Shown piece by piece: positions 1 to 64,000 of a DNA stretch of 64,000 bases (the stretch's first letter is position 1; the number at the start of each line of letters is the position of its first letter). Under the pieces are notes generated by a model. It was not told where the DNA came from. It ran no database searches and saw only the letters and a list, made by a program, of their open reading frames with translations. Source of the DNA: Dyadobacter jiangsuensis (lineage in GTDB: Bacteria > Bacteroidota > Bacteroidia > Cytophagales > Spirosomataceae). Location: positions 1 to 64,000 of the forward strand of contig NZ_PYAS01000016.1 of NCBI RefSeq assembly GCF_003014695.1, given 5' to 3'. The translations under genes were made by a program, and so were the position numbers.

Positions 1-95
1 TGGTCAATTTGCTCCGAAACAAGGCGGTCAATTTCAGCCGGAACAGGTGGTCAGTTTAAACCGTATTGAGGTGGTCAATTTCACCGAATTTTCCA
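1..95. mobile_element. Terminal repeats of an IS21-family insertion sequence (partial)
   Basis: Four diverged copies of a 23-24 bp unit begin at 1, 25, 48 and 72, each opening with (t/c)ggtca(a/g)ttt. Such multiple terminal repeats are the transposase-binding sites of IS21-family elements. The end is probably the CA at 94-95, since IS21 elements end in 5'-TG...CA-3', and the ArdC-like reading frame breaks there. The transposase (IstA) and helper ATPase (IstB) would lie left of the window. The exact boundary and target duplication cannot be checked from one end. Confidence 0.7.
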
Positions 96-227
96 ACCTG
101 TGGTCTTATTCTCCGGGATTCTGAATGGCGCATCCATTCCGCCAGTCCACGGCTGTCTCCAAGGAGCGGTGCCTCGTTCTAGTTGTTCAATGATTTTGAA
201 TGTGATTTGCTCATAAAGGTCGGTCAA
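81..227 (-). pseudogene. ArdC-type antirestriction protein, N-terminal fragment cut by the IS
   Basis: From a TTG start at 227 the frame gives TDLYEQITFKIIEQLERG, then TAPWRQPW and FRIPENKTTG. This is the N-terminal pattern of ArdC/TraC-type proteins (ssDNA-binding domain, DUF1738), which protect incoming DNA from restriction. A GGAG sits 8 bases before the start, and the TTG overlaps the stop of the upstream DUF551 gene as TTGA, so translation was coupled. The frame leaves ArdC similarity near position 96 and stops at 81-83 inside the insertion sequence. The metalloprotease-like C-terminal half is absent from the window, so the protein is probably inactive. Confidence 0.7.
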
Positions 228-418
228 TTTTTATTCTCCGGTAGTTTTGGTAGGGGATGCCAATGGGTGGGATGTATCACGTCCCCGAAATAATCAGTAT
301 TAATAATATCTCCGCCATGAAACATAGCTATACAAATTTTTTCACCTGAATAGGACGAATCGTTACAAAGGAATGTTCCGTCCTTGGGCGCTGTTGCGAT
401 GGGCTTCCATTCACTCAT
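224..418 (-). CDS. DUF551-family small phage protein
   Basis: A 64-residue protein opening WKPIATAPKDGT and ending with THWHPLPKLPEN, the two blocks that define the DUF551 family common in phages and prophages. The biochemical role of the family is unknown. The ATG overlaps the stop of the upstream HNH-like gene (ATGA) and is preceded by AGGAGA, so it belongs to the minus-strand operon running from 3754 down to the interrupted ArdC gene. Confidence 0.7.
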   Translation of the reverse strand: MSEWKPIATAPKDGTFLCNDSSYSGEKICIAMFHGGDIINTDYFGDVIHPTHWHPLPKLPENKN

Positions 419-765
419 ATAAATCTCCTCATTATCATATCATAGGGTGTGTCGTCATCGTTGTTTAGGTAGCATTCGTAGAATTGATCTGCAATACTCA
501 TAGCGTCGGTTATCCCGTAACCAGCGAGAAAAATCGTCTCATCACCAAAATCGTGGAGTTTCCGATGGATTTGGAAATCAAGCGGTATCGAGTAGCGGTC
601 AGGGCTTTTCAATGCTATGCCCCGTAATCCTGTATCCAGCAGGTGATGTGACTGAACCTGTCCCATCTTTCCCGTGCAAAGGCAGGGGAGGGTGCGAAGG
701 AATTTCAGAAAACCTTCGTCACCCTGTTTGACTTTCTTTTTCTTGGCTGGCTTAGGAAATAGCAA
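415..765 (-). CDS. HNH-like nuclease-fold phage protein
   Basis: A 116-residue protein with a basic N-terminus (KPAKKKKVK) and then LPCLCTGKMG, SHHLLDTG, SPDRYSIPL and HRKLHDFGDE. This is the order of blocks in small phage HNH/DUF968-like proteins, where the SHH histidines and the later HRKLHD form the metal and catalytic site. Only one clear CxC pair remains in the zinc-binding segment, so the zinc site may be degenerate. The start is TTG at 763-765 with GGGGA upstream; no better ATG exists. It lies among recombination genes, suggesting a role in DNA branch processing. Confidence 0.6.
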   Translation of the reverse strand: MLFPKPAKKKKVKQGDEGFLKFLRTLPCLCTGKMGQVQSHHLLDTGLRGIALKSPDRYSIPLDFQIHRKLHDFGDETIFLAGYGITDAMSIADQFYECYLNNDDDTPYDMIMRRFI

Positions 766-806
766 GGAACAGTCCCCAGTGGCTTATTGAGATGTAGATT
801 TGACCG

Positions 807-1199
807 TCAAGATCGTGGGTCATGAAACTGGTATCCGTAGTATGAGGGTGGATGGATTTTTATATTAAGAAAATCGGCAACAATTAGCGCTGCATCGATT
901 AGTTTACCGTATTGATCATCAGAGATGTGCTTAGATGATTTAACTCTGACATATGTATTTCCATTGTGAGTGTGTTCGGTAAACCCGAGAATTGGAATTT
1001 TAATATCGTCCTTCAAATCATCCGGATCAGCTCCATTGTGCTTACAGATAATATTGATAATTACGTGTAGGTACTTTTCCTGCTGACGGGTCTTCTTTTT
1101 CTTGGTGAACGAAACACCACTGCCAATGGGCGCATCCATGAGAGCAGACATCGCGTTTTTTCTGACTTGCTCATTGGCAATGATGAATGTTTGTTCCAT
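807..1199 (-). CDS. ninB: NinB-like recombination protein
   Basis: A 130-residue protein matching the NinB family of lambdoid phages: N-terminal FIIANEQVRKNAMSAL, a KKKKTRQQEKYLHVIIN helix and a C-terminal PPSYYGYQ. In phage lambda NinB (Orf) binds single-stranded DNA and SSB and can replace RecFOR in loading recombinase. Its start overlaps the stop of the exonuclease gene by one base, and the same operon encodes SSB and a Rad52-like annealase, which fits a recombination-mediator role. Confidence 0.75.
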   Translation of the reverse strand: MEQTFIIANEQVRKNAMSALMDAPIGSGVSFTKKKKTRQQEKYLHVIINIICKHNGADPDDLKDDIKIPILGFTEHTHNGNTYVRVKSSKHISDDQYGKLIDAALIVADFLNIKIHPPSYYGYQFHDPRS

Positions 1200-1858
1200 T
1201 ATGCGGCGTAAACCATTCGTTTGTGTAGCATACGCACCTTGGTAACATCCTCGGAACAGTACTTTCCAATTTCCAGATGCTTACCATCTTGCCACATTTG
1301 ATAGACCATTGATCCGTCAACTTCACCCTTTTCACCCAATCCGAAAGCTTTTAACAGCTTATCGAGTGAGCAATAGTTCTTTACATCCCATTGCGTCATG
1401 GTGTCATAAGGGTTTTTGTCCCAAGGACGACCATCAAACGGGATCGTGCCGTAAGGTTTAATACCCAAGATCATTGATCGTTTTTTAAGCATTGGTAGGT
1501 CAAACCCAACTATATTATGACCGACAAAAGTCGTAGAACCAGTATATCCGTTAATTTTCCCATTTTCTTCAAGATAGGAATAGAATTGGCTCAATATCTC
1601 AACTTCTTTATCGACGGTTTCTGCATGAAAATTCACTGGATCATTATCATCAATCGCAACACTGATACTTACAACATGGCCGTATGCTCCATCAAATGAG
1701 GTCTTCAACACCTCTCCTTCAAGAGCTTCGGCGATATATGCTTCAATCTTTTCAGGGTCTTTGTAGTTGGAAGGTGCTTTCACACCCTCCTTGATATGAT
1801 CTACAATTGATGGATCTTGCGCTGGGATTGTTTCAATGTCTAAATAAACGGTCTTCAT
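1199..1858 (-). CDS. PolB-like 3'-5' exonuclease
   Basis: About 219 residues. The N-terminus MKTVYLDIETIP holds the DxE exonuclease I motif; GHNIVGFDLPML is the ExoII region (NxxxFD) and YCSEDV near the C-terminus the ExoIII region, so the DEDD catalytic acids are present. This matches the predicted exonucleases related to the PolB proofreading domain (PF10108 type). I chose the start at 1858 because its ATG overlaps the SSB stop as ATGA and GGGAG lies upstream; a longer frame to 1909 would run inside ssb. In this operon it probably resects DNA ends for Rad52-like annealing. Confidence 0.75.
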   Translation of the reverse strand: MKTVYLDIETIPAQDPSIVDHIKEGVKAPSNYKDPEKIEAYIAEALEGEVLKTSFDGAYGHVVSISVAIDDNDPVNFHAETVDKEVEILSQFYSYLEENGKINGYTGSTTFVGHNIVGFDLPMLKKRSMILGIKPYGTIPFDGRPWDKNPYDTMTQWDVKNYCSLDKLLKAFGLGEKGEVDGSMVYQMWQDGKHLEIGKYCSEDVTKVRMLHKRMVYAA

Positions 1859-2367
1859 GCCACCGCTCCCAAAATCATTGTGATTGGAACAATAAGTGCG
1901 GAAACCCAAGCAAACGGAATCTCATCGTCTAAATCATTAGCGAAGCTTCCTCCAGTTGAGTAGCTGCTTCCGTTTGAAGCTTGTGCGTATTCCGTGCCAT
2001 TACCAGACTGTCCGTCAGGCTTGCCATCAAGCAATACGATCTCACCGTTATATGGCTTCAGGACAACTTCGGTTGTGTATTTGTCAACACCGTTATTGTC
2101 AGTCCATTTACGGGTTTGCAACTGGCCCTCAATGTAAACCTTCGAGCCTTTCTTGACGTAGCGTTCAACGATTCCGACAAGAGCATCATTGGTAATTGCG
2201 ATGTTGTGCCATTCAGTTTTGGACTTACGCTCACCTGTGGCTTTATCTTTCCAGCTTTCGGACGTCGCGATGGAGAAACTAGCAAAACGAGAACCGGATT
2301 GCGCTGTTCGGATTTCGGGATCTTTCCCGACATTGCCGACGATGATTACTTTGTTAACAGAGGACAT
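1855..2367 (-). CDS. ssb: Single-stranded DNA-binding protein with hydrophobic C-terminal extension
   Basis: The OB fold is clear: NKVIIVGNVGKDPEIR at the N-terminus, then SFSIATSESWKD, KTEWHNIAI and VYIEGQLQTRKW. A Gly/Ser/Asn linker leads to the acidic tip LDDEIPF near residue 152. In ordinary SSB proteins that tip is the last residues and recruits RecO, PriA, Exo I and others. Here it is followed by about 18 mostly hydrophobic residues (AWVSALIVPITMILGAVA), long enough to span a membrane. The extension overlaps the start of the exonuclease gene by only four bases, so it is not an overlapping-gene by-product. Confidence 0.9.
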   Translation of the reverse strand: MSSVNKVIIVGNVGKDPEIRTAQSGSRFASFSIATSESWKDKATGERKSKTEWHNIAITNDALVGIVERYVKKGSKVYIEGQLQTRKWTDNNGVDKYTTEVVLKPYNGEIVLLDGKPDGQSGNGTEYAQASNGSSYSTGGSFANDLDDEIPFAWVSALIVPITMILGAVA

Positions 2368-2371
2368 TTAC

Positions 2372-2626
2372 TTACTCCAATCCGATAGCTGACTTGTACA
2401 TTTCAAGAATTTCTTCCTGTTCCTGACGCTTCTGGCGATCCATTTTGCGAAGCTTCACAATCTGGCGCATGATCTTTGTTTCAAAGCCAGCAGATTTTGC
2501 TTCTGCGTAAACATCTCTGATGTCATCGGCCAGACCTGCTTTTTCTTCTTCCAGTCTTTCCACGCGCTCAATTAGCTGGATTAGACGTTCTCCGGCAACG
2601 CCGCCGATATTAGTTGGTTGGGTCAA
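2372..2626 (-). CDS. GapR-like (DUF2312) nucleoid-associated protein
   Basis: An 84-residue, strongly helical protein containing LIQLIERVERLEEEKAGLAD and IRDVYAEAKSAGFETKIMRQIVKLRKMD, the hallmark blocks of DUF2312. The characterised member, Caulobacter GapR, binds overtwisted AT-rich DNA ahead of replication forks and stimulates topoisomerases. The family is essentially alphaproteobacterial and found in phages of that class, making this a strong host-lineage marker. The start is TTG with AGGAGA seven bases upstream; it overlaps the Rad52-like gene by 17 bases. Confidence 0.85.
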   Translation of the reverse strand: MTQPTNIGGVAGERLIQLIERVERLEEEKAGLADDIRDVYAEAKSAGFETKIMRQIVKLRKMDRQKRQEQEEILEMYKSAIGLE

Positions 2627-3290
2627 TTGTATTCTCCTGTGGTGGTTGTAGTTGGTTTATTCTTTCCTTGGCAGTTTTCAGAATTTCCTGCCATGCGGCT
2701 GCATCATTTGCTTTTTCACATTCAACTTGCGCGGCAGCATTTAATTTTCTAACCGTTGCGGCGTCCTTAGCACTATTAATCTCTTTGATGATGAACGCCA
2801 TGCGTTCAGCAGTGATTGGTTCCGGTTCCGGTGGGCCGGGATCAATCTTACTGCCCGGCAGGCATTTTTGAAGACGATCGTACTCGGCTTTCGGGATGGC
2901 GTAGGAATTTCCACGCTGTTCGAGATTAACCCATACTGAATCTATGTCATACAGATAACGACCAACTCCCCACTTTACAGCAGCTCGTTTGAATGCGTCC
3001 GATATGCGACCCTTCTCAGCTTCAACCGCAGTATCGCCAGCGCCGTCAGCTTTTTCAATCCACTCGCCATCAATGCGAATTGAAAGATAGCAAATGGCAG
3101 TATTCCCGTAGTATTCGTAACGATCTTTCCAGTTTTCAGGGCCAAGAACTTTGTCCAGACGTTTCATGACATCCCGAGCATCAATGTACGCGAGCGCCAT
3201 GCCCTTGTCTTTGCTTTTCGTTGTTGAACCGACACGCCACGATACAAGTGATGGGTCAAACGGTGCCGAGAGATCTTCTAAAATTGACAT
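2610..3290 (-). CDS. Rad52/Rad22-type single-strand annealing protein
   Basis: About 226 residues. The N-terminal two thirds carry the Rad52 family blocks: YIDARDVMKRLDKVLGPENW, a GDGA-like segment KADGAGDTAVEAEKGRISDAFKRAA and KWGVGRYLYD. Phage Rad52-like annealases pair complementary single strands and replace RecT/Beta. The C-terminal third is polar and ends with NQLQPPQENT, probably an interaction tail. It sits just upstream of GapR-like and SSB genes and with the exonuclease makes a plausible exonuclease/annealase/SSB recombination set. Confidence 0.85.
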   Translation of the reverse strand: MSILEDLSAPFDPSLVSWRVGSTTKSKDKGMALAYIDARDVMKRLDKVLGPENWKDRYEYYGNTAICYLSIRIDGEWIEKADGAGDTAVEAEKGRISDAFKRAAVKWGVGRYLYDIDSVWVNLEQRGNSYAIPKAEYDRLQKCLPGSKIDPGPPEPEPITAERMAFIIKEINSAKDAATVRKLNAAAQVECEKANDAAAWQEILKTAKERINQLQPPQENTIDPTN

Positions 3291-3485
3291 TTACATTTTT
3301 CCTTTCAACACGTAGCGGCCATTGATATATTCGATCTTACCTTCAACAACCAGTTCATCCACGGCCACCGGGACATGTTCTGGTAGACCGCTTTTTGCCA
3401 CCATCTCGTCGAGTGACATGGATGGAAAAATATGGATCAGGCGGTGTACAATACCATCTTTTGCGGCTTGCTGAGGCGTCGTCAT
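3291..3485 (-). CDS. Small hypothetical protein, possible winged-helix fold
   Basis: A 64-residue protein (MTTPQQAAKDG...) with a region MSLDEMVAKSGLPEHVPVAV followed by LVVEGKIEYINGRYVLKG. That is a helix-helix-hairpin pattern typical of winged-helix DNA-binding proteins, but no family is recognised. I use the ATG at 3485 rather than 3497 because it has GGAG six bases upstream and overlaps the preceding stop as ATGA. Second gene of the minus-strand early operon. Confidence 0.6.
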   Translation of the reverse strand: MTTPQQAAKDGIVHRLIHIFPSMSLDEMVAKSGLPEHVPVAVDELVVEGKIEYINGRYVLKGKM

Positions 3486-3754
3486 TTCGTTCTCCATACA
3501 CGGACGCCGAGAGCTTTACCCTTCTTTGCCTGACGGGTTAGGAATTGCTTTTTGGGGTGACGTCTCTGGTAAACGGCGGCATACCTCCATTCACGGACGT
3601 TTGGTACGAAGAAGCTTTCACTGACTTGAAGATCCGAAAGGGGTGAGGTTCTGACCGGCGCTTCGACCGGGGTGTATTTATCCCATGGGAATTTCTGCTC
3701 GCCGCCGGGGTGTGCATCCGGGATTGGTATCCCTTTTTCAATGCGGTATTTCAT
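3482..3754 (-). CDS. First gene of the recombination operon, hypothetical phage protein
   Basis: A 90-residue basic protein: KYRIEKGIPIPDAHP at the N-terminus, then SDLQVSESFFVP and a C-terminal KALGVRVWRTK. Small phage proteins with a starting YxIEKGxPxP and a 'SFFVP' block are common but functionally unknown. AAAGGAGA lies just upstream, and the promoter TTGACT-N17-TACGTT at 3779-3807 (minus) would give a short leader. As leader gene of an operon of recombination proteins it may be an early regulatory or DNA-binding protein. Confidence 0.65.
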   Translation of the reverse strand: MKYRIEKGIPIPDAHPGGEQKFPWDKYTPVEAPVRTSPLSDLQVSESFFVPNVREWRYAAVYQRRHPKKQFLTRQAKKGKALGVRVWRTK

Positions 3755-3875
3755 GCTGTCTCCTTTGTTGACTATTTGAACGTATCATCAACGGACGTAT
3801 CAGTCAACAACAAAATGCACAAAACTGAAATTATTTTCGATTGACAGTCAGCGCTTTGTAAGATACTGTCAATGA
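3755..3875. promoter_or_regulatory. Divergent promoter/operator region between recombination operon and rusA
   Basis: Minus-strand promoter: TTGACT (3802-3807), 17 bases, TACGTT (3779-3784). Plus-strand promoter: TTGACA (3841-3846), 17 bases, TACTGT (3864-3869). The first overlaps two direct copies of CGTATCA at 3781-3787 and 3796-3802, spaced 15 bp, plus an inverted pair TTGTTGACT/AGTCAACAA. The second is enclosed by the perfect 9-bp inverted repeat attgacagt (3840-3848)/actgtcaat (3865-3873). These look like repressor sites controlling an early switch; no repressor gene is in the window. Confidence 0.6.
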
Positions 3876-4217
3876 ATGATTATTATCCTGCCATTCCCGC
3901 CCAGCGTTAACTCCCTATTCGGCGGCGGGTCCAAACAGAAGCGTTTCCCATCAAAGAAATACAAGGCATGGAAAGCGGCCTGCCCACAGTTGGAAGCCGC
4001 AGGAATTTCAACGCCCGTACACATTCATTACACTTTCGCATGGCCGTGCCGCCGTAAACGGGACGGGCAATCGTACTTCAAAGCAGTGACTGATTATCTG
4101 GTGAGCCAGGGTGTAATTGCCGACGACAACTACGAAATTGTTGACAGCGAATCATGGGATCATGTAGGAGTGGACAAAACGAACCCACGTGTAGAGATCA
4201 GGATTACGAACAAATGA
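3876..4217 (+). CDS. rusA: RusA-family Holliday junction resolvase
   Basis: A 113-residue protein opening MIIILPFPPSVNSLF, the standard RusA start (PPSxNxLW-like). The acidic catalytic region is present as KRDGQSYFKAVTDYLV and GVIADDNYEIVD, supplying the conserved aspartates. RusA dimers cut four-way junctions in symmetric fashion during phage recombination and replication. No Shine-Dalgarno site is visible, and the -10 box ends only six bases before the ATG, so the message may be leaderless. Divergent to the recombination operon. Confidence 0.85.
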   Translation: MIIILPFPPSVNSLFGGGSKQKRFPSKKYKAWKAACPQLEAAGISTPVHIHYTFAWPCRRKRDGQSYFKAVTDYLVSQGVIADDNYEIVDSESWDHVGVDKTNPRVEIRITNK

Positions 4218-4405
4218 CCACGAAAGAAATAAAATACCACGATGCACGCAGAAATGAAGTGAAGCGTAACAATACCCGCCAGCGCCGCAAGCAGCCATTC
4301 CCTAAGATATATGCCAATGAGAAGGAAGATTACGAGCTGTATGAGACTGAAGAAGAGCAAATTAACGCTTTAAGGGTGGATCTAGGGTCTAGTAGCACCT
4401 TTTGA
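4214..4405 (+). CDS. Small basic/acidic hypothetical protein coupled to rusA
   Basis: A 63-residue protein with a basic first half (ARRNEVKRNNTRQRRKQPFP) and an acidic second half (NEKEDYELYETEEEQ). I take the ATG at 4214 because it overlaps the rusA stop as ATGA; a longer frame from 4154 would lie inside rusA. No family recognised. It ends the rusA transcription unit before an AT-rich gap of about 135 bases. Confidence 0.5.
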   Translation: MTTKEIKYHDARRNEVKRNNTRQRRKQPFPKIYANEKEDYELYETEEEQINALRVDLGSSSTF

Positions 4406-4540
4406 TTAGTGTCATTTGGCACTTTCCGGTTGATAAGAAATATTTTGATACAAGCTATCAAATTACTAATATCCGCCGCTTGAAGCTGTTTTCGAGTATA
4501 ATAAATACAGTATCGCTTTTCTAATAAATGTAATTTTTTC

Positions 4541-4924
4541 ATGTGGAGAGAAAATTTACCAGATCAATGCCCTCCTTTAAATGCGTGCAATATTGAAGAA
4601 ACCGTTTACAGGATAACCGCCGATAGAACATTAGCTGAGGAAGATTTCATCCCAATAGCTCGTTTGAAGCCAGAGAATAAGAGGTATAAAGATTTATGCA
4701 TAGCGCACGCGGTTTCCTTTTTTGATAGCTACGACAACGCCAGAGCTGCTTTTGCTAGAGCGCGAGAGAGAAATAAAATCCTTGGTAACTATATTGTGCA
4801 GTTGAGTGTCAACCATGCTCACGGTGTATCTGAGTATGAAGATGAATCGGGGCATCACAGCTTTTGGTTTTACAGGGATTTTACGATTGATCAGCTGGAA
4901 GTATTAGATTTGCAAGAATGTTAG
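4541..4924 (+). CDS. Unknown protein, first gene of a two-gene accessory cassette
   Basis: A 127-residue soluble protein with no signal peptide or membrane segment. It contains EEDFIPIARLKPENK, a helical stretch SFFDSYDNARAAFARARERNK and a histidine-rich HAHGVSEYEDESGHHSFWFYRDF. I do not recognise a family with certainty. Its stop lies inside the start of the next gene, so the two are co-translated. The DNA is richer in A and T than the neighbouring phage genes and the upstream 135 bases are AT-rich, typical of an acquired moron with its own promoter. Confidence 0.65.
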   Translation: MWRENLPDQCPPLNACNIEETVYRITADRTLAEEDFIPIARLKPENKRYKDLCIAHAVSFFDSYDNARAAFARARERNKILGNYIVQLSVNHAHGVSEYEDESGHHSFWFYRDFTIDQLEVLDLQEC

Positions 4925-6099
4925 AAGATATCGACGAAAAATATAGGCTAGAAAAGCTTTACCCATCTCTGACCGTTTTGGAGGTTTTGGACTTCATCGA
5001 TTTCCCAATTCTCACCGTTGAGAGCGATGAGGGTGGCAACAAGTACCTAAGTTACTTGGTTTCCATGAGCGAGGAGGAGGAGTTGAGAGCAATACTTCAA
5101 GTTAGTTCAGATCGCCTGAATGACGTAAAATCGGGGAATCTCTCAATTCATGACGCCTTTCATAAAGCGGAAAGCAATTCTGTGTTCATCGCAACCTTTA
5201 ACCTCGACAACGGGGATGACACTGCCGCATTTTTAGTGCCGTCTTACTACTTCAACAATCTGGGAATGATCAACCCAGGCTATGCTGTATCCATAAAAGT
5301 TCAGCCTGCTGTGGTTAATCCACACGAGTTAGTTGGGTTTGCGATCAGAAAAAACAAGGTTGTCCTTGATATTTATTTGCAGAGCCGAAATCTTGTTCAA
5401 AATGTCAAACCCTATGCCATTTTTAATGTCGTCACTCCCATCGTAAATATTATCAAAACCTTCCTTTCGATTGATGGCAGGAATCAAGACAAATATCTCG
5501 CTTTTTCTAATTTGCGTGCGGCTTCACTCGGGGTGACGATTGAAGTCAATGTTAGTCGAGATTTATTCCTTGAAAGAGAGACACGGGAAATTTCCCTCTT
5601 AATCAGCTTATTAAACTCCAGCACAAAAGAAGACTTGGAATACGTTATAGGCAGAACCAGATCCGATTCGCACTGGAAGAGCTTTGCCACGATTGTTAAC
5701 GCTGTAATAAAAAACGATGCAACGCTGAATGCAAGCTATGCAAATCCAATAACCGGGGAGTTCCGATCAACGGTTCTCGGCGTTGAAAGGGCTGCAATTT
5801 TGAGCCAAATCTTACAAGAGCAATTTGATGTTATTGAAGACATCGAGATAATAGAGGGGTCATTTCTTGAGATTGATATTGATGCAGCTGAGCCATCCTT
5901 CAAGGTCTGGAATATGGAGGATAATTCTGTCGTGAAGGGGCGGATTAATGCTGATATAGTGGAAGTCATCAAAGGTGACCACATCAATATTGGTACCGAT
6001 ATTTATAGGTTTGATATAAAGGTCGTTTATACTCCACAGACGACAACTAAAAAAGAAAGCACCAAATACTTCCTCCTTTCTTATCAGACCGTACCTTGA
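4918..6099 (+). CDS. DUF6575-like protein, second gene of the accessory cassette
   Basis: A 393-residue protein. The N-terminus (VLDFIDFPILTVESDEGGNKYLSYLVS) resembles DUF6575-type proteins, which are poorly characterised; this match is from memory and tentative. The middle contains SNLRAASLGVTIEVNVSRDLF, and the C-terminal 100 residues (EGSFLEIDIDAAEPSFKVW to FDIKVVYTP) look like a small beta domain. No catalytic motif or membrane segment is apparent. Together with the 127-residue partner it may be a phage-borne defence or superinfection-exclusion pair, which is inference from the position and two-gene coupling. Confidence 0.6.
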   Translation: MLEDIDEKYRLEKLYPSLTVLEVLDFIDFPILTVESDEGGNKYLSYLVSMSEEEELRAILQVSSDRLNDVKSGNLSIHDAFHKAESNSVFIATFNLDNGDDTAAFLVPSYYFNNLGMINPGYAVSIKVQPAVVNPHELVGFAIRKNKVVLDIYLQSRNLVQNVKPYAIFNVVTPIVNIIKTFLSIDGRNQDKYLAFSNLRAASLGVTIEVNVSRDLFLERETREISLLISLLNSSTKEDLEYVIGRTRSDSHWKSFATIVNAVIKNDATLNASYANPITGEFRSTVLGVERAAILSQILQEQFDVIEDIEIIEGSFLEIDIDAAEPSFKVWNMEDNSVVKGRINADIVEVIKGDHINIGTDIYRFDIKVVYTPQTTTKKESTKYFLLSYQTVP

Positions 6100-6115
6100 C
6101 GGACTCATTTAGGTA

Positions 6116-6204
6116 TTGACATTCTTATCTCGTAGGATAAAGTGATGATGGGGCAGCCGGGCACGGTGTCCTGTTTCATCCTTCGCCGGATAGGACAGCC
6201 CCAC
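6116..6204 (+). promoter_or_regulatory. Candidate promoter and structured leader before the replication genes
   Basis: TTGACA lies at 6116-6121, with GATAAA 15 bases on as a possible -10 box. Downstream, ggggc and gcccc (about 6151 and 6200) flank an inner inverted pair gtcct/aggac, so the leader can fold into a long stem with a large apical loop. There is no uridine tract, so it is not a simple terminator. The start codon at 6238 follows GGAGAA about 30 bases on. Confidence 0.35.
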
Positions 6205-6237
6205 TTTCCTCAGGCGAAGAAGGCGGAGAACACATGA

Positions 6238-6621
6238 ATGTCTTTCGAGAAATTTTATTCACTCTATCCCCGACGCGTCAACAAAGCGCAGGCGCTGAAA
6301 GCCTATACCAAGGCAATCAAGCAGGGGGCAACCGATGAACAACTTATCAACGGTGCTATCGAATATCAGCAATGGTGTGACCGTAACGGCACAGCCCGAG
6401 AATATATCTGCCACCCTGCAACATGGCTTAATCAAAGCCGGTGGGAAAATGACTACCGAGCAGATGATCGAAGCAAGCAAGCCGAGGGAAACAGCAATCA
6501 GCCTAGAAAGAGCGGAATCCGCAATGCAATGGCTTCGGCAATTAAAGTCATCCAGAAAGATCGTAGCGAAACACGGCTGGAAGTCGGATATGACGGGGAT
6601 GGAAACTACTTACCATTCTAG
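6238..6621 (+). CDS. Phage replication-associated protein
   Basis: A 127-residue protein with FEKFYSLYPRRVNKAQALKA near the N-terminus and EYICHPATWLNQSRWEND at about 55-72. These two blocks occur at the C-terminal end of many phage replication initiator or primosome-loading proteins, after a winged-helix domain that is missing here. It may therefore be the separate C-terminal module of a split replication protein. The C-terminal part is polar and low in hydrophobics. GGAGA precedes the ATG. Confidence 0.6.
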   Translation: MSFEKFYSLYPRRVNKAQALKAYTKAIKQGATDEQLINGAIEYQQWCDRNGTAREYICHPATWLNQSRWENDYRADDRSKQAEGNSNQPRKSGIRNAMASAIKVIQKDRSETRLEVGYDGDGNYLPF

Positions 6622-6970
6622 TTACACCATGCCGGAAGGGATGACGCATGAAAGCGTTGTCCGTGGCCTTATCGAGCTGATACGACCATGCTCCCCAACT
6701 GTGACAAGGTATTTTGTGGCATTGCAGGCATTCAAGCCATTTTTCGAGGCAGACGCAAAGAACCCAGATACTGACCGAAACGATATGGTTTATGAAATGC
6801 TGTATCGTGACATCAAGGATATGCCAGAAGTAGCTGTGGTTTTGGCGTTGGATGATTTACGAAAGGGTCCGGGCAAGTGGTTTCCGCTTGATGAAATCCT
6901 TCCAGCGGTATCTGAATACCGAGATATTATTTACAACGCACTAGACTTTTTTCAAGGAGATAAGGAATGA
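6590..6970 (+). CDS. Hypothetical phage protein with uncertain start
   Basis: The secure part is GMTHESVVRGLIELIRPCSP, YFVALQAFKPFFEADAKN and KGPGKWFPLDEILPAVSEY, a soluble helical protein of unknown function. The frame is open back to 6335 and reads like protein from 6449 (MTTEQMIEASKPRET), but that would overlap the upstream gene by 173 bases. I use the ATG at 6590, which has GGAAG upstream and a modest overlap. It lies between replication-associated genes and overlaps the next start by four bases (ATGA). Confidence 0.5.
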   Translation: MTGMETTYHSSYTMPEGMTHESVVRGLIELIRPCSPTVTRYFVALQAFKPFFEADAKNPDTDRNDMVYEMLYRDIKDMPEVAVVLALDDLRKGPGKWFPLDEILPAVSEYRDIIYNALDFFQGDKE

Positions 6971-7623
6971 TCCACGACGATTTCTTTCACCACCACAATG
7001 TCCGAAATAATGATGTTCCTGTTTTCTACCTGAATGACATTTTGGAGAATGCGAAAGACCCGACGTTTGACGAAACCGCTCAGGAATTTCTGAAAGCCGG
7101 TTTGTTGAAGCCTCCGTACCACAATTTCTACGTTTTTATCAAGATGGATGGAGCGTACTTCATCTACCACATGGATAATGGGAAGGTGCAGGAGTACCTT
7201 GTCAGCCAGAGAGGAAAGTTTCTTGACCCACGCCAAGACCGAAATGTTGAGTTCAAGGGTAACTATTTCTGGTGCCCTAATGACCATTCGCAGCAAATCT
7301 CATCTCTGATGGCAGTTGTACTGCTAATCATTTTTATGAAGTCGATGCGCAGGGAGAAAGTTGAGATTTCCCAGAGGTTGAATGATAGCCGATCCAAGAA
7401 AGGCAAATACGAATACTCTGGATATACAATTATTCGAAATCCTCCTGCCGCCAATGAAGAAAAAGGCGAGCATTGTCCAACCGGACTAAAGCGTAAACCA
7501 CATTGGAGACGTGGACACGTTCGTCGGTATAAATCAGGACGTGTTACTTACATTGAGCCGGTGCTGGTAAATATGCATCTCGGAGAACTAACCCAGAAAA
7601 AGGTGTACAAAGTGGCCGCTTAG
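6967..7623 (+). CDS. AcrVA2-like phage protein (C-terminal similarity)
   Basis: A 218-residue protein. Its C-terminus KRKPHWRRGHVRRYKSGR followed by VTYIEPVLVN resembles, from memory, the C-terminal block of the anti-CRISPR AcrVA2 (KRPHIRRGHW...). Upstream elements also fit that family's order: a beta segment YHNFYVFIKMDGAYFIYH and a hydrophobic helix SLMAVVLLIIFMK. AcrVA2 lowers Cas12a production by acting on its mRNA, but the wider family is abundant in phages and most members are uncharacterised. Its ATG overlaps the upstream stop. I call the family resemblance, not the activity. Confidence 0.55.
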   Translation: MIHDDFFHHHNVRNNDVPVFYLNDILENAKDPTFDETAQEFLKAGLLKPPYHNFYVFIKMDGAYFIYHMDNGKVQEYLVSQRGKFLDPRQDRNVEFKGNYFWCPNDHSQQISSLMAVVLLIIFMKSMRREKVEISQRLNDSRSKKGKYEYSGYTIIRNPPAANEEKGEHCPTGLKRKPHWRRGHVRRYKSGRVTYIEPVLVNMHLGELTQKKVYKVAA

Positions 7624-7630
7624 TGCTACA

Positions 7631-7672
7631 AAAAGAAAAAGCCCCATGGTTTCTGGCAGAAATCCACAGGGC
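7631..7672 (-). terminator. Rho-independent terminator on the minus strand
   Basis: Outer arms gccc (7641-7644) and gggc (7669-7672) enclose tggtttctg and cagaaatcca, which pair with one bulge. Read on the minus strand the stem is followed by a T-rich run (TTTTTCTTTTT, 7630-7640). It lies just after the end of the small minus-strand frame at 7698-7877 and supports transcription there. Confidence 0.55.
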
Positions 7673-7697
7673 GACTAACTGGATGCTTCAGGGACAG

Positions 7698-7877
7698 TTA
7701 GGTGATAGAGGTATAATAGTACCACTCACCAACAATGTCAACATCCATTAGTTTGATTTTTTGCCCAGCGTTGTCGGTTCCGTCTACTGAAAACCGTCTA
7801 TCCGTGGGGGTCTTTACTTCGATGGCTATGGAATTAAGCAGCCGGACGCCAAATGACGAGATTTCCGCCCCGTTCAA
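7698..7877 (-). pseudogene. Short minus-strand coding remnant or non-ATG small gene
   Basis: From a TTG at 7877 the frame encodes 59 residues with a normal protein-like composition, including NGAEISSFGVRLLNSIAIEV, FSVDGTDNAGQKIKLMDVD and EWYYYTSIT at the end. The frame remains open a little further upstream to a TAG near 7913, with no ATG until residue 41. A terminator follows it. It may be the surviving C-terminal end of a decayed gene or a small gene with a rare start. An opposing 39-codon frame (7853-7972, plus) overlaps its 5' end. Confidence 0.4.
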
Positions 7878-8127
7878 ATGCCCGCTTAGGCTATGGACGC
7901 ATCCAGACCGCTAAACTGATGTTATCGCCAACGGATCGAGCAGCGCTCAAACAGTTGGATCAGGCGGATTGAGGCACCGGGGATCATATTGTCGTCAGCG
8001 ACAAATTGATCCTAACGTCTAGTCTGGGTATACACGGAGGAAGATAGCCCCGAGAGGGAACCGTCTATTGTTCTGGTATCAGGATAATAGCGGAAAGCGG
8101 ACTATTAACTGAACATAGGAGACAACC
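7878..8127. other. Gene-poor stretch upstream of the HNH gene
   Basis: No convincing gene beyond the possible 39-codon plus-strand frame ending at 7972. A short inverted repeat ttgtcgtcagcgacaa lies near 7990-8006. AGGAGA at 8117-8122 is the ribosome site of the HNH gene. The region looks like degraded or accessory DNA between the early and late modules. Confidence 0.4.
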
Positions 8128-8418
8128 CTGAAAGAAAATTTCTACACCTCAGACGCATGGTACAAACTCCGATATCGGGCGCTGAGAACGTACGGCCCGA
8201 AATGTATGTGCTGCGGCTTAACGCCACCGAGAGCGAAAATGCACGTCGATCATATCAAGCCCAGGTCAAAGTTTCCAAGACTGGAACTGGATATAAACAA
8301 TCTGCAAATACTGTGTCAGTACTGCAACATTGGTAAGTCAAACCTTTATGAGGATGACTGGCGACCATGGAACTGGCGTGAATTACTCCGAGGGTTTTGG
8401 AAGTCAATTCATGTATGA
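8128..8418 (+). CDS. HNH endonuclease with probable CTG start
   Basis: The frame reads KENFYTSDAWYKLRYRAL, then CMCCG, VDHIKPRSKFP, LDINNLQILCQYCN and GKSN: a complete HNH motif with two CxxC zinc pairs and the catalytic DH. The first ATG (8206) would remove the conserved N-terminal FYxSxxWxxLR block, and an in-frame TAG at 8116-8118 blocks upstream starts. CTG at 8128 has AGGAGA at the right distance and is the likely start. Small phage HNH proteins next to packaging genes often assist terminase at cos or pac sites. Confidence 0.8.
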   Translation: MKENFYTSDAWYKLRYRALRTYGPKCMCCGLTPPRAKMHVDHIKPRSKFPRLELDINNLQILCQYCNIGKSNLYEDDWRPWNWRELLRGFWKSIHV

Positions 8419-8847
8419 ACCCCTATAAACCAGTTTCTTGCCGGAGTAATCAAATGTTACAACAGTTTCATCGCCTTCCTTTTTTATGCAGATCTCACAG
8501 CGGTCGCCGTAGCTGTCCTTTGCTTTCAGTCCACACATCGGATCGTACTGATTGCCAGATATTATGGTGTATGTGAGGGATGTACCGTTGTTAAAGTCGA
8601 GTTCCCAATTTGTGGACGTTGGATCAACGGTGAAGGTCGCGGGCTTCACCAAGTCCTTACCGAGGCATTCCGTTAGAGTGAAGCGATACACCTTACTGAT
8701 GCTTTCGGACGATGGTGGTGATGACTGTGAGGCGGTGGACTTGACAGGCTCGGGTTTATCGCCACAATACTTCAATAGTTGGACGAAAATGATGACGAGT
8801 AGTATCCTGATGACCCACTTGCCAGCCGAAGAATTGCTTTCAGCCAT
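8404..8847 (-). CDS. Membrane-anchored hypothetical protein
   Basis: A 147-residue protein with a short cytoplasmic N-terminus, one membrane helix (WVIRILLVIIFVQLLKYC, about 11-28), a Ser/Pro/Thr linker and a C-terminal beta-rich domain with four cysteines (ECLGKD, MCGLK, RCEICIKK), likely disulphide-bonded in the periplasm. No family recognised. It converges with the HNH gene, overlapping by 15 bases. Probably accessory cargo such as an exclusion or lysogenic-conversion factor, which is inference. Confidence 0.6.
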   Translation of the reverse strand: MAESNSSAGKWVIRILLVIIFVQLLKYCGDKPEPVKSTASQSSPPSSESISKVYRFTLTECLGKDLVKPATFTVDPTSTNWELDFNNGTSLTYTIISGNQYDPMCGLKAKDSYGDRCEICIKKEGDETVVTFDYSGKKLVYRGSYMN

Positions 8848-8922
8848 GATGATAGAGATTTATGATAGGGGGATTTATGAAAGATTATAGTCGCAAAAAC
8901 GCAGAATACGAGCCATTCGACG

Positions 8923-9399
8923 CTATGACAGTACAAACCACATCTCAACGAGAATCAGTACGATTACAAGGAAAATTCCAATCCCAATCTTCCATCGACG
9001 TCCAACATCCCGCCAATTCACAGGCTCCTTTTCCGACTGGAGATATGGCTCATGAATCTTCTCGATTGGAAGAACTGGTTTTACTGCGGGTGGACTTTGC
9101 TTTAAAGGTTGAGAATAGGCGACTCGCTGCTCGACTACGGGCGGCACAACGGGAGCTTCGACTGTCACGGGCGATACTCGCGGTTTCGGCAGTTCTGCAA
9201 TTGGTTTCGGTTGCTCGACTACTGGGATGGGTTTAGGAAGCACTGGCTGTATTTCCTTTTCTTGGTAAACCTGTTCCATTCTCGCCTGCATTGCAGACCG
9301 ATCAGGCGCTTGTTTAACCGGGATCTCAACTTCTGGATGGGACATAGCCATACGGCGCTCCATCTCCGCGTAGGCTTGTTTGCGTTGTTCTTCTGTCAT
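8923..9399 (-). CDS. Proline-rich protein with C-terminal membrane anchor
   Basis: A 158-residue protein with a charged helical N-terminus (TEEQRKQAYAEMERRMAM), a long Pro/Val/Glu-rich middle (LPKPIPVVEQPKPIAELPKP) and a C-terminal hydrophobic helix (IGIGIFLVIVLILVEMWFVL). This is the topology of a tail-anchored membrane protein. Long opposite-strand frames exist here but are rich in Arg and Ser and look like shadows. No family recognised and no strong ribosome site is seen. Confidence 0.45.
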   Translation of the reverse strand: MTEEQRKQAYAEMERRMAMSHPEVEIPVKQAPDRSAMQARMEQVYQEKEIQPVLPKPIPVVEQPKPIAELPKPRVSPVTVEAPVVPPVVEQRVAYSQPLKQSPPAVKPVLPIEKIHEPYLQSEKEPVNWRDVGRRWKIGIGIFLVIVLILVEMWFVLS

Positions 9400-9676
9400 G
9401 AGGTCGGGTTTGTAACTGAAAAATACAAATCCGTCGTGAGAAAATCAATTGACTCATTCAATTATCTGGGGTACGATGAATCGCATATAAATTACAACAG
9501 CCCTAATGGATTTGTCATGTAAGTCTTCATTTCCCAGCGCTTTCCGGCCAGCGACAAAAGACCGGAAACCTTTCTTTGCGAGCCGCATAAAACGTGATGG
9601 AGAGCTGCACGACTCAATGATCTCACGCTCTGTGCAGGAGTGCGGTTCACATGGACAGGTTACAGGAGATAGTCTT

Positions 9677-9862
9677 ATGTTGCTATCGAATGGTGGAAAA
9701 ACAATTACACTCAGAATACCTGAGAAGGAGCCAATGCCCGGCATGGGCATCAAGCCAGGCGTTTTTCCTGATGAAATTATAGTGAAGCAGCGCAATCATT
9801 ATCTGGATGGAAAAGATTCACCTACTGAAACAGCAATCTACGTCCGAAAAGAAACGGCCTGA
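9677..9862 (+). CDS. Small hypothetical protein
   Basis: From the ATG at 9677 (AGGAG eight bases upstream) the frame gives 61 residues with GGKTITLRIPEKEPMPGMGI and PDEIIVKQRNHYLDG. The open frame continues upstream to 9506, but that part is basic and low in similarity to ordinary protein. No membrane segment or family recognised. It stands alone between accessory genes. Confidence 0.45.
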   Translation: MLLSNGGKTITLRIPEKEPMPGMGIKPGVFPDEIIVKQRNHYLDGKDSPTETAIYVRKETA

Positions 9863-10096
9863 TAGCTTACGAACCACTTCGGTTCCAACTGTACCTTTCA
9901 ACTTGGCGGTGAGATAACAAGTAATAGCGACAATGCCAGAAGGACGCGGCTTCCGAAAATGCACTGGTCGCCCGGATGGTCAGGAGGTGGTTGGGTAATT
10001 ATTATGCCTGTAATTGTCGCTACTCACTATCTAGTATGATTTGTGATTTTTCGCTATAATTACTAACCCGTTCATCTCCAAAATTTTATCATCAGA

Positions 10097-10615
10097 ATGA
10101 AAATTGAAGATCAACTTCCCGTACGCGAAAAGCGCTGGTTCGAGAAATTCAAATTAGCACAAGCAGTTTGGGTAGCCATAGTGACTGGTGCGTTCAGTCT
10201 AGCTGCCGCTTATATGAATAATAACGGTAAAGGAGAGCCTGTTACCAACGTATACTTTCTTAAGATAACAAAGGTGTCTGTAGAATCGAAAGATCAGAAA
10301 TTTGATTCTGTCCGAATAGCCTTAATGATAGGAGAAAATAGAATAGTTTACCCAGTTCCAGTGATTTGGGCTAAACTTACTACTCGAGAATCGTCGTCTT
10401 TTTATCCAATCTATTTACCTGCCAAAAGTGGTGCACTTAACGTAAGTCTGTTAGCGAAGGACGACAAAGGAAAAATCCACGACTTTGACAGCGGCCTAGC
10501 ATGTTCAATGGGAAACTTTGACGTGAGTTCGCTTCCTGATAATCAAAGGATATCTTTGTGCTCTGGTGGAGCAACAGCAGAAGTAAGTATTGAAATTAGG
10601 GATAAACCGTTTTAG
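10097..10615 (+). CDS. Single-pass membrane protein, unknown
   Basis: A 172-residue protein with a charged N-terminus, one membrane helix (AVWVAIVTGAFSLAAAYM, about 23-40) and an extracytoplasmic beta-rich domain. Two cysteines (LACSMG, LCSGG) could form a disulphide. A TATAAT box at 10055-10060 precedes it, but no good -35 is visible. The gene is AT-rich and convergent with the next membrane-protein gene; both look like acquired cargo. Confidence 0.6.
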   Translation: MKIEDQLPVREKRWFEKFKLAQAVWVAIVTGAFSLAAAYMNNNGKGEPVTNVYFLKITKVSVESKDQKFDSVRIALMIGENRIVYPVPVIWAKLTTRESSSFYPIYLPAKSGALNVSLLAKDDKGKIHDFDSGLACSMGNFDVSSLPDNQRISLCSGGATAEVSIEIRDKPF

Positions 10616-10622
10616 TGAACAT

Positions 10623-11648
10623 TCACCTAGCTGAGTTGATTCGCAGTTTCAATTTTTGGAAACTTTTGTGAAAGAAGATTAAGGCAACAGCGTAGCACGC
10701 AAAGTAGCCAAGGCTCCAGTAACATTTAAGTTTTTCCGTCAAGCCGGAGGCAATTATAATCCCGATTGAAACACCGACTGGATATAGGTAGATCGAGAAA
10801 AATCCAGCGAACCGACTTAAAGGATGGCGAAAGAGAAGCATCCAGGGGAACTCCGTCAAGTCCTTATTCTCCACATCTTTAATCGTATTGATGTGGTCGA
10901 TTAACATTTTAAGGTACAGCAGTAGAATGAAAGCGATAAAGGGGCCTGTGAAATACATAAATTCACCAGACACCTTCAGACCGGCCAGCTCAATTTCATT
11001 GCCACCATCTTTGCGAGTGGCATTCCCTTCTTGCTGTAGGATGACTTTTGCATCATCGAAGTTTTTGTCTTTTACAAATTCCCAAACATCCATAAGTCTT
11101 GGAAATGCAGTCTTCGGATCATTTTTATTTGGAAGTAGATTATTAGTTGCAAACCTATCCCGATAGCTATACGTCGGAACATACTTGGGGAATGTGAACC
11201 ACCCATCAGACAAGCTTGGTCTTGCGAATACGGGAAAGCCTTCAAAATCAATAATCTCCGGGATTTCAGCTTGTGATATTTGCATAGCCTTGTACTTCGA
11301 CAAACCGAGGTAGATGATTGTGTCCATCATAGACCATGCATCGCCCATTTCTCTTTTAAAGACACCGAGAGTTTTGTATGAATATGCTGTCTTGTCACTA
11401 AACTCAATTTTCCCATTTATTCTTTTCGCTATGAAGTCATCGTTGTTGGCTGCTAAGTCAAGCTTAATGCTTTCCATTCGGCCAGAATTCACGGAGTCCA
11501 TAACGGCTTGTAAAGTTTTCAGCTCATTCAATGCTAAGTCAAAACGGTTCTCGGTTGGCTTAACAGAAATAGCGAACACACCGATGATCGTGCAGACAAC
11601 GATAAGGATTTGATGTATGTTTCGAGCAGATTGTAAACTTTCATTCAT
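10623..11648 (-). CDS. Multi-pass membrane protein, unknown
   Basis: A 341-residue protein with an N-terminal hydrophobic helix (ILIVVCTIIGVFAI), a large soluble domain of about 200 residues, then three membrane helices (FIAFILLLYLKML, FFSIYLYPVGVSIGIIIA, YFACYAVALIFF). The soluble domain has no recognised fold. It points toward the preceding membrane gene with a seven-base gap. As an AT-rich membrane protein in a phage cargo zone it could act in superinfection exclusion; that is inference. Confidence 0.65.
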   Translation of the reverse strand: MNESLQSARNIHQILIVVCTIIGVFAISVKPTENRFDLALNELKTLQAVMDSVNSGRMESIKLDLAANNDDFIAKRINGKIEFSDKTAYSYKTLGVFKREMGDAWSMMDTIIYLGLSKYKAMQISQAEIPEIIDFEGFPVFARPSLSDGWFTFPKYVPTYSYRDRFATNNLLPNKNDPKTAFPRLMDVWEFVKDKNFDDAKVILQQEGNATRKDGGNEIELAGLKVSGEFMYFTGPFIAFILLLYLKMLIDHINTIKDVENKDLTEFPWMLLFRHPLSRFAGFFSIYLYPVGVSIGIIIASGLTEKLKCYWSLGYFACYAVALIFFHKSFQKLKLRINSAR

Positions 11649-11680
11649 ATGATAAAGGGGTTTTGTGCAAAATTAAGCAT

Positions 11681-11709
11681 TTGACCACCAGTATCAAATC
11701 AGTTACAAT
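11681..11709 (+). promoter_or_regulatory. Predicted promoter of the late operon
   Basis: TTGACC (11681-11686), a 17-base spacer and TACAAT (11704-11709). It is the closest match to the sigma-70 consensus in the element and stands upstream of the first gene before the terminase. It shares the TTGACN-N17-TACNNT form with the promoters at 3779-3807, 3841-3869 and 31349-31377. Confidence 0.6.
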
Positions 11710-11755
11710 TAACCATCGGAGCAAGGCTCCAACCGTTTAACCCAAGGGGCGCAAC

Positions 11756-12013
11756 GTGAGTAAATACATTGATAAGTTCAAGAATCCGTCCAACGGATAC
11801 GTTGCGACAGCCACTACACCATTCTCATTCCTCCTGTGCCTGATGTTCGGGCCGCTGTATTTCCTGATGAAGGGGAATTTCAAGCACTTCCTGTTGTCAG
11901 CTCTGCTCGCGATACCCACGTGTGGGTTTTCATGGTTGATTTACGCGTTCGGCGTGTATGAAATCAATAAGACCCAATACCTGAATCGCGGATGGACGGC
12001 TGTAAAGCCTTAA
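11756..12013 (+). CDS. DUF2628-like small membrane protein
   Basis: An 85-residue protein with a GTG start and AAGGGG upstream. It has two hydrophobic helices (FSFLLCLMFGPLYFLM and FLLSALLAIPTCGFSWLIY) and a C-terminal YEINKTQYLNRGW, the pattern of DUF2628-type proteins in which a short soluble tail ends in a conserved GW. Function unknown. It is the first gene after the late promoter. Confidence 0.6.
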   Translation: MSKYIDKFKNPSNGYVATATTPFSFLLCLMFGPLYFLMKGNFKHFLLSALLAIPTCGFSWLIYAFGVYEINKTQYLNRGWTAVKP

Positions 12014-12044
12014 CCATAATCATCTAAAATAGAATGCGGTAGGA

Positions 12045-12332
12045 ATGGCCAAGGGAAGAAAGACAGGAGGGCGGAAGGCTGGTTCAAAGAACATTATCAG
12101 CGCCGACATCCGTTATCTGGCTCAATCCTACGCCAACACCGCAATCGAAGTCCTGTTCGGACTGATGACCAATTCAAAGCAGGATGTCGTCAAAATCTCC
12201 GCCGCCCGTGAATTACTGGATCGCGCATACGGGAAGCCATCCCCAATGGAGCTACCGAAAGGAGAGGACGAAGAAGCGGTTCCTGTTCTGGTAAAAGTAG
12301 AAGTGATCGACGCCCGGAAGGTCGATGCCTAA
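12045..12332 (+). CDS. terS: Small terminase subunit-like protein (DUF5681-type)
   Basis: A 95-residue protein with a basic start (GRKTGGRKAGSKN) and the block ISAARELLDRAYGKP, seen in DUF5681-type proteins that precede terminase large subunits. Small terminase subunits recognise the packaging site on phage DNA and load the large subunit. It overlaps the terminase large gene by eight bases. The assignment rests on context as much as sequence. Confidence 0.6.
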   Translation: MAKGRKTGGRKAGSKNIISADIRYLAQSYANTAIEVLFGLMTNSKQDVVKISAARELLDRAYGKPSPMELPKGEDEEAVPVLVKVEVIDARKVDA

Positions 12333-13596
12333 GCTAAACCTGCCGCAAGCAAGATTTCTGGCCTTGCCTCACAAGTTCAAAGGGTTTGTCGCCGGGTTCG
12401 GTTCTGGCAAAACATGGGTTGGATGTGCAGGGCTTTGTAAGCACTCATGGGAGCATCCGCATATCAGCGCCGGATACTTCGCCCCGACGTATGGACAGAT
12501 CCGGGATATTTTCTACCCGACTATCGACGAAGTAGCCTATGACTGGGGACTTACGACTAAAATACACCTGAGTAACAAGGAAGTTGACCTGTATTCAAAC
12601 GGCATTTACCGGACGACAATCCTGTGCCGGTCGATGGAAAAGCCCAGCGAGATCGTGGGTTTCAAGATCGGTAAAGCGCTGATCGACGAGCTGGACGTGA
12701 TGAAGACCGACAAGGCGGAACTCGCATGGCGGAAGATCATCGCCCGTATGCGTTACAATGAGCCAGGTCTGTTGAACGGGATTGACGTGACGACGACGCC
12801 CGAGGGATTCAAATTCGTTTACCAGACGTTTGTCAAGAAGCTACGGGATGTCCCGGAACTGGCTGATATGTACGGGATGGTGCAGGCCAGCACATTCGAT
12901 AACGAACTGAACCTCCCTGCGGATTATATTCCTTCTTTACTGGCATCATACCCGCCACAGCTAATCAACGCTTACCTCCGTGGACAATTCGTCAACCTTG
13001 CCAGTGGCAGTGTGTACCCGGATTTCGACCGCCACCTGAATCACGCCGACGCGGTAATGCGTGACCACGAGCCGCTACACATCGGGATGGATTTCAACGT
13101 CATGAATATGGCGGCGGTTATTAACGTGATCCGCGAAGGTATGCCATTCTCAGTGAATGAGCTTACAGGTGTGAGGGATACCCCGACGATGGTGAGTATG
13201 CTGAAAGACCGATACCCAAACCGTACGATTTCCATTTACCCGGATGCCAGCGGTCAGAGCCGTAAGTCCGTAAACGCAAGTGAAAGCGACCTGTCCATTT
13301 TACGGCAGTCGGGTTTCTCTGTACAAGTGGACGGCACGAATCCCGCTGTGAAGGATCGGGTCCTGTCAGTGAATGGAATGATCCTGAATTCCACAGGGCA
13401 ACGGCGATGGCTGGTGAATACCAATAACTGCCCGAGGTTGACGGAGAGTTTGGAACAGCAGGCGTATGACAAGAATGGGGAGCCGGATAAGACCAGTGGC
13501 TTCGATCACATCAACGATGCACAGGGTTATTTTCTGGCGAAGAAGTACCCGGTTATCAAGAGAACAATGTCAATGGCGAAGGTCGGAGGGCAGTGA
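12325..13596 (+). CDS. terL: Terminase large subunit
   Basis: A 423-residue protein. The ATPase domain has Walker A GFGSGKT at 24-30 and Walker B ALIDE at 118-122, and TTTPEGF fits the coupling motif III. The C-terminal nuclease domain begins near residue 255 with GMDFN and has further acidic residues in YPDASGQS and FDHINDAQGY. It drives DNA into the procapsid and cuts it. The length is normal for small-headed siphophages. Portal and capsid genes follow. Confidence 0.9.
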   Translation: MPKLNLPQARFLALPHKFKGFVAGFGSGKTWVGCAGLCKHSWEHPHISAGYFAPTYGQIRDIFYPTIDEVAYDWGLTTKIHLSNKEVDLYSNGIYRTTILCRSMEKPSEIVGFKIGKALIDELDVMKTDKAELAWRKIIARMRYNEPGLLNGIDVTTTPEGFKFVYQTFVKKLRDVPELADMYGMVQASTFDNELNLPADYIPSLLASYPPQLINAYLRGQFVNLASGSVYPDFDRHLNHADAVMRDHEPLHIGMDFNVMNMAAVINVIREGMPFSVNELTGVRDTPTMVSMLKDRYPNRTISIYPDASGQSRKSVNASESDLSILRQSGFSVQVDGTNPAVKDRVLSVNGMILNSTGQRRWLVNTNNCPRLTESLEQQAYDKNGEPDKTSGFDHINDAQGYFLAKKYPVIKRTMSMAKVGGQ

Positions 13597-13674
13597 AATT
13601 CAGAATATTATTTGGTTTGGTTCCGCACAGGCCGTGAGAGGCTGGGTCACCATGTTTTCAGAATAATCTTTGGT

Positions 13675-13836
13675 TTACGACAAGATTGAAATTTTTTTTA
13701 TGTGGCTCTCAAAAGAGGCCAGACCGTCTGTGAAGCTTCCTGTATACCATTTGTACCCCATCCAGACGGCACCGCCAGCCCAGCCAATATTGCCCAGGTG
13801 GTCGAGTAAGGTAAGCACGTCGGATATAAAATTCAT
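13675..13836 (-). CDS. Possible small membrane protein opposite the late operon
   Basis: From an ATG at 13836 the frame gives 53 residues, MNFISDVLTLLDHLGNIGWA followed by GGAVWMGYKWYTGSF, with one possible membrane helix. The frame is open further upstream but that part looks non-coding. It would be the only minus-strand gene inside the late operon, in the 350-base gap between terminase and portal, and has no clear ribosome site. Confidence 0.3.
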   Translation of the reverse strand: MNFISDVLTLLDHLGNIGWAGGAVWMGYKWYTGSFTDGLASFESHIKKISILS

Positions 13837-13950
13837 AATGATTTGATTATTCCACTGCAACCCGCATCTACGTTGATTAGTTCCTGAAACAGAATTTAAT
13901 ATTGCTTCCCGGCAAATATCTGGTATCCTTATCGAAACAAGGAGCCTTTC

Positions 13951-15348
13951 ATGAATCCAGATCAAAAGCACCCCGAATACGATGAGTTTTCAAAAGTATG
14001 GAAACGATGCCGGGATGCCGCCACTGGACAGCGTGCCATTCATAAAGGCGGGGAAGAGTACCTGCCGAAGCTGGAAGGTCAATCCACCGACGAATACGAT
14101 AAATACCGCTCCCGTGCGCTGTATTACAACGCCACAGGCCGAACCGTGGAGGGCATGAAAGGACTGGTATTCCGTAAGAAACCCGTTCTGGTGACGCCGG
14201 AAATGATGAAACCGTGGCTGGAAGACATCACCATGACCGGAATTTCATTCAACGGTCTGGCAAAGAAGAACCTGGAAGAAGTTATGAAAGTAGGCCGATA
14301 CGGTCTGCTTGTTGACTACCCGCTTGCCCCACAACTGGTAGAAGGCGCGAGCCTGACGATCAACGACGCAGCGAAGATGGATATTCGACCATACATCGCA
14401 GGATACACAGCCGAGAACATTTTGAACTGGATACTGGAGAGAGTAGGATCAAAGACCATCCTGACCAATGTATTCTTGAATGAGCCGGTATTAAACACAG
14501 CCTACAAGAAGCAGATCCGCCAACTAACCTTGCAAAACGGTTATTATCAGCAATTTGTCTGGGCGTCCGGTGATAAGGGAAGTTGGGAGCTTATCCAGAC
14601 AGTGACCCCGTTTATGAACGGAAAGGCGCTGGACTGGATACCGTTCTGGTTCAGTGCAGCCGAAGAATCCGACGGATCGGTGCAGAACCCGCCTATTGAA
14701 GACATGGTATATGTGAACATCTCCCACTACCAGAACAGCGCTGACCTCGAAAATGGCGCTCATGTGTCAGGATTACCGACTCCGTACATTACGGGCATTG
14801 ATGCCTCGGATACCCCAAAGCTCGCTCTCGGTACCGGAACATCATGGCAGCTTCCGAATGTGGACAGTAAAGTCGGGTTCGTTCACGTTGGGGCTGATGG
14901 CTTTGCCACGCTCGAAAAGCTGATGGATCGTAAGGAAAACATGCTCGCGGCACTTGGTGCGCGTATGATTGCCCCGGAAAAGAAAGCAGCGGAAGCCGCA
15001 GAAACAGCCGGTATCCGTCGCGGTGGTGAGAACAGCGTTCTCGGAGACATTGCCGGAACGGTGGAAATGTCCCTGCAACAGGCTCTTGCTTTCATGGCTG
15101 AATGGGGCGGGGCGAAAGGCGATGTACGTTTTGAGATCAACAAAGACTTCCTGCCAATGCCGATGGATGCCGCTTCGCTCACAGCGTGGGTGAAGGCATG
15201 GCAATCAGGTGCAGTATCCGAAGAAACGTTCTTTGAAGCCCTGCAAGCTGGCGAGGTGGTAGGGGAAACCCTGACATTCGAAGACGAGCAGGAGCGCAAG
15301 GCCGATTCACCCCCACCACTGGGTACAATGACAAATGACACCGAATGA
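13951..15348 (+). CDS. DUF4055-type phage portal protein
   Basis: A 465-residue protein. The N-terminal half has YRSRALYYNATGRTVEGMKG and FRKKP, and RYGLLVDYP at about 115, as in DUF4055 portal proteins; the C-terminal part has FAEW-type FMAEWGG and a polar tail. A dodecameric portal would form the DNA gate at one capsid vertex and bind terminase. It overlaps the MuF-like gene by 14 bases. AAGGAG precedes the ATG. Confidence 0.85.
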   Translation: MNPDQKHPEYDEFSKVWKRCRDAATGQRAIHKGGEEYLPKLEGQSTDEYDKYRSRALYYNATGRTVEGMKGLVFRKKPVLVTPEMMKPWLEDITMTGISFNGLAKKNLEEVMKVGRYGLLVDYPLAPQLVEGASLTINDAAKMDIRPYIAGYTAENILNWILERVGSKTILTNVFLNEPVLNTAYKKQIRQLTLQNGYYQQFVWASGDKGSWELIQTVTPFMNGKALDWIPFWFSAAEESDGSVQNPPIEDMVYVNISHYQNSADLENGAHVSGLPTPYITGIDASDTPKLALGTGTSWQLPNVDSKVGFVHVGADGFATLEKLMDRKENMLAALGARMIAPEKKAAEAAETAGIRRGGENSVLGDIAGTVEMSLQQALAFMAEWGGAKGDVRFEINKDFLPMPMDAASLTAWVKAWQSGAVSEETFFEALQAGEVVGETLTFEDEQERKADSPPPLGTMTNDTE

Positions 15349-16396
15349 GGAAATTCAGGACGCATCCATTCGGCACATGGTATGGCTGGAACGGTTCAAA
15401 GCCGGAACAGTCCGGCAAATAATCGCTCTTTTGAATTCCGCAGACGCTGACCTTCGCGAGAAACTGGCCGCTAGGCTGTCATCAATCAGTGAGCGTGGGT
15501 ATAAGCTTTCAGATGCCACGAAAAAGAGAATTGAGACAATGCTGGCCGAAATCACGGCCATGCGTTCTGACCTTTACAAAGTAGCAGAGGTTAAAACCGT
15601 CGAAATCCTGAAAGATTTTGCGGTACATGAGGCCGACTTCCAGCAAAGATTGATTGAAGAGGTAAGTAAATCAGCCGTTGCTGTCAGTCTTGAAAAGCCA
15701 TCCCTTACGCAATTGAAGGCTGTTGTGACATCCCGGCCATTCGAAGGCAATCTGTTGAAGCATTGGTTTTCGAGTTTAAACGCTGCCGAGCGTAAAAGAC
15801 TGAATGACGCGGTAAAGATCGGCATATCGGAAGGCGAAACCACCGATGAAATCATTCGCAGGGTGATAGGAACACGCTCCCTGAATTACCGTGATGGCGT
15901 TTTGGAGATCGGGCGCCGACAGGCCGCTTCACTGATAAACACAGCAATCGCCAGCACAGCCACACACGCAAGCGAAGAACTTTACGCCGCCAACGAGGAT
16001 ATAATCAAAGGCGTGCAGTGGGTTTCTACTCTGGATAGTCGTACATCCGCACCATGCCGGGCGAATGATGGTAAGATATTCCCAATCGGTGAGGGGCCGC
16101 GACCACCAATCCATTTCAACTGCCGATCAAAGACGGTTCCATTCCTGGGTGAAACATCCATCAAGGGTACACGAGCTAGTGTGTTTGGTCCGGTTCCTTC
16201 CGATATGACGTACGGTGCATGGTTGAAGAAACAATCTATATCTGTTCAAAATGAAGTCCTTGGTGTGAAAGCTGCAAAGCTGTTTCGCAATGGTCTTCCG
16301 ATTGAGAGGTTTGTTGACAAACAAGGCAGATCATATACACTTGACGAGCTGAAACAGCGTGACGCTGAGATTTGGCAAAAAACATTCGGACGGTAA
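15335..16396 (+). CDS. MuF-like minor head protein
   Basis: A 353-residue, largely helical protein. The C-terminal region at about 237-265 contains TLDSRTSAPCRANDG and PPIHFNCRSKTVPF, the cysteine/histidine signature of the phage Mu F / SPP1 gp7 family. These proteins bind the inside of the portal-capsid vertex and may enter the cell with the DNA. It follows the portal gene directly, the usual place for the family. Confidence 0.85.
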   Translation: MTPNEEIQDASIRHMVWLERFKAGTVRQIIALLNSADADLREKLAARLSSISERGYKLSDATKKRIETMLAEITAMRSDLYKVAEVKTVEILKDFAVHEADFQQRLIEEVSKSAVAVSLEKPSLTQLKAVVTSRPFEGNLLKHWFSSLNAAERKRLNDAVKIGISEGETTDEIIRRVIGTRSLNYRDGVLEIGRRQAASLINTAIASTATHASEELYAANEDIIKGVQWVSTLDSRTSAPCRANDGKIFPIGEGPRPPIHFNCRSKTVPFLGETSIKGTRASVFGPVPSDMTYGAWLKKQSISVQNEVLGVKAAKLFRNGLPIERFVDKQGRSYTLDELKQRDAEIWQKTFGR

Positions 16397-16426
16397 GGCC
16401 GTCTAATTTGAACCCAAGGGGCTAAA

Positions 16427-17053
16427 ATGACTATCACCGAAGAAGATCTGAAAAAAGCTGTTGACGAAGCCGTTGACAAGGCTACGAAGGGATTGAAGGA
16501 AAAGAATGCTGAATTGCTCGGCAAGCTGAAAGAAGAAAAGGAAACCAGAGAGGCTTCCGAAGAAGCAAAGCGCATCGCCGAAGAAGAAGCCGCCAACAAA
16601 TCCGGCGACATTGAGAAAATCAAACAGCAGCTCGAGGCGAAGCATAAACGCGAACTTGACACCGCTTCCGACAAGGCAACAAAGGCCGAAGCTCGCTTAA
16701 ATCAGGTATTGATTGATAATGGTTTGACAGACGCGTTAATTAAGGCTAAAATAGCCCCACAGTTCCTTGAAATGGCGAAAGACCATATCAAAGCACGACA
16801 CACACCAGAGATCGGTGAGGTTGATGGGGCTGTAACTGCACTCATTGGTGGTAAGGCCATCGGTGAGTTTATTACCGAATGGTCGCAAGGCGACTCAGGT
16901 AAACACTTCATTGCTGCTCCGACCAACGGTGGTGGCGGGTCCAATGGATCAAACAGTCAGGGCAAAGCGCAGACTGCAACCGCGAATATGGGTGGTACTC
17001 GTGAGGAACGAACCGCAGCAATCGCACAAAAATTTCAACTCTCTGACAAATAG
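16427..17053 (+). CDS. Capsid scaffolding protein
   Basis: A 208-residue protein whose first 100 residues are a highly charged coiled coil (LKKAVDEAVDKATKGLKEKN and similar), followed by a short domain (LIDNGLTDALIKAKIAPQFL) and a Gly/Ser/Asn-rich linker ending in a helix. This composition and position, immediately before the major capsid gene, is typical of phage scaffold proteins that organise procapsid assembly and are later removed. Confidence 0.75.
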   Translation: MTITEEDLKKAVDEAVDKATKGLKEKNAELLGKLKEEKETREASEEAKRIAEEEAANKSGDIEKIKQQLEAKHKRELDTASDKATKAEARLNQVLIDNGLTDALIKAKIAPQFLEMAKDHIKARHTPEIGEVDGAVTALIGGKAIGEFITEWSQGDSGKHFIAAPTNGGGGSNGSNSQGKAQTATANMGGTREERTAAIAQKFQLSDK

Positions 17054-17061
17054 GATCATCC

Positions 17062-18030
17062 ATGTCACTCTCTCAAATGCAAGTCTTCAATGAATACATT
17101 ATGCCAGCGACAATCGAAACACTGGCTCAAATGGTCAACAAATTCAACTCCGCTTCACGTGGCGCTATCCGTCTGACAACAGAAGGCTTTACAGGTGATT
17201 TCTTGCAGGAATCATTCTTCGCAAGCATTCACTCAGCTCAACGCCGTGTTGACCGCTATGCTGCTCAGGCGTCCGCAACACCAACAGACCTGACACAGTT
17301 GAAAAACAGTTCCGTCAAGGTTGCTGGTGGTTTCGGTCCGATTCGTTTTGAGCCGGGTCAATTGACATGGTTGCAAAAACCAACTGCCGAAGGCATTGAA
17401 GTTGCTTCCCGTAACTTTGCCGAAGCTCTGATGTCCGATCAACTGAACACAGCAATCGCCGCTTTATGCGCCGCTATCGGTAACCAAGCTGCTGCCACAA
17501 ACGACGTATCCGCAACACTCGGCCTGACATACGGAGCCATTAACGACGCTCACGCGAAGTTCGGCGATCATTCCGGTTCAATCGTTGCTGACGTGATGAC
17601 TGGTCAGGTTTACCACAAGTTCATCGGCCAGAACCTTGCAAACGCCACACAGCTATTCCAGGCAGGCAACGTAACAGTTGTTGACATTCTGGGTAAAGCG
17701 GTGATCGTAACAGACGCTCCGGCTCTGTACGTTACGGGCACACCGAACAAGCAGAAGGTTTTGGGCTTGGTTGAGAGCGCCGCTATCGTTCATGACGGTG
17801 GTGACGTGATCTCCAACATCGAAACAACAAACGGACAAACTCGTATCGAAACAACCATGCAGGTAGACTACACATTCGGTCTGGGCCTGAAGGGTTACAC
17901 ATGGGACGAGGCCAATGGCGGTAAATCCCCGACTGATGCTGAACTCGCTACAGGTTCCAACTGGGACAAAACAGCGACAAGTATCAAGCACACCGCTGGC
18001 GTTATCGCTATCGGCGACGCTTCTAAATAA
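17062..18030 (+). CDS. Major capsid protein
   Basis: A 322-residue protein after the scaffold gene, with the HK97-like order of elements: an N-terminal helix (MQVFNEYIMPATIETLAQMV), an extended arm, then a long mixed alpha/beta body containing VDRYAAQAS, GFGPIRFEPG and VIVTDAPALYV. No protease is encoded nearby, so it probably assembles without proteolytic maturation. A stem-loop follows the stop. Confidence 0.8.
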   Translation: MSLSQMQVFNEYIMPATIETLAQMVNKFNSASRGAIRLTTEGFTGDFLQESFFASIHSAQRRVDRYAAQASATPTDLTQLKNSSVKVAGGFGPIRFEPGQLTWLQKPTAEGIEVASRNFAEALMSDQLNTAIAALCAAIGNQAAATNDVSATLGLTYGAINDAHAKFGDHSGSIVADVMTGQVYHKFIGQNLANATQLFQAGNVTVVDILGKAVIVTDAPALYVTGTPNKQKVLGLVESAAIVHDGGDVISNIETTNGQTRIETTMQVDYTFGLGLKGYTWDEANGGKSPTDAELATGSNWDKTATSIKHTAGVIAIGDASK

Positions 18031-18036
18031 TTGATG

Positions 18037-18056
18037 GGGCGGTGTAACAGCCGCCC
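18037..18056 (+). terminator. Stem-loop after the capsid gene (attenuator)
   Basis: gggcgg (18037-18042) pairs with ccgccc (18051-18056) around an eight-base loop, followed by ttcttcc rather than a clean T run. The position just after the most abundant structural gene suggests partial termination or 3' end protection. Confidence 0.45.
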
Positions 18057-18081
18057 TTCTTCCAACCCAAGAGGATAGACC

Positions 18082-18348
18082 ATGTCTGAAAAAATCATCT
18101 ACGAACCACACCCAGTTACCCCGGAACGCAAGAAAGAGCTGCGTGAAAAGGGCTATAAGATCATTGATGCTCAGTTTGATCCAAACCGAAAAGAAGAAGC
18201 TCCGATGAACCCGGTAAAGGCTTCCGATGCTGCCATTAAACATGCACAAGCAAATGGCGTGAATATCGAGGAAGTTGTAGGCACAGGCCAAAACGGTGCA
18301 ATTACCAAAACTGACGTTGATAACCACATTGCAGCGTTGAGCAAATAG
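18082..18348 (+). CDS. Capsid-operon protein with peripheral-subunit-binding-like domain
   Basis: An 88-residue protein. The N-terminal half is charged (YEPHPVTPERKKELREKGYK). The C-terminal half, from VKASDAAIKHAQANGVNIEE through VVGTGQNGAITKTDVDNHI, matches the 35-residue E3-binding domain of 2-oxoacid dehydrogenase E2 subunits (pattern ARxxAxxxGxxxxxVxGTGxxGxIxxxDV). Such domains occur in some phage head-completion or decoration proteins, with unknown partner. It lies between the capsid and connector genes. Confidence 0.7.
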   Translation: MSEKIIYEPHPVTPERKKELREKGYKIIDAQFDPNRKEEAPMNPVKASDAAIKHAQANGVNIEEVVGTGQNGAITKTDVDNHIAALSK

Positions 18349-18356
18349 GATATTAA

Positions 18357-18839
18357 ATGACACTTACGGTCGAAGATGGAAGCATTGTAGAGGGAGCCAA
18401 CTCACTCGTTGATTTGGATTTCGCGAACAGCTACCACTCCGACCGTAATAATACCGGCTGGACAGGCACCGATGCTGTAAAACAAGCTGCCCTGATCCGC
18501 GCCACTGATTATCTGCAAGAAAAATATTCATGGAAAGGTTGCTTGGTTGAAGCAGACCAGCCTCTGAACTGGCCGCGATCCGGCATCCAGAATGTCGCCA
18601 ATAACATTATTCCAAACGCTGTCAAGCAAGCTGTATGTGTGTTGGCACTGGAAGCCCTGACAGCCACATTAAATCCGTCCATATCCCCAAACGGACAAAC
18701 GAAATTCAAAAAGGTCGATGTGATCGAGGTTGAATACTTCGCATCCCCCTTTACCAGCACGAAGCGCCCTGCTGTTGATGGCCTATTGCGCCCATACCTT
18801 TCCGGCAACGGCATTAACGTACCAACGGTGCGCGTATGA
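18357..18839 (+). CDS. DnaT-like head-tail adaptor protein
   Basis: A 160-residue protein with SLVDLDFANSYHSDR, IRATDYLQEKYSWKG and WPRSGI, the pattern of phage head-tail connectors that databases often name 'DnaT-like ssDNA-binding protein'. The position directly after capsid genes and before the head-closure gene fits the adaptor that docks under the portal. It overlaps the next start by four bases. Confidence 0.75.
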   Translation: MTLTVEDGSIVEGANSLVDLDFANSYHSDRNNTGWTGTDAVKQAALIRATDYLQEKYSWKGCLVEADQPLNWPRSGIQNVANNIIPNAVKQAVCVLALEALTATLNPSISPNGQTKFKKVDVIEVEYFASPFTSTKRPAVDGLLRPYLSGNGINVPTVRV

Positions 18840-19198
18840 GCTTTTACGGTGAAATGGCTGAACTGGCGAAAGAGCAGATTGAGGAATTCGGTCGGTCTGT
18901 CATTTTGCGCCGCAACAATCAGGGGGATTACGATCCTGCGACTGATTCGTTTTCCGGTGGGAGTTCTGCCGATGTGTCTGTTATCGCCCTGTTTACCAAG
19001 TTTGAACAGAACGAGATTGACGGCACGATCATCCTGCGAGATGACAAGAAAGTCCTAATTGCCGCTTCTTCACTGGCGTCCCCACCACAGCACAATGATA
19101 TTCTGGTGGACGGTGACTACGAATACAAAGTCCTGCCGCTTGACATTATCCGCCCAGGCGACACACCGCTCATTTATAAGTTGCAGGTCAGAAAATGA
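18836..19198 (+). CDS. Head closure (stopper) protein
   Basis: A 120-residue, beta-rich protein: GRSVILRRNNQGDYDPATDS, then KVLIAASSLASPPQHNDILV and a C-terminal PGDTPLIYKLQVRK. Size and position match the head-closure or stopper ring (HK97 gp7 / SPP1 gp16 group) that seals the portal after packaging. ATGA-type overlaps join it to both neighbours. Confidence 0.65.
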   Translation: MSFYGEMAELAKEQIEEFGRSVILRRNNQGDYDPATDSFSGGSSADVSVIALFTKFEQNEIDGTIILRDDKKVLIAASSLASPPQHNDILVDGDYEYKVLPLDIIRPGDTPLIYKLQVRK

Positions 19199-19629
19199 CC
19201 GTTGATGAGCAAATCAAAGCCGCATACAAGAAAAAGGTCGAAGGCTCCTTAGAAAAGGCTGTTCGGATCTACGCATTGCAGGCTTACACAAATATCGTTA
19301 TCAGTACTCCTGTTGGTAATCCTGACCTCTGGAAATCCGATCCACCGCCCGGCTATGTTGGCGGACGCGCTCGTGCGAACTGGAATATCGACATTAACAC
19401 CGTTGATTTATCTGTCACTGAAAGCACTGATGCCCCAGATACCGTTCAGGCGATCAACGTGACGGCCAAATACAAGGTCAAGGACACGATCTACATCTCA
19501 AACAACCTTCCGTACATCCAGCGATTGAATGAAGGCTGGTCTTCGCAAGCCCCTGAAAACTTCGTTGATAAAGGGCTTATGCTGGCTTCTCGTCAAGCCA
19601 AGCAGATCATTGCGAGGGAATTGAAATGA
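19195..19629 (+). CDS. Neck protein, HK97 gp10-like
   Basis: A 144-residue protein with an N-terminal helix (EQIKAAYKKKVEGSLEKAV), a STPVGNPDLWKS block followed by GGRARANWNI, and a C-terminal NNLPYIQRLNEGWSSQAP. The 'TPVxTGxLR.NW' and 'YxxxLxxGxSxQAP' patterns are those of gp10-type neck proteins that connect head and tail. Overlaps the tail-terminator gene by four bases. Confidence 0.75.
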   Translation: MTVDEQIKAAYKKKVEGSLEKAVRIYALQAYTNIVISTPVGNPDLWKSDPPPGYVGGRARANWNIDINTVDLSVTESTDAPDTVQAINVTAKYKVKDTIYISNNLPYIQRLNEGWSSQAPENFVDKGLMLASRQAKQIIARELK

Positions 19630-20030
19630 GCTATGAATCCGCAGTAGCCGCCATTCGTAATGCATTTAAGATCGCATGGGGCGCAACCACCAAAGTCGCA
19701 TACGATGACGTGAAGTTTGATATTCCGAACAGTGAAACGTGGGTGCGCTTGAAAATTGCTCATGTCGATGGCTATCAGGCCAGCATCGGATCACCGAGCA
19801 GCAACAAGTTTCGCCGCGAAGGATTAATCACCGCGCAGATTTTTCAGCCGCAGGGTAACGCCAGCAAGGACGCCCGAAAAAAGGCTGATTTAATCATTCC
19901 CATCTTTCAAGGAAAGCAAATTTCTGGTATAACCTTCTATGACGTTCAGGCGCGAGAAATCGGTAATGACGGCGCAGGGTGGCATCAGATCAACGTGCTA
20001 TCCAAATTCTATTATGACGTTATCGCTTAA
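19626..20030 (+). CDS. Tail terminator protein (DUF4128-like)
   Basis: A 134-residue protein with an N-terminal helix (YESAVAAIRNAFKIAW), ETWVRLKI, FRREGLITAQIFQP and a C-terminal FYDVQAREIGNDG. This is the layout of phage tail terminators, which form a ring that stops tail tube growth and joins the neck. It immediately precedes the tail tube gene. Confidence 0.7.
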   Translation: MSYESAVAAIRNAFKIAWGATTKVAYDDVKFDIPNSETWVRLKIAHVDGYQASIGSPSSNKFRREGLITAQIFQPQGNASKDARKKADLIIPIFQGKQISGITFYDVQAREIGNDGAGWHQINVLSKFYYDVIA

Positions 20031-20044
20031 CCAAGGAGCCATCC

Positions 20045-20959
20045 ATGACTGATTCTTCACAAACCCGCTTGGGCTATGTCGCCGAAGCAACATACGGTGT
20101 CACACCTACAACGCCTGTCTTCAAAAAACTGCGCATGACTGGTGAAAGCCTTTCCCCGGCTATTCAGTACGTTTCCAGCAACGAGATTCGCCCGGATCGT
20201 AACGTCGCGGATATGACTCGTGTCGGTCAGGAAGCTGGTGGCGACATCAACTTTGAGCTTTCCTATGGGACATTCGATGACTTCCTTGAAAGCTTGATGT
20301 ACAGCACGTGGGCAACAAACGTCCTGAAAAACGGCGTAACTCGTAAATCATTCACACTGGAAAAAACCTTTGCTGCAACTGCAAACCAATTCCACCGCTA
20401 TCCGGGAGCTGTTGTAAACAGCCTTTCGCTGAATATGCGTGCAAAGGAGATCGTTACCGGCTCGTTTAATATGATGTGCCAGACAACGACTTCTGCTCAG
20501 GCAATTATCGCAGGCGCGACCTACACCGATCCAAACGCAAACCCTGTCATCAACGCCGCCAATAACTTCGCAGCTTTGTCAATCACAGGCGGCGGTACAG
20601 TTCAGTTGATGTCCCTATCATTGAACATCACAAACAACCTGGAACAACAGGCCGTTATGGGTCAGGTTGCGAGCAAAGGCATCCGTGCGGGTCAATTCGT
20701 TGTTACTGGTGAGATGGAAGCATATTTCGATAGCCAAGAATTGTTCGAACTGTTCCTCGCCGATACTGCGGCAGACCTGACATTCTCTCTGGGTGGCGTA
20801 TCCACAGCGAAATACACATTCTTCATTCCAAAGCTGAAACTGACAGCAAACAACATCGCTGCCGATGGCAACAACCAAGACGTTATGCAGAAGATCAGCT
20901 TCCAAGCCTATTTCGATGCGACACAAGCCGCTCAAATGAGAATTACGCGCACACCGTAA
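20045..20959 (+). CDS. Major tail tube protein
   Basis: A 304-residue protein opening TRLGYVAEATYGVTPTTPVF and containing GGDINFELSYGTFDDFLESL, the conserved start of a widespread family of siphophage tail tube proteins. Hexamers stack around the tape measure to form the tail tube. CAAGGAG lies upstream. A stem-loop follows the gene, as after the capsid gene. Confidence 0.85.
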   Translation: MTDSSQTRLGYVAEATYGVTPTTPVFKKLRMTGESLSPAIQYVSSNEIRPDRNVADMTRVGQEAGGDINFELSYGTFDDFLESLMYSTWATNVLKNGVTRKSFTLEKTFAATANQFHRYPGAVVNSLSLNMRAKEIVTGSFNMMCQTTTSAQAIIAGATYTDPNANPVINAANNFAALSITGGGTVQLMSLSLNITNNLEQQAVMGQVASKGIRAGQFVVTGEMEAYFDSQELFELFLADTAADLTFSLGGVSTAKYTFFIPKLKLTANNIAADGNNQDVMQKISFQAYFDATQAAQMRITRTP

Positions 20960-21005
20960 ACCGAATGCCTACCCGAGGGCTAATTGAATACTTGCAAGTT
21001 AGGGG

Positions 21006-21027
21006 GCGGTCTGTTCGGGCAGGCCGC
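21006..21027 (+). terminator. Stem-loop after the tail tube gene (attenuator)
   Basis: gcggtctg (21006-21013) pairs with caggccgc (21020-21027), with one G-T pair, around a six-base loop; there is no real T tract. It separates the highly expressed tail tube gene from the chaperone genes. Confidence 0.45.
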
Positions 21028-21052
21028 TTCCGTCCAACCCGAAGGATCACAC

Positions 21053-21529
21053 ATGTCCAAGCCTAAAACCCCAGCATCTCCAAAAGTTGCCAAAGATCTG
21101 TTGTCGTCATTCCTCGAGACTTTGCATCAAGGTTTTGAGACTGATACAAACCTCGAAACTTCCGCAGGCGTCGCATTCGACTATGGCCGTTACGGTACAT
21201 TCATTTTGCGCCGAGCAGTTCACCGCAACCATGCGTATGTGAAAGCTATGAAGGAGAAGGTTCTGCCTTATCTAGAGGCACGCGGAGAAGTTGCAGAAGG
21301 CGAAGAAGACCAAAGAGCCAATCAGTTGATGGCCGAAATTTACACTGATACAGTTATCGTCGGTCTGAAAACCGCTGACGGCGTGAGCATTCCATACAAT
21401 GACGACGCAAAAGAGGGTCTGGTCAGGTTGTTTTTAGCTGCGCCGGATCTGTTCACCAAAATCCAATCTGACGCTTCTGACGCTGCAAACTTCCGCAAGA
21501 AAAGAACAGAGGCCGAAGCAAAAAACTAA
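21053..21529 (+). CDS. Tail assembly chaperone, upstream frame (gpG-like)
   Basis: A 158-residue protein starting MSKPKTPASPKVAKD; GAAGGA precedes this ATG, so I reject the longer frame from 20984. It lies between tail tube and tape measure genes, the standard place for the lambda gpG/gpGT pair. The C-terminus AEAKN is encoded by the slippery heptamer A AAA AAC directly before the stop codon, so a fraction of ribosomes should shift into the downstream frame. Confidence 0.8.
   Translation: MSKPKTPASPKVAKDLLSSFLETLHQGFETDTNLETSAGVAFDYGRYGTFILRRAVHRNHAYVKAMKEKVLPYLEARGEVAEGEEDQRANQLMAEIYTDTVIVGLKTADGVSIPYNDDAKEGLVRLFLAAPDLFTKIQSDASDAANFRKKRTEAEAKN
21520..21526 (+). promoter_or_regulatory. Programmed -1 frameshift site (A AAA AAC)
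   Basis: In the zero frame the bases read gca aaa aac taa. Slippage of the two tRNAs back by one base gives aaa aaa and the next codon becomes cta, entering the open downstream frame (cta att gaa gtc). The heptamer fits the X XXY YYZ rule exactly and sits in the expected gene pair. Confidence 0.8.
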
Positions 21530-21855
21530 TTGAAGTCCTTGCCTGGGAACTGGAGTGGGGCGATAAGGTTGAATGGCTTCAAGGTTTACAGCACAGCGGT
21601 AAAAAAGTTGATGCATTAGACCGTCGCCCTAAACTTCTTCCCGGCTTGGACTTTTACTTGATTGCATACCACGAACTGAGGTATGATAAACCAATTGGAA
21701 TGAGCGTAGGCCCGATACCTTGGTCTTCCATTGACAGATGGGCAATACGAAACGGAGTGAATGACATTGAAGATTTCACAGTTTTGGAAAGCCATATCAG
21801 GTCATTGGAGAACGCCGCTTATCAATTTGAAGAGAAGCGCAAGGGGTCGAAATGA
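21526..21855 (+). CDS. Tail assembly chaperone, frameshift extension (gpT-like part)
   Basis: The downstream frame encodes LIEVLAWELEWGDKVEWLQG, then DALDRRPKLLPGLDFYLIAY and a C-terminal LENAAYQFEEKRKG. It has no good start codon of its own near the beginning (only a TTG at 21646), yet is open from the slippery site to the tape-measure start. It should therefore be made as a fusion of about 268 residues with the upstream chaperone, binding the tape measure during tail assembly. It overlaps the tape-measure ATG by four bases. Confidence 0.75.
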   Translation, partial: LIEVLAWELEWGDKVEWLQGLQHSGKKVDALDRRPKLLPGLDFYLIAYHELRYDKPIGMSVGPIPWSSIDRWAIRNGVNDIEDFTVLESHIRSLENAAYQFEEKRKGSK

Positions 21856-24800
21856 CTGACGTAAATATCGTTGTAGGGATTACCGGAGACACCTCTGGCG
21901 GTCGCGTTATCAAAAAATCCCTCGACGATATTAGTGCTTCCAGTAAGGGTGCTGTCGCTTCCACAAAGCAGCTCGAAAACCAAGTAAGAGCTACGACCTC
22001 CGCTACAAACAGTCTTAAATCGGCACTTTCTGCGATGGGTGTGGCTTTAGGTTTGGTGCAGAGCGTTAAATCTGCTGACCAATTTACGGTCATGGAAGCA
22101 AGGCTCAAGAGCGTAGCCAGAAGCACACAAGAAGCAACCCGGATGATGGGTGAGCTGCGTCGAATCTCAAATGCGACAGGGAGTGAAATGGCGACCAGCC
22201 TTTCTATTCTCCAACGTCTTTCATTTGTTCGTGAAGAGATCAAAGCCACTAATAATGATATGATTGTTTTCACCGAGACTGTTACAAAGCTTGGTGTGAC
22301 GTCAGGAGCACTTCCAGAAGCAATGAAGGCGGGTCTTACCCAGTTGGGTCAGGCGCTTTCCAGCCAATACACACGCGCAGAAGAATTCAACTCGATCATG
22401 GAGAATATTCCGGCGGTCGGCAAAGCGATTGCAGATGAACTGGGCGTGACCACCGGACAGATGCGCCAATTGGTTGTTGAGGGCAAATTACTTTCCAGTG
22501 ATGTTTTCGCCGCAGTTTTGAACCAGACCGAGAAAGTCCGTTCGGAGTTTGAGCAGTTTCCCAAAACTGCCGAACAGGGCGGAAAACAGATGGTCAATAG
22601 CTTCGAGCAGGTCATTGCACAAGCCAACAAAGCAACCGGAGCAACCAATGCTATCGGTTTGGCTTTAAGGTCAGTTGGTGTTGGGGCAAAAATGATTTAT
22701 AACGGCCTCGCCACGACATTCGATTATCTGGCTGCAAGTGTTCAGGAAGCCGTAAACCTGATGCTTACCGGTATCAACAAAGCCATTCAGGCGATTAACT
22801 GGGCAAAAAGCAACGCCCCAGCATGGATGGGCGTAGACCGTTCGCAAATTGATCTGTTTAAAACTTCCGACATTGGCGGTGCGTTCTCAGCAGCCAACGC
22901 AGCACGTAAAGAGCGTGAAGACGCTTTGTTCGGTGATGAATTCAGTTCGGCAATTACAACTGAAAAACGCGCTATTTCTCAGGAATACGCCAAAATCGCC
23001 GGTGAGATTGCTAAAAAGGGTAAAGAGAACAAGGAAGCCCTGAAAGCACAGAAAGAAATCCAGCAGCAGCTCACCGATGCAATCAAGGATTCCCGTTCCG
23101 AGACTGAAAAGCTCCACGACGAAATCGAAGCGATGGAGAAGTTAAAACCATTCGCCAAGACAACTGAGCAGAGCATGGCGATTGCAAAGAACATTCAAAA
23201 CGCCCGTGAGGAACTGGACAAACTGCGCGTTGAAGCTGAGTTGAACAGTCCGGTGGGTAAGGCGTTCCAATCCCTTGCAAGCGAGATTGATGACGGTTTC
23301 AAGGATGCTTTCAAATCTGCCTTCACGGAAAGCGATGGTGGTTTCAAGGCTCTTTTGAACGGCTGGAAGAACACATTTAAAAACTTCCTTGCTGATCTTG
23401 CATATCAGGCGTTTGCCCGTCCGATTGTCATTTCATTGGTTGGGGCAGTTGGTGGAGCGTTTGGTTTATCATCCGGTGCGATTGCGGCAGCTTCAAGCAC
23501 TGGTGGGACAGTCGGAACGACAGTCGGGAGTTCTGGTTTTCTTGGTAACCTTGGAAGCCTTTACAGCGGTGGTAAAGCGTTGTTTGGTAATTCGCTGGGT
23601 TCCTCTGGTATCAGTGGAGCGATTAACACATTCGGCTCAAAATTCGGCTTTGCGAATGTCGGTTCAAACTTTATGGGGCCGCTTCTGCCCGGACAAACCG
23701 CGGGCTTAACGCTTTCGTCTGCATTGGGCTATGGCTCAATTGGTGGGCTAGGAGCGTCCCTGCTCGGCCTTGGCAATAAGAATATGTTTGTGAACGCTGG
23801 TGCATCTACACTCGGCTCATTAGCCGGTGGATTGCTGGGTGGTCCGATTGGTGCCGGATTGGGCGGGTTTGTCGGATCTGCTCTTGGCGGGCTGTTTGGC
23901 GGTGGAAAACCGTCTGATAAAGCACAAGGCGGTACACTGGACTTCGCCTCAGGCGCATTGTCTACCAACGGCCAGACCGGTAAGAAATTCAGCCAGGAGA
24001 ACGCGAATTACCGCGATGCGATATTCAGCACAATGTCGAGCGTTATTGCGACGATTAAACAGTACGGCGGTGCGGTCAATGGCTCTGCCAATATCGTTGT
24101 GGGTAGCCGAGATGGTTTGCGGTACAACGGTCAAAACTTCGGAAATAACTCCCAAGCGTTCACTGACAAGATATTCACCGACCTTCAAAACAGCATTACA
24201 GGGCTGGATGAAACATTTAGTCAAATCTTAGGGAAGGTTGGCACTCAGAACGCTTCTGCGCTTTCTGACGCCTTTGCGTTCGGTCAGTCTTATAAAGACG
24301 CGATTAATCCGAACCTTGCCGCCGACCAACTTGCTACTGCGATCAAAACCGTCAATGACAACATGCAAAAGTTGCTGGAAACTGCAACCAATCTCGGATT
24401 GCCTATTGAGGAGTACACAAAAGCGCTTGAGAAGCAGCGAGATGCTGCCGTGGGAGCGTTGAAAGCTCAGGCCGCAGGATTTGCGAGCTTGGAGGACATG
24501 ACCAAGACATTCAAGGCATTCCTTGATGGACAGTCGTTGAGCAACAATTCTTCACTGACCCCATTGGAGAAGCTTGGACTTGCACAACGCAATTTTGATG
24601 ATCTTCTGAAAACCGCCCAGGGTGGCGATTTGACCGTCACAAGTGATCTTTTGGGCGCTGCTGCCACGCTTGTTGAGCTTGGACGTGGCATTTATGCATC
24701 ATCTGTGAGTTTTGTTGCATTGGAAAGCTTTGTACGTTCCAGTGTTAGTGAGATTGCGAGAGCCGCAGGCGTTCCCGGGTACGCGAAGGGTACAAACTCC

Positions 24801-25064
24801 GCTTCACCCGGGTTGGCGATGGTGGGTGAGCAAGGCCGTGAATTAGTTCGTATGAACGGCGGTGAGCAGGTTTACACCGCAGGGCAAACGGCAGGAATAA
24901 TGGCGTTGTCCGGTAATGTTTCCGGTGATATTGTCCGTGGAAACCAGCAGGTAGCGGCACTAATGCAGGAAAACACAGAGGAAGCCCGTGCAAGCCGTAA
25001 GGAAACCGTAAAGATGCGTAAGGTAATGGAGCGACTACTGAACTACATGAAAGTAGCTGCATGA
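21852..25064 (+). CDS. Tail length tape measure protein
   Basis: A 1,070-residue protein, the longest in the element. The first 300 residues are helical with the family block TKLGVTSGALPEAMKAGLTQ and MENIPAVGKAIADELGV; the middle is a charged coiled coil; from about 510 to 690 there are Gly/Ala-rich hydrophobic stretches expected to interact with membranes during DNA entry. The C-terminus has YAKGTNSASPGLAMVGEQGR, a common tape-measure ending. At about 1.5 angstroms per residue the tail would be roughly 160 nm. Confidence 0.9.
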   Translation: MTDVNIVVGITGDTSGGRVIKKSLDDISASSKGAVASTKQLENQVRATTSATNSLKSALSAMGVALGLVQSVKSADQFTVMEARLKSVARSTQEATRMMGELRRISNATGSEMATSLSILQRLSFVREEIKATNNDMIVFTETVTKLGVTSGALPEAMKAGLTQLGQALSSQYTRAEEFNSIMENIPAVGKAIADELGVTTGQMRQLVVEGKLLSSDVFAAVLNQTEKVRSEFEQFPKTAEQGGKQMVNSFEQVIAQANKATGATNAIGLALRSVGVGAKMIYNGLATTFDYLAASVQEAVNLMLTGINKAIQAINWAKSNAPAWMGVDRSQIDLFKTSDIGGAFSAANAARKEREDALFGDEFSSAITTEKRAISQEYAKIAGEIAKKGKENKEALKAQKEIQQQLTDAIKDSRSETEKLHDEIEAMEKLKPFAKTTEQSMAIAKNIQNAREELDKLRVEAELNSPVGKAFQSLASEIDDGFKDAFKSAFTESDGGFKALLNGWKNTFKNFLADLAYQAFARPIVISLVGAVGGAFGLSSGAIAAASSTGGTVGTTVGSSGFLGNLGSLYSGGKALFGNSLGSSGISGAINTFGSKFGFANVGSNFMGPLLPGQTAGLTLSSALGYGSIGGLGASLLGLGNKNMFVNAGASTLGSLAGGLLGGPIGAGLGGFVGSALGGLFGGGKPSDKAQGGTLDFASGALSTNGQTGKKFSQENANYRDAIFSTMSSVIATIKQYGGAVNGSANIVVGSRDGLRYNGQNFGNNSQAFTDKIFTDLQNSITGLDETFSQILGKVGTQNASALSDAFAFGQSYKDAINPNLAADQLATAIKTVNDNMQKLLETATNLGLPIEEYTKALEKQRDAAVGALKAQAAGFASLEDMTKTFKAFLDGQSLSNNSSLTPLEKLGLAQRNFDDLLKTAQGGDLTVTSDLLGAAATLVELGRGIYASSVSFVALESFVRSSVSEIARAAGVPGYAKGTNSASPGLAMVGEQGRELVRMNGGEQVYTAGQTAGIMALSGNVSGDIVRGNQQVAALMQENTEEARASRKETVKMRKVMERLLNYMKVAA

Positions 25065-26743
25065 CCGAATACCTGAATTTCTTTGGTGATCTAGCCATCA
25101 GCCAACTGGCGGATGATCTCGACCATTCCACGCCAGATCCATTTGTAACGCTTCAACAAAATCCGGATGCCCAGCTTGTTTATCTGATTGAGGCTTATCC
25201 TTATGACCTCACACAGGAGAGCTCATTTAGCGGAGAGCCGCCGTATGGGACGCTGCCAATCAGCCAGTATGGTTTTAATTACTATGGAGGTGTGACGCTT
25301 ATCTGCCTTTCTGATGCGGGATTTGTTACCAAGCCCACAGACACACTCGCAAATAAATACTTCATCGGACAGGTCAATAACGCCTTCCAGTTCGATGTCT
25401 CAGTGCTTTCAAATGATGAATTCGGGAATAGCAACCAGTCTTATGGTTCAATCGTGATCCAGAATGGCAATGGTGATCTTGATAGACTGGTAGATTATTA
25501 CTGGTCATCTCGAAGGGTGGTTGTAAAGGCTGGGGCAAAGTGGTTTCGTTATCAGGATTTTGCAACAATCTTCGATGGCGCAATTGACGATTTTGACGGG
25601 GATGACGACCAATTCACCCTGACGATTAAGGATAACCGTTCAAAAACCGATCAACAGATTGTTTCAGGCATTTACGGCGGAACGGGCGGGATTGATGGTG
25701 GTTCTGACATTGCCAACACTTATAAACCGCTTGCCTATGGTGTCTGCAAGAACGTCGAGCCTGTTCTGGTAGATTCGGTCAACCTCATCTACCAATTTCA
25801 CGACGGTTCAGCACTCGCAGTTGATGCGTGCCGTGATCGAGGTGTTGCGCTAACAAACGGTGGAGATGTTGCGGACATTACGGCGGCTTCAGTATCTCCC
25901 GGCCAGTTCAAAACGCAGCTATCAGGCGGATTTGTAAAGCTTGGATCGACCCCGGCAGGACGAATTACCCTTGATGTTCAGGGTGAAAATTCCGGGGGGT
26001 ACGTTTCAAAGACAGGCGACATCATCGAAAGAATTGTTACAACACGCCTCGGACTTAATCCGATTGAGCCTGAATACATCGACGGTGGCTCTTTGAATAA
26101 GCTTGATACCGTTTTGGCCGGAGATGTCGGGATCTACATCAATCGGAATTTAACCGCCAGTGATGCAATCAATGACCTCATTTCAGGGGTAGGGGCTTAT
26201 TGGACTTTTACCCGGCAAGGGCTGTTGTTTGCTGGTACGGTTTCACCACCAACGCTTGAAACGACAACAATTTCCATTGATGACATTGATGAACAGGGAA
26301 TTAAATTAGACCGTGTGACTAAACCCGCCTGGCGTGTTTCTGTCGCTTACGCCCCTGCGTGGACGGTTCAGGACGAAAGCGAGCTTGCATCGGCAACCAC
26401 CGATGACATACGTTCCTTTGTCTCGAATGAATACCGATTCGTTACAAATGAAGATCGCGGTGTCCGAGGTAAGAGCAGAGAGATGGTGGAAAAGATTTTC
26501 TACACGAACATTGCTGACGAAGCCAATGCACAGATACTTCTTGATCGTCTTGTGTCCGTTTACAGCGAGCCGAGACAGGTTTTCCAACTGACGGTTTACC
26601 GTGAGCTATTCAAATTATACATTGGCGATCAGGTGAAACTGATATACAATCGGTTCAACCTTGATAACGGAAAGGTCTTTATGGTTTCCGGCATATCCGA
26701 GGACGCTGAAACTGGCGCAACTGTATTTGAATTGTGGGGGTAA
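25061..26743 (+). CDS. Tail tip / hub protein
   Basis: A 560-residue beta-rich protein directly after the tape measure. It contains GGTGGIDGGSDIANTYKPLA and YGVCKNVEPVLVD, and a later part (DDIDEQGIKLDRVTKPAWRV, LDRLVSVYSEPRQVF) that resembles baseplate hub or tail-associated proteins of siphophages. I assign it by position and overall character; a specific family is not certain. It overlaps the tape-measure stop by four bases. Confidence 0.6.
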   Translation: MTEYLNFFGDLAISQLADDLDHSTPDPFVTLQQNPDAQLVYLIEAYPYDLTQESSFSGEPPYGTLPISQYGFNYYGGVTLICLSDAGFVTKPTDTLANKYFIGQVNNAFQFDVSVLSNDEFGNSNQSYGSIVIQNGNGDLDRLVDYYWSSRRVVVKAGAKWFRYQDFATIFDGAIDDFDGDDDQFTLTIKDNRSKTDQQIVSGIYGGTGGIDGGSDIANTYKPLAYGVCKNVEPVLVDSVNLIYQFHDGSALAVDACRDRGVALTNGGDVADITAASVSPGQFKTQLSGGFVKLGSTPAGRITLDVQGENSGGYVSKTGDIIERIVTTRLGLNPIEPEYIDGGSLNKLDTVLAGDVGIYINRNLTASDAINDLISGVGAYWTFTRQGLLFAGTVSPPTLETTTISIDDIDEQGIKLDRVTKPAWRVSVAYAPAWTVQDESELASATTDDIRSFVSNEYRFVTNEDRGVRGKSREMVEKIFYTNIADEANAQILLDRLVSVYSEPRQVFQLTVYRELFKLYIGDQVKLIYNRFNLDNGKVFMVSGISEDAETGATVFELWG

Positions 26744-26746
26744 GCC

Positions 26747-27544
26747 ATGCAGAATATGATTTTGGCAAGCGCCACTCTATCTGATGCAGCGACCATTACC
26801 GGAACAACAGGAGCCGGTGATCTATCTATCGGGAACCTTCAAAAAATGGATTTGAAAGCCGTTTACCGGGTTATTGGAGACACAGTTTCGTTGACGATTG
26901 ATCTGCTCAATTCAAAAGAAATAAATCTTGTTGCATTAATAGCACACAATTGCTCTGCCGCAGCTTCGGTGAGAGTTCGTGCCTCAAACACGAATGACGC
27001 AGGCACAGCACCGTATGACACGGGATTGTTACCAGCCCGATCAAATCAAACAGGATTTTCTGACAGTGGATACCCGCTGGAAAAGAATATGTTTCTTTCC
27101 TTCTTCTCTGCCCAGACTTACCGATACTGGTTTATCGATGTAGTGGACACAGGCGCTGAGTACATTGATATTGGCCGACTTTATATTAGTAACGCTTTCC
27201 AGCCAGAAACAAACATGGATTACGGCCTTGCGGAAGGTGTTGTTGATCCGTCACGCGTAAGCCGGGTGGTGTCAGGCGGTAAGGTTCCACGAGAGTTTGT
27301 GAAATACAAAACGGCAGATTTCGCACTCGGGTATTCAAACGAGGCTGAGATGTTCGGTAAGATATACGCCTTGGAACTGGCCTGTGGGCGTACAAAGGAT
27401 GTTTTGTTTGTTCCTGATCCCGACGCAAAAGATTTTTTGCAAATCCGCTCGTACTATGGCACGATGGAAATAATCAATCCAAAGGTGAATTATCAATTCT
27501 CCCTGTTCAACAAAGCTTTCCGCATTGAGGAAATTCCCGTATGA
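26747..27544 (+). CDS. Tail tip protein, hypothetical
   Basis: A 265-residue protein with a jelly-roll-like, carbohydrate-binding-type N-terminal half (SKEINLVALIAHNCSAAASV, YRYWFIDVVD) and a C-terminal half rich in aromatic residues. Phage proteins with this build sit at the tail tip, between the hub and receptor-binding protein. It joins the next gene by an ATGA-type overlap at 27541-27544. Confidence 0.6.
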   Translation: MQNMILASATLSDAATITGTTGAGDLSIGNLQKMDLKAVYRVIGDTVSLTIDLLNSKEINLVALIAHNCSAAASVRVRASNTNDAGTAPYDTGLLPARSNQTGFSDSGYPLEKNMFLSFFSAQTYRYWFIDVVDTGAEYIDIGRLYISNAFQPETNMDYGLAEGVVDPSRVSRVVSGGKVPREFVKYKTADFALGYSNEAEMFGKIYALELACGRTKDVLFVPDPDAKDFLQIRSYYGTMEIINPKVNYQFSLFNKAFRIEEIPV

Positions 27545-28935
27545 CACTGAAAACAGCAGATCGCGTTTTTGAAACATCCACCACCACTGGAACAGGGACG
27601 CTTTCGCTCGGTGGGCCGGTAGACGGCTTTCAAGCGTTTGTCACTGGCGTTGGTAGCGGTGCGAAAGTTCCTTACACGATCACACAAGCTGATATTTCTG
27701 GGGTCATTGTTTCGTGGGAATGCGGCATTGGTACGGTAACAGATGCCTCTCCCGATACATTGGCGCGAAATACCGTACTGAAATCTTCAAATGCCAACGC
27801 GCCCGTTAATTTCGGGTCCGGCACCAAGAACGTCTATCTTGGTTTCATCGCTGATATTGTACCGACAAGAGATGAAAACCTAAACTTTATTGAGCATTTC
27901 GGCGTAGTTGGCGGCACAGCCAACGCACTCACATTAACCCTCCCTGTTGCACCGAAAGCATACTCAGATGCGATGACTATTCGCGGTTTCGCAACTCAGG
28001 CTAATGCCGCAGGAGCGCTACAAGTAAACGTTAATTCCCTCGGCAACAAGAATATTAAGGTAAACGGTGTCGATCCTGCTGCCAATGTTTTGGCAGTAGG
28101 CGGTTATTTTGAAGCTGTCTATAAACCTGTCTCTGGCTGGTTTGAGCTTGTTTACCCTGCAAGTGGAGGTTTATTAGGCAGGCTTTCTCGCAGCAAGGCA
28201 CCTCCAGAAACAAGCAACGCGGCGGATGTTGCCAATGACATTACGATTGCTGGTGGCGTATGGTTTGCCACAGACGAGGGGACGGTAATCCAATCTGTCG
28301 CCATGACGAAACAGCAAGACGCAACCTGGGCGGCAGGAAACAACGCCGGGGGGATGCAATCAGGCTCTGCTAAGGCCAATAACCAGACGATTGACCTGTT
28401 CGCCATCTACAACCCGACAACTTACGCAGTTGATTACAAGTTTGTTCCTTCCGGGACAGCCTTTGTCGCTTCAAGTGGTTTCACCGAGAGACGCCGTATT
28501 GCCTCGTTCAAAACCGATGCAACGGGGGCGATCCGCCCATATGCACAGCGCGGGGATGAATTCGAATATCTTACACCCATTCTGGATGTGAGCGACGCAT
28601 CGCCAGTGACCACGGCCGTTCTTAAAACCTTGTCAGTCCCGATTGGCTTAAAGTTAAAGGCAAGCGTCAATGCCTCGATTACGAATGGTAATGCGGGGGG
28701 ATTTGCTGCTCTATATCTGAGTGCGCCTGACACCGTTGATCTTGCCCCGAGCGCAACTGTCGCCCCACTGGCTACGCTTCAAGGTCAGGATGGTGCTAAC
28801 TCCTCCGTCGTAGGCGGTGAGGCTACCTGTTGGACAAATACATCTGGACAGATCAGAACCCGCGTCGCGGCCAGTAACAGCAATTTGTACATCTCTACAC
28901 TTGGATACTTTGATAAACGTGGCAGAGACGACTAA
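27541..28935 (+). CDS. Probable receptor-binding / tail fibre protein
   Basis: A 464-residue protein with Gly/Thr/Ala-rich beta segments. The first 110 residues (DRVFETSTTTGTGTLSLGGP, SPDTLARNTVLKSSN) match the N-terminal attachment region found in many phage fibre proteins. The rest lacks a recognised fold and includes a C-terminal LYISTLGYFDKRGRDD. As the last structural gene before lysis genes it is the likely host-recognition protein. Confidence 0.65.
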   Translation: MTLKTADRVFETSTTTGTGTLSLGGPVDGFQAFVTGVGSGAKVPYTITQADISGVIVSWECGIGTVTDASPDTLARNTVLKSSNANAPVNFGSGTKNVYLGFIADIVPTRDENLNFIEHFGVVGGTANALTLTLPVAPKAYSDAMTIRGFATQANAAGALQVNVNSLGNKNIKVNGVDPAANVLAVGGYFEAVYKPVSGWFELVYPASGGLLGRLSRSKAPPETSNAADVANDITIAGGVWFATDEGTVIQSVAMTKQQDATWAAGNNAGGMQSGSAKANNQTIDLFAIYNPTTYAVDYKFVPSGTAFVASSGFTERRRIASFKTDATGAIRPYAQRGDEFEYLTPILDVSDASPVTTAVLKTLSVPIGLKLKASVNASITNGNAGGFAALYLSAPDTVDLAPSATVAPLATLQGQDGANSSVVGGEATCWTNTSGQIRTRVAASNSNLYISTLGYFDKRGRDD

Positions 28936-28976
28936 ACCACATGGATTACTTATACCATCACTACTAAACAGAGAGA

Positions 28977-29165
28977 ATGAAGAGAATGGAAGCCAAGCTC
29001 GAAGTCCTGACCGCCAGCTCCAAAGTCGCAGGGGGATTTCTTGTTTTTGGACTTAGCCCCGCTGAGTACGCAGGGATCTGCACCGCCTTGTATTTCTTTG
29101 TTCAAACGCTCTATATTATCTGGAAGTGGAACAAGGAAAGAAAGCTCGATGTCTCTGGGAAATAA
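28977..29165 (+). CDS. Holin-like membrane protein
   Basis: A 62-residue protein with one or two hydrophobic helices (VAGGFLVFGLSPAEYAGICT, ALYFFVQTLYIIW) and a basic C-terminus (KWNKERK). Size, topology and position before the endolysin are those of a small holin. Since the endolysin has a SAR-type anchor, it may be a pinholin that only depolarises the membrane. It overlaps the endolysin start by 17 bases; an alternative ATG lies at 28986. Confidence 0.65.
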   Translation: MKRMEAKLEVLTASSKVAGGFLVFGLSPAEYAGICTALYFFVQTLYIIWKWNKERKLDVSGK

Positions 29166-29628
29166 ACTTACTGGCGCTGCCGTCGCGGCGATGCTCTCCA
29201 TTGCAGTTCCGTTTGTCGCAGTCGAGGAAGGTTTTCGATCCGTTCCGTACAAGGATATTGGAGGCGTGTGGACATGGTGCTATGGAGAAACTGAAGGGCA
29301 GAAGCCATCTGGTCCGGTTTCGAAAGAGCAATGTGATTTTCTACTGAGAACCAAGCTTCGCGCCATTGGGATAGCCGTCTGGTATCTGGTTGACACTCCG
29401 ATGACGAATAGCCGATGGGCAGCTTTGACGTCATTCACCTATAACGTTGGATTGAATGCGTTCAGAACATCCACCTTGCGTAGAAAGCTGAATGCAGGCC
29501 ACCCGCAGGCATGTCAGGAGCTAATGCGCTGGACGTTCGTGAAGAAAACGGATTGCAAAATTGCAGCCAATGGCTGTATGGGATTACCTAAGCGCCGAAT
29601 GAAGGAGATGAGCCTGTGTCAGTCTTGA
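29149..29628 (+). CDS. SAR-type endolysin (lysozyme, GH24)
   Basis: A 159-residue muramidase. The N-terminus holds a weakly hydrophobic helix rich in Ala and Gly (LTGAAVAAMLSIAVPFVAV), typical of signal-arrest-release endolysins. Right after it, E-x8-D-x5-T is intact: VEEGFRSVPYKDIGGVWTWC supplies Glu, Asp and Thr at the correct spacing. The C-terminal part has ALTSFTYNVG, also a GH24 signature. I chose the ATG at 29149 (AAGGAAAG upstream); the longer frame from 29041 lies in the holin gene. Confidence 0.9.
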   Translation: MSLGNKLTGAAVAAMLSIAVPFVAVEEGFRSVPYKDIGGVWTWCYGETEGQKPSGPVSKEQCDFLLRTKLRAIGIAVWYLVDTPMTNSRWAALTSFTYNVGLNAFRTSTLRRKLNAGHPQACQELMRWTFVKKTDCKIAANGCMGLPKRRMKEMSLCQS

Positions 29629-29828
29629 ATTCTATTGCCATCGGCCTCGCAGCGTTCATTTTGGGGATAACCCTTGGTTACTGGTCTGGATACTCAGACG
29701 GCAAAGAGAAGCAACGCACCGTCACAATTGAAAAGATCGTACAGGTAAAGGAGAAACAACGTGAAATCCGCAATAATCGCCCTGATGCCATTGGCGTTGT
29801 TAACCGCTTGCGAGACGGTTCCTTTTAA
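29616..29828 (+). CDS. Inner-membrane spanin (Rz-like)
   Basis: A 70-residue protein with a GTG start overlapping the endolysin end, one N-terminal membrane helix (IAIGLAAFILGITLGYWSGY) and a charged periplasmic coiled coil (KEKQRTVTIEKIVQVKEKQR). This is the topology of an i-spanin, though shorter than lambda Rz. The o-spanin gene begins inside it, in another frame. Confidence 0.7.
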   Translation: MSVLNSIAIGLAAFILGITLGYWSGYSDGKEKQRTVTIEKIVQVKEKQREIRNNRPDAIGVVNRLRDGSF

Positions 29829-29970
29829 CGCGCAGCCGGACGTCGTTCAGTACTCAAAAGAAGTGCAAAAAAAAGCCGCCCTCGAAATTGAGAGCGGCCA
29901 CTGTCCTGTACTTTCAAATGTATTTATGCCCGATTACCTCGTTATGAGGGATCAAGCGAATGTCAAATGA
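29761..29970 (+). CDS. Outer-membrane spanin lipoprotein (Rz1-like)
   Basis: A 69-residue protein with GTG start, a signal peptide ending in the lipobox LLTAC (MKSAIIALMPLALLTAC), so Cys17 is expected to be lipid-modified. The mature part links to the i-spanin across the periplasm to fuse the membranes in the last lysis step. It overlaps the i-spanin gene by 68 bases in another frame, as in many Gram-negative phages. Confidence 0.75.
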   Translation: MKSAIIALMPLALLTACETVPFNAQPDVVQYSKEVQKKAALEIESGHCPVLSNVFMPDYLVMRDQANVK

Positions 29971-29984
29971 AGTTTCTCGTCTGG

Positions 29985-30248
29985 TCAGCCGAACACGTGC
30001 GGTGGTAAAATAACCATGTTTCCGTTTTCTAGGCCTTTCACTTTTGATAACAGTTTCGGCGGGTTATCGTCATGAAACGTCACAACGTAGTGTGTCACTG
30101 CTCCGTCTTTGTCTCGCTCATCAGAGACACCGTAACTCAGTTTGGACAATTGTTTGACCGTGAGGCCAAGGAAGGGTGCTAACGACTTGTTTCTGCTGTC
30201 GTTAACGGTTTGATCAACTAATTGATCTTCGAATTCTCGGAATGTCAT
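29985..30248 (-). CDS. Small hypothetical protein
   Basis: An 87-residue protein with an acidic N-terminus (MTFREFEDQLVDQTVND), SLAPFLGLTVKQLSKL and a beta hairpin HYVVTFHDDNPPKLLSKVKG. No family recognised. AAGGA lies upstream. It converges with the lysis genes; a single gene of this kind after spanins is often a regulatory or lysogeny-related gene, which I cannot show here. Confidence 0.5.
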   Translation of the reverse strand: MTFREFEDQLVDQTVNDSRNKSLAPFLGLTVKQLSKLSYGVSDERDKDGAVTHYVVTFHDDNPPKLLSKVKGLENGNMVILPPHVFG

Positions 30249-30361
30249 TAAATGATTCCTTATGCATGTTTAAACCTGCCATACCTATGGCATTACACAA
30301 AGATAACGGAATTTGTCGAAAAAACAAAATTTTCCTAGGATATTGTTCAGAAAATCGCTAA

Positions 30362-30766
30362 TTAAGGCGCTCGCGATTCTAAACGCCTTTGGGCCAACGC
30401 CAACTGCTCTGGATCTTCTGTGATTTTGCCGCACATTATTGCCGCTTCGGTGAACACAGATAGGGGATACTCCGGCTTAAAGTCTTCATCCTTCTCGACA
30501 ATGAATCCGCCATCATCATCAAACTGGACTGTTTCCAGCTCTGGCATGAATACATTATCCAGCTCAGGCTTGCCATCGTTCAAGTCCGCCAACCCAAACG
30601 CCATTCCAGGGTAAAAGGGACTAAGCTCTGTCAGCAACCAAGTAGCAACCCCATTTACGGCGAACAGTTTGACAACCGGCGGCGGGTCAATCTCATTTCC
30701 CTGATCAGTACGCATACCGTTTTCTTCAAGTAAGGCTTGCTCGGCGGGGGTAAGTAATCTCGACAT
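30362..30766 (-). CDS. DUF2958-family protein
   Basis: A 134-residue protein starting SRLLTPAEQALLEENG and containing PPPVVKLFAVNGVATWLLTE and GLADLNDGKPELDNVF, the standard blocks of DUF2958. The family is frequent on plasmids, integrative elements and phages of Proteobacteria, with no known function. I use the ATG at 30766, preceded by AGGAGA, rather than the longer frame to 30907. Confidence 0.75.
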   Translation of the reverse strand: MSRLLTPAEQALLEENGMRTDQGNEIDPPPVVKLFAVNGVATWLLTELSPFYPGMAFGLADLNDGKPELDNVFMPELETVQFDDDGGFIVEKDEDFKPEYPLSVFTEAAIMCGKITEDPEQLALAQRRLESRAP

Positions 30767-30860
30767 GGTGTCTCCTTTTTTTAGAAAGTATAGGCTCGGC
30801 GCGCCTTCGGCACAAGGGGCTATCGGGAGGAAGAAAGAAGGATTTTGCTGATATTTGGGT

Positions 30861-31325
30861 ATGAACACGACAGACTCAATAGCATTCGCAGCGCTTGTTA
30901 CAGCCATTATCGCATTATTAATATCAGTGCCACTGGCATGGATTCAGATTTCTCAATATCGCCGCGACCGCCGTGGAATTATCGTTGAAGGAAGGCCGAA
31001 GCACGAACAAAAAGAATGGAATTCAGTTATTTTGACAAATCTGTCGTCCACACCAATATTGATTAAAGACTGGGAGATGACATGGAAGCGACGAAAGTTT
31101 TTTGTTTGGCCTGTCGAAAGAAGAGCTGATGATCGAGGTGGTCCTTATGACTGGCCAATTACCATTCCACCCCATGATCGTTACGAACTTGAGCTAGCGG
31201 AGGTATACCACTTCAATTGGAATCCCAAGTCATACAAGGGAAAACTCTATATTGACCTTTACATAGCTGGTAAAAGCAGAAGGGTTAGAAGGTTGGTTCA
31301 CAAGCCATCTCGCCCTAAAAAATAA
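30861..31325 (+). CDS. Single-pass membrane protein, unknown
   Basis: A 154-residue protein with an N-terminal membrane helix (FAALVTAIIALLISVPLAWI), then a basic stop-transfer (QYRRDRRG) and a cytoplasmic beta-rich domain (NSVILTNLSSTPILIKDWEM). The domain ends in a highly basic RRVRRLVHKPSRPKK. Proteins of this type occur as orphan hypothetical genes in many bacteria. I prefer ATG at 30861 over TTG at 30855. It stands alone between lysis and early genes. Confidence 0.6.
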   Translation: MNTTDSIAFAALVTAIIALLISVPLAWIQISQYRRDRRGIIVEGRPKHEQKEWNSVILTNLSSTPILIKDWEMTWKRRKFFVWPVERRADDRGGPYDWPITIPPHDRYELELAEVYHFNWNPKSYKGKLYIDLYIAGKSRRVRRLVHKPSRPKK

Positions 31326-31348
31326 TTGCGATTTCTTCAAAAAAGTTG

Positions 31349-31377
31349 TTGACGAGCGTATCATTTAGTGATACGGT
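31349..31377 (+). promoter_or_regulatory. Operator-overlapped promoter of the second early operon
   Basis: TTGACG (31349-31354), 17 bases, TACGGT (31372-31377). Between and across the boxes lies the perfect inverted repeat CGTATCA (31357-31363) / TGATACG (31369-31375). The same heptamer appears twice in the divergent region at 3781-3802 and once near 37313, so one regulator could control all three. Confidence 0.6.
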
Positions 31378-31401
31378 GTATTCACAACCAAGGAGAAAAC
31401 A

Positions 31402-31599
31402 ATGTCCGACACTTTCAATTTTGACTACAACGGCCACCAAATCGAAGTAACTTATTCTACGTATCCTGCCGAGCGTGATGTCGGTATCCATGGCGGCGCT
31501 GAGATCGAAAGCGTCAAACTGGAATACAACGGCAAGTTCCGCGAAATCCAAACCACTGATGCATTCGATGACATGATCTTGGAGCAGATCGATGGATGA
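31402..31599 (+). CDS. Small acidic protein, first gene of the second early operon
   Basis: A 65-residue acidic protein (DTFNFDYNGHQIEVTYSTYP, EIESVKLEYNGKFREIQTTD) with a small beta-sheet look. No family recognised. CCAAGGAG lies just upstream and the promoter with CGTATCA inverted repeat controls it. It is followed by a chain of small genes overlapping by a few bases. Confidence 0.6.
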   Translation: MSDTFNFDYNGHQIEVTYSTYPAERDVGIHGGAEIESVKLEYNGKFREIQTTDAFDDMILEQIDG

Positions 31600-31699
31600 G
31601 TTACGCGCCTTTACCCACGCCGTGATTAACGCACGGTTCTACTTCTACAAGCCCTACTTCACCAACATATATCAAGAATTTAAGGAGAATATGCAGTGA
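31592..31699 (+). CDS. 35-residue microprotein
   Basis: ATG at 31592 overlaps the preceding stop; GGAG lies nine bases upstream. The product is MDELRAFTHAVINARFYFYK and a 15-residue tail, rich in aromatic residues. The stop overlaps the GTG of the next gene. Dense start-stop coupling on both sides suggests translation. No known family. Confidence 0.45.
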   Translation: MDELRAFTHAVINARFYFYKPYFTNIYQEFKENMQ

Positions 31700-32346
31700 T
31701 CAATATCACCGGAATCGAAAACGACATTAACAGAGAAACCGCCCGCCGTGCATATTTCAATGTAAGTTTTTCTCCCGAAAAGCGCGGTGATAGCGTCGTA
31801 GATGGGTACATTCAGACAATGACTAAATTAGCTTCTTTCATCGCAGAGAACACGGAAGACAAGGAGCTTGGGCAGCAAGTTTTTGACAAACTGCGCGAAG
31901 GATACAGAAAGCGCACCCAAGCTTGGTTGTCGGCTACATCCCGTTGTCTATCTTCTATGATTACTGGCCCAGCTCGTTTTCCTGTTCGAAAAGCAGAAAA
32001 GGCAAACAGCGCGGAACACAAGCGCTCAACTGAAATGCTTGCCTATTACGATAACATGCAGAAATATGCTCTGTCATATTTGAAGGCGGTTGATCGACGC
32101 AAAACCGACAAGGAAAACAAAACACATTATTTTAAAGGACTGGAAGTTGTCGAGAACTATGATGAAGACAGACTGCAATTGATTTTTGACGGAAAGCCCA
32201 CTGAGGAAGCCCGCTCATTACTCAAAAAGAACGGTTTTCGCTGGTCTCTGAGATTTTCTGCTTGGCAGCGTCAATTAACTGACAATGCCCGACGCGCTTT
32301 TAACAGTCTGAGAGAGCCGTTAAACATTGAAAAGGCAGGTGCATAA
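31696..32346 (+). CDS. Conserved mobile-element protein
   Basis: A 216-residue protein with a GTG start and AAGGAG upstream. The N-terminal two thirds are charged and helical (EKRGDSVVDGYIQTMTKLAS). The C-terminal block ARSLLKKNGFRWSLRFSAWQ followed by RQLTDNA is a motif found at the end of several plasmid and phage proteins of the antirestriction/DNA-modification neighbourhood; its role is unknown. Third gene of the early operon. Confidence 0.6.
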   Translation: MINITGIENDINRETARRAYFNVSFSPEKRGDSVVDGYIQTMTKLASFIAENTEDKELGQQVFDKLREGYRKRTQAWLSATSRCLSSMITGPARFPVRKAEKANSAEHKRSTEMLAYYDNMQKYALSYLKAVDRRKTDKENKTHYFKGLEVVENYDEDRLQLIFDGKPTEEARSLLKKNGFRWSLRFSAWQRQLTDNARRAFNSLREPLNIEKAGA

Positions 32347-32588
32347 TGAAAGCCATTATCGTAACCTTCTGCGAAGGAAAGGGCTTCACTGTTCAGGAAA
32401 CCACCACTGACGCCCTGATCGACTTCGCTGCTAACCTCGGGTACGAACACAAAGGATATAACGATAATCCCCACAACCGAGCCGAACTTCAAAACCAACC
32501 AACCTTTGCCAAACTTCTCGGCCCTATGTGGGATGGCGATAAAATCCGCTATGAAGACAGCAACGCCTACAACATTTTGAGCCAGTAA
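32346..32588 (+). CDS. Small hypothetical protein
   Basis: An 80-residue protein (KAIIVTFCEGKGFTVQETTT, DALIDFAANLGYEHKGY) that looks soluble and small alpha/beta. The start overlaps the stop of the preceding gene by one base. No family recognised. Confidence 0.55.
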   Translation: MKAIIVTFCEGKGFTVQETTTDALIDFAANLGYEHKGYNDNPHNRAELQNQPTFAKLLGPMWDGDKIRYEDSNAYNILSQ

Positions 32589-32597
32589 GGAGTCGCC

Positions 32598-32681
32598 ATG
32601 TCTGATATAATCCACCTCGCCCTAGCCACACTATGCATCTTATTCGCTGGATGCTTTATAACCTCACTATTGAAAGGATAA
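32598..32681 (+). CDS. 27-residue membrane microprotein
   Basis: AAGGAG stands six bases before the ATG. The product is essentially a single membrane helix (MSDIIHLALATLCILFAGCF plus ITSLLKG). A perfect ribosome site in a chain of coupled genes supports expression. A second similar microprotein lies at 33481. Confidence 0.5.
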   Translation: MSDIIHLALATLCILFAGCFITSLLKG

Positions 32682-32685
32682 TACC

Positions 32686-32985
32686 ATGTGCAAATGGAAT
32701 GAAGCATACGCTAAAAGACCTCAAAATGAATTGTGCAGCCGTCAGATATCTATTGATATTATTGGAAGGAGATGTGTCTACATTAATGACTATCGAGTTC
32801 AGGGCGGTAAACCGTATATATCCGAAAACTTACCAACAGACACAAGAAAAACAACAGTACGAGAAGTGCTAGAAGCGTTTTCTGTACAGGAAATCCAAGC
32901 CTATCTTGAAGAGAAAATAGCTGTTAATGCCTATTGCGCCGGACTAAGGAATTATCGAGATGCTGAAACCAAAGGTGACGCATGA
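32686..32985 (+). CDS. Hypothetical protein
   Basis: A 99-residue protein with CSRQISIDIIGRRCVYINDY and a helical C-terminal half (REVLEAFSVQEIQAYLEEKI). Its stop overlaps the next start as ATGA. No family recognised; probably a soluble early protein. Confidence 0.55.
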   Translation: MCKWNEAYAKRPQNELCSRQISIDIIGRRCVYINDYRVQGGKPYISENLPTDTRKTTVREVLEAFSVQEIQAYLEEKIAVNAYCAGLRNYRDAETKGDA

Positions 32986-33188
32986 ACATTCTCCAGCAAC
33001 TCCACGAATACAACCTCGCCAACCCACGCCCGGAGCCGACACCACTTGAAGTAAAGCGCTTCTTTGAAGGCATGAAATACGCCTCACGTGTCGCAAAGGG
33101 CACATCACGCGGCCACATCGCTGCAAGAGCAATAAACACTGAAATGAGAACCCTAGCGCTCCATGGTGAGCAGAAGAAGGTGATTTGA
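32982..33188 (+). CDS. Small helical hypothetical protein
   Basis: A 68-residue basic, helical protein (MNILQQLHEYNLANPRPEPT, VKRFFEGMKYASRVAKGTSR). The ATGA overlap links it to the preceding gene and the stop overlaps the next start by one base. No family recognised. Confidence 0.55.
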   Translation: MNILQQLHEYNLANPRPEPTPLEVKRFFEGMKYASRVAKGTSRGHIAARAINTEMRTLALHGEQKKVI

Positions 33189-33484
33189 TGAGCGATGCTA
33201 CTTCGAAAGATCTTTATGATGCAATTATAGAATTGCGTGCAACGACTGACAAATTGGTTGAGATTCGTGCATCGTTGCCGCCTATGCCCTTGAGCATGGA
33301 AAGTTATAATCATCAATCTCTGCTTGCAATGGACTTGGGGAAATATGCTGACGATCTTGCGGAAGCCATAAAGCCGTTTGCAGGATATGAGTGTAGCCCT
33401 CCCGGTGAATGCGATTGCTACAACTGTATTGCAAGAGATAAACTAGCCGCTTACAACGAGTTCAAAAAAGGGATATCTAAATGA
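33188..33484 (+). CDS. Small hypothetical protein with C-terminal cysteine cluster
   Basis: A 98-residue protein with a helical N-terminal half (SKDLYDAIIELRATTDKLVE) and a late cluster CSPPGECDCYNC that could bind a metal. I use the ATG at 33188, overlapping the previous stop. No family recognised. Confidence 0.55.
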   Translation: MSDATSKDLYDAIIELRATTDKLVEIRASLPPMPLSMESYNHQSLLAMDLGKYADDLAEAIKPFAGYECSPPGECDCYNCIARDKLAAYNEFKKGISK

Positions 33485-33585
33485 CCGAACACCTTAAAAC
33501 AATCCTCGCCATCACCTTCTGCGCCATTGTCGGCTTGATTCTTATATACGCTGTTTATTGTGAAGTGACAGGAGTAGAGCTATGA
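33481..33585 (+). CDS. 34-residue membrane microprotein
   Basis: Starts in an ATGA overlap with the preceding gene and ends in an ATGA overlap with the next. The product MTEHLKTILAITFCAIVGLI and LIYAVYCEVTG is one membrane helix with a short tail. Coupling on both sides makes translation likely. Confidence 0.5.
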   Translation: MTEHLKTILAITFCAIVGLILIYAVYCEVTGVEL

Positions 33586-33746
33586 GAAGAAACCATTGCG
33601 GGGATGAAAGTTGCTGCGGGCCATTACCTACACCGATAGACAACGATCAAATATACAACTGGCTAAACGCCCACATCAAAATAGAAGACCTCAAAACCCA
33701 TCCAGAGTGGATAGCATTGAAACAACGATTAGGAGTACAGGAATGA
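33582..33746 (+). CDS. 54-residue cysteine-containing protein
   Basis: Starts ATG at 33582 in an ATGA overlap. The N-terminus NHCGDESCCG has three cysteines and a histidine in ten residues; the rest is IYNWLNAHIKIEDLKTHPEW, a helical segment. Too short for database tracks but coupled at both ends. No family recognised. Confidence 0.5.
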   Translation: MRRNHCGDESCCGPLPTPIDNDQIYNWLNAHIKIEDLKTHPEWIALKQRLGVQE

Positions 33747-33949
33747 ACCAAGTAAAAATGTGGGGCGTGATTGGAAGATCAGGCCGAATTGATAAAGACC
33801 TCAATGGATGTCCGATGGTCTTTAAGAGCAAATCCTTTGCCCAGCAAAACTGCTATGAAGGAAATAAGGTTGTTGCCGTTTGGGTTACTATCGAACGTAA
33901 AGCACCATATAGCAGGGCCGTAAAAACCATCATGAAGGAGGTTATGTAA
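33743..33949 (+). CDS. Small hypothetical protein
   Basis: From the ATG at 33743 (ATGA overlap, AGGAG-like site upstream) a 68-residue protein containing KMWGVIGRSGRIDKDLNGCP and KSKSFAQQNCYEGNKVVAVW. The frame continues upstream inside the preceding gene but the coupled ATG is the better start. It resembles short phage proteins of a 'WGVI..dG' type without known role. Confidence 0.5.
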   Translation: MNQVKMWGVIGRSGRIDKDLNGCPMVFKSKSFAQQNCYEGNKVVAVWVTIERKAPYSRAVKTIMKEVM

Positions 33950-34404
33950 TGATTGAAGCTGAAACGATCCTTAGATTAATAGAAACCGTTGATCCGAATG
34001 ATACGGAAAAGCTGGATGAGATTGATGCAAGGGTTTATTGTTATGTAAGACCTGAAGAGTTCAGCTATGTTTCTATGTCCGATAATACAGACAAGGATTA
34101 TTGCTGTTATTCATTCATTGCAAAATATTTAGGACCGAAGGAAAAATTTGTTGGTTTAGATATGTCTCGGTTAATAATTCGCTACACTCGCAGCCGCGAA
34201 GAGTTGAAGGCAATCAGGCCGGATGGTGTAAAATGGATTAGGACGACTTTTTGCGTTGATATGGGAAGCATTTCCAGTATTCATATCGGATCAACCATTA
34301 TTGATGCCGGAGTACTGCCCACCGAAGAACTATCCGAACTTCACGCCATCATCCAAGCAATAGATTATGAACGTCGATCAAGCCAAAACCATACCAATAA
34401 GTGA
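33949..34404 (+). CDS. Hypothetical protein before the primase
   Basis: A 151-residue acidic protein (EAETILRLIETVDPNDTEKL, YCYVRPEEFSYVSMSDNTDK). Its last 38 bases overlap the primase start. No family recognised. Confidence 0.6.
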   Translation: MIEAETILRLIETVDPNDTEKLDEIDARVYCYVRPEEFSYVSMSDNTDKDYCCYSFIAKYLGPKEKFVGLDMSRLIIRYTRSREELKAIRPDGVKWIRTTFCVDMGSISSIHIGSTIIDAGVLPTEELSELHAIIQAIDYERRSSQNHTNK

Positions 34405-35359
34405 CGTAGCCGAAAGGCTGGGGGCGAAGCTGCACAAGCGGATCAAGCCACACATCACTGTATGGTTCAGCCCGTTTCGGAATGAGAAAACTGCTTCATT
34501 CCATATCGACGAGCGAACCAACAGCTTTAAAGATTGGGGTCACCATCTACCGAAGGGTGACGTGATCGATCTTTGGGTGGACTTCCACGGACTGAAACGG
34601 AATGACCCCGAAAGCACCAAACAGGCATTGAAAGCTCTGGAAGCATTCGATACAATCCCACGCACCACCATTTACAAGGAAGCCAAGGCAATGACCTATT
34701 CAGATCATTATCAGATCAAAAAGCTGTCAGACCGTGTGACAGCCGCAAATCTGAAAGAAGAGATTGACCGCCGCAGACTTCCCAAAGGTCTGGTGGAGCG
34801 CTACGTTAAACAGTCCAGCATTTACGACAATGAGACGAAAAAGACGTTTTATGCTTTTGCTTTCGAAAACGATAAGGAAGGCCACGAGATAAATATTTAC
34901 AACCCCCGTCTGCATAAATCCTTCAAAACATGCATCGGCCCAAAGGCTATCAGTACCTTTCCAGCCCATCCAGAGGCAACGGACGTAACTGCTTTTGTGT
35001 TTACTGGCTTTTTCGACTTTTTGACCTGGCTTAACTTGAAAGGTCTGCCAAAGCCAAATGAGGAATATATTGTCAGCAACGGCGACAGCATGATTTCTTC
35101 TGTTGGAGAGTACCTTACGTCCAAAAACGTTCAAATCGCCCGTGTCCTATCGTTTACCGACCATGACGTGTCAGGCTCAGGGGAAAGAACAATGCACGCC
35201 CTCGCCTCAATTCTGGAAGCGGAAGGCGTACATTTTGGATCAATGGATCATCTTTATGACGGTCATAAAGACCTGAGTGCTGCTCATATAGGGAATACGA
35301 GCGGATTGCAAAGTGCGTATCGGGCTAATTCACCGAGACAAACACTTAGACCCCGATAG
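34367..35359 (+). CDS. CHC2-fold primase/toprim protein lacking zinc ligands
   Basis: A 330-residue protein. The N-terminal domain follows the DnaG zinc-binding fold (WFSPFRNEKTASFHIDERTN, SFKDWG, GDVIDLWVDF), but the cysteines and histidine that hold zinc are replaced (SPFR for CPFH; DWGHH for CxxC). The C-terminal toprim domain has FVFTGFFDFLTWL (glutamate of the first motif replaced) and FTDHDVSGSGERTM (the DxD motif as DHD). It could prime DNA synthesis for phage replication or for strand transfer. It converges with the coupling-protein gene, overlapping by 14 bases. Confidence 0.7.
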   Translation: MNVDQAKTIPISDVAERLGAKLHKRIKPHITVWFSPFRNEKTASFHIDERTNSFKDWGHHLPKGDVIDLWVDFHGLKRNDPESTKQALKALEAFDTIPRTTIYKEAKAMTYSDHYQIKKLSDRVTAANLKEEIDRRRLPKGLVERYVKQSSIYDNETKKTFYAFAFENDKEGHEINIYNPRLHKSFKTCIGPKAISTFPAHPEATDVTAFVFTGFFDFLTWLNLKGLPKPNEEYIVSNGDSMISSVGEYLTSKNVQIARVLSFTDHDVSGSGERTMHALASILEAEGVHFGSMDHLYDGHKDLSAAHIGNTSGLQSAYRANSPRQTLRPR

Positions 35360-37127
35360 TCTCCTCGTAATAAGGGTTTCTGTCAGACCGTTCTTTTGCT
35401 TGCTTCATTTCGTAATACGGCCATTTCTGGAATTCTGCGATAGGGTTTTGATCTATGAAAGTAAATATCTTATCAGAAGAACCCCGCCTGATTTCATCAG
35501 CAGTTACCAATGGTCGGGCGTTTGGTTGGCCTTTTTCGTCCCCTACAACATTTCTGTCATAAACCACATACGTGGCCTTTCCCGCCAATCCTGAAACATG
35601 TTCGGCTGTGAAAGCATCGTTGATCCCGAAAAAATGCTTCACAGAAGCACCTGCCATGAACACCTGCCAAGAACTGCCATAGATGGCTTGCAACTGGCTC
35701 AGAGATTGAAATATCGGCCAGAGGGTGATGTTATACCCCGCACCCATAGCCATGAAGCTGCTAACATCGTTGATCTTCCCGAGTGATGGAAACTCGTCCA
35801 GAATGAAGGTTACGCGCTTATTCCGTGTCCTGACAACAGCCCTCAATGAGGTTGCAACCACCAGCCTAAGCCATTTTGACTGGCTGTTCATCTTATCCGG
35901 GGGGATAATCAAATACAACGCGGTTTTGCCATCGGAGATCCCGTTAATATCGAATGAAGATTCCGACATTGAATCCTGCAATGCAGAGGATTTTAAGAAA
36001 TCAGTCTGTGAGTGGCAGCTTGACATTATGCTACCAAAAGTTTTTTCGGAGTTGACCATTACTGACTGAACCTCGGTAGCGGTCAGCGCAACGATCTCAT
36101 TATCGCTTACCGCCATGTCAGTGAGCAATTCCTTAAAATCTTCCTCGGACTTTCTTAGCCATCTCCACACCGTCGCAAGCTCTCGTGAACAATTGCCCTT
36201 CGATCCCTCGATAACACAATGTATTATCAATGCAGTAATCAGCGATCTGGCGCGGTCATTCCAGAACGGGTCCGAAGTCTTGGCATCCTCGGGAACGATC
36301 ATTTCAGCGATCATAGCCGCGTCATCGCCCAATGATTCGGTATTCGTGGCGTCCATTACATCAAGGGGGTTATAGCGGTCTGGACTTGTCGAATATACCT
36401 TCCAAGGATCAATAACCCGAACATCTTTGCCTGATTGTCGCTGGTAATTTGCCGTCACATAAGCACATTCACCCTTGGGGTCAATTACAAACCACGAACC
36501 ATCATACCCGCCAATTCCGAGAAGGTTGGGCGCTATGAGGTTTGTGAATTTCCCTGAACGCGTCCCTGCGACCGAGAGTAAATGCCCTTGCTTCGGATAA
36601 GTATAACCACCGCCAATATACAGTCCCTTCTTACCTTCGTATGGTCTTAAATCGTCGTTGGTTGCCCACTTCGCTGATCCGTAACGGTTCATATCAGCCT
36701 TTAACAGAAACATCTTTTCCCGCCAGCGGTTGAAGGCAACCATCACCACGACAGTAATAAAAAGATTTGTGGTCAGGTACGCCAATAGAGGAAACAGATC
36801 ACCATTACTTCCCACGATCCAGTGATACACATGGGATATAATGAAGAACCCGACCAATAGAACTACCCATATCCCGACGGCGAAAATAATCATCGACACA
36901 CGGGCAAACGGGTGAAGGGGTGCAAGGGTAGGGGCGACGTCAAGCTTGTAGAGCTTCCGATTGTAAGCCCTGATAAAGCCCCACACAGCACCGGCAAGCG
37001 TAATAGGGGTTAGGAAGATACCGACTGCCCAGAGAATGTATTTGACTTTTGCTTCTGGATTTTTGGGGGATTGGAACAGCGCGAGGATGTCGTCAGCCGT
37101 CCACTGAGGAGGTTGGTTGTTCTGCAT
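35346..37127 (-). CDS. Type IV coupling protein (TraG/VirD4 family)
   Basis: A 593-residue protein. Three or four N-terminal membrane helices (YILWAVGIFLTPITLAGAVW, FARVSMIIFAVGIWVVLLVG, AYLTTNLFITVVVMVAF) precede the ATPase. Walker A is VAGTRSGKF (about 189-197), a variant with Ala for the first Gly; Walker B is VTFILDEFPSLG (about 440); DPKGECAYVT and FWNDRARSLI are other VirD4/TraG blocks. Coupling proteins bring the relaxase-DNA complex to a type IV secretion channel. No channel genes are present, so transfer would need a helper system. Confidence 0.9.
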   Translation of the reverse strand: MQNNQPPQWTADDILALFQSPKNPEAKVKYILWAVGIFLTPITLAGAVWGFIRAYNRKLYKLDVAPTLAPLHPFARVSMIIFAVGIWVVLLVGFFIISHVYHWIVGSNGDLFPLLAYLTTNLFITVVVMVAFNRWREKMFLLKADMNRYGSAKWATNDDLRPYEGKKGLYIGGGYTYPKQGHLLSVAGTRSGKFTNLIAPNLLGIGGYDGSWFVIDPKGECAYVTANYQRQSGKDVRVIDPWKVYSTSPDRYNPLDVMDATNTESLGDDAAMIAEMIVPEDAKTSDPFWNDRARSLITALIIHCVIEGSKGNCSRELATVWRWLRKSEEDFKELLTDMAVSDNEIVALTATEVQSVMVNSEKTFGSIMSSCHSQTDFLKSSALQDSMSESSFDINGISDGKTALYLIIPPDKMNSQSKWLRLVVATSLRAVVRTRNKRVTFILDEFPSLGKINDVSSFMAMGAGYNITLWPIFQSLSQLQAIYGSSWQVFMAGASVKHFFGINDAFTAEHVSGLAGKATYVVYDRNVVGDEKGQPNARPLVTADEIRRGSSDKIFTFIDQNPIAEFQKWPYYEMKQAKERSDRNPYYEETIGV

Positions 37128-37397
37128 AACTGATATAGGTGAGGTTTAACTTTGCCAAGATATTTATTAATTTATTTAATGCGTGTAACCACTTGGGGAT
37201 TTATTTTCATGGAATGATTGAGGGTGTAAAAGTTTGGGATTTAGCCGATTGGGGGTTGTTTTCATGTGCATGTTTTCGTAGTATAGCGTAGTATAGCAAG
37301 ACGTGTTCTATACGTATCAAAACTCCGTTATTGACCCGTCCAGAACCATCTTGTAAGGAGACGTTACACTCTCCCTTAACCCTCACGTTTAAAAACC
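37128..37397. other. Divergent intergenic region, candidate origin of transfer
   Basis: It lies between the coupling protein and mobC/relaxase genes, the usual oriT position. It has a tandem repeat gtagtatagc x2 (37278-37297) and an inverted repeat GTATAG (37291-37296)/CTATAC (37308-37313) with an 11-base loop. CGTATCA, the heptamer of the early promoters, is at 37313-37319. TTGACC at 37331 could be a -35 box for mobC. The nic site cannot be named from the sequence alone. Confidence 0.45.
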
Positions 37398-37727
37398 ATG
37401 GCGCGAAAACCTTCTCTCGAAAAAAGAACAAACAAGCCTCAAATCTGCTTTAGCGACTCGGAGCTAACCGTTGCTGAGCGCAACGCTCGGGAAGCCCGAA
37501 TGACCCTCTCAGAGTGGGGGAGATTTCGTATGGCAGAAGTTCAGCCTATGCGTTTGAAGCCTACACCGGAGGCAGAGGAAATGCTCAAAGGTCTTGCGGC
37601 AGTGCAACAAATCAGCAAGAACCTTGATTTGCTTGCCAAGGAAGGTAATGTCTCCGATGAGATCCTGATGATGGTCAGGACAGAGCTGATGGCGGCAGGG
37701 CAACTTATATCGAAGGGACTAAAATGA
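37398..37727 (+). CDS. mobC: MobC-like relaxosome accessory protein
   Basis: A 109-residue protein: basic N-terminus (ARKPSLEKRTNKPQICF), a ribbon-helix-helix-like region (SELTVAERNAREARMTLSEW) and a C-terminal helix (AAVQQISKNLDLLAKEGNVS). MobC proteins bind oriT, bend or melt DNA and help the relaxase nick. The stop overlaps the relaxase start by four bases. Confidence 0.75.
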   Translation: MARKPSLEKRTNKPQICFSDSELTVAERNAREARMTLSEWGRFRMAEVQPMRLKPTPEAEEMLKGLAAVQQISKNLDLLAKEGNVSDEILMMVRTELMAAGQLISKGLK

Positions 37728-38602
37728 TTATCCGTGGTGCCTCTCGGGGGAATGGCAAGCAGCTTGCCCAGTACCTTCAAACCCCTGCCGAGAACGAACG
37801 TGTCGAATTTTTCGGGGCGTGGGGGACCTCGAACCCGGACGATCTTACTGCATCCATAATTGAGATGGACAGGTTTGCAAAACTGACAAAGGGAAGCAAA
37901 TCTATTTACCATGCGATCATCAGCCCGGACAGGGATGAAAGTCACAAAATGACCGATGAAGACTGGTTGTTTTGTATCGATACCCTTGCCAAAGAGCAGG
38001 GATTACATGGACAGCCTTGGGCAGCACAGAAGCACTTGAAGGATGGTAAATGGCATATGCACACTACGCATCAGCGGTACAGTGTAGAATTGGGAAGGTT
38101 CATTTCTGATAGCCACTCCTATAAAGGTAATGACCGTGCAAGAGCCACTTGTGAGATTAAGTTAGGCCATGCGCGAACACCGCAGCGCAACGAAAACCGA
38201 CCTATCCTGACTAAAAATGTCATTGATGCTTGGCAGAAATCCAAGACCGGACAGGAGTTTTTTGATCGTTGCAAAGATTACGGATACACAGTTGCGTCCA
38301 GCACAACCCGCCGTCCATTCATGATTATCGACGAAAACGGCAGAAGCTTCGATTTGTTGAAAAAACTTCGCGACAAGCCGAACAAGTTCTCAGTACGGAC
38401 TGCACAAATGAAGGAGCGCATGAAGGACATTGAGCTTCCATCTGACAAGTCAGTTATCAGAAATATCCGCACCCAGCAGAAGGCCAGAATTGCCAAGGAG
38501 AATAAGGAGCTATTCGAGGATATGACCGAAAGAGAGAGGCGTAAGAGTGAATTTGCAAAAAAGTTCAAGCCCCGCGACCATGATAAGGATCATGAGCGCT
38601 GA
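37724..38602 (+). CDS. mobA: MobA/VirD2-type relaxase
   Basis: A 292-residue protein. The N-terminus MIIRGASRGNGKQLAQYLQT and SIYHAIISPDRDE are typical of a relaxase family common in Alphaproteobacteria; the metal-binding motif III appears as KWHMHTTHQRYS (about 109-120), three histidines. The C-terminal 130 residues are basic and helical. The usual nucleophile tyrosine of such relaxases is in the N-terminal segment (Tyr17 in AQYLQ is a candidate). It nicks oriT and pilots the strand. It is the last gene of the element before the tRNA. Confidence 0.85.
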   Translation: MIIRGASRGNGKQLAQYLQTPAENERVEFFGAWGTSNPDDLTASIIEMDRFAKLTKGSKSIYHAIISPDRDESHKMTDEDWLFCIDTLAKEQGLHGQPWAAQKHLKDGKWHMHTTHQRYSVELGRFISDSHSYKGNDRARATCEIKLGHARTPQRNENRPILTKNVIDAWQKSKTGQEFFDRCKDYGYTVASSTTRRPFMIIDENGRSFDLLKKLRDKPNKFSVRTAQMKERMKDIELPSDKSVIRNIRTQQKARIAKENKELFEDMTERERRKSEFAKKFKPRDHDKDHER

Positions 38603-38657
38603 CAATTTTCAAGCGCTCGATGTTTCACATATGTTTTACAAATCTTGAAAACGACAT
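38603..38657. other. Boundary between foreign element and Bacteroidetes chromosome
   Basis: Between the relaxase stop and the tRNA terminator there are only about 55 bases. No repeat of the tRNA 3' end is visible elsewhere in the element, and no integrase lies nearby. The change in gene type, ribosome-site use and promoter style happens here. Confidence 0.5.
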
Positions 38658-38682
38658 AAAAAAAGCCCCAAAAAGGGGCTTT
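38658..38682 (-). terminator. Rho-independent terminator of the tRNA gene
   Basis: aagcccc (38663-38669) pairs with ggggctt (38675-38681). Read on the minus strand the stem is followed by a run of seven T, placing it directly downstream of tRNA-Met. Confidence 0.7.
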
Positions 38683-38688
38683 ATCGTG

Positions 38689-38762
38689 TAGCGGGGAGCA
38701 GGATCGAACTGCCGACCTTAGGGTTATGAATCCTACGCTCTAACCATCTGAGCTACCCCGCC
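38689..38762 (-). tRNA. tRNA-Met (CAT)
   Basis: A 74-base cloverleaf: acceptor GGCGGGG/CCCCGCT, D-arm GCTC/GAGC, anticodon loop TTCATAA with anticodon CAT, T-arm GGCAG TTCGATC CTGCT, and A73; CCA is not encoded. The anticodon CAT could also belong to a lysidine-modified Ile tRNA, but elongator Met is the simplest reading. Its 3' end faces the foreign element, the usual orientation for tRNA-targeted integration. Confidence 0.9.
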
Positions 38763-38776
38763 GTTGTATTGTGGTG

Positions 38777-38807
38777 CAAAAGTATGTTAAAGAATATTAC
38801 GATGCAA
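38777..38807 (-). promoter_or_regulatory. Bacteroidetes-type promoter of tRNA-Met
   Basis: On the minus strand TTG (38805-38807), 20 bases, TACTTTTG (38777-38784), a perfect match to the Bacteroidetes -33 TTG / -7 TAnnTTTG consensus, ending 14 bases before the tRNA. Confidence 0.75.
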
Positions 38808-38960
38808 CCCATTTGTCCATTTTTAGCGTAAATTTCGCATATTTTTAAAACAACAAATTTAAATTTACACGCTTTTATTGTCGATTTATGTTATATTACA
38901 ACTTTTAAATCAGCACATAAGGCGATCGCTAACGAGGCGGCTCCTTTAATTTCAGCACAT

Positions 38961-39353
38961 ATGGAAAAATATAAATTTGTTACAGAATTTGAATTGCGAT
39001 CCTCCCCAAAAGTTCTCTTTCCATATATTTCCACGCCCTCGGGGCTCCAACAATGGTTTGCCGAGAAGGTTACTGTGCTGCCCGACCACCGGTTCGATTT
39101 CCAATGGGACGGCGACAGCCACATAGCCCGGCAGACAGGACTGAGGATTAACAAAGCGGTGCGTTTCGATTTCGAGGATACCAGCGAAGACAATCTCGAC
39201 AACAACCATCTGGAACTAAAATTAGAAGTAAGCGAGTTAACCCAGACAACCTTTTTGCGGATCATCGACTACTCGTCGAACAAGGATAAAGATGAGTTGA
39301 CTTCGTTGTGGGAGGGATTTATTGATAATTTAAGAGAAATAGTAGGCAGTTGA
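38961..39353 (+). CDS. START-like (SRPBCC/AHSA1) domain protein
   Basis: A 130-residue single-domain protein. The opening KFVTEFELRSSPKVLFPYIS and PSGLQQWFAEKV are the start of the AHSA1-like helix-grip fold, which binds hydrophobic ligands or partner proteins in a deep cavity. In Bacteroidetes this protein is usually found next to the LptF/G permease gene, as here (stop and start overlap). No specific ligand is known. Confidence 0.75.
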   Translation: MEKYKFVTEFELRSSPKVLFPYISTPSGLQQWFAEKVTVLPDHRFDFQWDGDSHIARQTGLRINKAVRFDFEDTSEDNLDNNHLELKLEVSELTQTTFLRIIDYSSNKDKDELTSLWEGFIDNLREIVGS

Positions 39354-40849
39354 TGAAAAAGCTGGACAAGCTTATTTTAACGTCCTTTTGGGGACCTTTT
39401 GTGATTACAATGTCGGTCGTGGTGTTCGTCTTCCTGATGCGGATCATGATCTTTTATATAGATGACTTCGTGTCGAAGGACCTGAATGTCATGGACTATG
39501 CACAGCTATTCTTCTTTTTTAGTCTCATTACCGTACCTACTGCATTGCCGCTGGCCATGCTGCTGTCCTCACTGATGGCATTCGGAAACCTGGGCGAGTT
39601 CTTTGAGCTTACGGCTATCAAAAGCGCAGGTATTTCCGTGGTGCGGGCTATGCTGCCGATGTTTATTGTCGCGATCGGGATCAGCGTTTTCTCTTTCTTT
39701 TTTAACGACCGAGTTTCGCCCTGGGCCAACCTGAAAGGGTACAGCCTTCTATATGATATCAAAACGACCAAGGCTACATTGAAGATCAAGGAAGGGATTT
39801 TTTACAATGATTTGCCGGGGTATAGCATCAAAGTTGATGAAAAGCTGGAAAACGGCAAGATGATCGGCATGGTGATCTACAAGCACAACAGCCGGTCGTA
39901 TGAGTTGGGGAATACCGAAATTATCCTGGCCGATTCGGGAAGGATGTACGCCATTAACGAGAACCGTTACCTGGTGATCGAATTGTACAACGGTACGCGG
40001 TATACCGACGAGCAGGGATCGGGCAGTTCGAGGCCTGTGTATATTTCCACTCCGGCGGGGGCGCAGACGCCTTATAGTAACTTCAACCGCCAATCATTCA
40101 GGCATTACCGCCTTACGGAAAGTCTTGCGTCGTTTGGTATGAAGCGTACAGATGAGGGGCAGTTCAAATACCACGAGTTTATGAAGAACATCAGCGACCT
40201 CACTTCAACGGCGGATTCGTTGCGCAATTCCTATCAGGAGACCAAGAAGAATCTTGTTGCTGGGAGCCAGCAGTATTATTCGTATAACTACCGGGAGGGG
40301 ACGGATAAAACGATCAAGTCCGGCAAATGGATCGACTCTTTGCTGACGAAGCCCGTTTCCGACAGTTTGAAGAAGGATATCCTGATGAATACGAAGGCGG
40401 CTTCGAATAGCATGCTGAGCTACATCAAGTCGCAGCAGGATTATTTGCAGGCGAAATTGAAGGATGCGAGCAAATACGAGTTGGAAAGACATCACAAATA
40501 CACCCAGGCCCTTTCCTGCCTGATTATGTTCCTGATCGGCGCGCCGCTGGGGGCTATCATTAAGAAAGGCGGATTCGGGGTGCCGGTGCTGGTCTCGATC
40601 CTATTCTTTATCCTGTTGTATGTATTGACCAACCAGGGGGATAAATGGGTGAAAGAAGGGCTGGTCGCGGTTCCGATTGGTGCGTGGATGGCAAATACGA
40701 TCCTGCTTTCGGCCGGAATTTACTTCATCGATCGCGCACGAAGCGATTCACGGCTGTTCGATAAAGACGTCTACCAGATGTTCTTCAAAAGAATTAAGTC
40801 GAAATGGGCAAGTAGATTTGGCAAAAGGGAGCTTATCACTGATATTTAA
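39353..40849 (+). CDS. LptF/LptG family lipopolysaccharide export permease
   Basis: A 498-residue membrane protein with three N-terminal and three C-terminal helices around a large periplasmic beta-jellyroll domain. The start KKLDKLILTSFWGPFVITMS and the SALMAFGNLGEFFEL block are typical of LptF/LptG (YjgP/YjgQ) proteins, which form the LPS-extracting ABC transporter with LptB. The periplasmic part is longer than in E. coli and includes a charged helical insertion (SYQETKKNLVAG). The ATG overlaps the preceding stop (TGATG). Confidence 0.85.
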   Translation: MKKLDKLILTSFWGPFVITMSVVVFVFLMRIMIFYIDDFVSKDLNVMDYAQLFFFFSLITVPTALPLAMLLSSLMAFGNLGEFFELTAIKSAGISVVRAMLPMFIVAIGISVFSFFFNDRVSPWANLKGYSLLYDIKTTKATLKIKEGIFYNDLPGYSIKVDEKLENGKMIGMVIYKHNSRSYELGNTEIILADSGRMYAINENRYLVIELYNGTRYTDEQGSGSSRPVYISTPAGAQTPYSNFNRQSFRHYRLTESLASFGMKRTDEGQFKYHEFMKNISDLTSTADSLRNSYQETKKNLVAGSQQYYSYNYREGTDKTIKSGKWIDSLLTKPVSDSLKKDILMNTKAASNSMLSYIKSQQDYLQAKLKDASKYELERHHKYTQALSCLIMFLIGAPLGAIIKKGGFGVPVLVSILFFILLYVLTNQGDKWVKEGLVAVPIGAWMANTILLSAGIYFIDRARSDSRLFDKDVYQMFFKRIKSKWASRFGKRELITDI

Positions 40850-40882
40850 TTTAAATTATTTTAAAAAGCGGTTTAAAAAGCC

Positions 40883-40890
40883 TACTTTTG
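40883..40890 (+). promoter_or_regulatory. Bacteroidetes -7 element upstream of rpsO
   Basis: TACTTTTG, a perfect TAnnTTTG box, lies 63 bases before the rpsO start. No clear TTG is found at the -33 position. Confidence 0.5.
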
Positions 40891-40952
40891 CAACCTTATT
40901 TGCGGCAAGGTGCCGTAATTACTACATATCACTTTAATCTGTTGTTACAATC

Positions 40953-41228
40953 ATGTATTTAACCGCGGAAAAGAAGAGCGAGATCTTCGAATCGAAAGGT
41001 TTTAAAAAGGAGAGCGGTGACACCGGCTCTGCTGAATCACAAATTGCTTTATTTACGTACCGTATCAATTATCTGAACGAGCACCTCAAAACGCACAAGA
41101 AAGATAATGATACACGTCTGGGCCTCCTCAAAATGGTAGGAAAGCGCAGAAGATTGTTGGATTATCTTTACAAAAAAGACATCAATCGCTACCGTGCGAT
41201 CATCGCCGAATTGAACATACGTAAGTAA
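40953..41228 (+). CDS. rpsO: 30S ribosomal protein S15
   Basis: A 91-residue protein with the S15 signature [20 protein letters not shown] and [16 protein letters not shown]15 binds 16S rRNA early in 30S assembly. It is followed by a strong terminator and then pnp, the conserved rpsO-pnp order. Confidence 0.95.
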
Positions 41229-41236
41229 TTTTAAAA

Positions 41237-41275
41237 TCAGGGAACTTGACATATGTGAAAGTTCCCTGATTTTTT
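41237..41275 (+). terminator. Rho-independent terminator after rpsO
   Basis: tcagggaactt (41237-41247) and aagttccctga (41259-41269) form a perfect 11-bp stem with an 11-base loop, followed by six T. Confidence 0.9.
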
Positions 41276-41342
41276 GCGGAAAAAACAAGAACTTACCGGG
41301 ACGTCAGGATGGCGTTTCACAGCTACAAAAATCAAATATTCT

Positions 41343-43484
41343 ATGCTCTTTAATATAGTTACCAAGACTATAACCTTACCGGACGGCAGGGAAATCACAA
41401 TTGAAACAGGAAAATTAGCCAAACAAGCCGACGGGTCGGTAGTAGTTAGACTGGGTAACACCATGTTGCTGGCTACGGTTGTTGCTAACAAGGATATTAA
41501 GGAAGGCCTCGACTTCCTGCCATTGTCTGTTGACTATCAGGAGAAATTCGCATCTGCGGGACGTATTCCGGGAAGTTTCCAGCGCCGTGAGGGCAAGCTG
41601 TCCGATCACGAAGTTTTGACCAGCCGCCTGGTTGACCGCGTATTGCGCCCATTGTTCCCGGACGATTACCACGCGGAAGTGCAGGTAAATATCCTTTTGA
41701 TCTCTGCGGATGCAGAAGCATTGCCTGACGCGCTCGCTGCATTGGCAGCATCAGCTGCATTGGCGGCGTCCGATATTCCTTTCGGCGGACCGGTTTCAGA
41801 AGTTCGCGTTGCGAAAATCGACGGCGAATACGTGATCAACCCGGGCACGACTGCATTGGCTAATGCAACCCTCGACCTCATGGTAGGCGCGACGTATAAC
41901 GATATCGCGATGGTGGAAGGTGAAATGAGCGAAGTTTCCGAAGAGGAAGTGATCGAAGCATTGAAAATTGCACACGAAGCTATCAAAACCCAATGCCTTG
42001 CTTTGAAAGAATTCGAAGCGGCTGTTGGTAAAGCTGAAAAGAGAGAATACGTAGGCGATCCTGCCGACGAGGCGCTTGAAGCACGCGTTCGCGCATTCGC
42101 GTATCCTAAAATATATGCTGTCGCTCAGCAGGGTTCTACCAACAAAAACGTTAGAAAAGACGGTTTCAAAGCGGTTTGGGAAGAATTCAAAACTACTATT
42201 ACGGAAGAAGAAGCTGCGGAATTCAACGAAGGTCTGGCGAAACGCTATTTCAACGACCTGGTTTGGGAAGGTTCACGCCGGTTGGTATTGGACGAAAGAA
42301 TCCGTCTTGATGGCCGTCAACTCGACCAGGTAAGACCGATCGCTTCGGAAGTGGATTACCTGCCGAATGCACATGGTTCGGCATTGTTCACACGTGGTGA
42401 AACACAATCTTTGACCACAGTAACACTTGGTACCAAGCAGGACGAGCAGATCGTTGACACCCCGTTGAAATACGGTTACAGCAAATTCCTTTTGCACTAC
42501 AACTTCCCAGGTTTCTCAACCGGCGAAGTGAAGCCTAACCGCGGCCCTGGCCGTCGTGAGGTAGGTCACGGTAACCTCGCATTGCGTGCATTGAAAAAAG
42601 TGCTTCCTCCCGAGGCAGACAACCCGTATACTATCCGTATCGTTTCCGATATCCTCGAATCCAACGGCTCGTCTTCCATGGCGACAGTTTGCGCAGGTTC
42701 ATTGGCGCTGATGGACTCAGGTCTGAAAATCAAAGCACCTGTTTCGGGTATCGCAATGGGACTTATCTCTGACGAAGCAACCGGCAAATACGCGGTGCTT
42801 TCAGATATCCTTGGCGATGAAGATCACCTGGGAGATATGGACTTCAAAGTAACCGGAACATCGGAAGGTATCACTGCCTGCCAGATGGACATGAAGGTGA
42901 ACGGTCTTTCATTTGAAGTGTTGACAGAAGCCTTGATGCAAGCCAAAGCGGGCCGTCTGCACATCCTTGGTGAAATGAACAAAACCATCACCGAAAGCCG
43001 TCCTGACCTGAAACCTCACACACCACGCGCTATCGTGATCAAGATCGATCGTGAGATGATCGGTGCGGTGATCGGACCAGGCGGAAAAGTGGTTCAGGAC
43101 ATTCAAAAAGAATCCGGCGCAACCATCTCTATCGAAGAGAAAGATGGCGCAGGCTTCGTAAGTATATTCTCTGCCGATAAGTCTTCCATGGATAAGGCAG
43201 TTGCACGGGTTAAAGGCATCATTCTGGTCCCTGAAATCGGTGAAATCTATACCGGTAAAGTTAAGTCGATCATGCCTTTCGGAGCGTTCGTAGAATTCCT
43301 CCCTGGCAAAGACGGTTTGTTGCACATTTCCGAGATCAAGTGGGAGCGCCTCGAAAAAATGGATGGCGTTCTGGAAGTAGGAGAAGAGGTGCAGGTGAAG
43401 CTCGTCGAAATCGACAAGAAAACCGGCAAATACCGCCTTTCACGCAAAGTATTGTTACCAAAGCCTGAGAACAAAAAAGATTAA
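41343..43484 (+). CDS. pnp: Polyribonucleotide nucleotidyltransferase
   Basis: A 713-residue protein with two RNase PH domains, a KH domain ([20 protein letters not shown]) and a C-terminal S1 domain ([20 protein letters not shown]). It degrades RNA 3' to 5' with phosphate and is part of the RNA decay machinery. I use the ATG at 41343 ([20 protein letters not shown]); the longer frame from 41274 runs into the rpsO terminator. Confidence 0.95.
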
Positions 43485-43547
43485 TTCAGTGTTCTTCTAG
43501 GCAGGAACGGTAAACGTCGTTATATAACATACTTAATAAAGACATAG

Positions 43548-44411
43548 ATGAGACAGCTAAAGATCAGTAAGCAAATTACCAACCGTGAAAGTCAATCGTT
43601 AGATAAGTATTTGCAGGAGATCGGTAAGGTGGATTTGCTAACGCCGGATGAGGAGGTGACGTTAGCTCAGAAAATCAGGGATGGAGACCAGTTGGCTTTG
43701 GAACGTTTGACCAAGGCGAACCTCCGTTTCGTGGTGTCCGTTGCAAAGCAATATCAAAATCAAGGCTTGTCGTTGGGTGACCTGATCAACGAGGGTAACC
43801 TCGGTCTGATCAAGGCAGCACAGCGTTTTGACGAAACGAGGGGTTTTAAATTCATTTCATACGCAGTTTGGTGGATTCGCCAGTCGATCCTGCAAGCGTT
43901 GGCGGAGCAATCACGTATCGTACGTTTACCCCTCAACCGTGTAGGTTCACTGAACAAAATTTCGAAAACTTTCTCAGAGCTGGAACAGCGATTCGAACGC
44001 GAGCCATCACCTGAGGAGTTGGCGGAAGTATTGGAAATCTCTTCTTCTGAGGTTGTTGATACCATGAAGATCTCCGGTCGCCACGTGTCTATGGACGCGC
44101 CATTCGTACAAGGGGAAGAAAACAGCCTTTTGGACGTTCTGGAAAACGACCTGGAAGACAAACCGGATTCGGGTCTCGTGAATGAATCGCTCCGCAAAGA
44201 GGTACAGCGCGCATTGTGCACGCTTACGCAGCGCGAAGCGGACGTAATTGCCCTGTATTTCGGTCTGAATGGCGAACATGCAATGACTTTGGAAGAGATC
44301 GGGGAGAAGTTCAACCTCACTCGCGAACGCGTGCGTCAGATCAAGGAAAAAGCGATCCGCAGATTGCGCCACGTTTCCAGAAGCAAAGCTTTGAAAACCT
44401 ATTTGGGTTAA
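43548..44411 (+). CDS. rpoD: Primary RNA polymerase sigma factor
   Basis: A 287-residue protein lacking region 1.1, the standard size for Bacteroidetes primary sigma factors. Region 1.2 ([19 protein letters not shown]), region 2 ([35 protein letters not shown]), region 3 and region 4.2 ([20 protein letters not shown]) are all present. It recognises the TTG/TAnnTTTG promoters seen in this half of the window. Confidence 0.95.
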
Positions 44412-44444
44412 TGCATATTTCAATGCAAACCTTCTAATTACTTT

Positions 44445-44470
44445 AATAGCCTCTTTCGGGAGGCTATTTT
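44445..44470 (+). terminator. Rho-independent terminator after rpoD
   Basis: aatagcctc (44445-44453) pairs with gaggctatt (44460-44468) around a six-base loop, followed by ttttcatttt. Confidence 0.8.
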
Positions 44471-44493
44471 CATTTTCAGACAGGAAGTTTTCC

Positions 44494-46203
44494 ATGGCTA
44501 TTTTACAACCTTTGATCGACATGGCGGAAATCTGCTACCGGCAGGGAATCCGCCATGTCGTTATTTCACCAGGCTCGCGCAGCGCTGCGCTTACGCTCGC
44601 ATTCGCGCGTCACGGAGGCTTCCAGGCGCACGTGTGTATGGACGAGCGCTCGGCAGGCTTCATTGCCCTTGGAATGGCCCAGCAAATCGATTCTCCGGTG
44701 GTTTTGATCTGTACCTCGGGTAGTGCGGCATACAACTTTGCTCCGGCCGTTTCTGAGGCGTTTTTTCAGCAAATACCGTTGCTGGTACTCACAGCCGACC
44801 GGCCGAAAGAATGGCAGCACCAATATGACGGACAGACGATCTATCAGACGGGCATTTTCGGGCAGCATGTGAAGCGTTCCTTCGAAATATCGCCGGATTA
44901 CCAGCATTCCGACGTACAATGGGCGATCAACCGGGTTACGAATGAGGCGATTAACCTGGCGTCAGTCAGTCCGAATGGCCCCGTGCATATTAATGTGCCC
45001 ATCCGGGAGCCGTTCTATCCGTCTGCCAATGAGGATTTCATTGCCTCCGGTGACGTGAGGATTATCAATAGGCAGGAGAAAGAGATCGTGTGGCCGCAGG
45101 CGGTTTGGGAAGAGCTGCTCGACGAGTGGGAAAGCGCGTCTAGAATCCTAATAGCTGGCGGCCAGGGGAAGCCGGATGCTGCTTTAAATGGGGTACTGGA
45201 TCGGATTAACGAGGAGTGGCAGATTCCAGTATTGGGTGATTGCATCGCTAACTTGTCCGGAAAGGAAGTCATTCGTCACCACGATCTCTTTTTAGGTTCA
45301 AAGGAGGTCGAAAACCTCCGCCCCGATTTGCTGATTACGTTCGGAATGTCGTTCCTTTCAAAGGAATTCAAGCAGTTTATCCGTAAAAATCCCCCGCGCT
45401 ACCATTGGAATGTCAGTGAGGATACTTATCTGGCCGATCCATTCCAGTCGGTAACGAGGGATATCCCCGGGAATGCGGCTTTATTTTTCGGTAAATTATT
45501 TGAAAAGCTTGATTATCAGTCTTTTGTTGAGAACTCAGACTTGGGGCATGACACTTCATTTCAATCATTATGGTTGCAAAATGAGCGAAATGCATGCCAA
45601 AAAAAGTACGAAATGCTGAAAAGTCTATCAGTGTTCAGTGATTTAACTTTGTTAGATTCAATATTTAAGTTTATAAAAGATAATCATCAGTTACATATTG
45701 CCAATAGCATGTCTGTTCGATATGCGAACGTGCTGGCGGTCGAAAACGAATGGTCGGGGGTGTTGGCGAATAGGGGAACAAGTGGTATCGATGGATGCGT
45801 AAGTACCGCAATCGGGGCGGCCAGGGTGAACGGCAAACGGACCTTACTGATCACAGGCGACGTTGCGTTTCTCTACGACCGAAATGGCTTGCTCACCGAT
45901 AACCTTCCACAGAACCTGAAAATCGTTGTGCTGAACAACGCCGGCGGAAACATTTTCCGGATGATCGACGGCCCGGGAAGTTTGCCGGAGCTGGAAACTT
46001 TCTTCGAGACCAGGCATTCGTTCTCGGCAAAACGCACCTGTGAAGATTCGGGGATTGCATATTTCCGTGTTTCCGATCTGTCGGATACGGAAGGGATTGT
46101 GAAGGAATTTCTGGATTTCGACGGGATCGCCCTCCTGGAAGGATTCACCGATCCCGCCGAAAACACGCGAGCCTGGAAGGCATTAAAACGTGCGGCTCAC
46201 TAG
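44494..46203 (+). CDS. menD: MenD: SEPHCHC synthase (menaquinone pathway)
   Basis: A 569-residue thiamine-diphosphate enzyme that joins 2-oxoglutarate and isochorismate in menaquinone synthesis. Family blocks: VVISPGSRSAALTLAFARHG, MDERSAGFIALGMA (with the catalytic glutamate), TSGSAAYNFAPAVSEAFFQQ, and the C-terminal ThDP/Mg segment LITGDVAFLYDRNGL followed by LNNAGGNIF. Menaquinone is the main quinone in Bacteroidetes. No other men gene is adjacent. Confidence 0.95.
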   Translation: MAILQPLIDMAEICYRQGIRHVVISPGSRSAALTLAFARHGGFQAHVCMDERSAGFIALGMAQQIDSPVVLICTSGSAAYNFAPAVSEAFFQQIPLLVLTADRPKEWQHQYDGQTIYQTGIFGQHVKRSFEISPDYQHSDVQWAINRVTNEAINLASVSPNGPVHINVPIREPFYPSANEDFIASGDVRIINRQEKEIVWPQAVWEELLDEWESASRILIAGGQGKPDAALNGVLDRINEEWQIPVLGDCIANLSGKEVIRHHDLFLGSKEVENLRPDLLITFGMSFLSKEFKQFIRKNPPRYHWNVSEDTYLADPFQSVTRDIPGNAALFFGKLFEKLDYQSFVENSDLGHDTSFQSLWLQNERNACQKKYEMLKSLSVFSDLTLLDSIFKFIKDNHQLHIANSMSVRYANVLAVENEWSGVLANRGTSGIDGCVSTAIGAARVNGKRTLLITGDVAFLYDRNGLLTDNLPQNLKIVVLNNAGGNIFRMIDGPGSLPELETFFETRHSFSAKRTCEDSGIAYFRVSDLSDTEGIVKEFLDFDGIALLEGFTDPAENTRAWKALKRAAH

Positions 46204-46220
46204 GAGTATCGGGGCAGTTG

Positions 46221-47255
46221 CTACCGACAGTATTTGGCGGCCTCGGCAGTAGCGAGGGAGTCTTTTAACACGACTCCCTGCTTCCATATTTTACACGCCT
46301 CTGCGGTGTTTTTTTGTGCCAGATAGGCCTGCCCGGTCAATCCGTAGAGCAATTCCACAGGCTCTGCTATTTCGATGGCCTTATTGAATGCATTCAACGC
46401 CTCTGAGCTATTTCCTTGCTGCTGGTAATAGATGCCCAGGTTACGCAGCGCATAGCCGTTTTTAGGCAGCTTATCCAGCGATTTTTCAATAAGCACGCGA
46501 GCCTCTTCCGGCTTGCCTGTTTGCAGCAATGCGTAGGCCTTGTTATTGAGTGAATAGGGCTCGGCAGGATCGCGGCCAAGCACCTGGTCGAAGTACGAGA
46601 TTGCCACCGGCCACTGCTTGTTTTTGGAGGCAATGAGCCCTAGGTTGTTCAATGCCTGCGGTTGTGCGGGATCCAGGGCTACGGCAGTTTCGAAATCCAG
46701 CCTTGCCTCATTGTATGAGCCCATCCGGTAATACACAGCGCCGCGGTTTACGTATGCTTCCGTGTTTGTCTTGCTCAATTGCACGGCGCGATCATATTCA
46801 GGAATGGCCAGCGACGAGTTACCTTGCGCGTCGAGCAGATTACCCTTTACGAGATGGAAGCGGGTAGAGTCCTTATATTCCTTTTCAATCTGTTCCAGAT
46901 CGGCTTTGGCATCGTTCAGACGGCCCAAATCCAGTGATGCTTCCGCCCGGACGAGATTTGCCTGTACGAGTGTAGGATCAAGGCGGATCGCTTCTGTTAA
47001 AATCTCATGGGCATCTTCAACGCGACCCAATTTCAACAAAGTTATTCCCTTGTTGAGATAGGCGTCCGAAAAATCTGCATTTTTGGCAATCGCTTCGTCG
47101 TACAGCCTCAATGCTTCGGCATAGTTCTTTTGACCGAGAGCCTGATTGCCTTTCAGGAAAAAATCAGCCGCATCTTTTTTGCTCTGGCTTGTACAGTTTA
47201 GTAATGTTAGTACTAAAAAAAGTAGCTGAATTAAAGTATTGAATTTGAATAACAT
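46221..47255 (-). CDS. TPR-repeat lipoprotein
   Basis: I use the ATG at 47255: it gives a signal peptide with lipobox (LFLVLTLLNC), followed by eight or so tetratricopeptide repeats such as GNQALGQKNYAEALRLYDEA and AYLNKGITLLKLGRVEDAHE. The protein is about 344 residues and probably anchored in the outer or inner membrane as an assembly scaffold. It converges with menD. Confidence 0.8.
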   Translation of the reverse strand: MLFKFNTLIQLLFLVLTLLNCTSQSKKDAADFFLKGNQALGQKNYAEALRLYDEAIAKNADFSDAYLNKGITLLKLGRVEDAHEILTEAIRLDPTLVQANLVRAEASLDLGRLNDAKADLEQIEKEYKDSTRFHLVKGNLLDAQGNSSLAIPEYDRAVQLSKTNTEAYVNRGAVYYRMGSYNEARLDFETAVALDPAQPQALNNLGLIASKNKQWPVAISYFDQVLGRDPAEPYSLNNKAYALLQTGKPEEARVLIEKSLDKLPKNGYALRNLGIYYQQQGNSSEALNAFNKAIEIAEPVELLYGLTGQAYLAQKNTAEACKIWKQGVVLKDSLATAEAAKYCR

Positions 47256-47283
47256 ATAATTAGTAATAGTAAGAACACCAGTT

Positions 47284-47535
47284 ATGAGGTACATCAAGGA
47301 CATCCCTAACCCTCGCTACAAAATCGGTCTTTACCAATGGAACAGCAAGTACATCATCAAGATCGAATCAGGAATGTATGAGCAAACTTACAAAATCGAT
47401 GATTACGAAGTAGCGTCGACAGAAGAGCTGGAAGCCTGTATGGACGAAGCTTTCACACAAGCCGTCGCTTCCCGGTTCGATGCCATGCATGCTGATTTCA
47501 ACGGCACGTTAGTCCGGAATAATGTGCTTTTTTAG
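47284..47535 (+). CDS. Small conserved hypothetical protein
   Basis: An 83-residue protein: MRYIKDIPNPRYKIGLYQWN, KYIIKIESGMYEQTYKIDDY and EACMDEAFTQAVASRF. It has no signal peptide and looks like a small alpha/beta protein known only from Bacteroidetes; function unknown. It is divergent from the TPR lipoprotein with a 28-base gap. Confidence 0.7.
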   Translation: MRYIKDIPNPRYKIGLYQWNSKYIIKIESGMYEQTYKIDDYEVASTEELEACMDEAFTQAVASRFDAMHADFNGTLVRNNVLF

Positions 47536-47695
47536 CGCTTCCGGCGTATTTCCGACAAGCAGACGTATACGGTTTTAAAGCGCTTTTCGTTAGATAGCAA
47601 ACAATTTTAAGCGGTAAGTGAGGACCAAAATATTCTTTTGTCAGGATATGGCAGACCACAAAAACTTAATTCAAAACTCCACCAACTCAGTATCT

Positions 47696-50600
47696 ATGGT
47701 TTTTAAACGCAGCGCCTCCACCATCGGCATGTTTGTATGTGTAGGCGCGTCTTCCGTAGTAGCCCAGAATACGCTTAGTATTACGGAGCCGGAAGCACAT
47801 TTTCGCAACGGCCTCGAATATTACGCAAAGTCCAATTACGTAGCTGCAAGGCAGGAATTCGGCGAATTCCTGAATTCGCAGGATAAGTTGCTCAGCACGA
47901 GCGATTACAATAAGGTTACGGCCGAGTATTATGTGGCTGTAACAGGCCTATATCTGAACTATCCCGAGGCCGAAGTGCAGGTTGACAGGTTTGTCAAGAA
48001 CCACGCCGAACACCCCAAAGCGCAGCTTATTTACAGTGATTTGGGAAAGTATTATTATGAAAGCGGCAACTACGAAAAGGCCATTACGTACCTGGAAAAG
48101 GCAGTAGACTTACCGGGGGCAGGAGCGGGGAGGCTGGAAAGCACCTACCGCCTCGCGATGTCTTATTACAATACCAAGCAACCTGATCTCGCTCTTCCGT
48201 TGTTCAACCAGGTGAAAGCAGAGGTGGGTTTCGAGCATGCGGGCGATGCATCTTTCTACGCCGGCGTCATCAATTATCAGAAAAATAACTTCGAAGAAGC
48301 CTATCAGGATTTCAAGCGGATTGAAGAGCATCCTTATTATAAGAATGAGGCCCCTAACTGGATCATTTCTTCGCTGTATCAGCTTAAAAAGTTTGATGAG
48401 CTCCTTGCCTACGGTGAACGCATTCTTGGTGCGCAGCGGGGTAACACCAAGCTCGACGATGTTGCTTTGTATGTAGCAGAGGTCTATTACGAGAAAGGGG
48501 ATTATGCTAATGCCGTTAAAGCTTACGAGCGCTACAAGCGTATGAAGCCAGGTGCAGTACCGCCGACAGTGGCCTTGCATTATGGCCACGCGCAGTTCCG
48601 CAACAACAACTTTGAGGGAGCAATAACCTCATTGAAGCCAATCGGAAACGGCAAGGACTCTGTTTCGCAGTACGCTTCATATATACTGGGAATCAGCAAC
48701 TTAAAGACTACTAATTTAAGTAATGCTTTAACATCATTCGGCAATGCTGCGTCATTGGATTTCAACCAGGTAGTGAAAGAAGAAGCGACTTATAACCATG
48801 CAAAAGTGCAGCTGGAACTCGGTAATAACACCGATGCCGTAAAGGAGCTGAATAACTACATGGCGAAGTACCCGGAAAGCAAACATACCGAGGAAGCGAC
48901 CGAATTAGTGGCCGAAGGATACGCCAGCGCCAGCAATAGTTCGGCAGCGATAAAGTACATTGAGGGCCTGAAATCGCGTAATGCTAAAATAAATAGTACC
49001 TATCAGAGGCTGACTTATAACCAGGGTGTGACGGATTTCAATGCGGGACGCTTTGAACCTGCAATTGAAATGTTCGAGAAGTCGCTGAAATACCCGATCG
49101 ACGTGGAGCTTTTCAATTCCGCATCGTTTTACAAGGCGGAGTCGGTTTATGGGTTAAAGCGTGTCGATGAAGCGGCGACGCTGTACAACCAGATTGCCAA
49201 GAACCCCAAAGCAGGCATTTACTCGAAGAAAAGCTTGTACGCTTTGGGATATATTTATTATAACCAAAAGAAATACAGCCAGGCGCTGCCCTACTTCCGA
49301 GACTTTACCAACAACATCGAAGGAATGGAGGCGGATATGATCGAGGACGCACATGCGAGACTGGCCGACTGCTACCTCGCTGCCAAGAACTACAACGAGG
49401 CCATCCGTACGTACGAGCAGGTAGCAGCGAAAGGTAAAGTGGATAAGGATTACGCGTTGTTCCAGAAAGCTCGCGCCTATGTGTACATGAACCGCGAGGC
49501 GGAAGCAAAACGCCAGTTCGAGTTGCTGATCAGCCAGTACCCGCAGTCGAAGCACCTGGACAATGCCTACTTCCAGCTGGCAGACATCGATTTCCAAAAC
49601 CAGAGCTATTCGGCAGCGGTGAAGGGTTTTACCCGGATGATCAACGAGAAGCCGAAAAGCACGCTTATTCCGGCTGCGTTGCTGCGCCGCGCACAGTCAT
49701 ATTACAACTTGCAGGTGTACGAGCAGGCAATCGTCGATTTTCGCAAGATCCTGACCGAATATTCCGATTCGCCGTCTGCTGAAAGCGCATTGGAAGGTAT
49801 CCAGGAAAGCTACTCGGCAGTGGGGCGTCCGGAGGAGTTCAACCAGGTGCTGGGTGTTGTGCGTAAAAACAACCCTGGCAACGAGAAGCTGGAAGGTGTG
49901 GAGTTCGACAATGTGCGTAACCTGTATTACGCCGAGAAGTACGATAATGCGATTACGGCATTACAGGCTTTCTTGCAAAGTTACCCCGCCAGCAAGCACC
50001 AGTATGATGCTACTTATTTCATCGCTTCATCATACGACAAGACTAACCGCGTGAATGAAGCACTTCAATATTACGGTAAAGTGGTTCAGCAAAACCGCTC
50101 GCAGTTTGTTGGAGCAGCAGCGCAGCGTTCGGCTGAGCTGGAAATCGGTCGCGGTAACTTCAACAATGCGGTGACGAGCTTCCGGGTGCTTTCGCGCAAT
50201 GCCGAAAACAAGAAGGATCAGGCTACTGCATGGACCGGCCTGATGGATACGTATTTCACATTGAAAAGCTACGACTCGACGCTGTATTATGCGAAAGAGA
50301 TCATTAACATGGGCAATATCGTTCCTGCAAGCCTCGGAAAGGCGCACCTGTACCTCGGTAAGGTACCTTACGAGAAGGGCGATTTGAAAAAGGCCGGCGA
50401 AGAGTTCCGAAAAGTTTCGGCTTCATCCAAAGATGAGTTCGGTGCGGAAGCAGCTTACTGGTCGGCCATGGTCCTCTACAAAGAGAAGAAATACAAGGAA
50501 GCGGAGACTGCCATCATTGATATGGGTAAAAATTTCGAGGGATACGACTTCTGGCGCGCACGCTCGTTTATCCTGCTTGCGGACGTGTACGTGGGCATGA

Positions 50601-50707
50601 ACGAGAAGGTTCAGGCGAAGGCGACGCTTAACTCCATTATCGAGAATTCCGATGATAAGGAGGCGGTTGAAATGGCCAAAGAGAAGTTGAACAAAATTGA
50701 AAAGTAA
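47696..50707 (+). CDS. Large periplasmic TPR protein (YbgF/BamD-like)
   Basis: About 1,003 residues from the ATG at 47696, which gives a signal peptide MVFKRSASTIGMFVCVGASS ending VVAQ; ATG at 47648 and GTG at 47618 are alternatives. The rest is a solenoid of more than twenty TPR-like repeats, e.g. HFRNGLEYYAKSNYVAARQE and LIYSDLGKYYYESGNYEKAI. Such proteins act in outer-membrane and cell-division assembly. It starts a run of four envelope genes (to 54,551). Confidence 0.8.
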   Translation: MVFKRSASTIGMFVCVGASSVVAQNTLSITEPEAHFRNGLEYYAKSNYVAARQEFGEFLNSQDKLLSTSDYNKVTAEYYVAVTGLYLNYPEAEVQVDRFVKNHAEHPKAQLIYSDLGKYYYESGNYEKAITYLEKAVDLPGAGAGRLESTYRLAMSYYNTKQPDLALPLFNQVKAEVGFEHAGDASFYAGVINYQKNNFEEAYQDFKRIEEHPYYKNEAPNWIISSLYQLKKFDELLAYGERILGAQRGNTKLDDVALYVAEVYYEKGDYANAVKAYERYKRMKPGAVPPTVALHYGHAQFRNNNFEGAITSLKPIGNGKDSVSQYASYILGISNLKTTNLSNALTSFGNAASLDFNQVVKEEATYNHAKVQLELGNNTDAVKELNNYMAKYPESKHTEEATELVAEGYASASNSSAAIKYIEGLKSRNAKINSTYQRLTYNQGVTDFNAGRFEPAIEMFEKSLKYPIDVELFNSASFYKAESVYGLKRVDEAATLYNQIAKNPKAGIYSKKSLYALGYIYYNQKKYSQALPYFRDFTNNIEGMEADMIEDAHARLADCYLAAKNYNEAIRTYEQVAAKGKVDKDYALFQKARAYVYMNREAEAKRQFELLISQYPQSKHLDNAYFQLADIDFQNQSYSAAVKGFTRMINEKPKSTLIPAALLRRAQSYYNLQVYEQAIVDFRKILTEYSDSPSAESALEGIQESYSAVGRPEEFNQVLGVVRKNNPGNEKLEGVEFDNVRNLYYAEKYDNAITALQAFLQSYPASKHQYDATYFIASSYDKTNRVNEALQYYGKVVQQNRSQFVGAAAQRSAELEIGRGNFNNAVTSFRVLSRNAENKKDQATAWTGLMDTYFTLKSYDSTLYYAKEIINMGNIVPASLGKAHLYLGKVPYEKGDLKKAGEEFRKVSASSKDEFGAEAAYWSAMVLYKEKKYKEAETAIIDMGKNFEGYDFWRARSFILLADVYVGMNEKVQAKATLNSIIENSDDKEAVEMAKEKLNKIEK

Positions 50708-50748
50708 CCCGTGAATTACGGTTTCATTAAACAGAAAAACCCGTTACC

Positions 50749-52419
50749 ATGACGCATTCCAAGATATTACGTTCCTCCCTGTTTTTGCTGGCGCTGGGTT
50801 TCTCTTCCCAGTTCGCGGTTGCGCAAAAAGGAGAGATTGAAAGCCAGACATACGAAATTTTAAAGGATAAAAGCATAGAATTTGCCCCGGCCGACCGGGT
50901 TTTCGACAAGGTGCAGCCAGTGAAAGGCGAAACCGGCAAGAAGAAGGTGTCTTATCAGATCATCGATCCGGAAATCAACATCGCTTCCCCGAAACTCACC
51001 CCGGCGGTAGCTGCTTCGTCGGACGAGCAGAGCCGCAAGGACGAGCCCGATGTGCTGAACAATTACGTGAAAGCAGGCGGCGGTAACTACGGCCGTTTCC
51101 TTGGCGAACTGTTTGTGGGGGGAAGACCCAAGGAAGACCTCGCATATACCGTGCAGCTGAAACACCTTTCAGCCGCGAACGGGCCCGTAGATGGTAAGAA
51201 TTCGGCTAATGCAGCCACCGGTTTCAAGATTGGCGGCAAGTATATCCGTTCTAAGTATAAAGTCGATGCAGGCTTCAATTTTGACCGCAAGAACTATTAC
51301 TTCTACGGCTACAAACCGCAACCGGAAGGTGTGATAGTGGACCGCGATACGATTCGCCAGACGCTCAACCAGTTTGGGTTCAATCTGGGCTTTGAAAACA
51401 CCGACGCTTCGGTACTGGTGGATTATTCGGTGAAAACGAGCCTGAATACGCTGAAAGACCGCTACAATGCGTCGGAAATCGATTGGGGGACTAACCTCAC
51501 GGCCTCGGTACCTATTTCAGAAACGTTTTTTGCATTGCTGGAAGCCGACGCTTATGTGTCGCAGCGTGTCGATTACTTTACCTACAACCGTAACTTGTTC
51601 CGTGTTAAACCTACGTTCAAGTACGTGAACGACATGTTCTCGGTTTCGGCAGGTATTAATGCTGTTAATGAGACGGATAGCCAGCTGGATATCAACCGCA
51701 CGAAGGCATTTCCTGCTGTCAACCTGGATGTGACCCCGTTTTCAGGCATACACATTTTCGCAGGCTGGAATGGCGATATCGTACGGAATACGCTGAGAAG
51801 CATGCTGAGCGAGAACCAGTGGCTCGGACCAAATGTGCTCGTGATGAATACCGAAAAGACTTCGGATATCAGCGCAGGAGTGAAAGGCGAGACCGGCACC
51901 GGCATTAACTACGAGGGTAAAGTGGCTTACACCTCTTATCGGAATTTTTACTCTTACAACAACTCGCTATCGGATACCTCACGTTTCTCGGCCATTTACG
52001 ATCCGGGTAAGACCAAGGTGCTGACGATTTCCGCGCAGGCCGGATATAATTTCAATGAGTTGTTCAAAACTTCCCTGAAGGCGAATTTCTTCGATTATGC
52101 GGTGGATAAGGTGGAAGAACCATGGCATCGTCCTGACCTTACTTTGAACTGGTTCAATGCCCTTACCATCAGCAAAAAGCTCTTTGTAACGGCGGATTTT
52201 TATATGCTGAGAGGGTTGAAAGCGAAAAATTTTCAGACCGGAGAAGTGACAAAACTTCCGGTAATCGCCGACCTGAATCTTAAAATCGACTACCTGTTAA
52301 CCAGGAACTTCTCTGCATTTGTGAACCTGAACAACGTATTGGGTAAACGTTACCAGCGGTATCAATACTACCCGCAACAAGGCCTGAACTTTATTGCGGG
52401 ATTGTCTTTTTCTTTTTAA
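50749..52419 (+). CDS. Plugless TonB-receptor-like outer-membrane beta barrel
   Basis: A 556-residue protein with signal peptide (ILRSSLFLLALGFSSQFAVA) and many amphipathic strands, ending in a C-terminal phenylalanine (FIAGLSFSF), the BAM recognition end. The last part (RNFSAFVNLNNVLGKRYQRY) resembles TonB-dependent receptor barrels, but no N-terminal plug domain is present. It follows the large TPR protein and may be its outer-membrane partner. Confidence 0.8.
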   Translation: MTHSKILRSSLFLLALGFSSQFAVAQKGEIESQTYEILKDKSIEFAPADRVFDKVQPVKGETGKKKVSYQIIDPEINIASPKLTPAVAASSDEQSRKDEPDVLNNYVKAGGGNYGRFLGELFVGGRPKEDLAYTVQLKHLSAANGPVDGKNSANAATGFKIGGKYIRSKYKVDAGFNFDRKNYYFYGYKPQPEGVIVDRDTIRQTLNQFGFNLGFENTDASVLVDYSVKTSLNTLKDRYNASEIDWGTNLTASVPISETFFALLEADAYVSQRVDYFTYNRNLFRVKPTFKYVNDMFSVSAGINAVNETDSQLDINRTKAFPAVNLDVTPFSGIHIFAGWNGDIVRNTLRSMLSENQWLGPNVLVMNTEKTSDISAGVKGETGTGINYEGKVAYTSYRNFYSYNNSLSDTSRFSAIYDPGKTKVLTISAQAGYNFNELFKTSLKANFFDYAVDKVEEPWHRPDLTLNWFNALTISKKLFVTADFYMLRGLKAKNFQTGEVTKLPVIADLNLKIDYLLTRNFSAFVNLNNVLGKRYQRYQYYPQQGLNFIAGLSFSF

Positions 52420-52449
52420 CTTCGCTCAGTTAACACCAAACTTTGCTTC

Positions 52450-53517
52450 ATGATAGCAGTCGAAACAGTCATTCGGAAACTCATTGGAGAATACGAATTC
52501 GTGATCATTCCCGGCTTCGGTGCCTTGCTCTCGCATCAGGTACCTGCGGTTTATGATGGTAATTCGGGGATTTTCGCGCCGCCTGTCAAAAGACTTGCGT
52601 TTAATGAGTATTTGAAGCTGGATGATGGCTTGCTGGCAAACTACATTTCGCGTCACGAGAAGGTGACACACGCAGATGCGGTGGATTACATCAAGGGTTA
52701 TACCGATCGCCTGAGATCCGGCCTCGATATTAACGGCGAAGCCAGCATTGCAGGTATTGGTGAGTTCAAACAGAATGTGGAAGGCAAGTTGGTGTTTGAA
52801 CCTAACACAGGTAAGTACTTTAAAGATGAGTGGTACGGCTTCGAGAAGATCAAAGCAGCTGTAACACAGGCTCGTCCGGTTGCTGCATTAAACCCGGCAC
52901 AATACATCAGCGACGATGTTGAAGTGGTTGAACTGGAAACCGAAGCACGGCCGCGTCGCTGGACAGGCTGGGCTGCGGCGGCGGTAATCGCAGGTTTGCT
53001 TTGCGGATTGAGCTTTTTTCTGGTCAATACGGAGAATGAATATATCAAGAGCACGCTGAACCCGTTCTCGGAAATGTTCAGCCGTAAAGAAGCTGCTGAA
53101 ACAACCGTGGTAAAGAACGAGGAAGTTGAAGCGCCGAAACCAGCACCAGTTGCCGAAGTGGTTGCAGCGAAAGTGGATTCCATGCCGGTAGACTCAGCGC
53201 CTGTCGCTACAACTGAAACCGCTACAACCGTACCGACTACATTACCTGCCGTAGCGGAGGCCAAGCCTGGGGAGGTAGCTTCTGCGAAATTTTACGTGGT
53301 CGCCGGTGCATTCAAAGGAACCAAACAAGCAAATGTTTTGCTCGCACAGCTGAAAGAAAAAGGACTCACAAAAGCATTGATTATCCCCGGAGACGAACGC
53401 AGCAAGAAAGTGAAGGTTGCCGTGGATGGGTTTGACAATGAATCGGATGCCTACCGCGCTGCCAACGAACTGAAAAAGGTAATCGGCGAAGCAGGTTGGG
53501 TTTTCAAGAAAAAATAA
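52450..53517 (+). CDS. HU-like (CCDC81) and SPOR domain protein
   Basis: A 355-residue protein. The N-terminal 130 residues form the bacterial HU-CCDC81 double domain (VETVIRKLIGEYEFVIIPGF, RLAFNEYLKLDDGLLANYIS). Then a membrane helix (WAAAAVIAGLLCGLSFFLV, near 176-194), a Pro/Val/Ala-rich linker and a C-terminal SPOR domain (FYVVAGAFKGTKQANVLLAQ) that binds denuded peptidoglycan at the division site. Such proteins link the nucleoid or cytoplasm to the septal wall. Confidence 0.9.
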   Translation: MIAVETVIRKLIGEYEFVIIPGFGALLSHQVPAVYDGNSGIFAPPVKRLAFNEYLKLDDGLLANYISRHEKVTHADAVDYIKGYTDRLRSGLDINGEASIAGIGEFKQNVEGKLVFEPNTGKYFKDEWYGFEKIKAAVTQARPVAALNPAQYISDDVEVVELETEARPRRWTGWAAAAVIAGLLCGLSFFLVNTENEYIKSTLNPFSEMFSRKEAAETTVVKNEEVEAPKPAPVAEVVAAKVDSMPVDSAPVATTETATTVPTTLPAVAEAKPGEVASAKFYVVAGAFKGTKQANVLLAQLKEKGLTKALIIPGDERSKKVKVAVDGFDNESDAYRAANELKKVIGEAGWVFKKK

Positions 53518-53540
53518 GGTTCTAAACCTGGAAATAGAGA

Positions 53541-53566
53541 AAGGAGGTCAGTCGACCTCCTTTTTT
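53541..53566 (+). terminator. Rho-independent terminator
   Basis: aaggaggtc (53541-53549) and gacctcctt (53554-53562) form a perfect stem with a four-base loop and a T run to 53566. Ends the TPR-barrel-SPOR unit. Confidence 0.9.
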
Positions 53567-53624
53567 GTTGCATACGTTTTTTACTACTTTTACGTTTTCC
53601 GAAAGAAAACCCATTTTTTGATAA

Positions 53625-54551
53625 ATGATCACATTACAGGCAGAAGACCGGCAGCGAATCGCAATATCATGGGCGTGGTCCTTCGGGATTACCGCGGCCA
53701 TGTTGGGCATATTCTTTTTCATCCGTCTTAGCTCATCACTTCCGAAAGTCGAACCCATGGAGTTGTTCGTCGAGGTCAACTACGGAACCAGTAAAGTGGG
53801 AAGAGGGGACGTGCAGACCTACAATAAACCCAACGACAGCAAGGTAAGAGAGAACATGAAAGCGGATGCGGAAGAGGTTAAAAAGGTGAAATCGGTAGCT
53901 ACGCCGAAGCCGACACCTCCCACACCGCCTAAAATAGAATCGCCAAAGCCTGCAAAAACCGTCGCTGAGAAGCCCGCGATAACTTCTAAGGTAGAGAGCC
54001 CGGTGGAAGCTCCGGAGAAGACTGACGTGAAAAAATCGACTGGTAGTGAAAACGCTTCGGCACCCGTGTCGAAACCAGCTCCGGAGAAGGCCGTCAACAA
54101 GGATGCATTATTCAGCAAATCTTCCGGCAGCAAATCAGGAAGCAACGGTACGAATGGAACCAAGACAGGCATTGGCGGTAACAATAATGGCGACGACGCG
54201 GAAGGTGTAGGTGATAAAGGATCCAAAACCGGTAGCCTTTTCGCCAAAACCTACAAAGGCGAAGGCGGCGGAGGTGGAACGAACGTGGGGCTTAACCTAT
54301 CGGGTTGGAGCTGGTCCAGAAGACCGGTTGTAGATGATAATTCGGATGCCACGGGTGATATTACCTTCAAAATTACCGTCGATCGCAATGGCCGTGTGAA
54401 GAGCGTGATTACCCAGGCGACAACTGTTACCGATTATGCGGTGGTCAACAAGTATAAGAGCGCCGTCAGGGACCTCACTTTCGTGCCGAAATCGGCCAAT
54501 GTGCCAGATGAATCGATTGGTACCATTACTTTTAAAATACGTTCACGTTAA
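53625..54551 (+). CDS. TonB-like energy transducer
   Basis: A 308-residue protein with a short cytoplasmic N-terminus, one membrane helix (FGITAAMLGIFFFIRLSSSL), a long Lys/Pro-rich and then Gly/Asn-rich spacer, and a C-terminal TonB-type domain (GDITFKITVDRNGRVKSVIT, YKSAVRDLTFVPKS). It probably passes proton-motive energy to an outer-membrane receptor or barrel such as the one encoded upstream. The Gly-rich part (EGGGGGTNVG) is unusual. Confidence 0.8.
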   Translation: MITLQAEDRQRIAISWAWSFGITAAMLGIFFFIRLSSSLPKVEPMELFVEVNYGTSKVGRGDVQTYNKPNDSKVRENMKADAEEVKKVKSVATPKPTPPTPPKIESPKPAKTVAEKPAITSKVESPVEAPEKTDVKKSTGSENASAPVSKPAPEKAVNKDALFSKSSGSKSGSNGTNGTKTGIGGNNNGDDAEGVGDKGSKTGSLFAKTYKGEGGGGGTNVGLNLSGWSWSRRPVVDDNSDATGDITFKITVDRNGRVKSVITQATTVTDYAVVNKYKSAVRDLTFVPKSANVPDESIGTITFKIRSR

Positions 54552-54558
54552 TACCTAA

Positions 54559-55860
54559 ATGACATATCAGGAAACGATCGGATATCTGTACGACAGATTG
54601 CCGGTTTTTCAGAATATCGGGGCCCGTGCTTTCAAGCCGGGCCTTCATACTACCAGGGAATTGTGTAAATCCCTCGGCGATCCACAGGACAAGTATCCCA
54701 CCATCCATGTTGCCGGCACCAACGGTAAGGGAAGTACGTCGCATATGCTGGCTGCTATCCTGCAAGAGTCGGGATATCGGGTGGGATTGTATACTTCCCC
54801 TCATTTAAAGGACTTTCGTGAGCGCATACGCGTAAATGGCGCGTGTGTACCCGAGGAGTTCATTATCGAGTTTGTTGCTGATCAAAAATCTAACATCGAT
54901 AGATTATCTCCTTCCTTCTTTGAGGTGACTGTGGCAATGGCTTTTTCCTATTTTGAGAGAGCGAATGTGGACGTGGCCGTGATAGAAGTGGGTATGGGCG
55001 GCCGGCTGGATTCGACGAATGTGATCACACCGGAGCTATCGGTTATTACCAATATTAGCTTCGACCATATGCAATTCCTGGGCGATACGCTGGGCAAAAT
55101 CGCCGGCGAGAAAGCAGGAATTATCAAAAACGGTGTTCCGGTTGTGGTAAGTGAATACCAGAATGCGGAGATCGGGGACGTAATTACCGCAGCGGCCAAG
55201 ACCTCAAATGCACCATTGACGTTTGCGTCCAATGCATTTGAGGTGAAGTTTGGCAAACTCGCAGCGGGTAAGATGCTCGTGGATGTGATAGAAAAGGTTT
55301 CGGGAGCTACTGTCTCAAAGGACCTGGCGGCGGACCTGACCGGCTCGTACCAATTGAAGAACATTGCCGGGGTATGGGCTGCGAAAGAAGTACTTGTTAA
55401 AAAAGGCTGGAAAATAACAGACGATTCGGTTAAAAGGGCACTACAATCCGTAAGTGCGATCACAGGGCTGAAAGGACGCTGGCAGCAGCTGCGCCAAAAT
55501 CCTGACGTTTATTGTGATACGGCACACAATACCGCGGGGCTCACCATCACCCTGGCTCAATTCGATACGCTTTGTGAAGGAAGAAAGCGGTTTGTAATCG
55601 GCTTTGTCGGCGATAAGGATATTTCGACCATGTTATCGCTGTTTCCCAGGGATGCGGAATATTACTTCTGTGAGCCCTCCAACATGCGGGCGTTAAAGGC
55701 GGAAGAATTGCGATCCAGAGCCCTTGAACACGGCTTGGCAGGAAAGACCTTCGGAAATGTAAACGAAGCGCTGGAAGAGGCTGTCAGGGATTCCGCATCG
55801 ACCGACGCAATTTACGTTGGCGGTAGTACCTTTGTAGTCGCAGACATTGAAAGTTTATAG
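54559..55860 (+). CDS. folC: Folylpolyglutamate / dihydrofolate synthase
   Basis: A 433-residue Mur-ligase-type enzyme. The ATP loop is VAGTNGKGSTSHMLAAILQE, followed by GLYTSPHLKDFRERIRVNG and VEVGMGGRLDSTNVI; the C-terminal domain has YCDTAHNTAGL. It adds glutamate to dihydropteroate or folates with ATP. It starts seven bases after the TonB-like gene. Confidence 0.95.
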   Translation: MTYQETIGYLYDRLPVFQNIGARAFKPGLHTTRELCKSLGDPQDKYPTIHVAGTNGKGSTSHMLAAILQESGYRVGLYTSPHLKDFRERIRVNGACVPEEFIIEFVADQKSNIDRLSPSFFEVTVAMAFSYFERANVDVAVIEVGMGGRLDSTNVITPELSVITNISFDHMQFLGDTLGKIAGEKAGIIKNGVPVVVSEYQNAEIGDVITAAAKTSNAPLTFASNAFEVKFGKLAAGKMLVDVIEKVSGATVSKDLAADLTGSYQLKNIAGVWAAKEVLVKKGWKITDDSVKRALQSVSAITGLKGRWQQLRQNPDVYCDTAHNTAGLTITLAQFDTLCEGRKRFVIGFVGDKDISTMLSLFPRDAEYYFCEPSNMRALKAEELRSRALEHGLAGKTFGNVNEALEEAVRDSASTDAIYVGGSTFVVADIESL

Positions 55861-55874
55861 AGCATACAAGTATA

Positions 55875-56534
55875 ATGGCAAGAAGAAAGTTACATCATTA
55901 CAAGTTTAGTGAGCAGGCAGAAAATGTGGTTCAAGTAGGGAAACCGCTCTACTCGGAAGTAAAAGGCAATTGGAACAAGCTATACTTTAACAACGAAAGT
56001 CCGATTGTAGTGGAGCTGGCGTGCGGCAAAGGGGAATATACAATTGGATTGGGTAAGAAATTCCCGGAAAAGAACTTCATCGGTGTCGATATCAAGGGCG
56101 ACCGGATCGCGCGGGGTAGCGCGCTCGCTACCGAGCAGAATTTATCGAATGTCGCTTTCCTCCGGGCAGGTATTCAATATTCGCAAGAGTTTTTCGGAGA
56201 AGGGGAATTGAGTGAGATCTGGCTCATTCATCCCGACCCGCAGGTACGGGATCGCAACGAGAAATACCGGCTTACCAACCCAAGTTTCCTCGCTAAATAT
56301 GCGGGATTCCTGAAAGAAGGAGGGATGTTTTTTCTTAAAACAGACAGCGATTTCCTGTATGAATACACATTGCAGACACTCGCCGAAGCGCCGAATTTCC
56401 GCATTATCGAGCATACCTACGATTTGTACCAGTCGCATTTGCTGGACGAGCATCATGGTGTACGTACGCATTACGAAGGCATTTTCACGGCCAAGGGTTA
56501 TACCATCAAATACATTAAAGCAGAGCTCGTCTAG
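55875..56534 (+). CDS. trmB: tRNA (guanine-N7-)-methyltransferase
   Basis: A 219-residue SAM-dependent enzyme that makes m7G46 in tRNA. The SAM loop is VVELACGKGEYTIGLGKKFP and NFIGVDIKGDR; the family block LSEIWLIHPDPQVRD (usually FPDPWPK) is recognisable, with some divergence in the PDPW motif typical of Bacteroidetes homologues. Starts 14 bases after folC. Confidence 0.9.
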   Translation: MARRKLHHYKFSEQAENVVQVGKPLYSEVKGNWNKLYFNNESPIVVELACGKGEYTIGLGKKFPEKNFIGVDIKGDRIARGSALATEQNLSNVAFLRAGIQYSQEFFGEGELSEIWLIHPDPQVRDRNEKYRLTNPSFLAKYAGFLKEGGMFFLKTDSDFLYEYTLQTLAEAPNFRIIEHTYDLYQSHLLDEHHGVRTHYEGIFTAKGYTIKYIKAELV

Positions 56535-56548
56535 CACGAGCTATACAG

Positions 56549-56588
56549 AAAAGGGCCCGTTCCAGCATATGCCGGGACGGGCCCTTTT
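56549..56588. terminator. Bidirectional terminator between trmB and gapA
   Basis: aaaagggcccgt (56549-56560) pairs with acgggccctttt (56577-56588). A runs on one side and T runs on the other serve the two convergent genes. Confidence 0.85.
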
Positions 56589-56606
56589 GTATTAAAGTAT
56601 GTTATA

Positions 56607-57620
56607 TTACTTCTGGATCAAGCCGGCGAAGTAGTAAACAGTTCTTACAAGCTGAGACACGTAAGACATTTCGTTGTCGTACCATGAAACAGTTCTAACA
56701 AGCTGAACGTCACCTACTTTCTGAACGCGAGTCTGAGTAGCGTCGAACAGTGAACCGTAGCTGATACCGATGATATCGCTGCTCACGATTTCGTCTTCTG
56801 TGTAACCGTAGCTTTCGTTGGCGGCTTCTTTCATAGCAGCATTGATTTCTTCAACGCTGGTTTCACGGCCCAAAACAACAGTCAATTCAGTCAATGAACC
56901 TGTAAGAGTAGGAACGCGCTGAGCGGAGCCGTCGAGTTTACCTTTCAGTGAAGGCAATACCAAGCCGATCGCTTTTGCAGCACCGGTGCTGTTTGGAACG
57001 ATGTTTTGTGCAGCGGCTCTTGCTCTTCTCAAATCACCTTTCGGGTGTGGAGCATCCTGGGTGTTTTGGTCGTTAGTATAGGCGTGGATGGTAGTCATCA
57101 AGCCGTTAACAATACCAAACTTGTCTTCCAATACCTGCGCCATTGGAGCAAGGCAGTTAGTAGTACAAGATGCACCGCTGATGATGGTTTCAGAACCGTC
57201 GAGAATGTTGTGGTTTACATTGAAAACGATTGTTTTCAGGTCACCGGTAGCAGGAGCGGAGATAACCACTTTTTTAGCACCTGCTTTGATGTGTGCACTT
57301 GCAGATTCTGCGCTGGTGAAGAAACCAGTACATTCGAGAACTACATCAACATCGTGTTGAGCCCAGGGAATTTGCGAAGGATCGCGTTGTGCGTAGATTA
57401 CGATGTTTTCGCCGTTTACGACAACTGAATTGTCGGTAGACTTAACATCTGCGTCGAAACGTCCTTGTGCAGTATCGTATTTGAGGAGGTGTGCTAACAC
57501 TTTTGGACTTGTCAAATCATTGATGGCTACGATATCGATGCCCTCCATGTTATAGATTTGACGGTAAACAAGGCGACCGATGCGGCCAAATCCGTTGATT
57601 GCGACTTTTACTTTTGACAT
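56607..57620 (-). CDS. gapA: Glyceraldehyde-3-phosphate dehydrogenase, type I
   Basis: A 337-residue glycolytic enzyme. [20 protein letters not shown] is the NAD-binding start and [12 protein letters not shown] holds the catalytic cysteine; [16 protein letters not shown] is the C-terminal signature. Codon use is highly regular, as expected for an abundant protein. It converges with trmB. Confidence 0.97.
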
Positions 57621-57995
57621 ATCGAGGTAGATTGGTTATTTCAGCCGCAATATTAATAAAAATGTATGCGGATGAAAAGCATATACAGGAAATATAACAA
57701 ATTAGGTATTTACGAGTCAAAAAGACACCGCGTTTAGTAAATTAGTAAAACGCAGTGCAAAATTTTAGTAACCTGAGCTATTTAAATTACTAAATATAGT
57801 AGCTAATCTATATCCTTATTCTTCCTTTTGCTGCTTTGATTCTACATTAATAACTTATAATATTGTGCCATAGTTCCTGCTCTCGTGAGTGTGGTGCGCT
57901 GCTAGTAAATCAATATTTCGGTTTTATATTAATTCTGCGCATAACTATCTGATTTACAATCAATTAAATGATTATTATTAACTCTATACTTTAAC
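57621..57995. promoter_or_regulatory. Long AT-rich regulatory region between gapA and dapD
   Basis: There is no gene in these 375 bases. TTAGTAAA occurs in tandem at 57734-57749, flanked by gcgttt (57730-57735) and aaacgc (57748-57753), with an inverted copy (ttactaaa) near 57787. These look like a binding site for a regulator of the divergent gapA promoter. A TATACTTTAAC stretch just before dapD is a weak -7 box. Confidence 0.4.
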
Positions 57996-58811
57996 ATGAA
58001 TTTTACTGAACAAATTGAGAATTACTGGGCGAACCGGGAATTATTGAAAGAAGAATCAGCAAAGAATTTTATCCGCGATATCATAGAGGAGGTTGATAAA
58101 GGAAGGCTGCGTGTGGCGGAGCCCAATGCTAATGGGGGATGGATTGTTAATGAAGCGCTAAAAAAAGCCATCATTCTCTACTTCCCAATTCAGCAAATGC
58201 ACGTGAGTGAAGTTGGGATTTTCGAGTACCACGATAAAATGAAACTAAAATCCGGCTACGAGCAGCTTGGAGTAAGGGTAGTGCCGCCGGCTGTGGCCCG
58301 CTATGGTGCTTATATCTCCAAAGGAGTAGTGCTCATGCCATCCTATGTAAACATCGGTGCCTATATAGATGAAGGTACAATGGTGGATACCTGGGCAACC
58401 GTAGGAAGCTGCGCACAGATTGGAAAGAACGTTCACTTGAGCGGCGGAGTAGGAATAGGAGGGGTACTCGAACCAGTTCAGGCAGCTCCCGTAATTATTG
58501 AAGATGGTGCTTTCATCGGCTCGCGTTGCATTGTTGTGGAAGGTGCCCGTGTTGGAAAAAGAGCCGTTTTGGGCGCAGGAGTAACGATTACAGGTAGCTC
58601 AAAAATCATCGACGTTACCGGCAGCGAGCCTGTGGAATACAAAGGATATATACCTGAGGATTCTGTTGTAATCCCTGGAACATTGCCCAAGGAGTTTGCG
58701 GCAGGTACTTACCACGTACCTTGCGCATTGATCATCGGCAAGCGTAAACCAAGCACAGACCTCAAAACTTCACTGAATGATGCGCTTCGCGACAATAGCG
58801 TAGCGGTGTAG
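57996..58811 (+). CDS. dapD: Tetrahydrodipicolinate N-succinyltransferase
   Basis: A 271-residue left-handed beta-helix enzyme of lysine and diaminopimelate synthesis. Diagnostic blocks are RVVPPAVARYGAYISKGVVL, MPSYVNIGAYIDEGTMVDTW and HLSGGVGIGGVLEP. It succinylates tetrahydrodipicolinate with succinyl-CoA. Length is normal. A terminator follows the gene. Confidence 0.95.
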   Translation: MNFTEQIENYWANRELLKEESAKNFIRDIIEEVDKGRLRVAEPNANGGWIVNEALKKAIILYFPIQQMHVSEVGIFEYHDKMKLKSGYEQLGVRVVPPAVARYGAYISKGVVLMPSYVNIGAYIDEGTMVDTWATVGSCAQIGKNVHLSGGVGIGGVLEPVQAAPVIIEDGAFIGSRCIVVEGARVGKRAVLGAGVTITGSSKIIDVTGSEPVEYKGYIPEDSVVIPGTLPKEFAAGTYHVPCALIIGKRKPSTDLKTSLNDALRDNSVAV

Positions 58812-58844
58812 TTCTCCGGAAAATCATCCGAATAACGCAATCTG

Positions 58845-58882
58845 AGTGCGGCATGAAATCTTCGTGCCGCACTTATTTTTTT
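58845..58882 (+). terminator. Rho-independent terminator after dapD
   Basis: agtgcggca (58845-58853) pairs with tgccgcact (58865-58873), then tattttttt. Confidence 0.85.
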
Positions 58883-58998
58883 GCCCGAACCTGTCATTTA
58901 CAAATGTATTCATACAACAATTATATAGTTTATGATTTACAACTGACATCTATTTACTTATTCAAATTAGTCATGTTGTAGTAATTAACTTTTATATA

Positions 58999-59029
58999 TT
59001 GCAATTTTAATTCGCAGTGTTTACTTTTG
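58999..59029 (+). promoter_or_regulatory. Bacteroidetes-type promoter of the XRE regulator gene
   Basis: TTG (58999-59001), 20 bases, TACTTTTG (59022-59029): a perfect -33/-7 pair located 25 bases before the start codon. Confidence 0.75.
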
Positions 59030-59053
59030 TAATCACATTTTATAAATTACAAC

Positions 59054-59443
59054 ATGGATCTCACTGACAAGATTAAACAGATACTGATTGACAAAAATAT
59101 CACCCCGTCGCTCTTTGCTGATGAAATAGGGATACAACGATCGAGTATGTCACATATACTTGCGGGAAGAAACAAGCCGAGTCTGGACATGGTACAAAAA
59201 ATTGTAAAGCGCTTCCCCGACCTCGGCATCAGTTGGATTCTGGACGACGAGCCACTGCCTGCCACAGCCCCCGCGACAGTTAATGAACCCGTCTTAGAAT
59301 CGCGTAAAAAAGCAGTTCCCGCTCCGCAGCCCACACAGCCGAATGTCGTTAAGGAGAAACCGGTCGTTTTACCGGACAAAAAGATCGAAAAAGTGCTTAT
59401 TTTCTATTCTGACGGCACTTTTCAGGAATTCAAACAAGGGTGA
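59054..59443 (+). CDS. XRE-family helix-turn-helix regulator
   Basis: A 129-residue protein. The HTH covers residues 3-60 (KIKQILIDKNITPSLFADEI, QRSSMSHILAGRNKPSLDMV). A Pro/Val-rich linker leads to a conserved C-terminal tail (KIEKVLIFYSDGTFQEFKQG) seen in Bacteroidetes regulators of this kind. Target genes unknown; it stands alone. Confidence 0.85.
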   Translation: MDLTDKIKQILIDKNITPSLFADEIGIQRSSMSHILAGRNKPSLDMVQKIVKRFPDLGISWILDDEPLPATAPATVNEPVLESRKKAVPAPQPTQPNVVKEKPVVLPDKKIEKVLIFYSDGTFQEFKQG

Positions 59444-60033
59444 CAAAAGGACGGCACCAAATTCAATATTCCGTCATAGCAGCTCTCCGATGCCATTTTA
59501 AACTCAAAATCGTTTCGATGCCGGCCAGCGGCATCGAAATGCGAAACGTATCACTACTACCGTCACTCGATTCCCAAAAAGATCCGACTGCGTCGTTGTA
59601 ACGCTCGTCCCTTCCAAAACCTCCCCACAACTCGCGTGATGCGAGTGAGGCCCTCCGGCACCGATTATCGCCGGCTGACTCTTACATGTTTAAGGTGCTG
59701 TTAACTTTCTCATTAGCAAGCCAACAATAATTTAATTGTGTCCAACTCACAATTTTGGTAGTATACCGGACAGCACAGGATAGTATGGAATTCAAATACC
59801 GATACTATTGTAAAAATGATATAATTCAAATCATTTATTGTACATATCAAGCATAGTGTGTGATATGTACTTCAATGTCAAACATTTTGGCTCTCGCCGG
59901 TATGTTTGAATTTTATTATTCCGTTCCGGCCGCTCGGCCACCATGTTCCACCCCAAACAACTGCCTATGGAAAGATCCCAAGCTTGAAACCCATTTTACT
60001 TATTCAATCATTAACTATTCCAATCCTGAACGT
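59444..60033. other. Intergenic stretch with a strong hairpin upstream of susC
   Basis: No gene is supported in these 590 bases. TTTCGATGCCG (59513-59523) and CGGCATCGAAA (59529-59539) form an 11-bp stem with a five-base loop but no T tract. A second small hairpin (ctcgc...gcgag) is near 59632-59648. The last 200 bases are AT-rich and probably hold the susC promoter, but no perfect TAnnTTTG box is seen. A longer open frame from 59860 is rejected as non-coding. Confidence 0.5.
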
Positions 60034-63000
60034 ATGAATCAATCTCGACAATTAAGATTCGATACCGGGCTGCGTCCGCTCCGAAAGCTGATGCTCGGCC
60101 AGGTATTGTTCGGCGTTGCAATTGCAGGCTTCTATCAAGCCCCGGCGACGGCAGCCCCCATGAAGGACCCGATTCTGGCGACCACCGACCGGTCGCTGGG
60201 TGGGAAAGTTACCGATGAAAACGGCGCCGGACTTCCGGGTGTAAGTATCATTGTGAAAGGCTCCAGTACCGGAACTGTAACAGATACCGAGGGCCGCTAC
60301 AACATCAATGTTCCTGAAACAGGCAGCCCGGTTTTAGTTTTCTCTTTCGTCGGGTACGTACCAAAAGAGATTACAGTGGGAAATCAGACCTCTTTGGACA
60401 TTCAATTAGCCGTGGATAACAAAGCATTGGAAGAAGTAGTCGTGGTGGGTTATGGTACCCAGCGCAAGCGCGACATTACTTCTGCTGTATCCGTCATTAG
60501 TATAGAAGACATTGGAGAGGTACCCAAATCCAACGTGACCCGCATGATCCAGGGACAAGCTCCCGGCGTCATCATTAAACAAAAGAGTGGTACGCCCGGC
60601 CAACAGTTTGAAGTAAAAGTACGCGGTATCAGCTCATTGGGTGCCGGTAGTGATCCACTCTATGTAATTGACGGTTTCCCGGTCGGTATTTCAGTCGGCC
60701 AAAACCTTAACCCCAACGATATTGAAACCATATCGGTGCTGAAAGATGCCGCTTCAACGGCAATTTATGGAGCACGGGGCTCGAACGGCGTAGTACTTAT
60801 TACCACAAAGTCCGCGAAAGAGGGGAAAACGAATCTCAGCGTGTCCTTCGATTATGGTATTCAGAACGTGCCCGAATCGCGCAAAACGAAAGTGCTGAAC
60901 GGACCCGACTTCGCACAGTTTCTGAAAGAAGTCTACATCGGCAGATATGTACTGAAAAATGGCGTGCAACCTACTGAGGAACAGATACCAGCCGATTTTC
61001 GAAAACCTTCCGAAACCCAGTACTCCACCAACTGGTTCGATCTGATATTGAACAACAATGCACCTTACAAGGACGCAAATGTTACTTTATCTTCGGGTAA
61101 AGGGCCTATCAAATCGGTCGTTTCTTTGGGCTACTACAAAGAGGATGGTGCGCTGCAATATACCGGGTACGACAGGGCTTCGGTGAGGACCAACCTTTTT
61201 GGTGATATCAACAAGTTCATATCAATGGGGATGAATGTCGCGGGAAGCTATTCCAAATCCAGCCTCGCCAGCACCGACGGCCGCAGTGCGTTGGTCGGTC
61301 TCTCGCTGATCAGCGATCCGCGGCGGCCGGCGTATGACGAAAAAGGCGAGCTGATCCCTTACCACATTGGGGTCGGTGACATATTCGGCTTCCCCAATCC
61401 ATTGTATGTGCTCAAAAACGTCAAGCGGAATCGGAACATCGCGGATGTACTGGCTAACGGATATGTGGAGTTCAACATTCTTCCCGGATTGAAATTCCGC
61501 TCATCCGTGAATGCGAAAATCAATTATAATACCTATAAAGAATATGTTCCCTCGACTATCGGAAACGCCATCGCGACGCTTTCCAATGGTGCTCCGCCAC
61601 GCATTGCCACCGAACGCGACGACTCGGAAGAGCTGAAAAACTTCGCTGCCGATCAATTACTTACGTACAACGTGAACCTGGGAGCGAACCATCACATCGA
61701 TGCAATGGTGGGCTATTCGGCGCAGCAGGAGGTCGTGAAGGGCCTTTACGGCTCAGCTAACACGTTTCCGGACGACCTGACTCCCTACCTGGGTGTTGGT
61801 AGTATTCGGTCGTCCAACTCCATCGAAAGAAAGTGGACGATGATCGCCTACCTGGCAAGGCTGAACTATGCTTTCAAAGACAAATACCTGCTTTCCGCGA
61901 GCTTCCGCCGCGAGGGTAGCTCACGGTTTAGCGAAGGGCATCAGTTCGGCAATTTCCCTGCGGCATCCGTTGGCTGGCGTCTCTCCGAGGAACAGTTTAT
62001 GCCCAAAGCGGCATGGCTGAATGATCTTAAATTGCGGGCTAGCTGGGGTATGACAGGTAACAACAGCTACAACGTCAGCGCCAACAACAACTTTGGTATC
62101 GGACAAAATGCAGGCGATGACGGCAACTATGCGAGCCTGGCTTTCCTAGGTTTGAACAATTACATATTCAACAATTCCCTGGCTTCCGGTAAAACGGTTA
62201 CACGCTTCGCAAACCCTGAGCTGACATGGGAAAAATCGAATCAGACCGATATTGGTTTCGACCTTGCTACATTCGATAACCGGCTGGTTTTCACGTTTGA
62301 ATATTACAAGAAAATTACAGACGACATGTTGCTTCCTTACAGCATTCCGGCGGTTTCGGGCTTTACCTCTACGCTCAAAAACCTGGGAAAAGTACAGAAC
62401 AAAGGTATCGAGCTGGCTGTTAACTACCGTGTCCGCGTAGGGAAAGTTAACCTCAGAACCAATGCTAACATTACTTTCAATCGGAACAAAGTACTGGCAA
62501 TACGCGGGCAGAACGACTTCTTGTTGTACGGAAGTCAATACGGAGGCTATAACATCCAGCAAGTCGGCCGGCCGATCGGGATGATCTTCGGCTACAAGAA
62601 AATCGGCATTTTCAACACCCAGAAGGAGATCAACGAATCGCCGGTACAAGAGGGTGCGGTGCCTGGTGCGATGAAGTTCGCAGATTTGCACGGAAACCCC
62701 GACGGAGGTCCTGACGGAATCGTATCCTACGACACGAAAGACATGACGGAAATCGGTAACCCGAACCCCAAATTCAACTGGGCATGGACAGTAGGAGGAG
62801 ATTATAAGGCATTCGATTTCAATATCTTGCTGATGGGCGCCTACAAGTTCGACGTTTACCGCAACATCGAAGCCTCGACCATGAATATGGATGGGGTATT
62901 CAACGTGCTCGAAAAAGCGAAGGACCGCTGGCGTTCGCCCGAAAACCCCGGGCCAAACCCCAACGATAAGCATTCACAAGGCGGAACGGATTACTTCAAA

Positions 63001-63267
63001 TGGTCGCGCGAGAGTAGTGATCGTTATGTTTACGATGGCACGCATACCTGGATCAAAAACATCACGATCGGCTATACTTTCCCGAAAGTGAAAGGAGTGC
63101 TTTCCGACGCAAGGGTATTTATCAATGCAGCAAACCTGCTGATTATCACCAAGTATCCCGGCAACAACCCGGATGCAGGCGTGCGAGGCGGAACGGAGCT
63201 CAACAACGATGACGAATCGTACCCTGTTCCAAGAACCTTTTCGGCTGGTATCAAGATCAACTTCTAA
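60034..63267 (+). CDS. SusC/RagA-family TonB-linked outer-membrane protein
   Basis: A 1,077-residue protein. After a signal peptide come a carboxypeptidase-like domain (GGKVTDENGAGLPGVSIIVK), a TonB box (ALEEVVVVGYGTQRKRDIT), the plug (IDGFPVGISVGQNLNPNDIE, DAASTAIYGARGSNGVVLIT) and a large barrel ending in SAGIKINF. It imports oligosaccharides or peptides with its SusD partner. I chose the ATG at 60034 by the signal peptide; the frame extends to 59860. Confidence 0.92.
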   Translation: MNQSRQLRFDTGLRPLRKLMLGQVLFGVAIAGFYQAPATAAPMKDPILATTDRSLGGKVTDENGAGLPGVSIIVKGSSTGTVTDTEGRYNINVPETGSPVLVFSFVGYVPKEITVGNQTSLDIQLAVDNKALEEVVVVGYGTQRKRDITSAVSVISIEDIGEVPKSNVTRMIQGQAPGVIIKQKSGTPGQQFEVKVRGISSLGAGSDPLYVIDGFPVGISVGQNLNPNDIETISVLKDAASTAIYGARGSNGVVLITTKSAKEGKTNLSVSFDYGIQNVPESRKTKVLNGPDFAQFLKEVYIGRYVLKNGVQPTEEQIPADFRKPSETQYSTNWFDLILNNNAPYKDANVTLSSGKGPIKSVVSLGYYKEDGALQYTGYDRASVRTNLFGDINKFISMGMNVAGSYSKSSLASTDGRSALVGLSLISDPRRPAYDEKGELIPYHIGVGDIFGFPNPLYVLKNVKRNRNIADVLANGYVEFNILPGLKFRSSVNAKINYNTYKEYVPSTIGNAIATLSNGAPPRIATERDDSEELKNFAADQLLTYNVNLGANHHIDAMVGYSAQQEVVKGLYGSANTFPDDLTPYLGVGSIRSSNSIERKWTMIAYLARLNYAFKDKYLLSASFRREGSSRFSEGHQFGNFPAASVGWRLSEEQFMPKAAWLNDLKLRASWGMTGNNSYNVSANNNFGIGQNAGDDGNYASLAFLGLNNYIFNNSLASGKTVTRFANPELTWEKSNQTDIGFDLATFDNRLVFTFEYYKKITDDMLLPYSIPAVSGFTSTLKNLGKVQNKGIELAVNYRVRVGKVNLRTNANITFNRNKVLAIRGQNDFLLYGSQYGGYNIQQVGRPIGMIFGYKKIGIFNTQKEINESPVQEGAVPGAMKFADLHGNPDGGPDGIVSYDTKDMTEIGNPNPKFNWAWTVGGDYKAFDFNILLMGAYKFDVYRNIEASTMNMDGVFNVLEKAKDRWRSPENPGPNPNDKHSQGGTDYFKWSRESSDRYVYDGTHTWIKNITIGYTFPKVKGVLSDARVFINAANLLIITKYPGNNPDAGVRGGTELNNDDESYPVPRTFSAGIKINF

Positions 63268-63278
63268 ATCGCATCAAG

Positions 63279-64000
63279 ATGAATAGAATAACAGCAGCAG
63301 GGCTTATGCTCCTCGCAACGCTCGCGTCTTCGTGCAGCGAAGACTTTCTCAACCAGTCGGATCCGACGAAGGTAGGGGTGAATTTGTTTTACAAAAATGA
63401 AGACCAGGTAAAACAGGCATTGAACGGCGTGTACGGCGGTGTACAGACGCTGACAAACACCGGGTATTTGTTCGGAGAGTTCCAGACGGACAACACCACT
63501 GTGGACCTCAACCCCGCAGATCGCGGTGGTGCGGGAAGCTGGGAAGCATTCGAATTCGGGACCGTCAACTCCGGCAACGGGGAGATCGCTAACCTCTGGA
63601 ACGGGTATTACGCCACTTTGTACAACTGCAACCTGACCCTGGAAAAGATGGTGGATGCGACGATGAGCGAAACCGGCAGAAAGGAAGTGCAAGCGCAGCT
63701 GAAATTCCTTCGGGGCTACATGTATTTCAATATGGTACAGTACTTTGGCGGCGTGATCATCGTCACCTCCACACTGTCTGTTCCGGATCCCGCATTCGAT
63801 CTGGTAAGGTCGACGGAAGCGGAAACCTGGGCGCAAATCGAGAAGGATTTGAAAGATGCCGCCGCAGGATTGCCTGAGAAATATACCGCCGCTGCGGACA
63901 AAGGTCGTGCGACCAAAGGTGCGGCGCTGAGCTTACTCGGCAAGGCGTATCTGACGCAAAAGAAATACGCCGATGCCCTGGCAACACTGAAAGAAGTAAC
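63279..64000 (+). CDS. SusD/RagB-family nutrient-binding lipoprotein (partial)
   Basis: The N-terminal 240 residues are present; the gene runs off the window. A lipoprotein signal (MLLATLASSC) is followed by SEDFLNQSDP and VKQALNGVYGGVQT, typical of SusD proteins, and TPR-like helices including QAQLKFLRGYMYFNMVQYFG. It forms the lid over the SusC transporter and binds substrate. No start ambiguity: ATG at 63279, 12 bases after susC. Confidence 0.92.
   Translation, partial: MNRITAAGLMLLATLASSCSEDFLNQSDPTKVGVNLFYKNEDQVKQALNGVYGGVQTLTNTGYLFGEFQTDNTTVDLNPADRGGAGSWEAFEFGTVNSGNGEIANLWNGYYATLYNCNLTLEKMVDATMSETGRKEVQAQLKFLRGYMYFNMVQYFGGVIIVTSTLSVPDPAFDLVRSTEAETWAQIEKDLKDAAAGLPEKYTAAADKGRATKGAALSLLGKAYLTQKKYADALATLKEV

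Follow-up and report, generated by a model that had tools for sequence, protein, structure and literature searches.

In the genome of Dyadobacter jiangsuensis, genes of a siphophage are located close to genes for conjugal mobilization. This arrangement raises the question of whether the two gene sets form a single mobile element, to which class such an element belongs, and by which routes it may spread. The window analyzed here is a stretch of 64,000 nucleotides (contig NZ_PYAS01000016.1), to which all coordinates refer unless another contig is named.

Extent and gene content of the element

Sequence analysis identified a prophage in the Dyadobacter chromosome with a siphophage late module (12.0–29.8 kb) and a mobilization cassette (34.4–38.6 kb; VirD4-type coupling protein, MobC and relaxase), all within the prophage boundaries. 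An earlier note on this DNA had assigned both gene sets to one element extending from 11756 to 38602; the assignment stands, but the real element is larger and continues leftward onto contig C14, where its integrase, HTH and ArdC genes are located. The attL site lies beside the integrase (G000:C14:3199-3247) and is 98% identical to its partner attR, whose 49-bp core (38687..38735, + strand) is placed within a tRNA-Met (cat) gene (38688..38762, - strand; ARAGORN), the integration target, directly after the relaxase gene. The integration site was empty in 11 of 11 relatives examined. The integrase, the att sites, this empty site and intact terminase, portal, capsid, tail and lysis genes together identify the element, designated E1, as a prophage.

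Pfam and PHROGs matches bore out the siphophage late module (terminase, portal, capsid, tail, lysis) that had previously been recognized by inspection. Its + strand genes encode the terminase large subunit TerL (12325..13596; PF03237, 1.4e-30; PF17289), a DUF4055 portal protein (13951..15348; PF13264, 4.8e-41), a head morphogenesis protein and scaffold (15335..17053; phrog_241, phrog_206), a Gp13-like major capsid protein (17062..18030; PF20036, 1.5e-126), head-tail adaptor, tail completion and tail proteins, including a minor tail protein (18357..20959; phrog_477, phrog_169, phrog_290), and a tape measure protein (21852..25064; phrog_3519, 5.2e-50). These are followed by proteins probably belonging to the tail tip, judging from their position (25061..28935; conserved in E3–E5; the first is a member of phrog_8917, a family of unknown function), and by a lysozyme-type endolysin with a small, putatively spanin-like membrane protein (29041..29828; phrog_7, 8.7e-43; Phage_lysozyme PF00959, 2e-29). 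A DUF2958 protein is encoded on the opposite strand (30362..30907, - strand; PF11171, 1.1e-25; 52–55% identical in E2–E5). The same capsid type, without mob genes, is present on an 18-kb contig fragment in genome G112.

The early region within the window encodes a DUF968 protein near the left window edge (415..765, - strand; PF06147, 2.4e-11; 37–86% identical in E2–E5), the recombination proteins of a - strand cluster (1199..3290; PF10108, 4e-17; PF04098, 1.5e-16), namely a PolB-type 3'-5' exonuclease, an SSB-like protein (assigned by reading, without an HMM) and a Rad52-like annealing protein, and a RusA-like Holliday junction resolvase (3876..4217, + strand; PF05866, 1.3e-6).

The locus might also be read as a tandem array, in which an ordinary prophage and an unrelated, independent IME have by accident inserted side by side at one tRNA. 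IMEs are often found in tandem with other elements, including prophages (excerpt of PMC5704250), and the phi-SgaBSJ31_rum record, as far as its available part extends, looks like a phage plus an ICE, with integrase and recombinase genes between the parts. In addition, the GC content at 31–35 kb (0.44–0.45) is below that of the late module (0.46–0.52). However, the GC content of the mob region falls within the range of the element's own early region (0.40–0.48), no exact copy of the att region of at least 13 bp was found inside the element, and the direct repeats near its right end, among the 20 of 32 families listed, are only short and imperfect (e.g. 19 nt, 84%, 31717/38647). The host genome contains PF00589 tyrosine integrases at 11 places, and a single one, on C14, belongs to the element. 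Furthermore, the same fused order of phage and mob genes is repeated in E2, E3, E5 and the metagenomic E4. A tandem or nested IME was rejected on these att copies, repeats, integrase count and shared order, and accidental pairing is considered highly improbable. The earlier note had allowed for a separate mob element with att sites at 31–35 kb; neither an att site nor a second tyrosine integrase occurs between the parts. With a single attL/attR pair and an association found in five related elements, the phage and mob genes form one element, as had been proposed.

Like an IME, this element has its own relaxase and a candidate oriT, and no mating-channel gene was found among its scanned ORFs (a subset of the total). 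However, an IME is not a phage, and here a complete late module lies between the same att sites. Nor does the element qualify as an ICE with its own T4SS channel: the only TIGR03783 (TraG) match in the host genome is located outside it, on contig C30. The host genome does contain a Bacteroidetes-type conjugation operon elsewhere, a T4SS operon scoring over NCBIfam cut-offs, in agreement with the earlier suggestion that the missing channel would be supplied by a helper. The phage-plasmid frame, in turn, had to be abandoned, being ruled out by chromosomal integration with att sites, at tRNA-Met in four of four host genomes.

The mobilization cassette and candidate oriT

The mob region begins with a gene for a DnaG-like (CHC2 zinc-finger) small primase of 330 aa (34367..35359, + strand; PF01807 at 5.1e-4, below cut-off; 55–65% identical in E2–E5). 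The divergent arrangement noted earlier was found as described, with the VirD4/TraG-type coupling protein (T4CP) encoded on the - strand (35346..37127; PF02534, T4SS-DNA_transf, 2.4e-67; PF12696, 2.7e-25; PDB sequence match to Cag5, 5.5e-12) and mobC-mobA on the + strand. The MobC-like, NikA-like relaxosome protein (37398..37727; PF21983 at 0.0013, below the Pfam cut-off) has a homolog directly before the relaxase in E2–E5.

The domain content, predicted fold and catalytic Tyr and His residues of the relaxase (37724..38602; PF03432, 1.1e-10) are those of a MobA/VirD2-type HUH relaxase, presumably of the MOBP class. Residues Y17, H104, H111 and H113 are invariant in a 20-row alignment, and the best PDB match of the AlphaFold model is MobA of R1162. 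No PDB sequence matched the relaxase profile at 0.1, and neither the relaxase nor MobC matched NCBIfam at 0.01.

A candidate oriT/nic block of 37 bp (37351..37387, + strand) is located 10 bases before mobC; it is identical in E1–E4 and present as a variant in E5. Its 25-bp core occurs once in each of exactly four of 48 genus genomes, those containing the element. A relaxed form of the block was detected in 14 of 27 relaxase loci, compared with 0 in 50 shuffled sets, and the ten outside loci that have it fall into a single clade. The G108 and G014:C32 loci are two of the 13 that lack it. A motif with shorter spacing was recognized by eye in G535. The energy of a hairpin at the candidate oriT was no better than that of shuffled sequences (z -0.39 and +1.08). 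The block could instead be an operator.

Phages reuse plasmid enzymes, and the relaxase and VirD4 may serve the phage in another way, the former as a replication initiator or both as a decoy blocking conjugation of a resident element, since the phage's own coupling protein could compete for the channel. Against this, the block before mobC is common to non-phage mob loci, VirD4 keeps its TraM-recognition domain and has invariant nucleotide-binding motifs, and five of five elements retain the full set of MobC, relaxase, T4CP and block. We regard such alternative service as unlikely.

Related elements and their conservation

Elements E2–E5 share early and mob genes with E1; E2, E3 and E5 come from Dyadobacter genomes and occupy the same tRNA, and E4 is metagenomic. 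E1 and E5 are each split over two contigs, and E2 and E3 are on single contigs. Four of the five late modules are of the siphophage kind and one, in E2, is of the myophage kind, with the cassette kept. An integrase of at least 81% identity was found in four of 48 genus genomes, all of which contain phage late genes as well as the mob cassette.

Defective prophages are common, and E1 could be a half-dead hybrid, either an IME with non-functional phage genes or a phage with passenger mob genes. However, the late genes (terminase, capsid, tail) are intact, with dN/dS of 0.03–0.13 in the nine of ten pairs for which dS is computable, and dN/dS of the primase is 0.06–0.22 in seven of ten pairs. The mob ORFs are likewise intact with their catalytic residues kept, and the mob genes are full-length in all five elements, with relaxase identity of 54–80%; the phage-mob association is therefore old. 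Since dS was undefined (saturated) in 10 of 10 relaxase pairs and 10 of 10 VirD4 pairs, the case for selection on these two genes comes from their low dN and undisrupted reading frames. A half-dead hybrid is, in our judgment, quite unlikely.

Related relaxase and coupling genes are carried by two distant phages, G108 and G535. Among 50,697 phage records, the relaxase had no match at 1e-3; the coupling protein matched 31, none of them covering 80%, with identities of 22–34% in the 20 of 31 listed. A comparison of the relaxase with 72,556 plasmids yielded 10 records, at most 31.1% identical. Among 390 evenly drawn genomes of the order, eight relaxases were found at 1e-40, all in genomes of the same family, and the close clade comprised only E1's own; G010, G109 and G093 were not among the matches listed for this sample. 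The integrase-ArdC-primase-relaxase-VirD4 backbone also occurs in two elements with no visible phage genes, so that the lineage resembles an IME backbone to which phage modules have been added.

Proposed routes of spread and comparison with known systems

We consider it probable that E1 is a temperate siphophage residing in tRNA-Met whose genome permanently includes an IME-type mobilization cassette, i.e. a mobilizable prophage that keeps both routes. Excision by the integrase would yield a circle measuring 41.9 kb or more, which the late genes would package in the lytic route. In the other route, the relaxase together with MobC would nick the block before mobC, and the phage's own VirD4 may deliver the relaxase-DNA complex to a mating channel of the Bacteroidetes type (TraG/J/K/M/N) that a co-resident element encodes. 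After entry of the strand into a recipient cell, its protection and completion could fall to ArdC and the small primase, and integration would follow at tRNA-Met. We infer nicking, coupling to the host channel, transfer and particle formation, and with them dispersal in particles as well as by conjugation.

More tentatively, these elements may constitute a dual-route lineage, in which the integrase and mob cassette form a persistent backbone with interchangeable head-tail modules from different types of phage, and spread occurs in virions as well as through another element's channel. If so, the conjugation route could reach, for example, cells that resist phage adsorption. Mobile elements are sorted by their mode of travel, and in a prophage lineage that conserves a mobilization set the use of two routes becomes directly testable. 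If both are used, a class of elements is overlooked by host ranges based on phage adsorption and by surveys that sort elements into phages or conjugative elements. The lineage also offers a natural Bacteroidota system for asking why an element keeps two ways of spread.

No report of a Bacteroidota prophage with a relaxase and a T4CP was found among the matches listed from open-licence PMC literature, as represented by excerpts. The Bacteroidetes IMEs NBU1, NBU2, Tn4555 and Tn4399 are mobilized by ICEs with VirD4 and an MPF_B channel (excerpt of PMC5704250). The Dyadobacter element resembles them in its integration module at one end, its relaxase, the lack of channel genes and the MPF_B-type operon of its host; it differs in the complete phage late and lysis module in its middle, and it brings its own VirD4, whereas theirs, according to the same excerpt, is that of the helper. 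The paper on Phi1207.3, a conjugative prophage of Streptococcus pyogenes, does not settle on a mechanism, and its text does not contain the word relaxase (PMC4260502), whereas in the Dyadobacter element a candidate oriT, a T4CP and a relaxase are visible. P1-like phage-plasmids that bear mob or oriT sequences also combine a phage genome with conjugation sequences, but they are extrachromosomal, and mob/oriT mostly marks plasmids that have lost phage functions (excerpt of PMC10879196); the Dyadobacter phage is integrated and keeps both gene sets. Finally, Streptococcus phage phi-SgaBSJ31_rum (MN270259), in the available part of its record, likewise unites a T4SS-type region with genes for phage lysis, but integrase and recombinase genes separate the two, as would be expected of a tandem of phage and ICE and unlike the Dyadobacter element.

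Boundaries and gene content of the prophage

The window covers positions 1–64,000 of contig C16 (244,209 bases) in the 8.27-Mb D. jiangsuensis genome. Its siphophage late module (12.0–29.8 kb) encodes the large terminase subunit, a DUF4055 portal, a Gp13-like capsid protein, head morphogenesis, scaffold, connector and tail proteins, a tape measure protein and an endolysin. To the right of this module are a DUF2958 gene, a small DnaG-like primase gene and the mob cassette, comprising the gene for a VirD4-type coupling protein (minus strand) as well as mobC and a relaxase gene (plus strand), the stop codon of which is located 85 bases from a tRNA-Met gene.

Sequence comparison revealed that 49 bp of the 3′ half of this tRNA gene (window 38687–38735) are repeated, with 98% identity, at positions 3199–3247 of C14, another contig of the same genome. 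The C14 att copy is accompanied by genes for a tyrosine integrase, an HTH protein and ArdC, at which point the contig stops. Among 24 same-genus genomes, loci were fetched from 11 besides the window's own; in all 11, the two flanks are contiguous and overlap by approximately 49 bp. Since att copies are present on both contigs and the site is empty in these relatives, the prophage consists of C14:1–3247 (reverse) and window 1–38735, i.e. at least 41.9 kb summed over the two contig ends.

The mob genes are located within these boundaries, and of the 11 places in this genome matching PF00589 (tyrosine integrase) only the one on C14 lies inside the element. The claim of the earlier note that the siphophage late module and the mob genes occur together in one element is therefore borne out by both gene content and boundaries, and the alternative it had named, that the mob genes constitute a separate element, fails.

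An early gene pair is present at window 4541–6099. The first gene matches PADLOC PD-T4-10_A (1.1e-14) and the second DUF6575 (1.9e-6); this is possibly a phage-borne defence pair.

Related elements and conservation of the mob genes

A relaxase profile run against 222 family genomes gave matches in 20 at 1e-10, four of which stand apart with at least 429 bits (next best, 216): the window's own genome and G010, G109 and G093, all Dyadobacter. Close relaxases were also found on two IMG/VR contigs, one being the window's own prophage (100%) and the other metagenomic contig G039. The elements were designated E1 (window), E2 (G010), E3 (G109), E4 (G039) and E5 (G093). E2 (49.1 kb) and E3 (43.9 kb) each lie on a single contig, flanked by two att copies, at the same tRNA as E1; E5 is spread over contigs C22 and C6, with both ends present, and E4 (46.5 kb) is without ends and integrase.

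The integrases of E2, E3 and E5 are 81–84% identical to that of E1. Among the 48 genus genomes searched, all four with an integrase of at least 81% identity carry the mob cassette together with phage late genes, and the next integrases are at most 54% identical. The gene order ArdC, endolysin, DUF2958, primase, VirD4, MobC, relaxase is common to all five elements (read across two contigs each in E1 and E5). E3, E4 and E5 have a siphophage module related to that of E1, with differences, including a distant Gp13-like capsid protein (E4 and E5) and a terminase of 34% identity (E5). The late module of E2 is of another kind, with a myophage terminase, portal, capsid protein and tail sheath.

The window capsid protein was found in the window's own genome, G109 and G112, three of the 222 searched within the family. 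The G112 locus, an 18-kb MAG contig (L085, G112:C249), encodes a capsid protein and terminase 60% and 55% identical to those of the window's phage and contains no mob gene; it is either a cassette-free relative or a fragment. In E4, an ORF resembling, by eye, an HNH/AP2-type homing endonuclease gene (L004:10983–11474) follows the relaxase gene, at the point at which the tRNA is located in the other elements.

Which element is closest to E1 depends on the mob gene (relaxase, E4; VirD4, E2; MobC, E5), which suggests that the elements have recombined within the cassette (window 35346–38602 and its homologues in E1–E5).

The relaxase genes are full-length in all five elements (dN 0.14–0.39, dS undefined). 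The dN/dS values were 0.06–0.22 for primase (7 of 10 pairs), 0.29–0.45 for MobC (3 of 10) and 0.03–0.13 for the terminase, capsid and tail genes (9 of 10). Relaxase residues Y17, H104, H111 and H113 are invariant in the 20 aligned sequences (of 28 available). The sole PDB match below 0.001 of the AlphaFold model (mean pLDDT 85.6, pTM 0.56) was the MobA relaxase of R1162; ranks 2–6 and 8 are also relaxases, with modest TM scores (0.33–0.39 by query) and high rmsd.

More distant phages also carry mob genes. Contig G108:C17 encodes a relaxase (35% identity), VirD4 protein (28%) and endolysin (41%) beside capsid, portal and connector genes belonging to a different type of phage; neither a homologue of the window MobC nor the oriT-like block was found there. 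IMG/VR contig G535 encodes a primase (35%), VirD4 (48%), relaxase (36%) and, in opposite orientation, integrase (46%), as well as terminase, portal and capsid proteins; a 108-aa ORF at its mobC position gave no tblastn match to MobC. The 19.7-kb contig G014:C32 (L088) encodes an endolysin and ArdC next to a relaxase and VirD4 that share 73% identity with their counterparts in the G108 phage; this is perhaps a further mob-phage of that second clade, its late genes not being seen.

In a relaxase tree of 24 rows (23 of 27 loci plus E4, with four weak or partial loci and G535 left out), the five elements group together (100/100), as do G108 and G014:C32 (100/100). Support is weak (68/82) at the fork where the larger groups join, and long branches triggered a warning from the program.

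Candidate oriT block and helper functions

The 37-bp candidate oriT block TTGTAAGGAGACGTTACACTCTCCCTTAACCCTCACG ends 10 bases upstream of mobC. It is identical in E1–E4, whose MobC proteins share only 25–45% identity, and occurs as a variant in E5. A relaxed form was detected at 14 of 27 relaxase loci, compared to 0 of 50 shuffled sets. Ten of these loci are outside the five-element clade, and in them the block precedes the start of the relaxase gene by approximately 0.4 kb; since the ten form one clade in the relaxase tree, they do not count as separate occurrences. The 25-bp core (at most 2 mismatches) occurs once each in four of the 48 genus genomes, exactly the element carriers, and the reversed control pattern in none; within the viral collection, only the window's own record and G039 contained the core.

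The block could alternatively be an operator for mobC, and no strong hairpin was found there. A similar motif, recognized by eye and with shorter spacing, lies directly before the ORF at the mobC position of G535.

Regarding a helper, TIGR03783 (TraG ATPase) was above the cut-off in 4/4 element-bearing and 0/14 control genomes; the genus genomes searched being the element carriers, this result indicates presence and not association. In the window's own genome, TraG is located on contig C30 together with TraJ, TraK, TraM and TraN, all over the cut-off. Spread by two routes, in particles and by helper-driven conjugation, as put forward in the earlier note, is plausible from the anatomy of the element and is now sharply testable.

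Relatives outside phages and known systems

Contigs G105:C1 (L089/L093) and G014:C40 (L094/L095) share the backbone of the window prophage, with genes for an integrase (50%), HTH protein, ArdC, primase, relaxase and VirD4 within approximately 25–30 kb, and nothing matching the late proteins of the window or the G108 phage. A PHROGs scan of these contigs covered two proteins, both from G105, one being a DNA methyltransferase. Both elements look like integrative and mobilizable elements (IMEs) related to the window prophage. In genome G130 (L090:8641–12469), MobC, relaxase and VirD4 genes are situated amid metabolic genes (galactokinase-like, Fe-S, UDP-glucose dehydrogenase); the ten proteins scanned included no phage protein. 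The mob cassette is therefore not confined to phages. By inference, the simplest history is that an IME backbone acquired phage modules or that a phage acquired the IME set.

A compact relaxase cassette with an oriT-like block was observed at L090 and, reading within 1.5 kb around the relaxase, at L037, L038, L040–L044, L051 and L052.

The known neighbours are the IMEs of Bacteroidetes (PMC5704250), the conjugative prophage Phi1207.3 (PMC4260502) and P1-like phage-plasmids with mob genes or oriT, which are rare (PMC10879196). The aspect that seems to be new is the existence of a conserved lineage of integrated phages with a relaxase, MobC, coupling protein and shared oriT-like block, retained when the late module changed.
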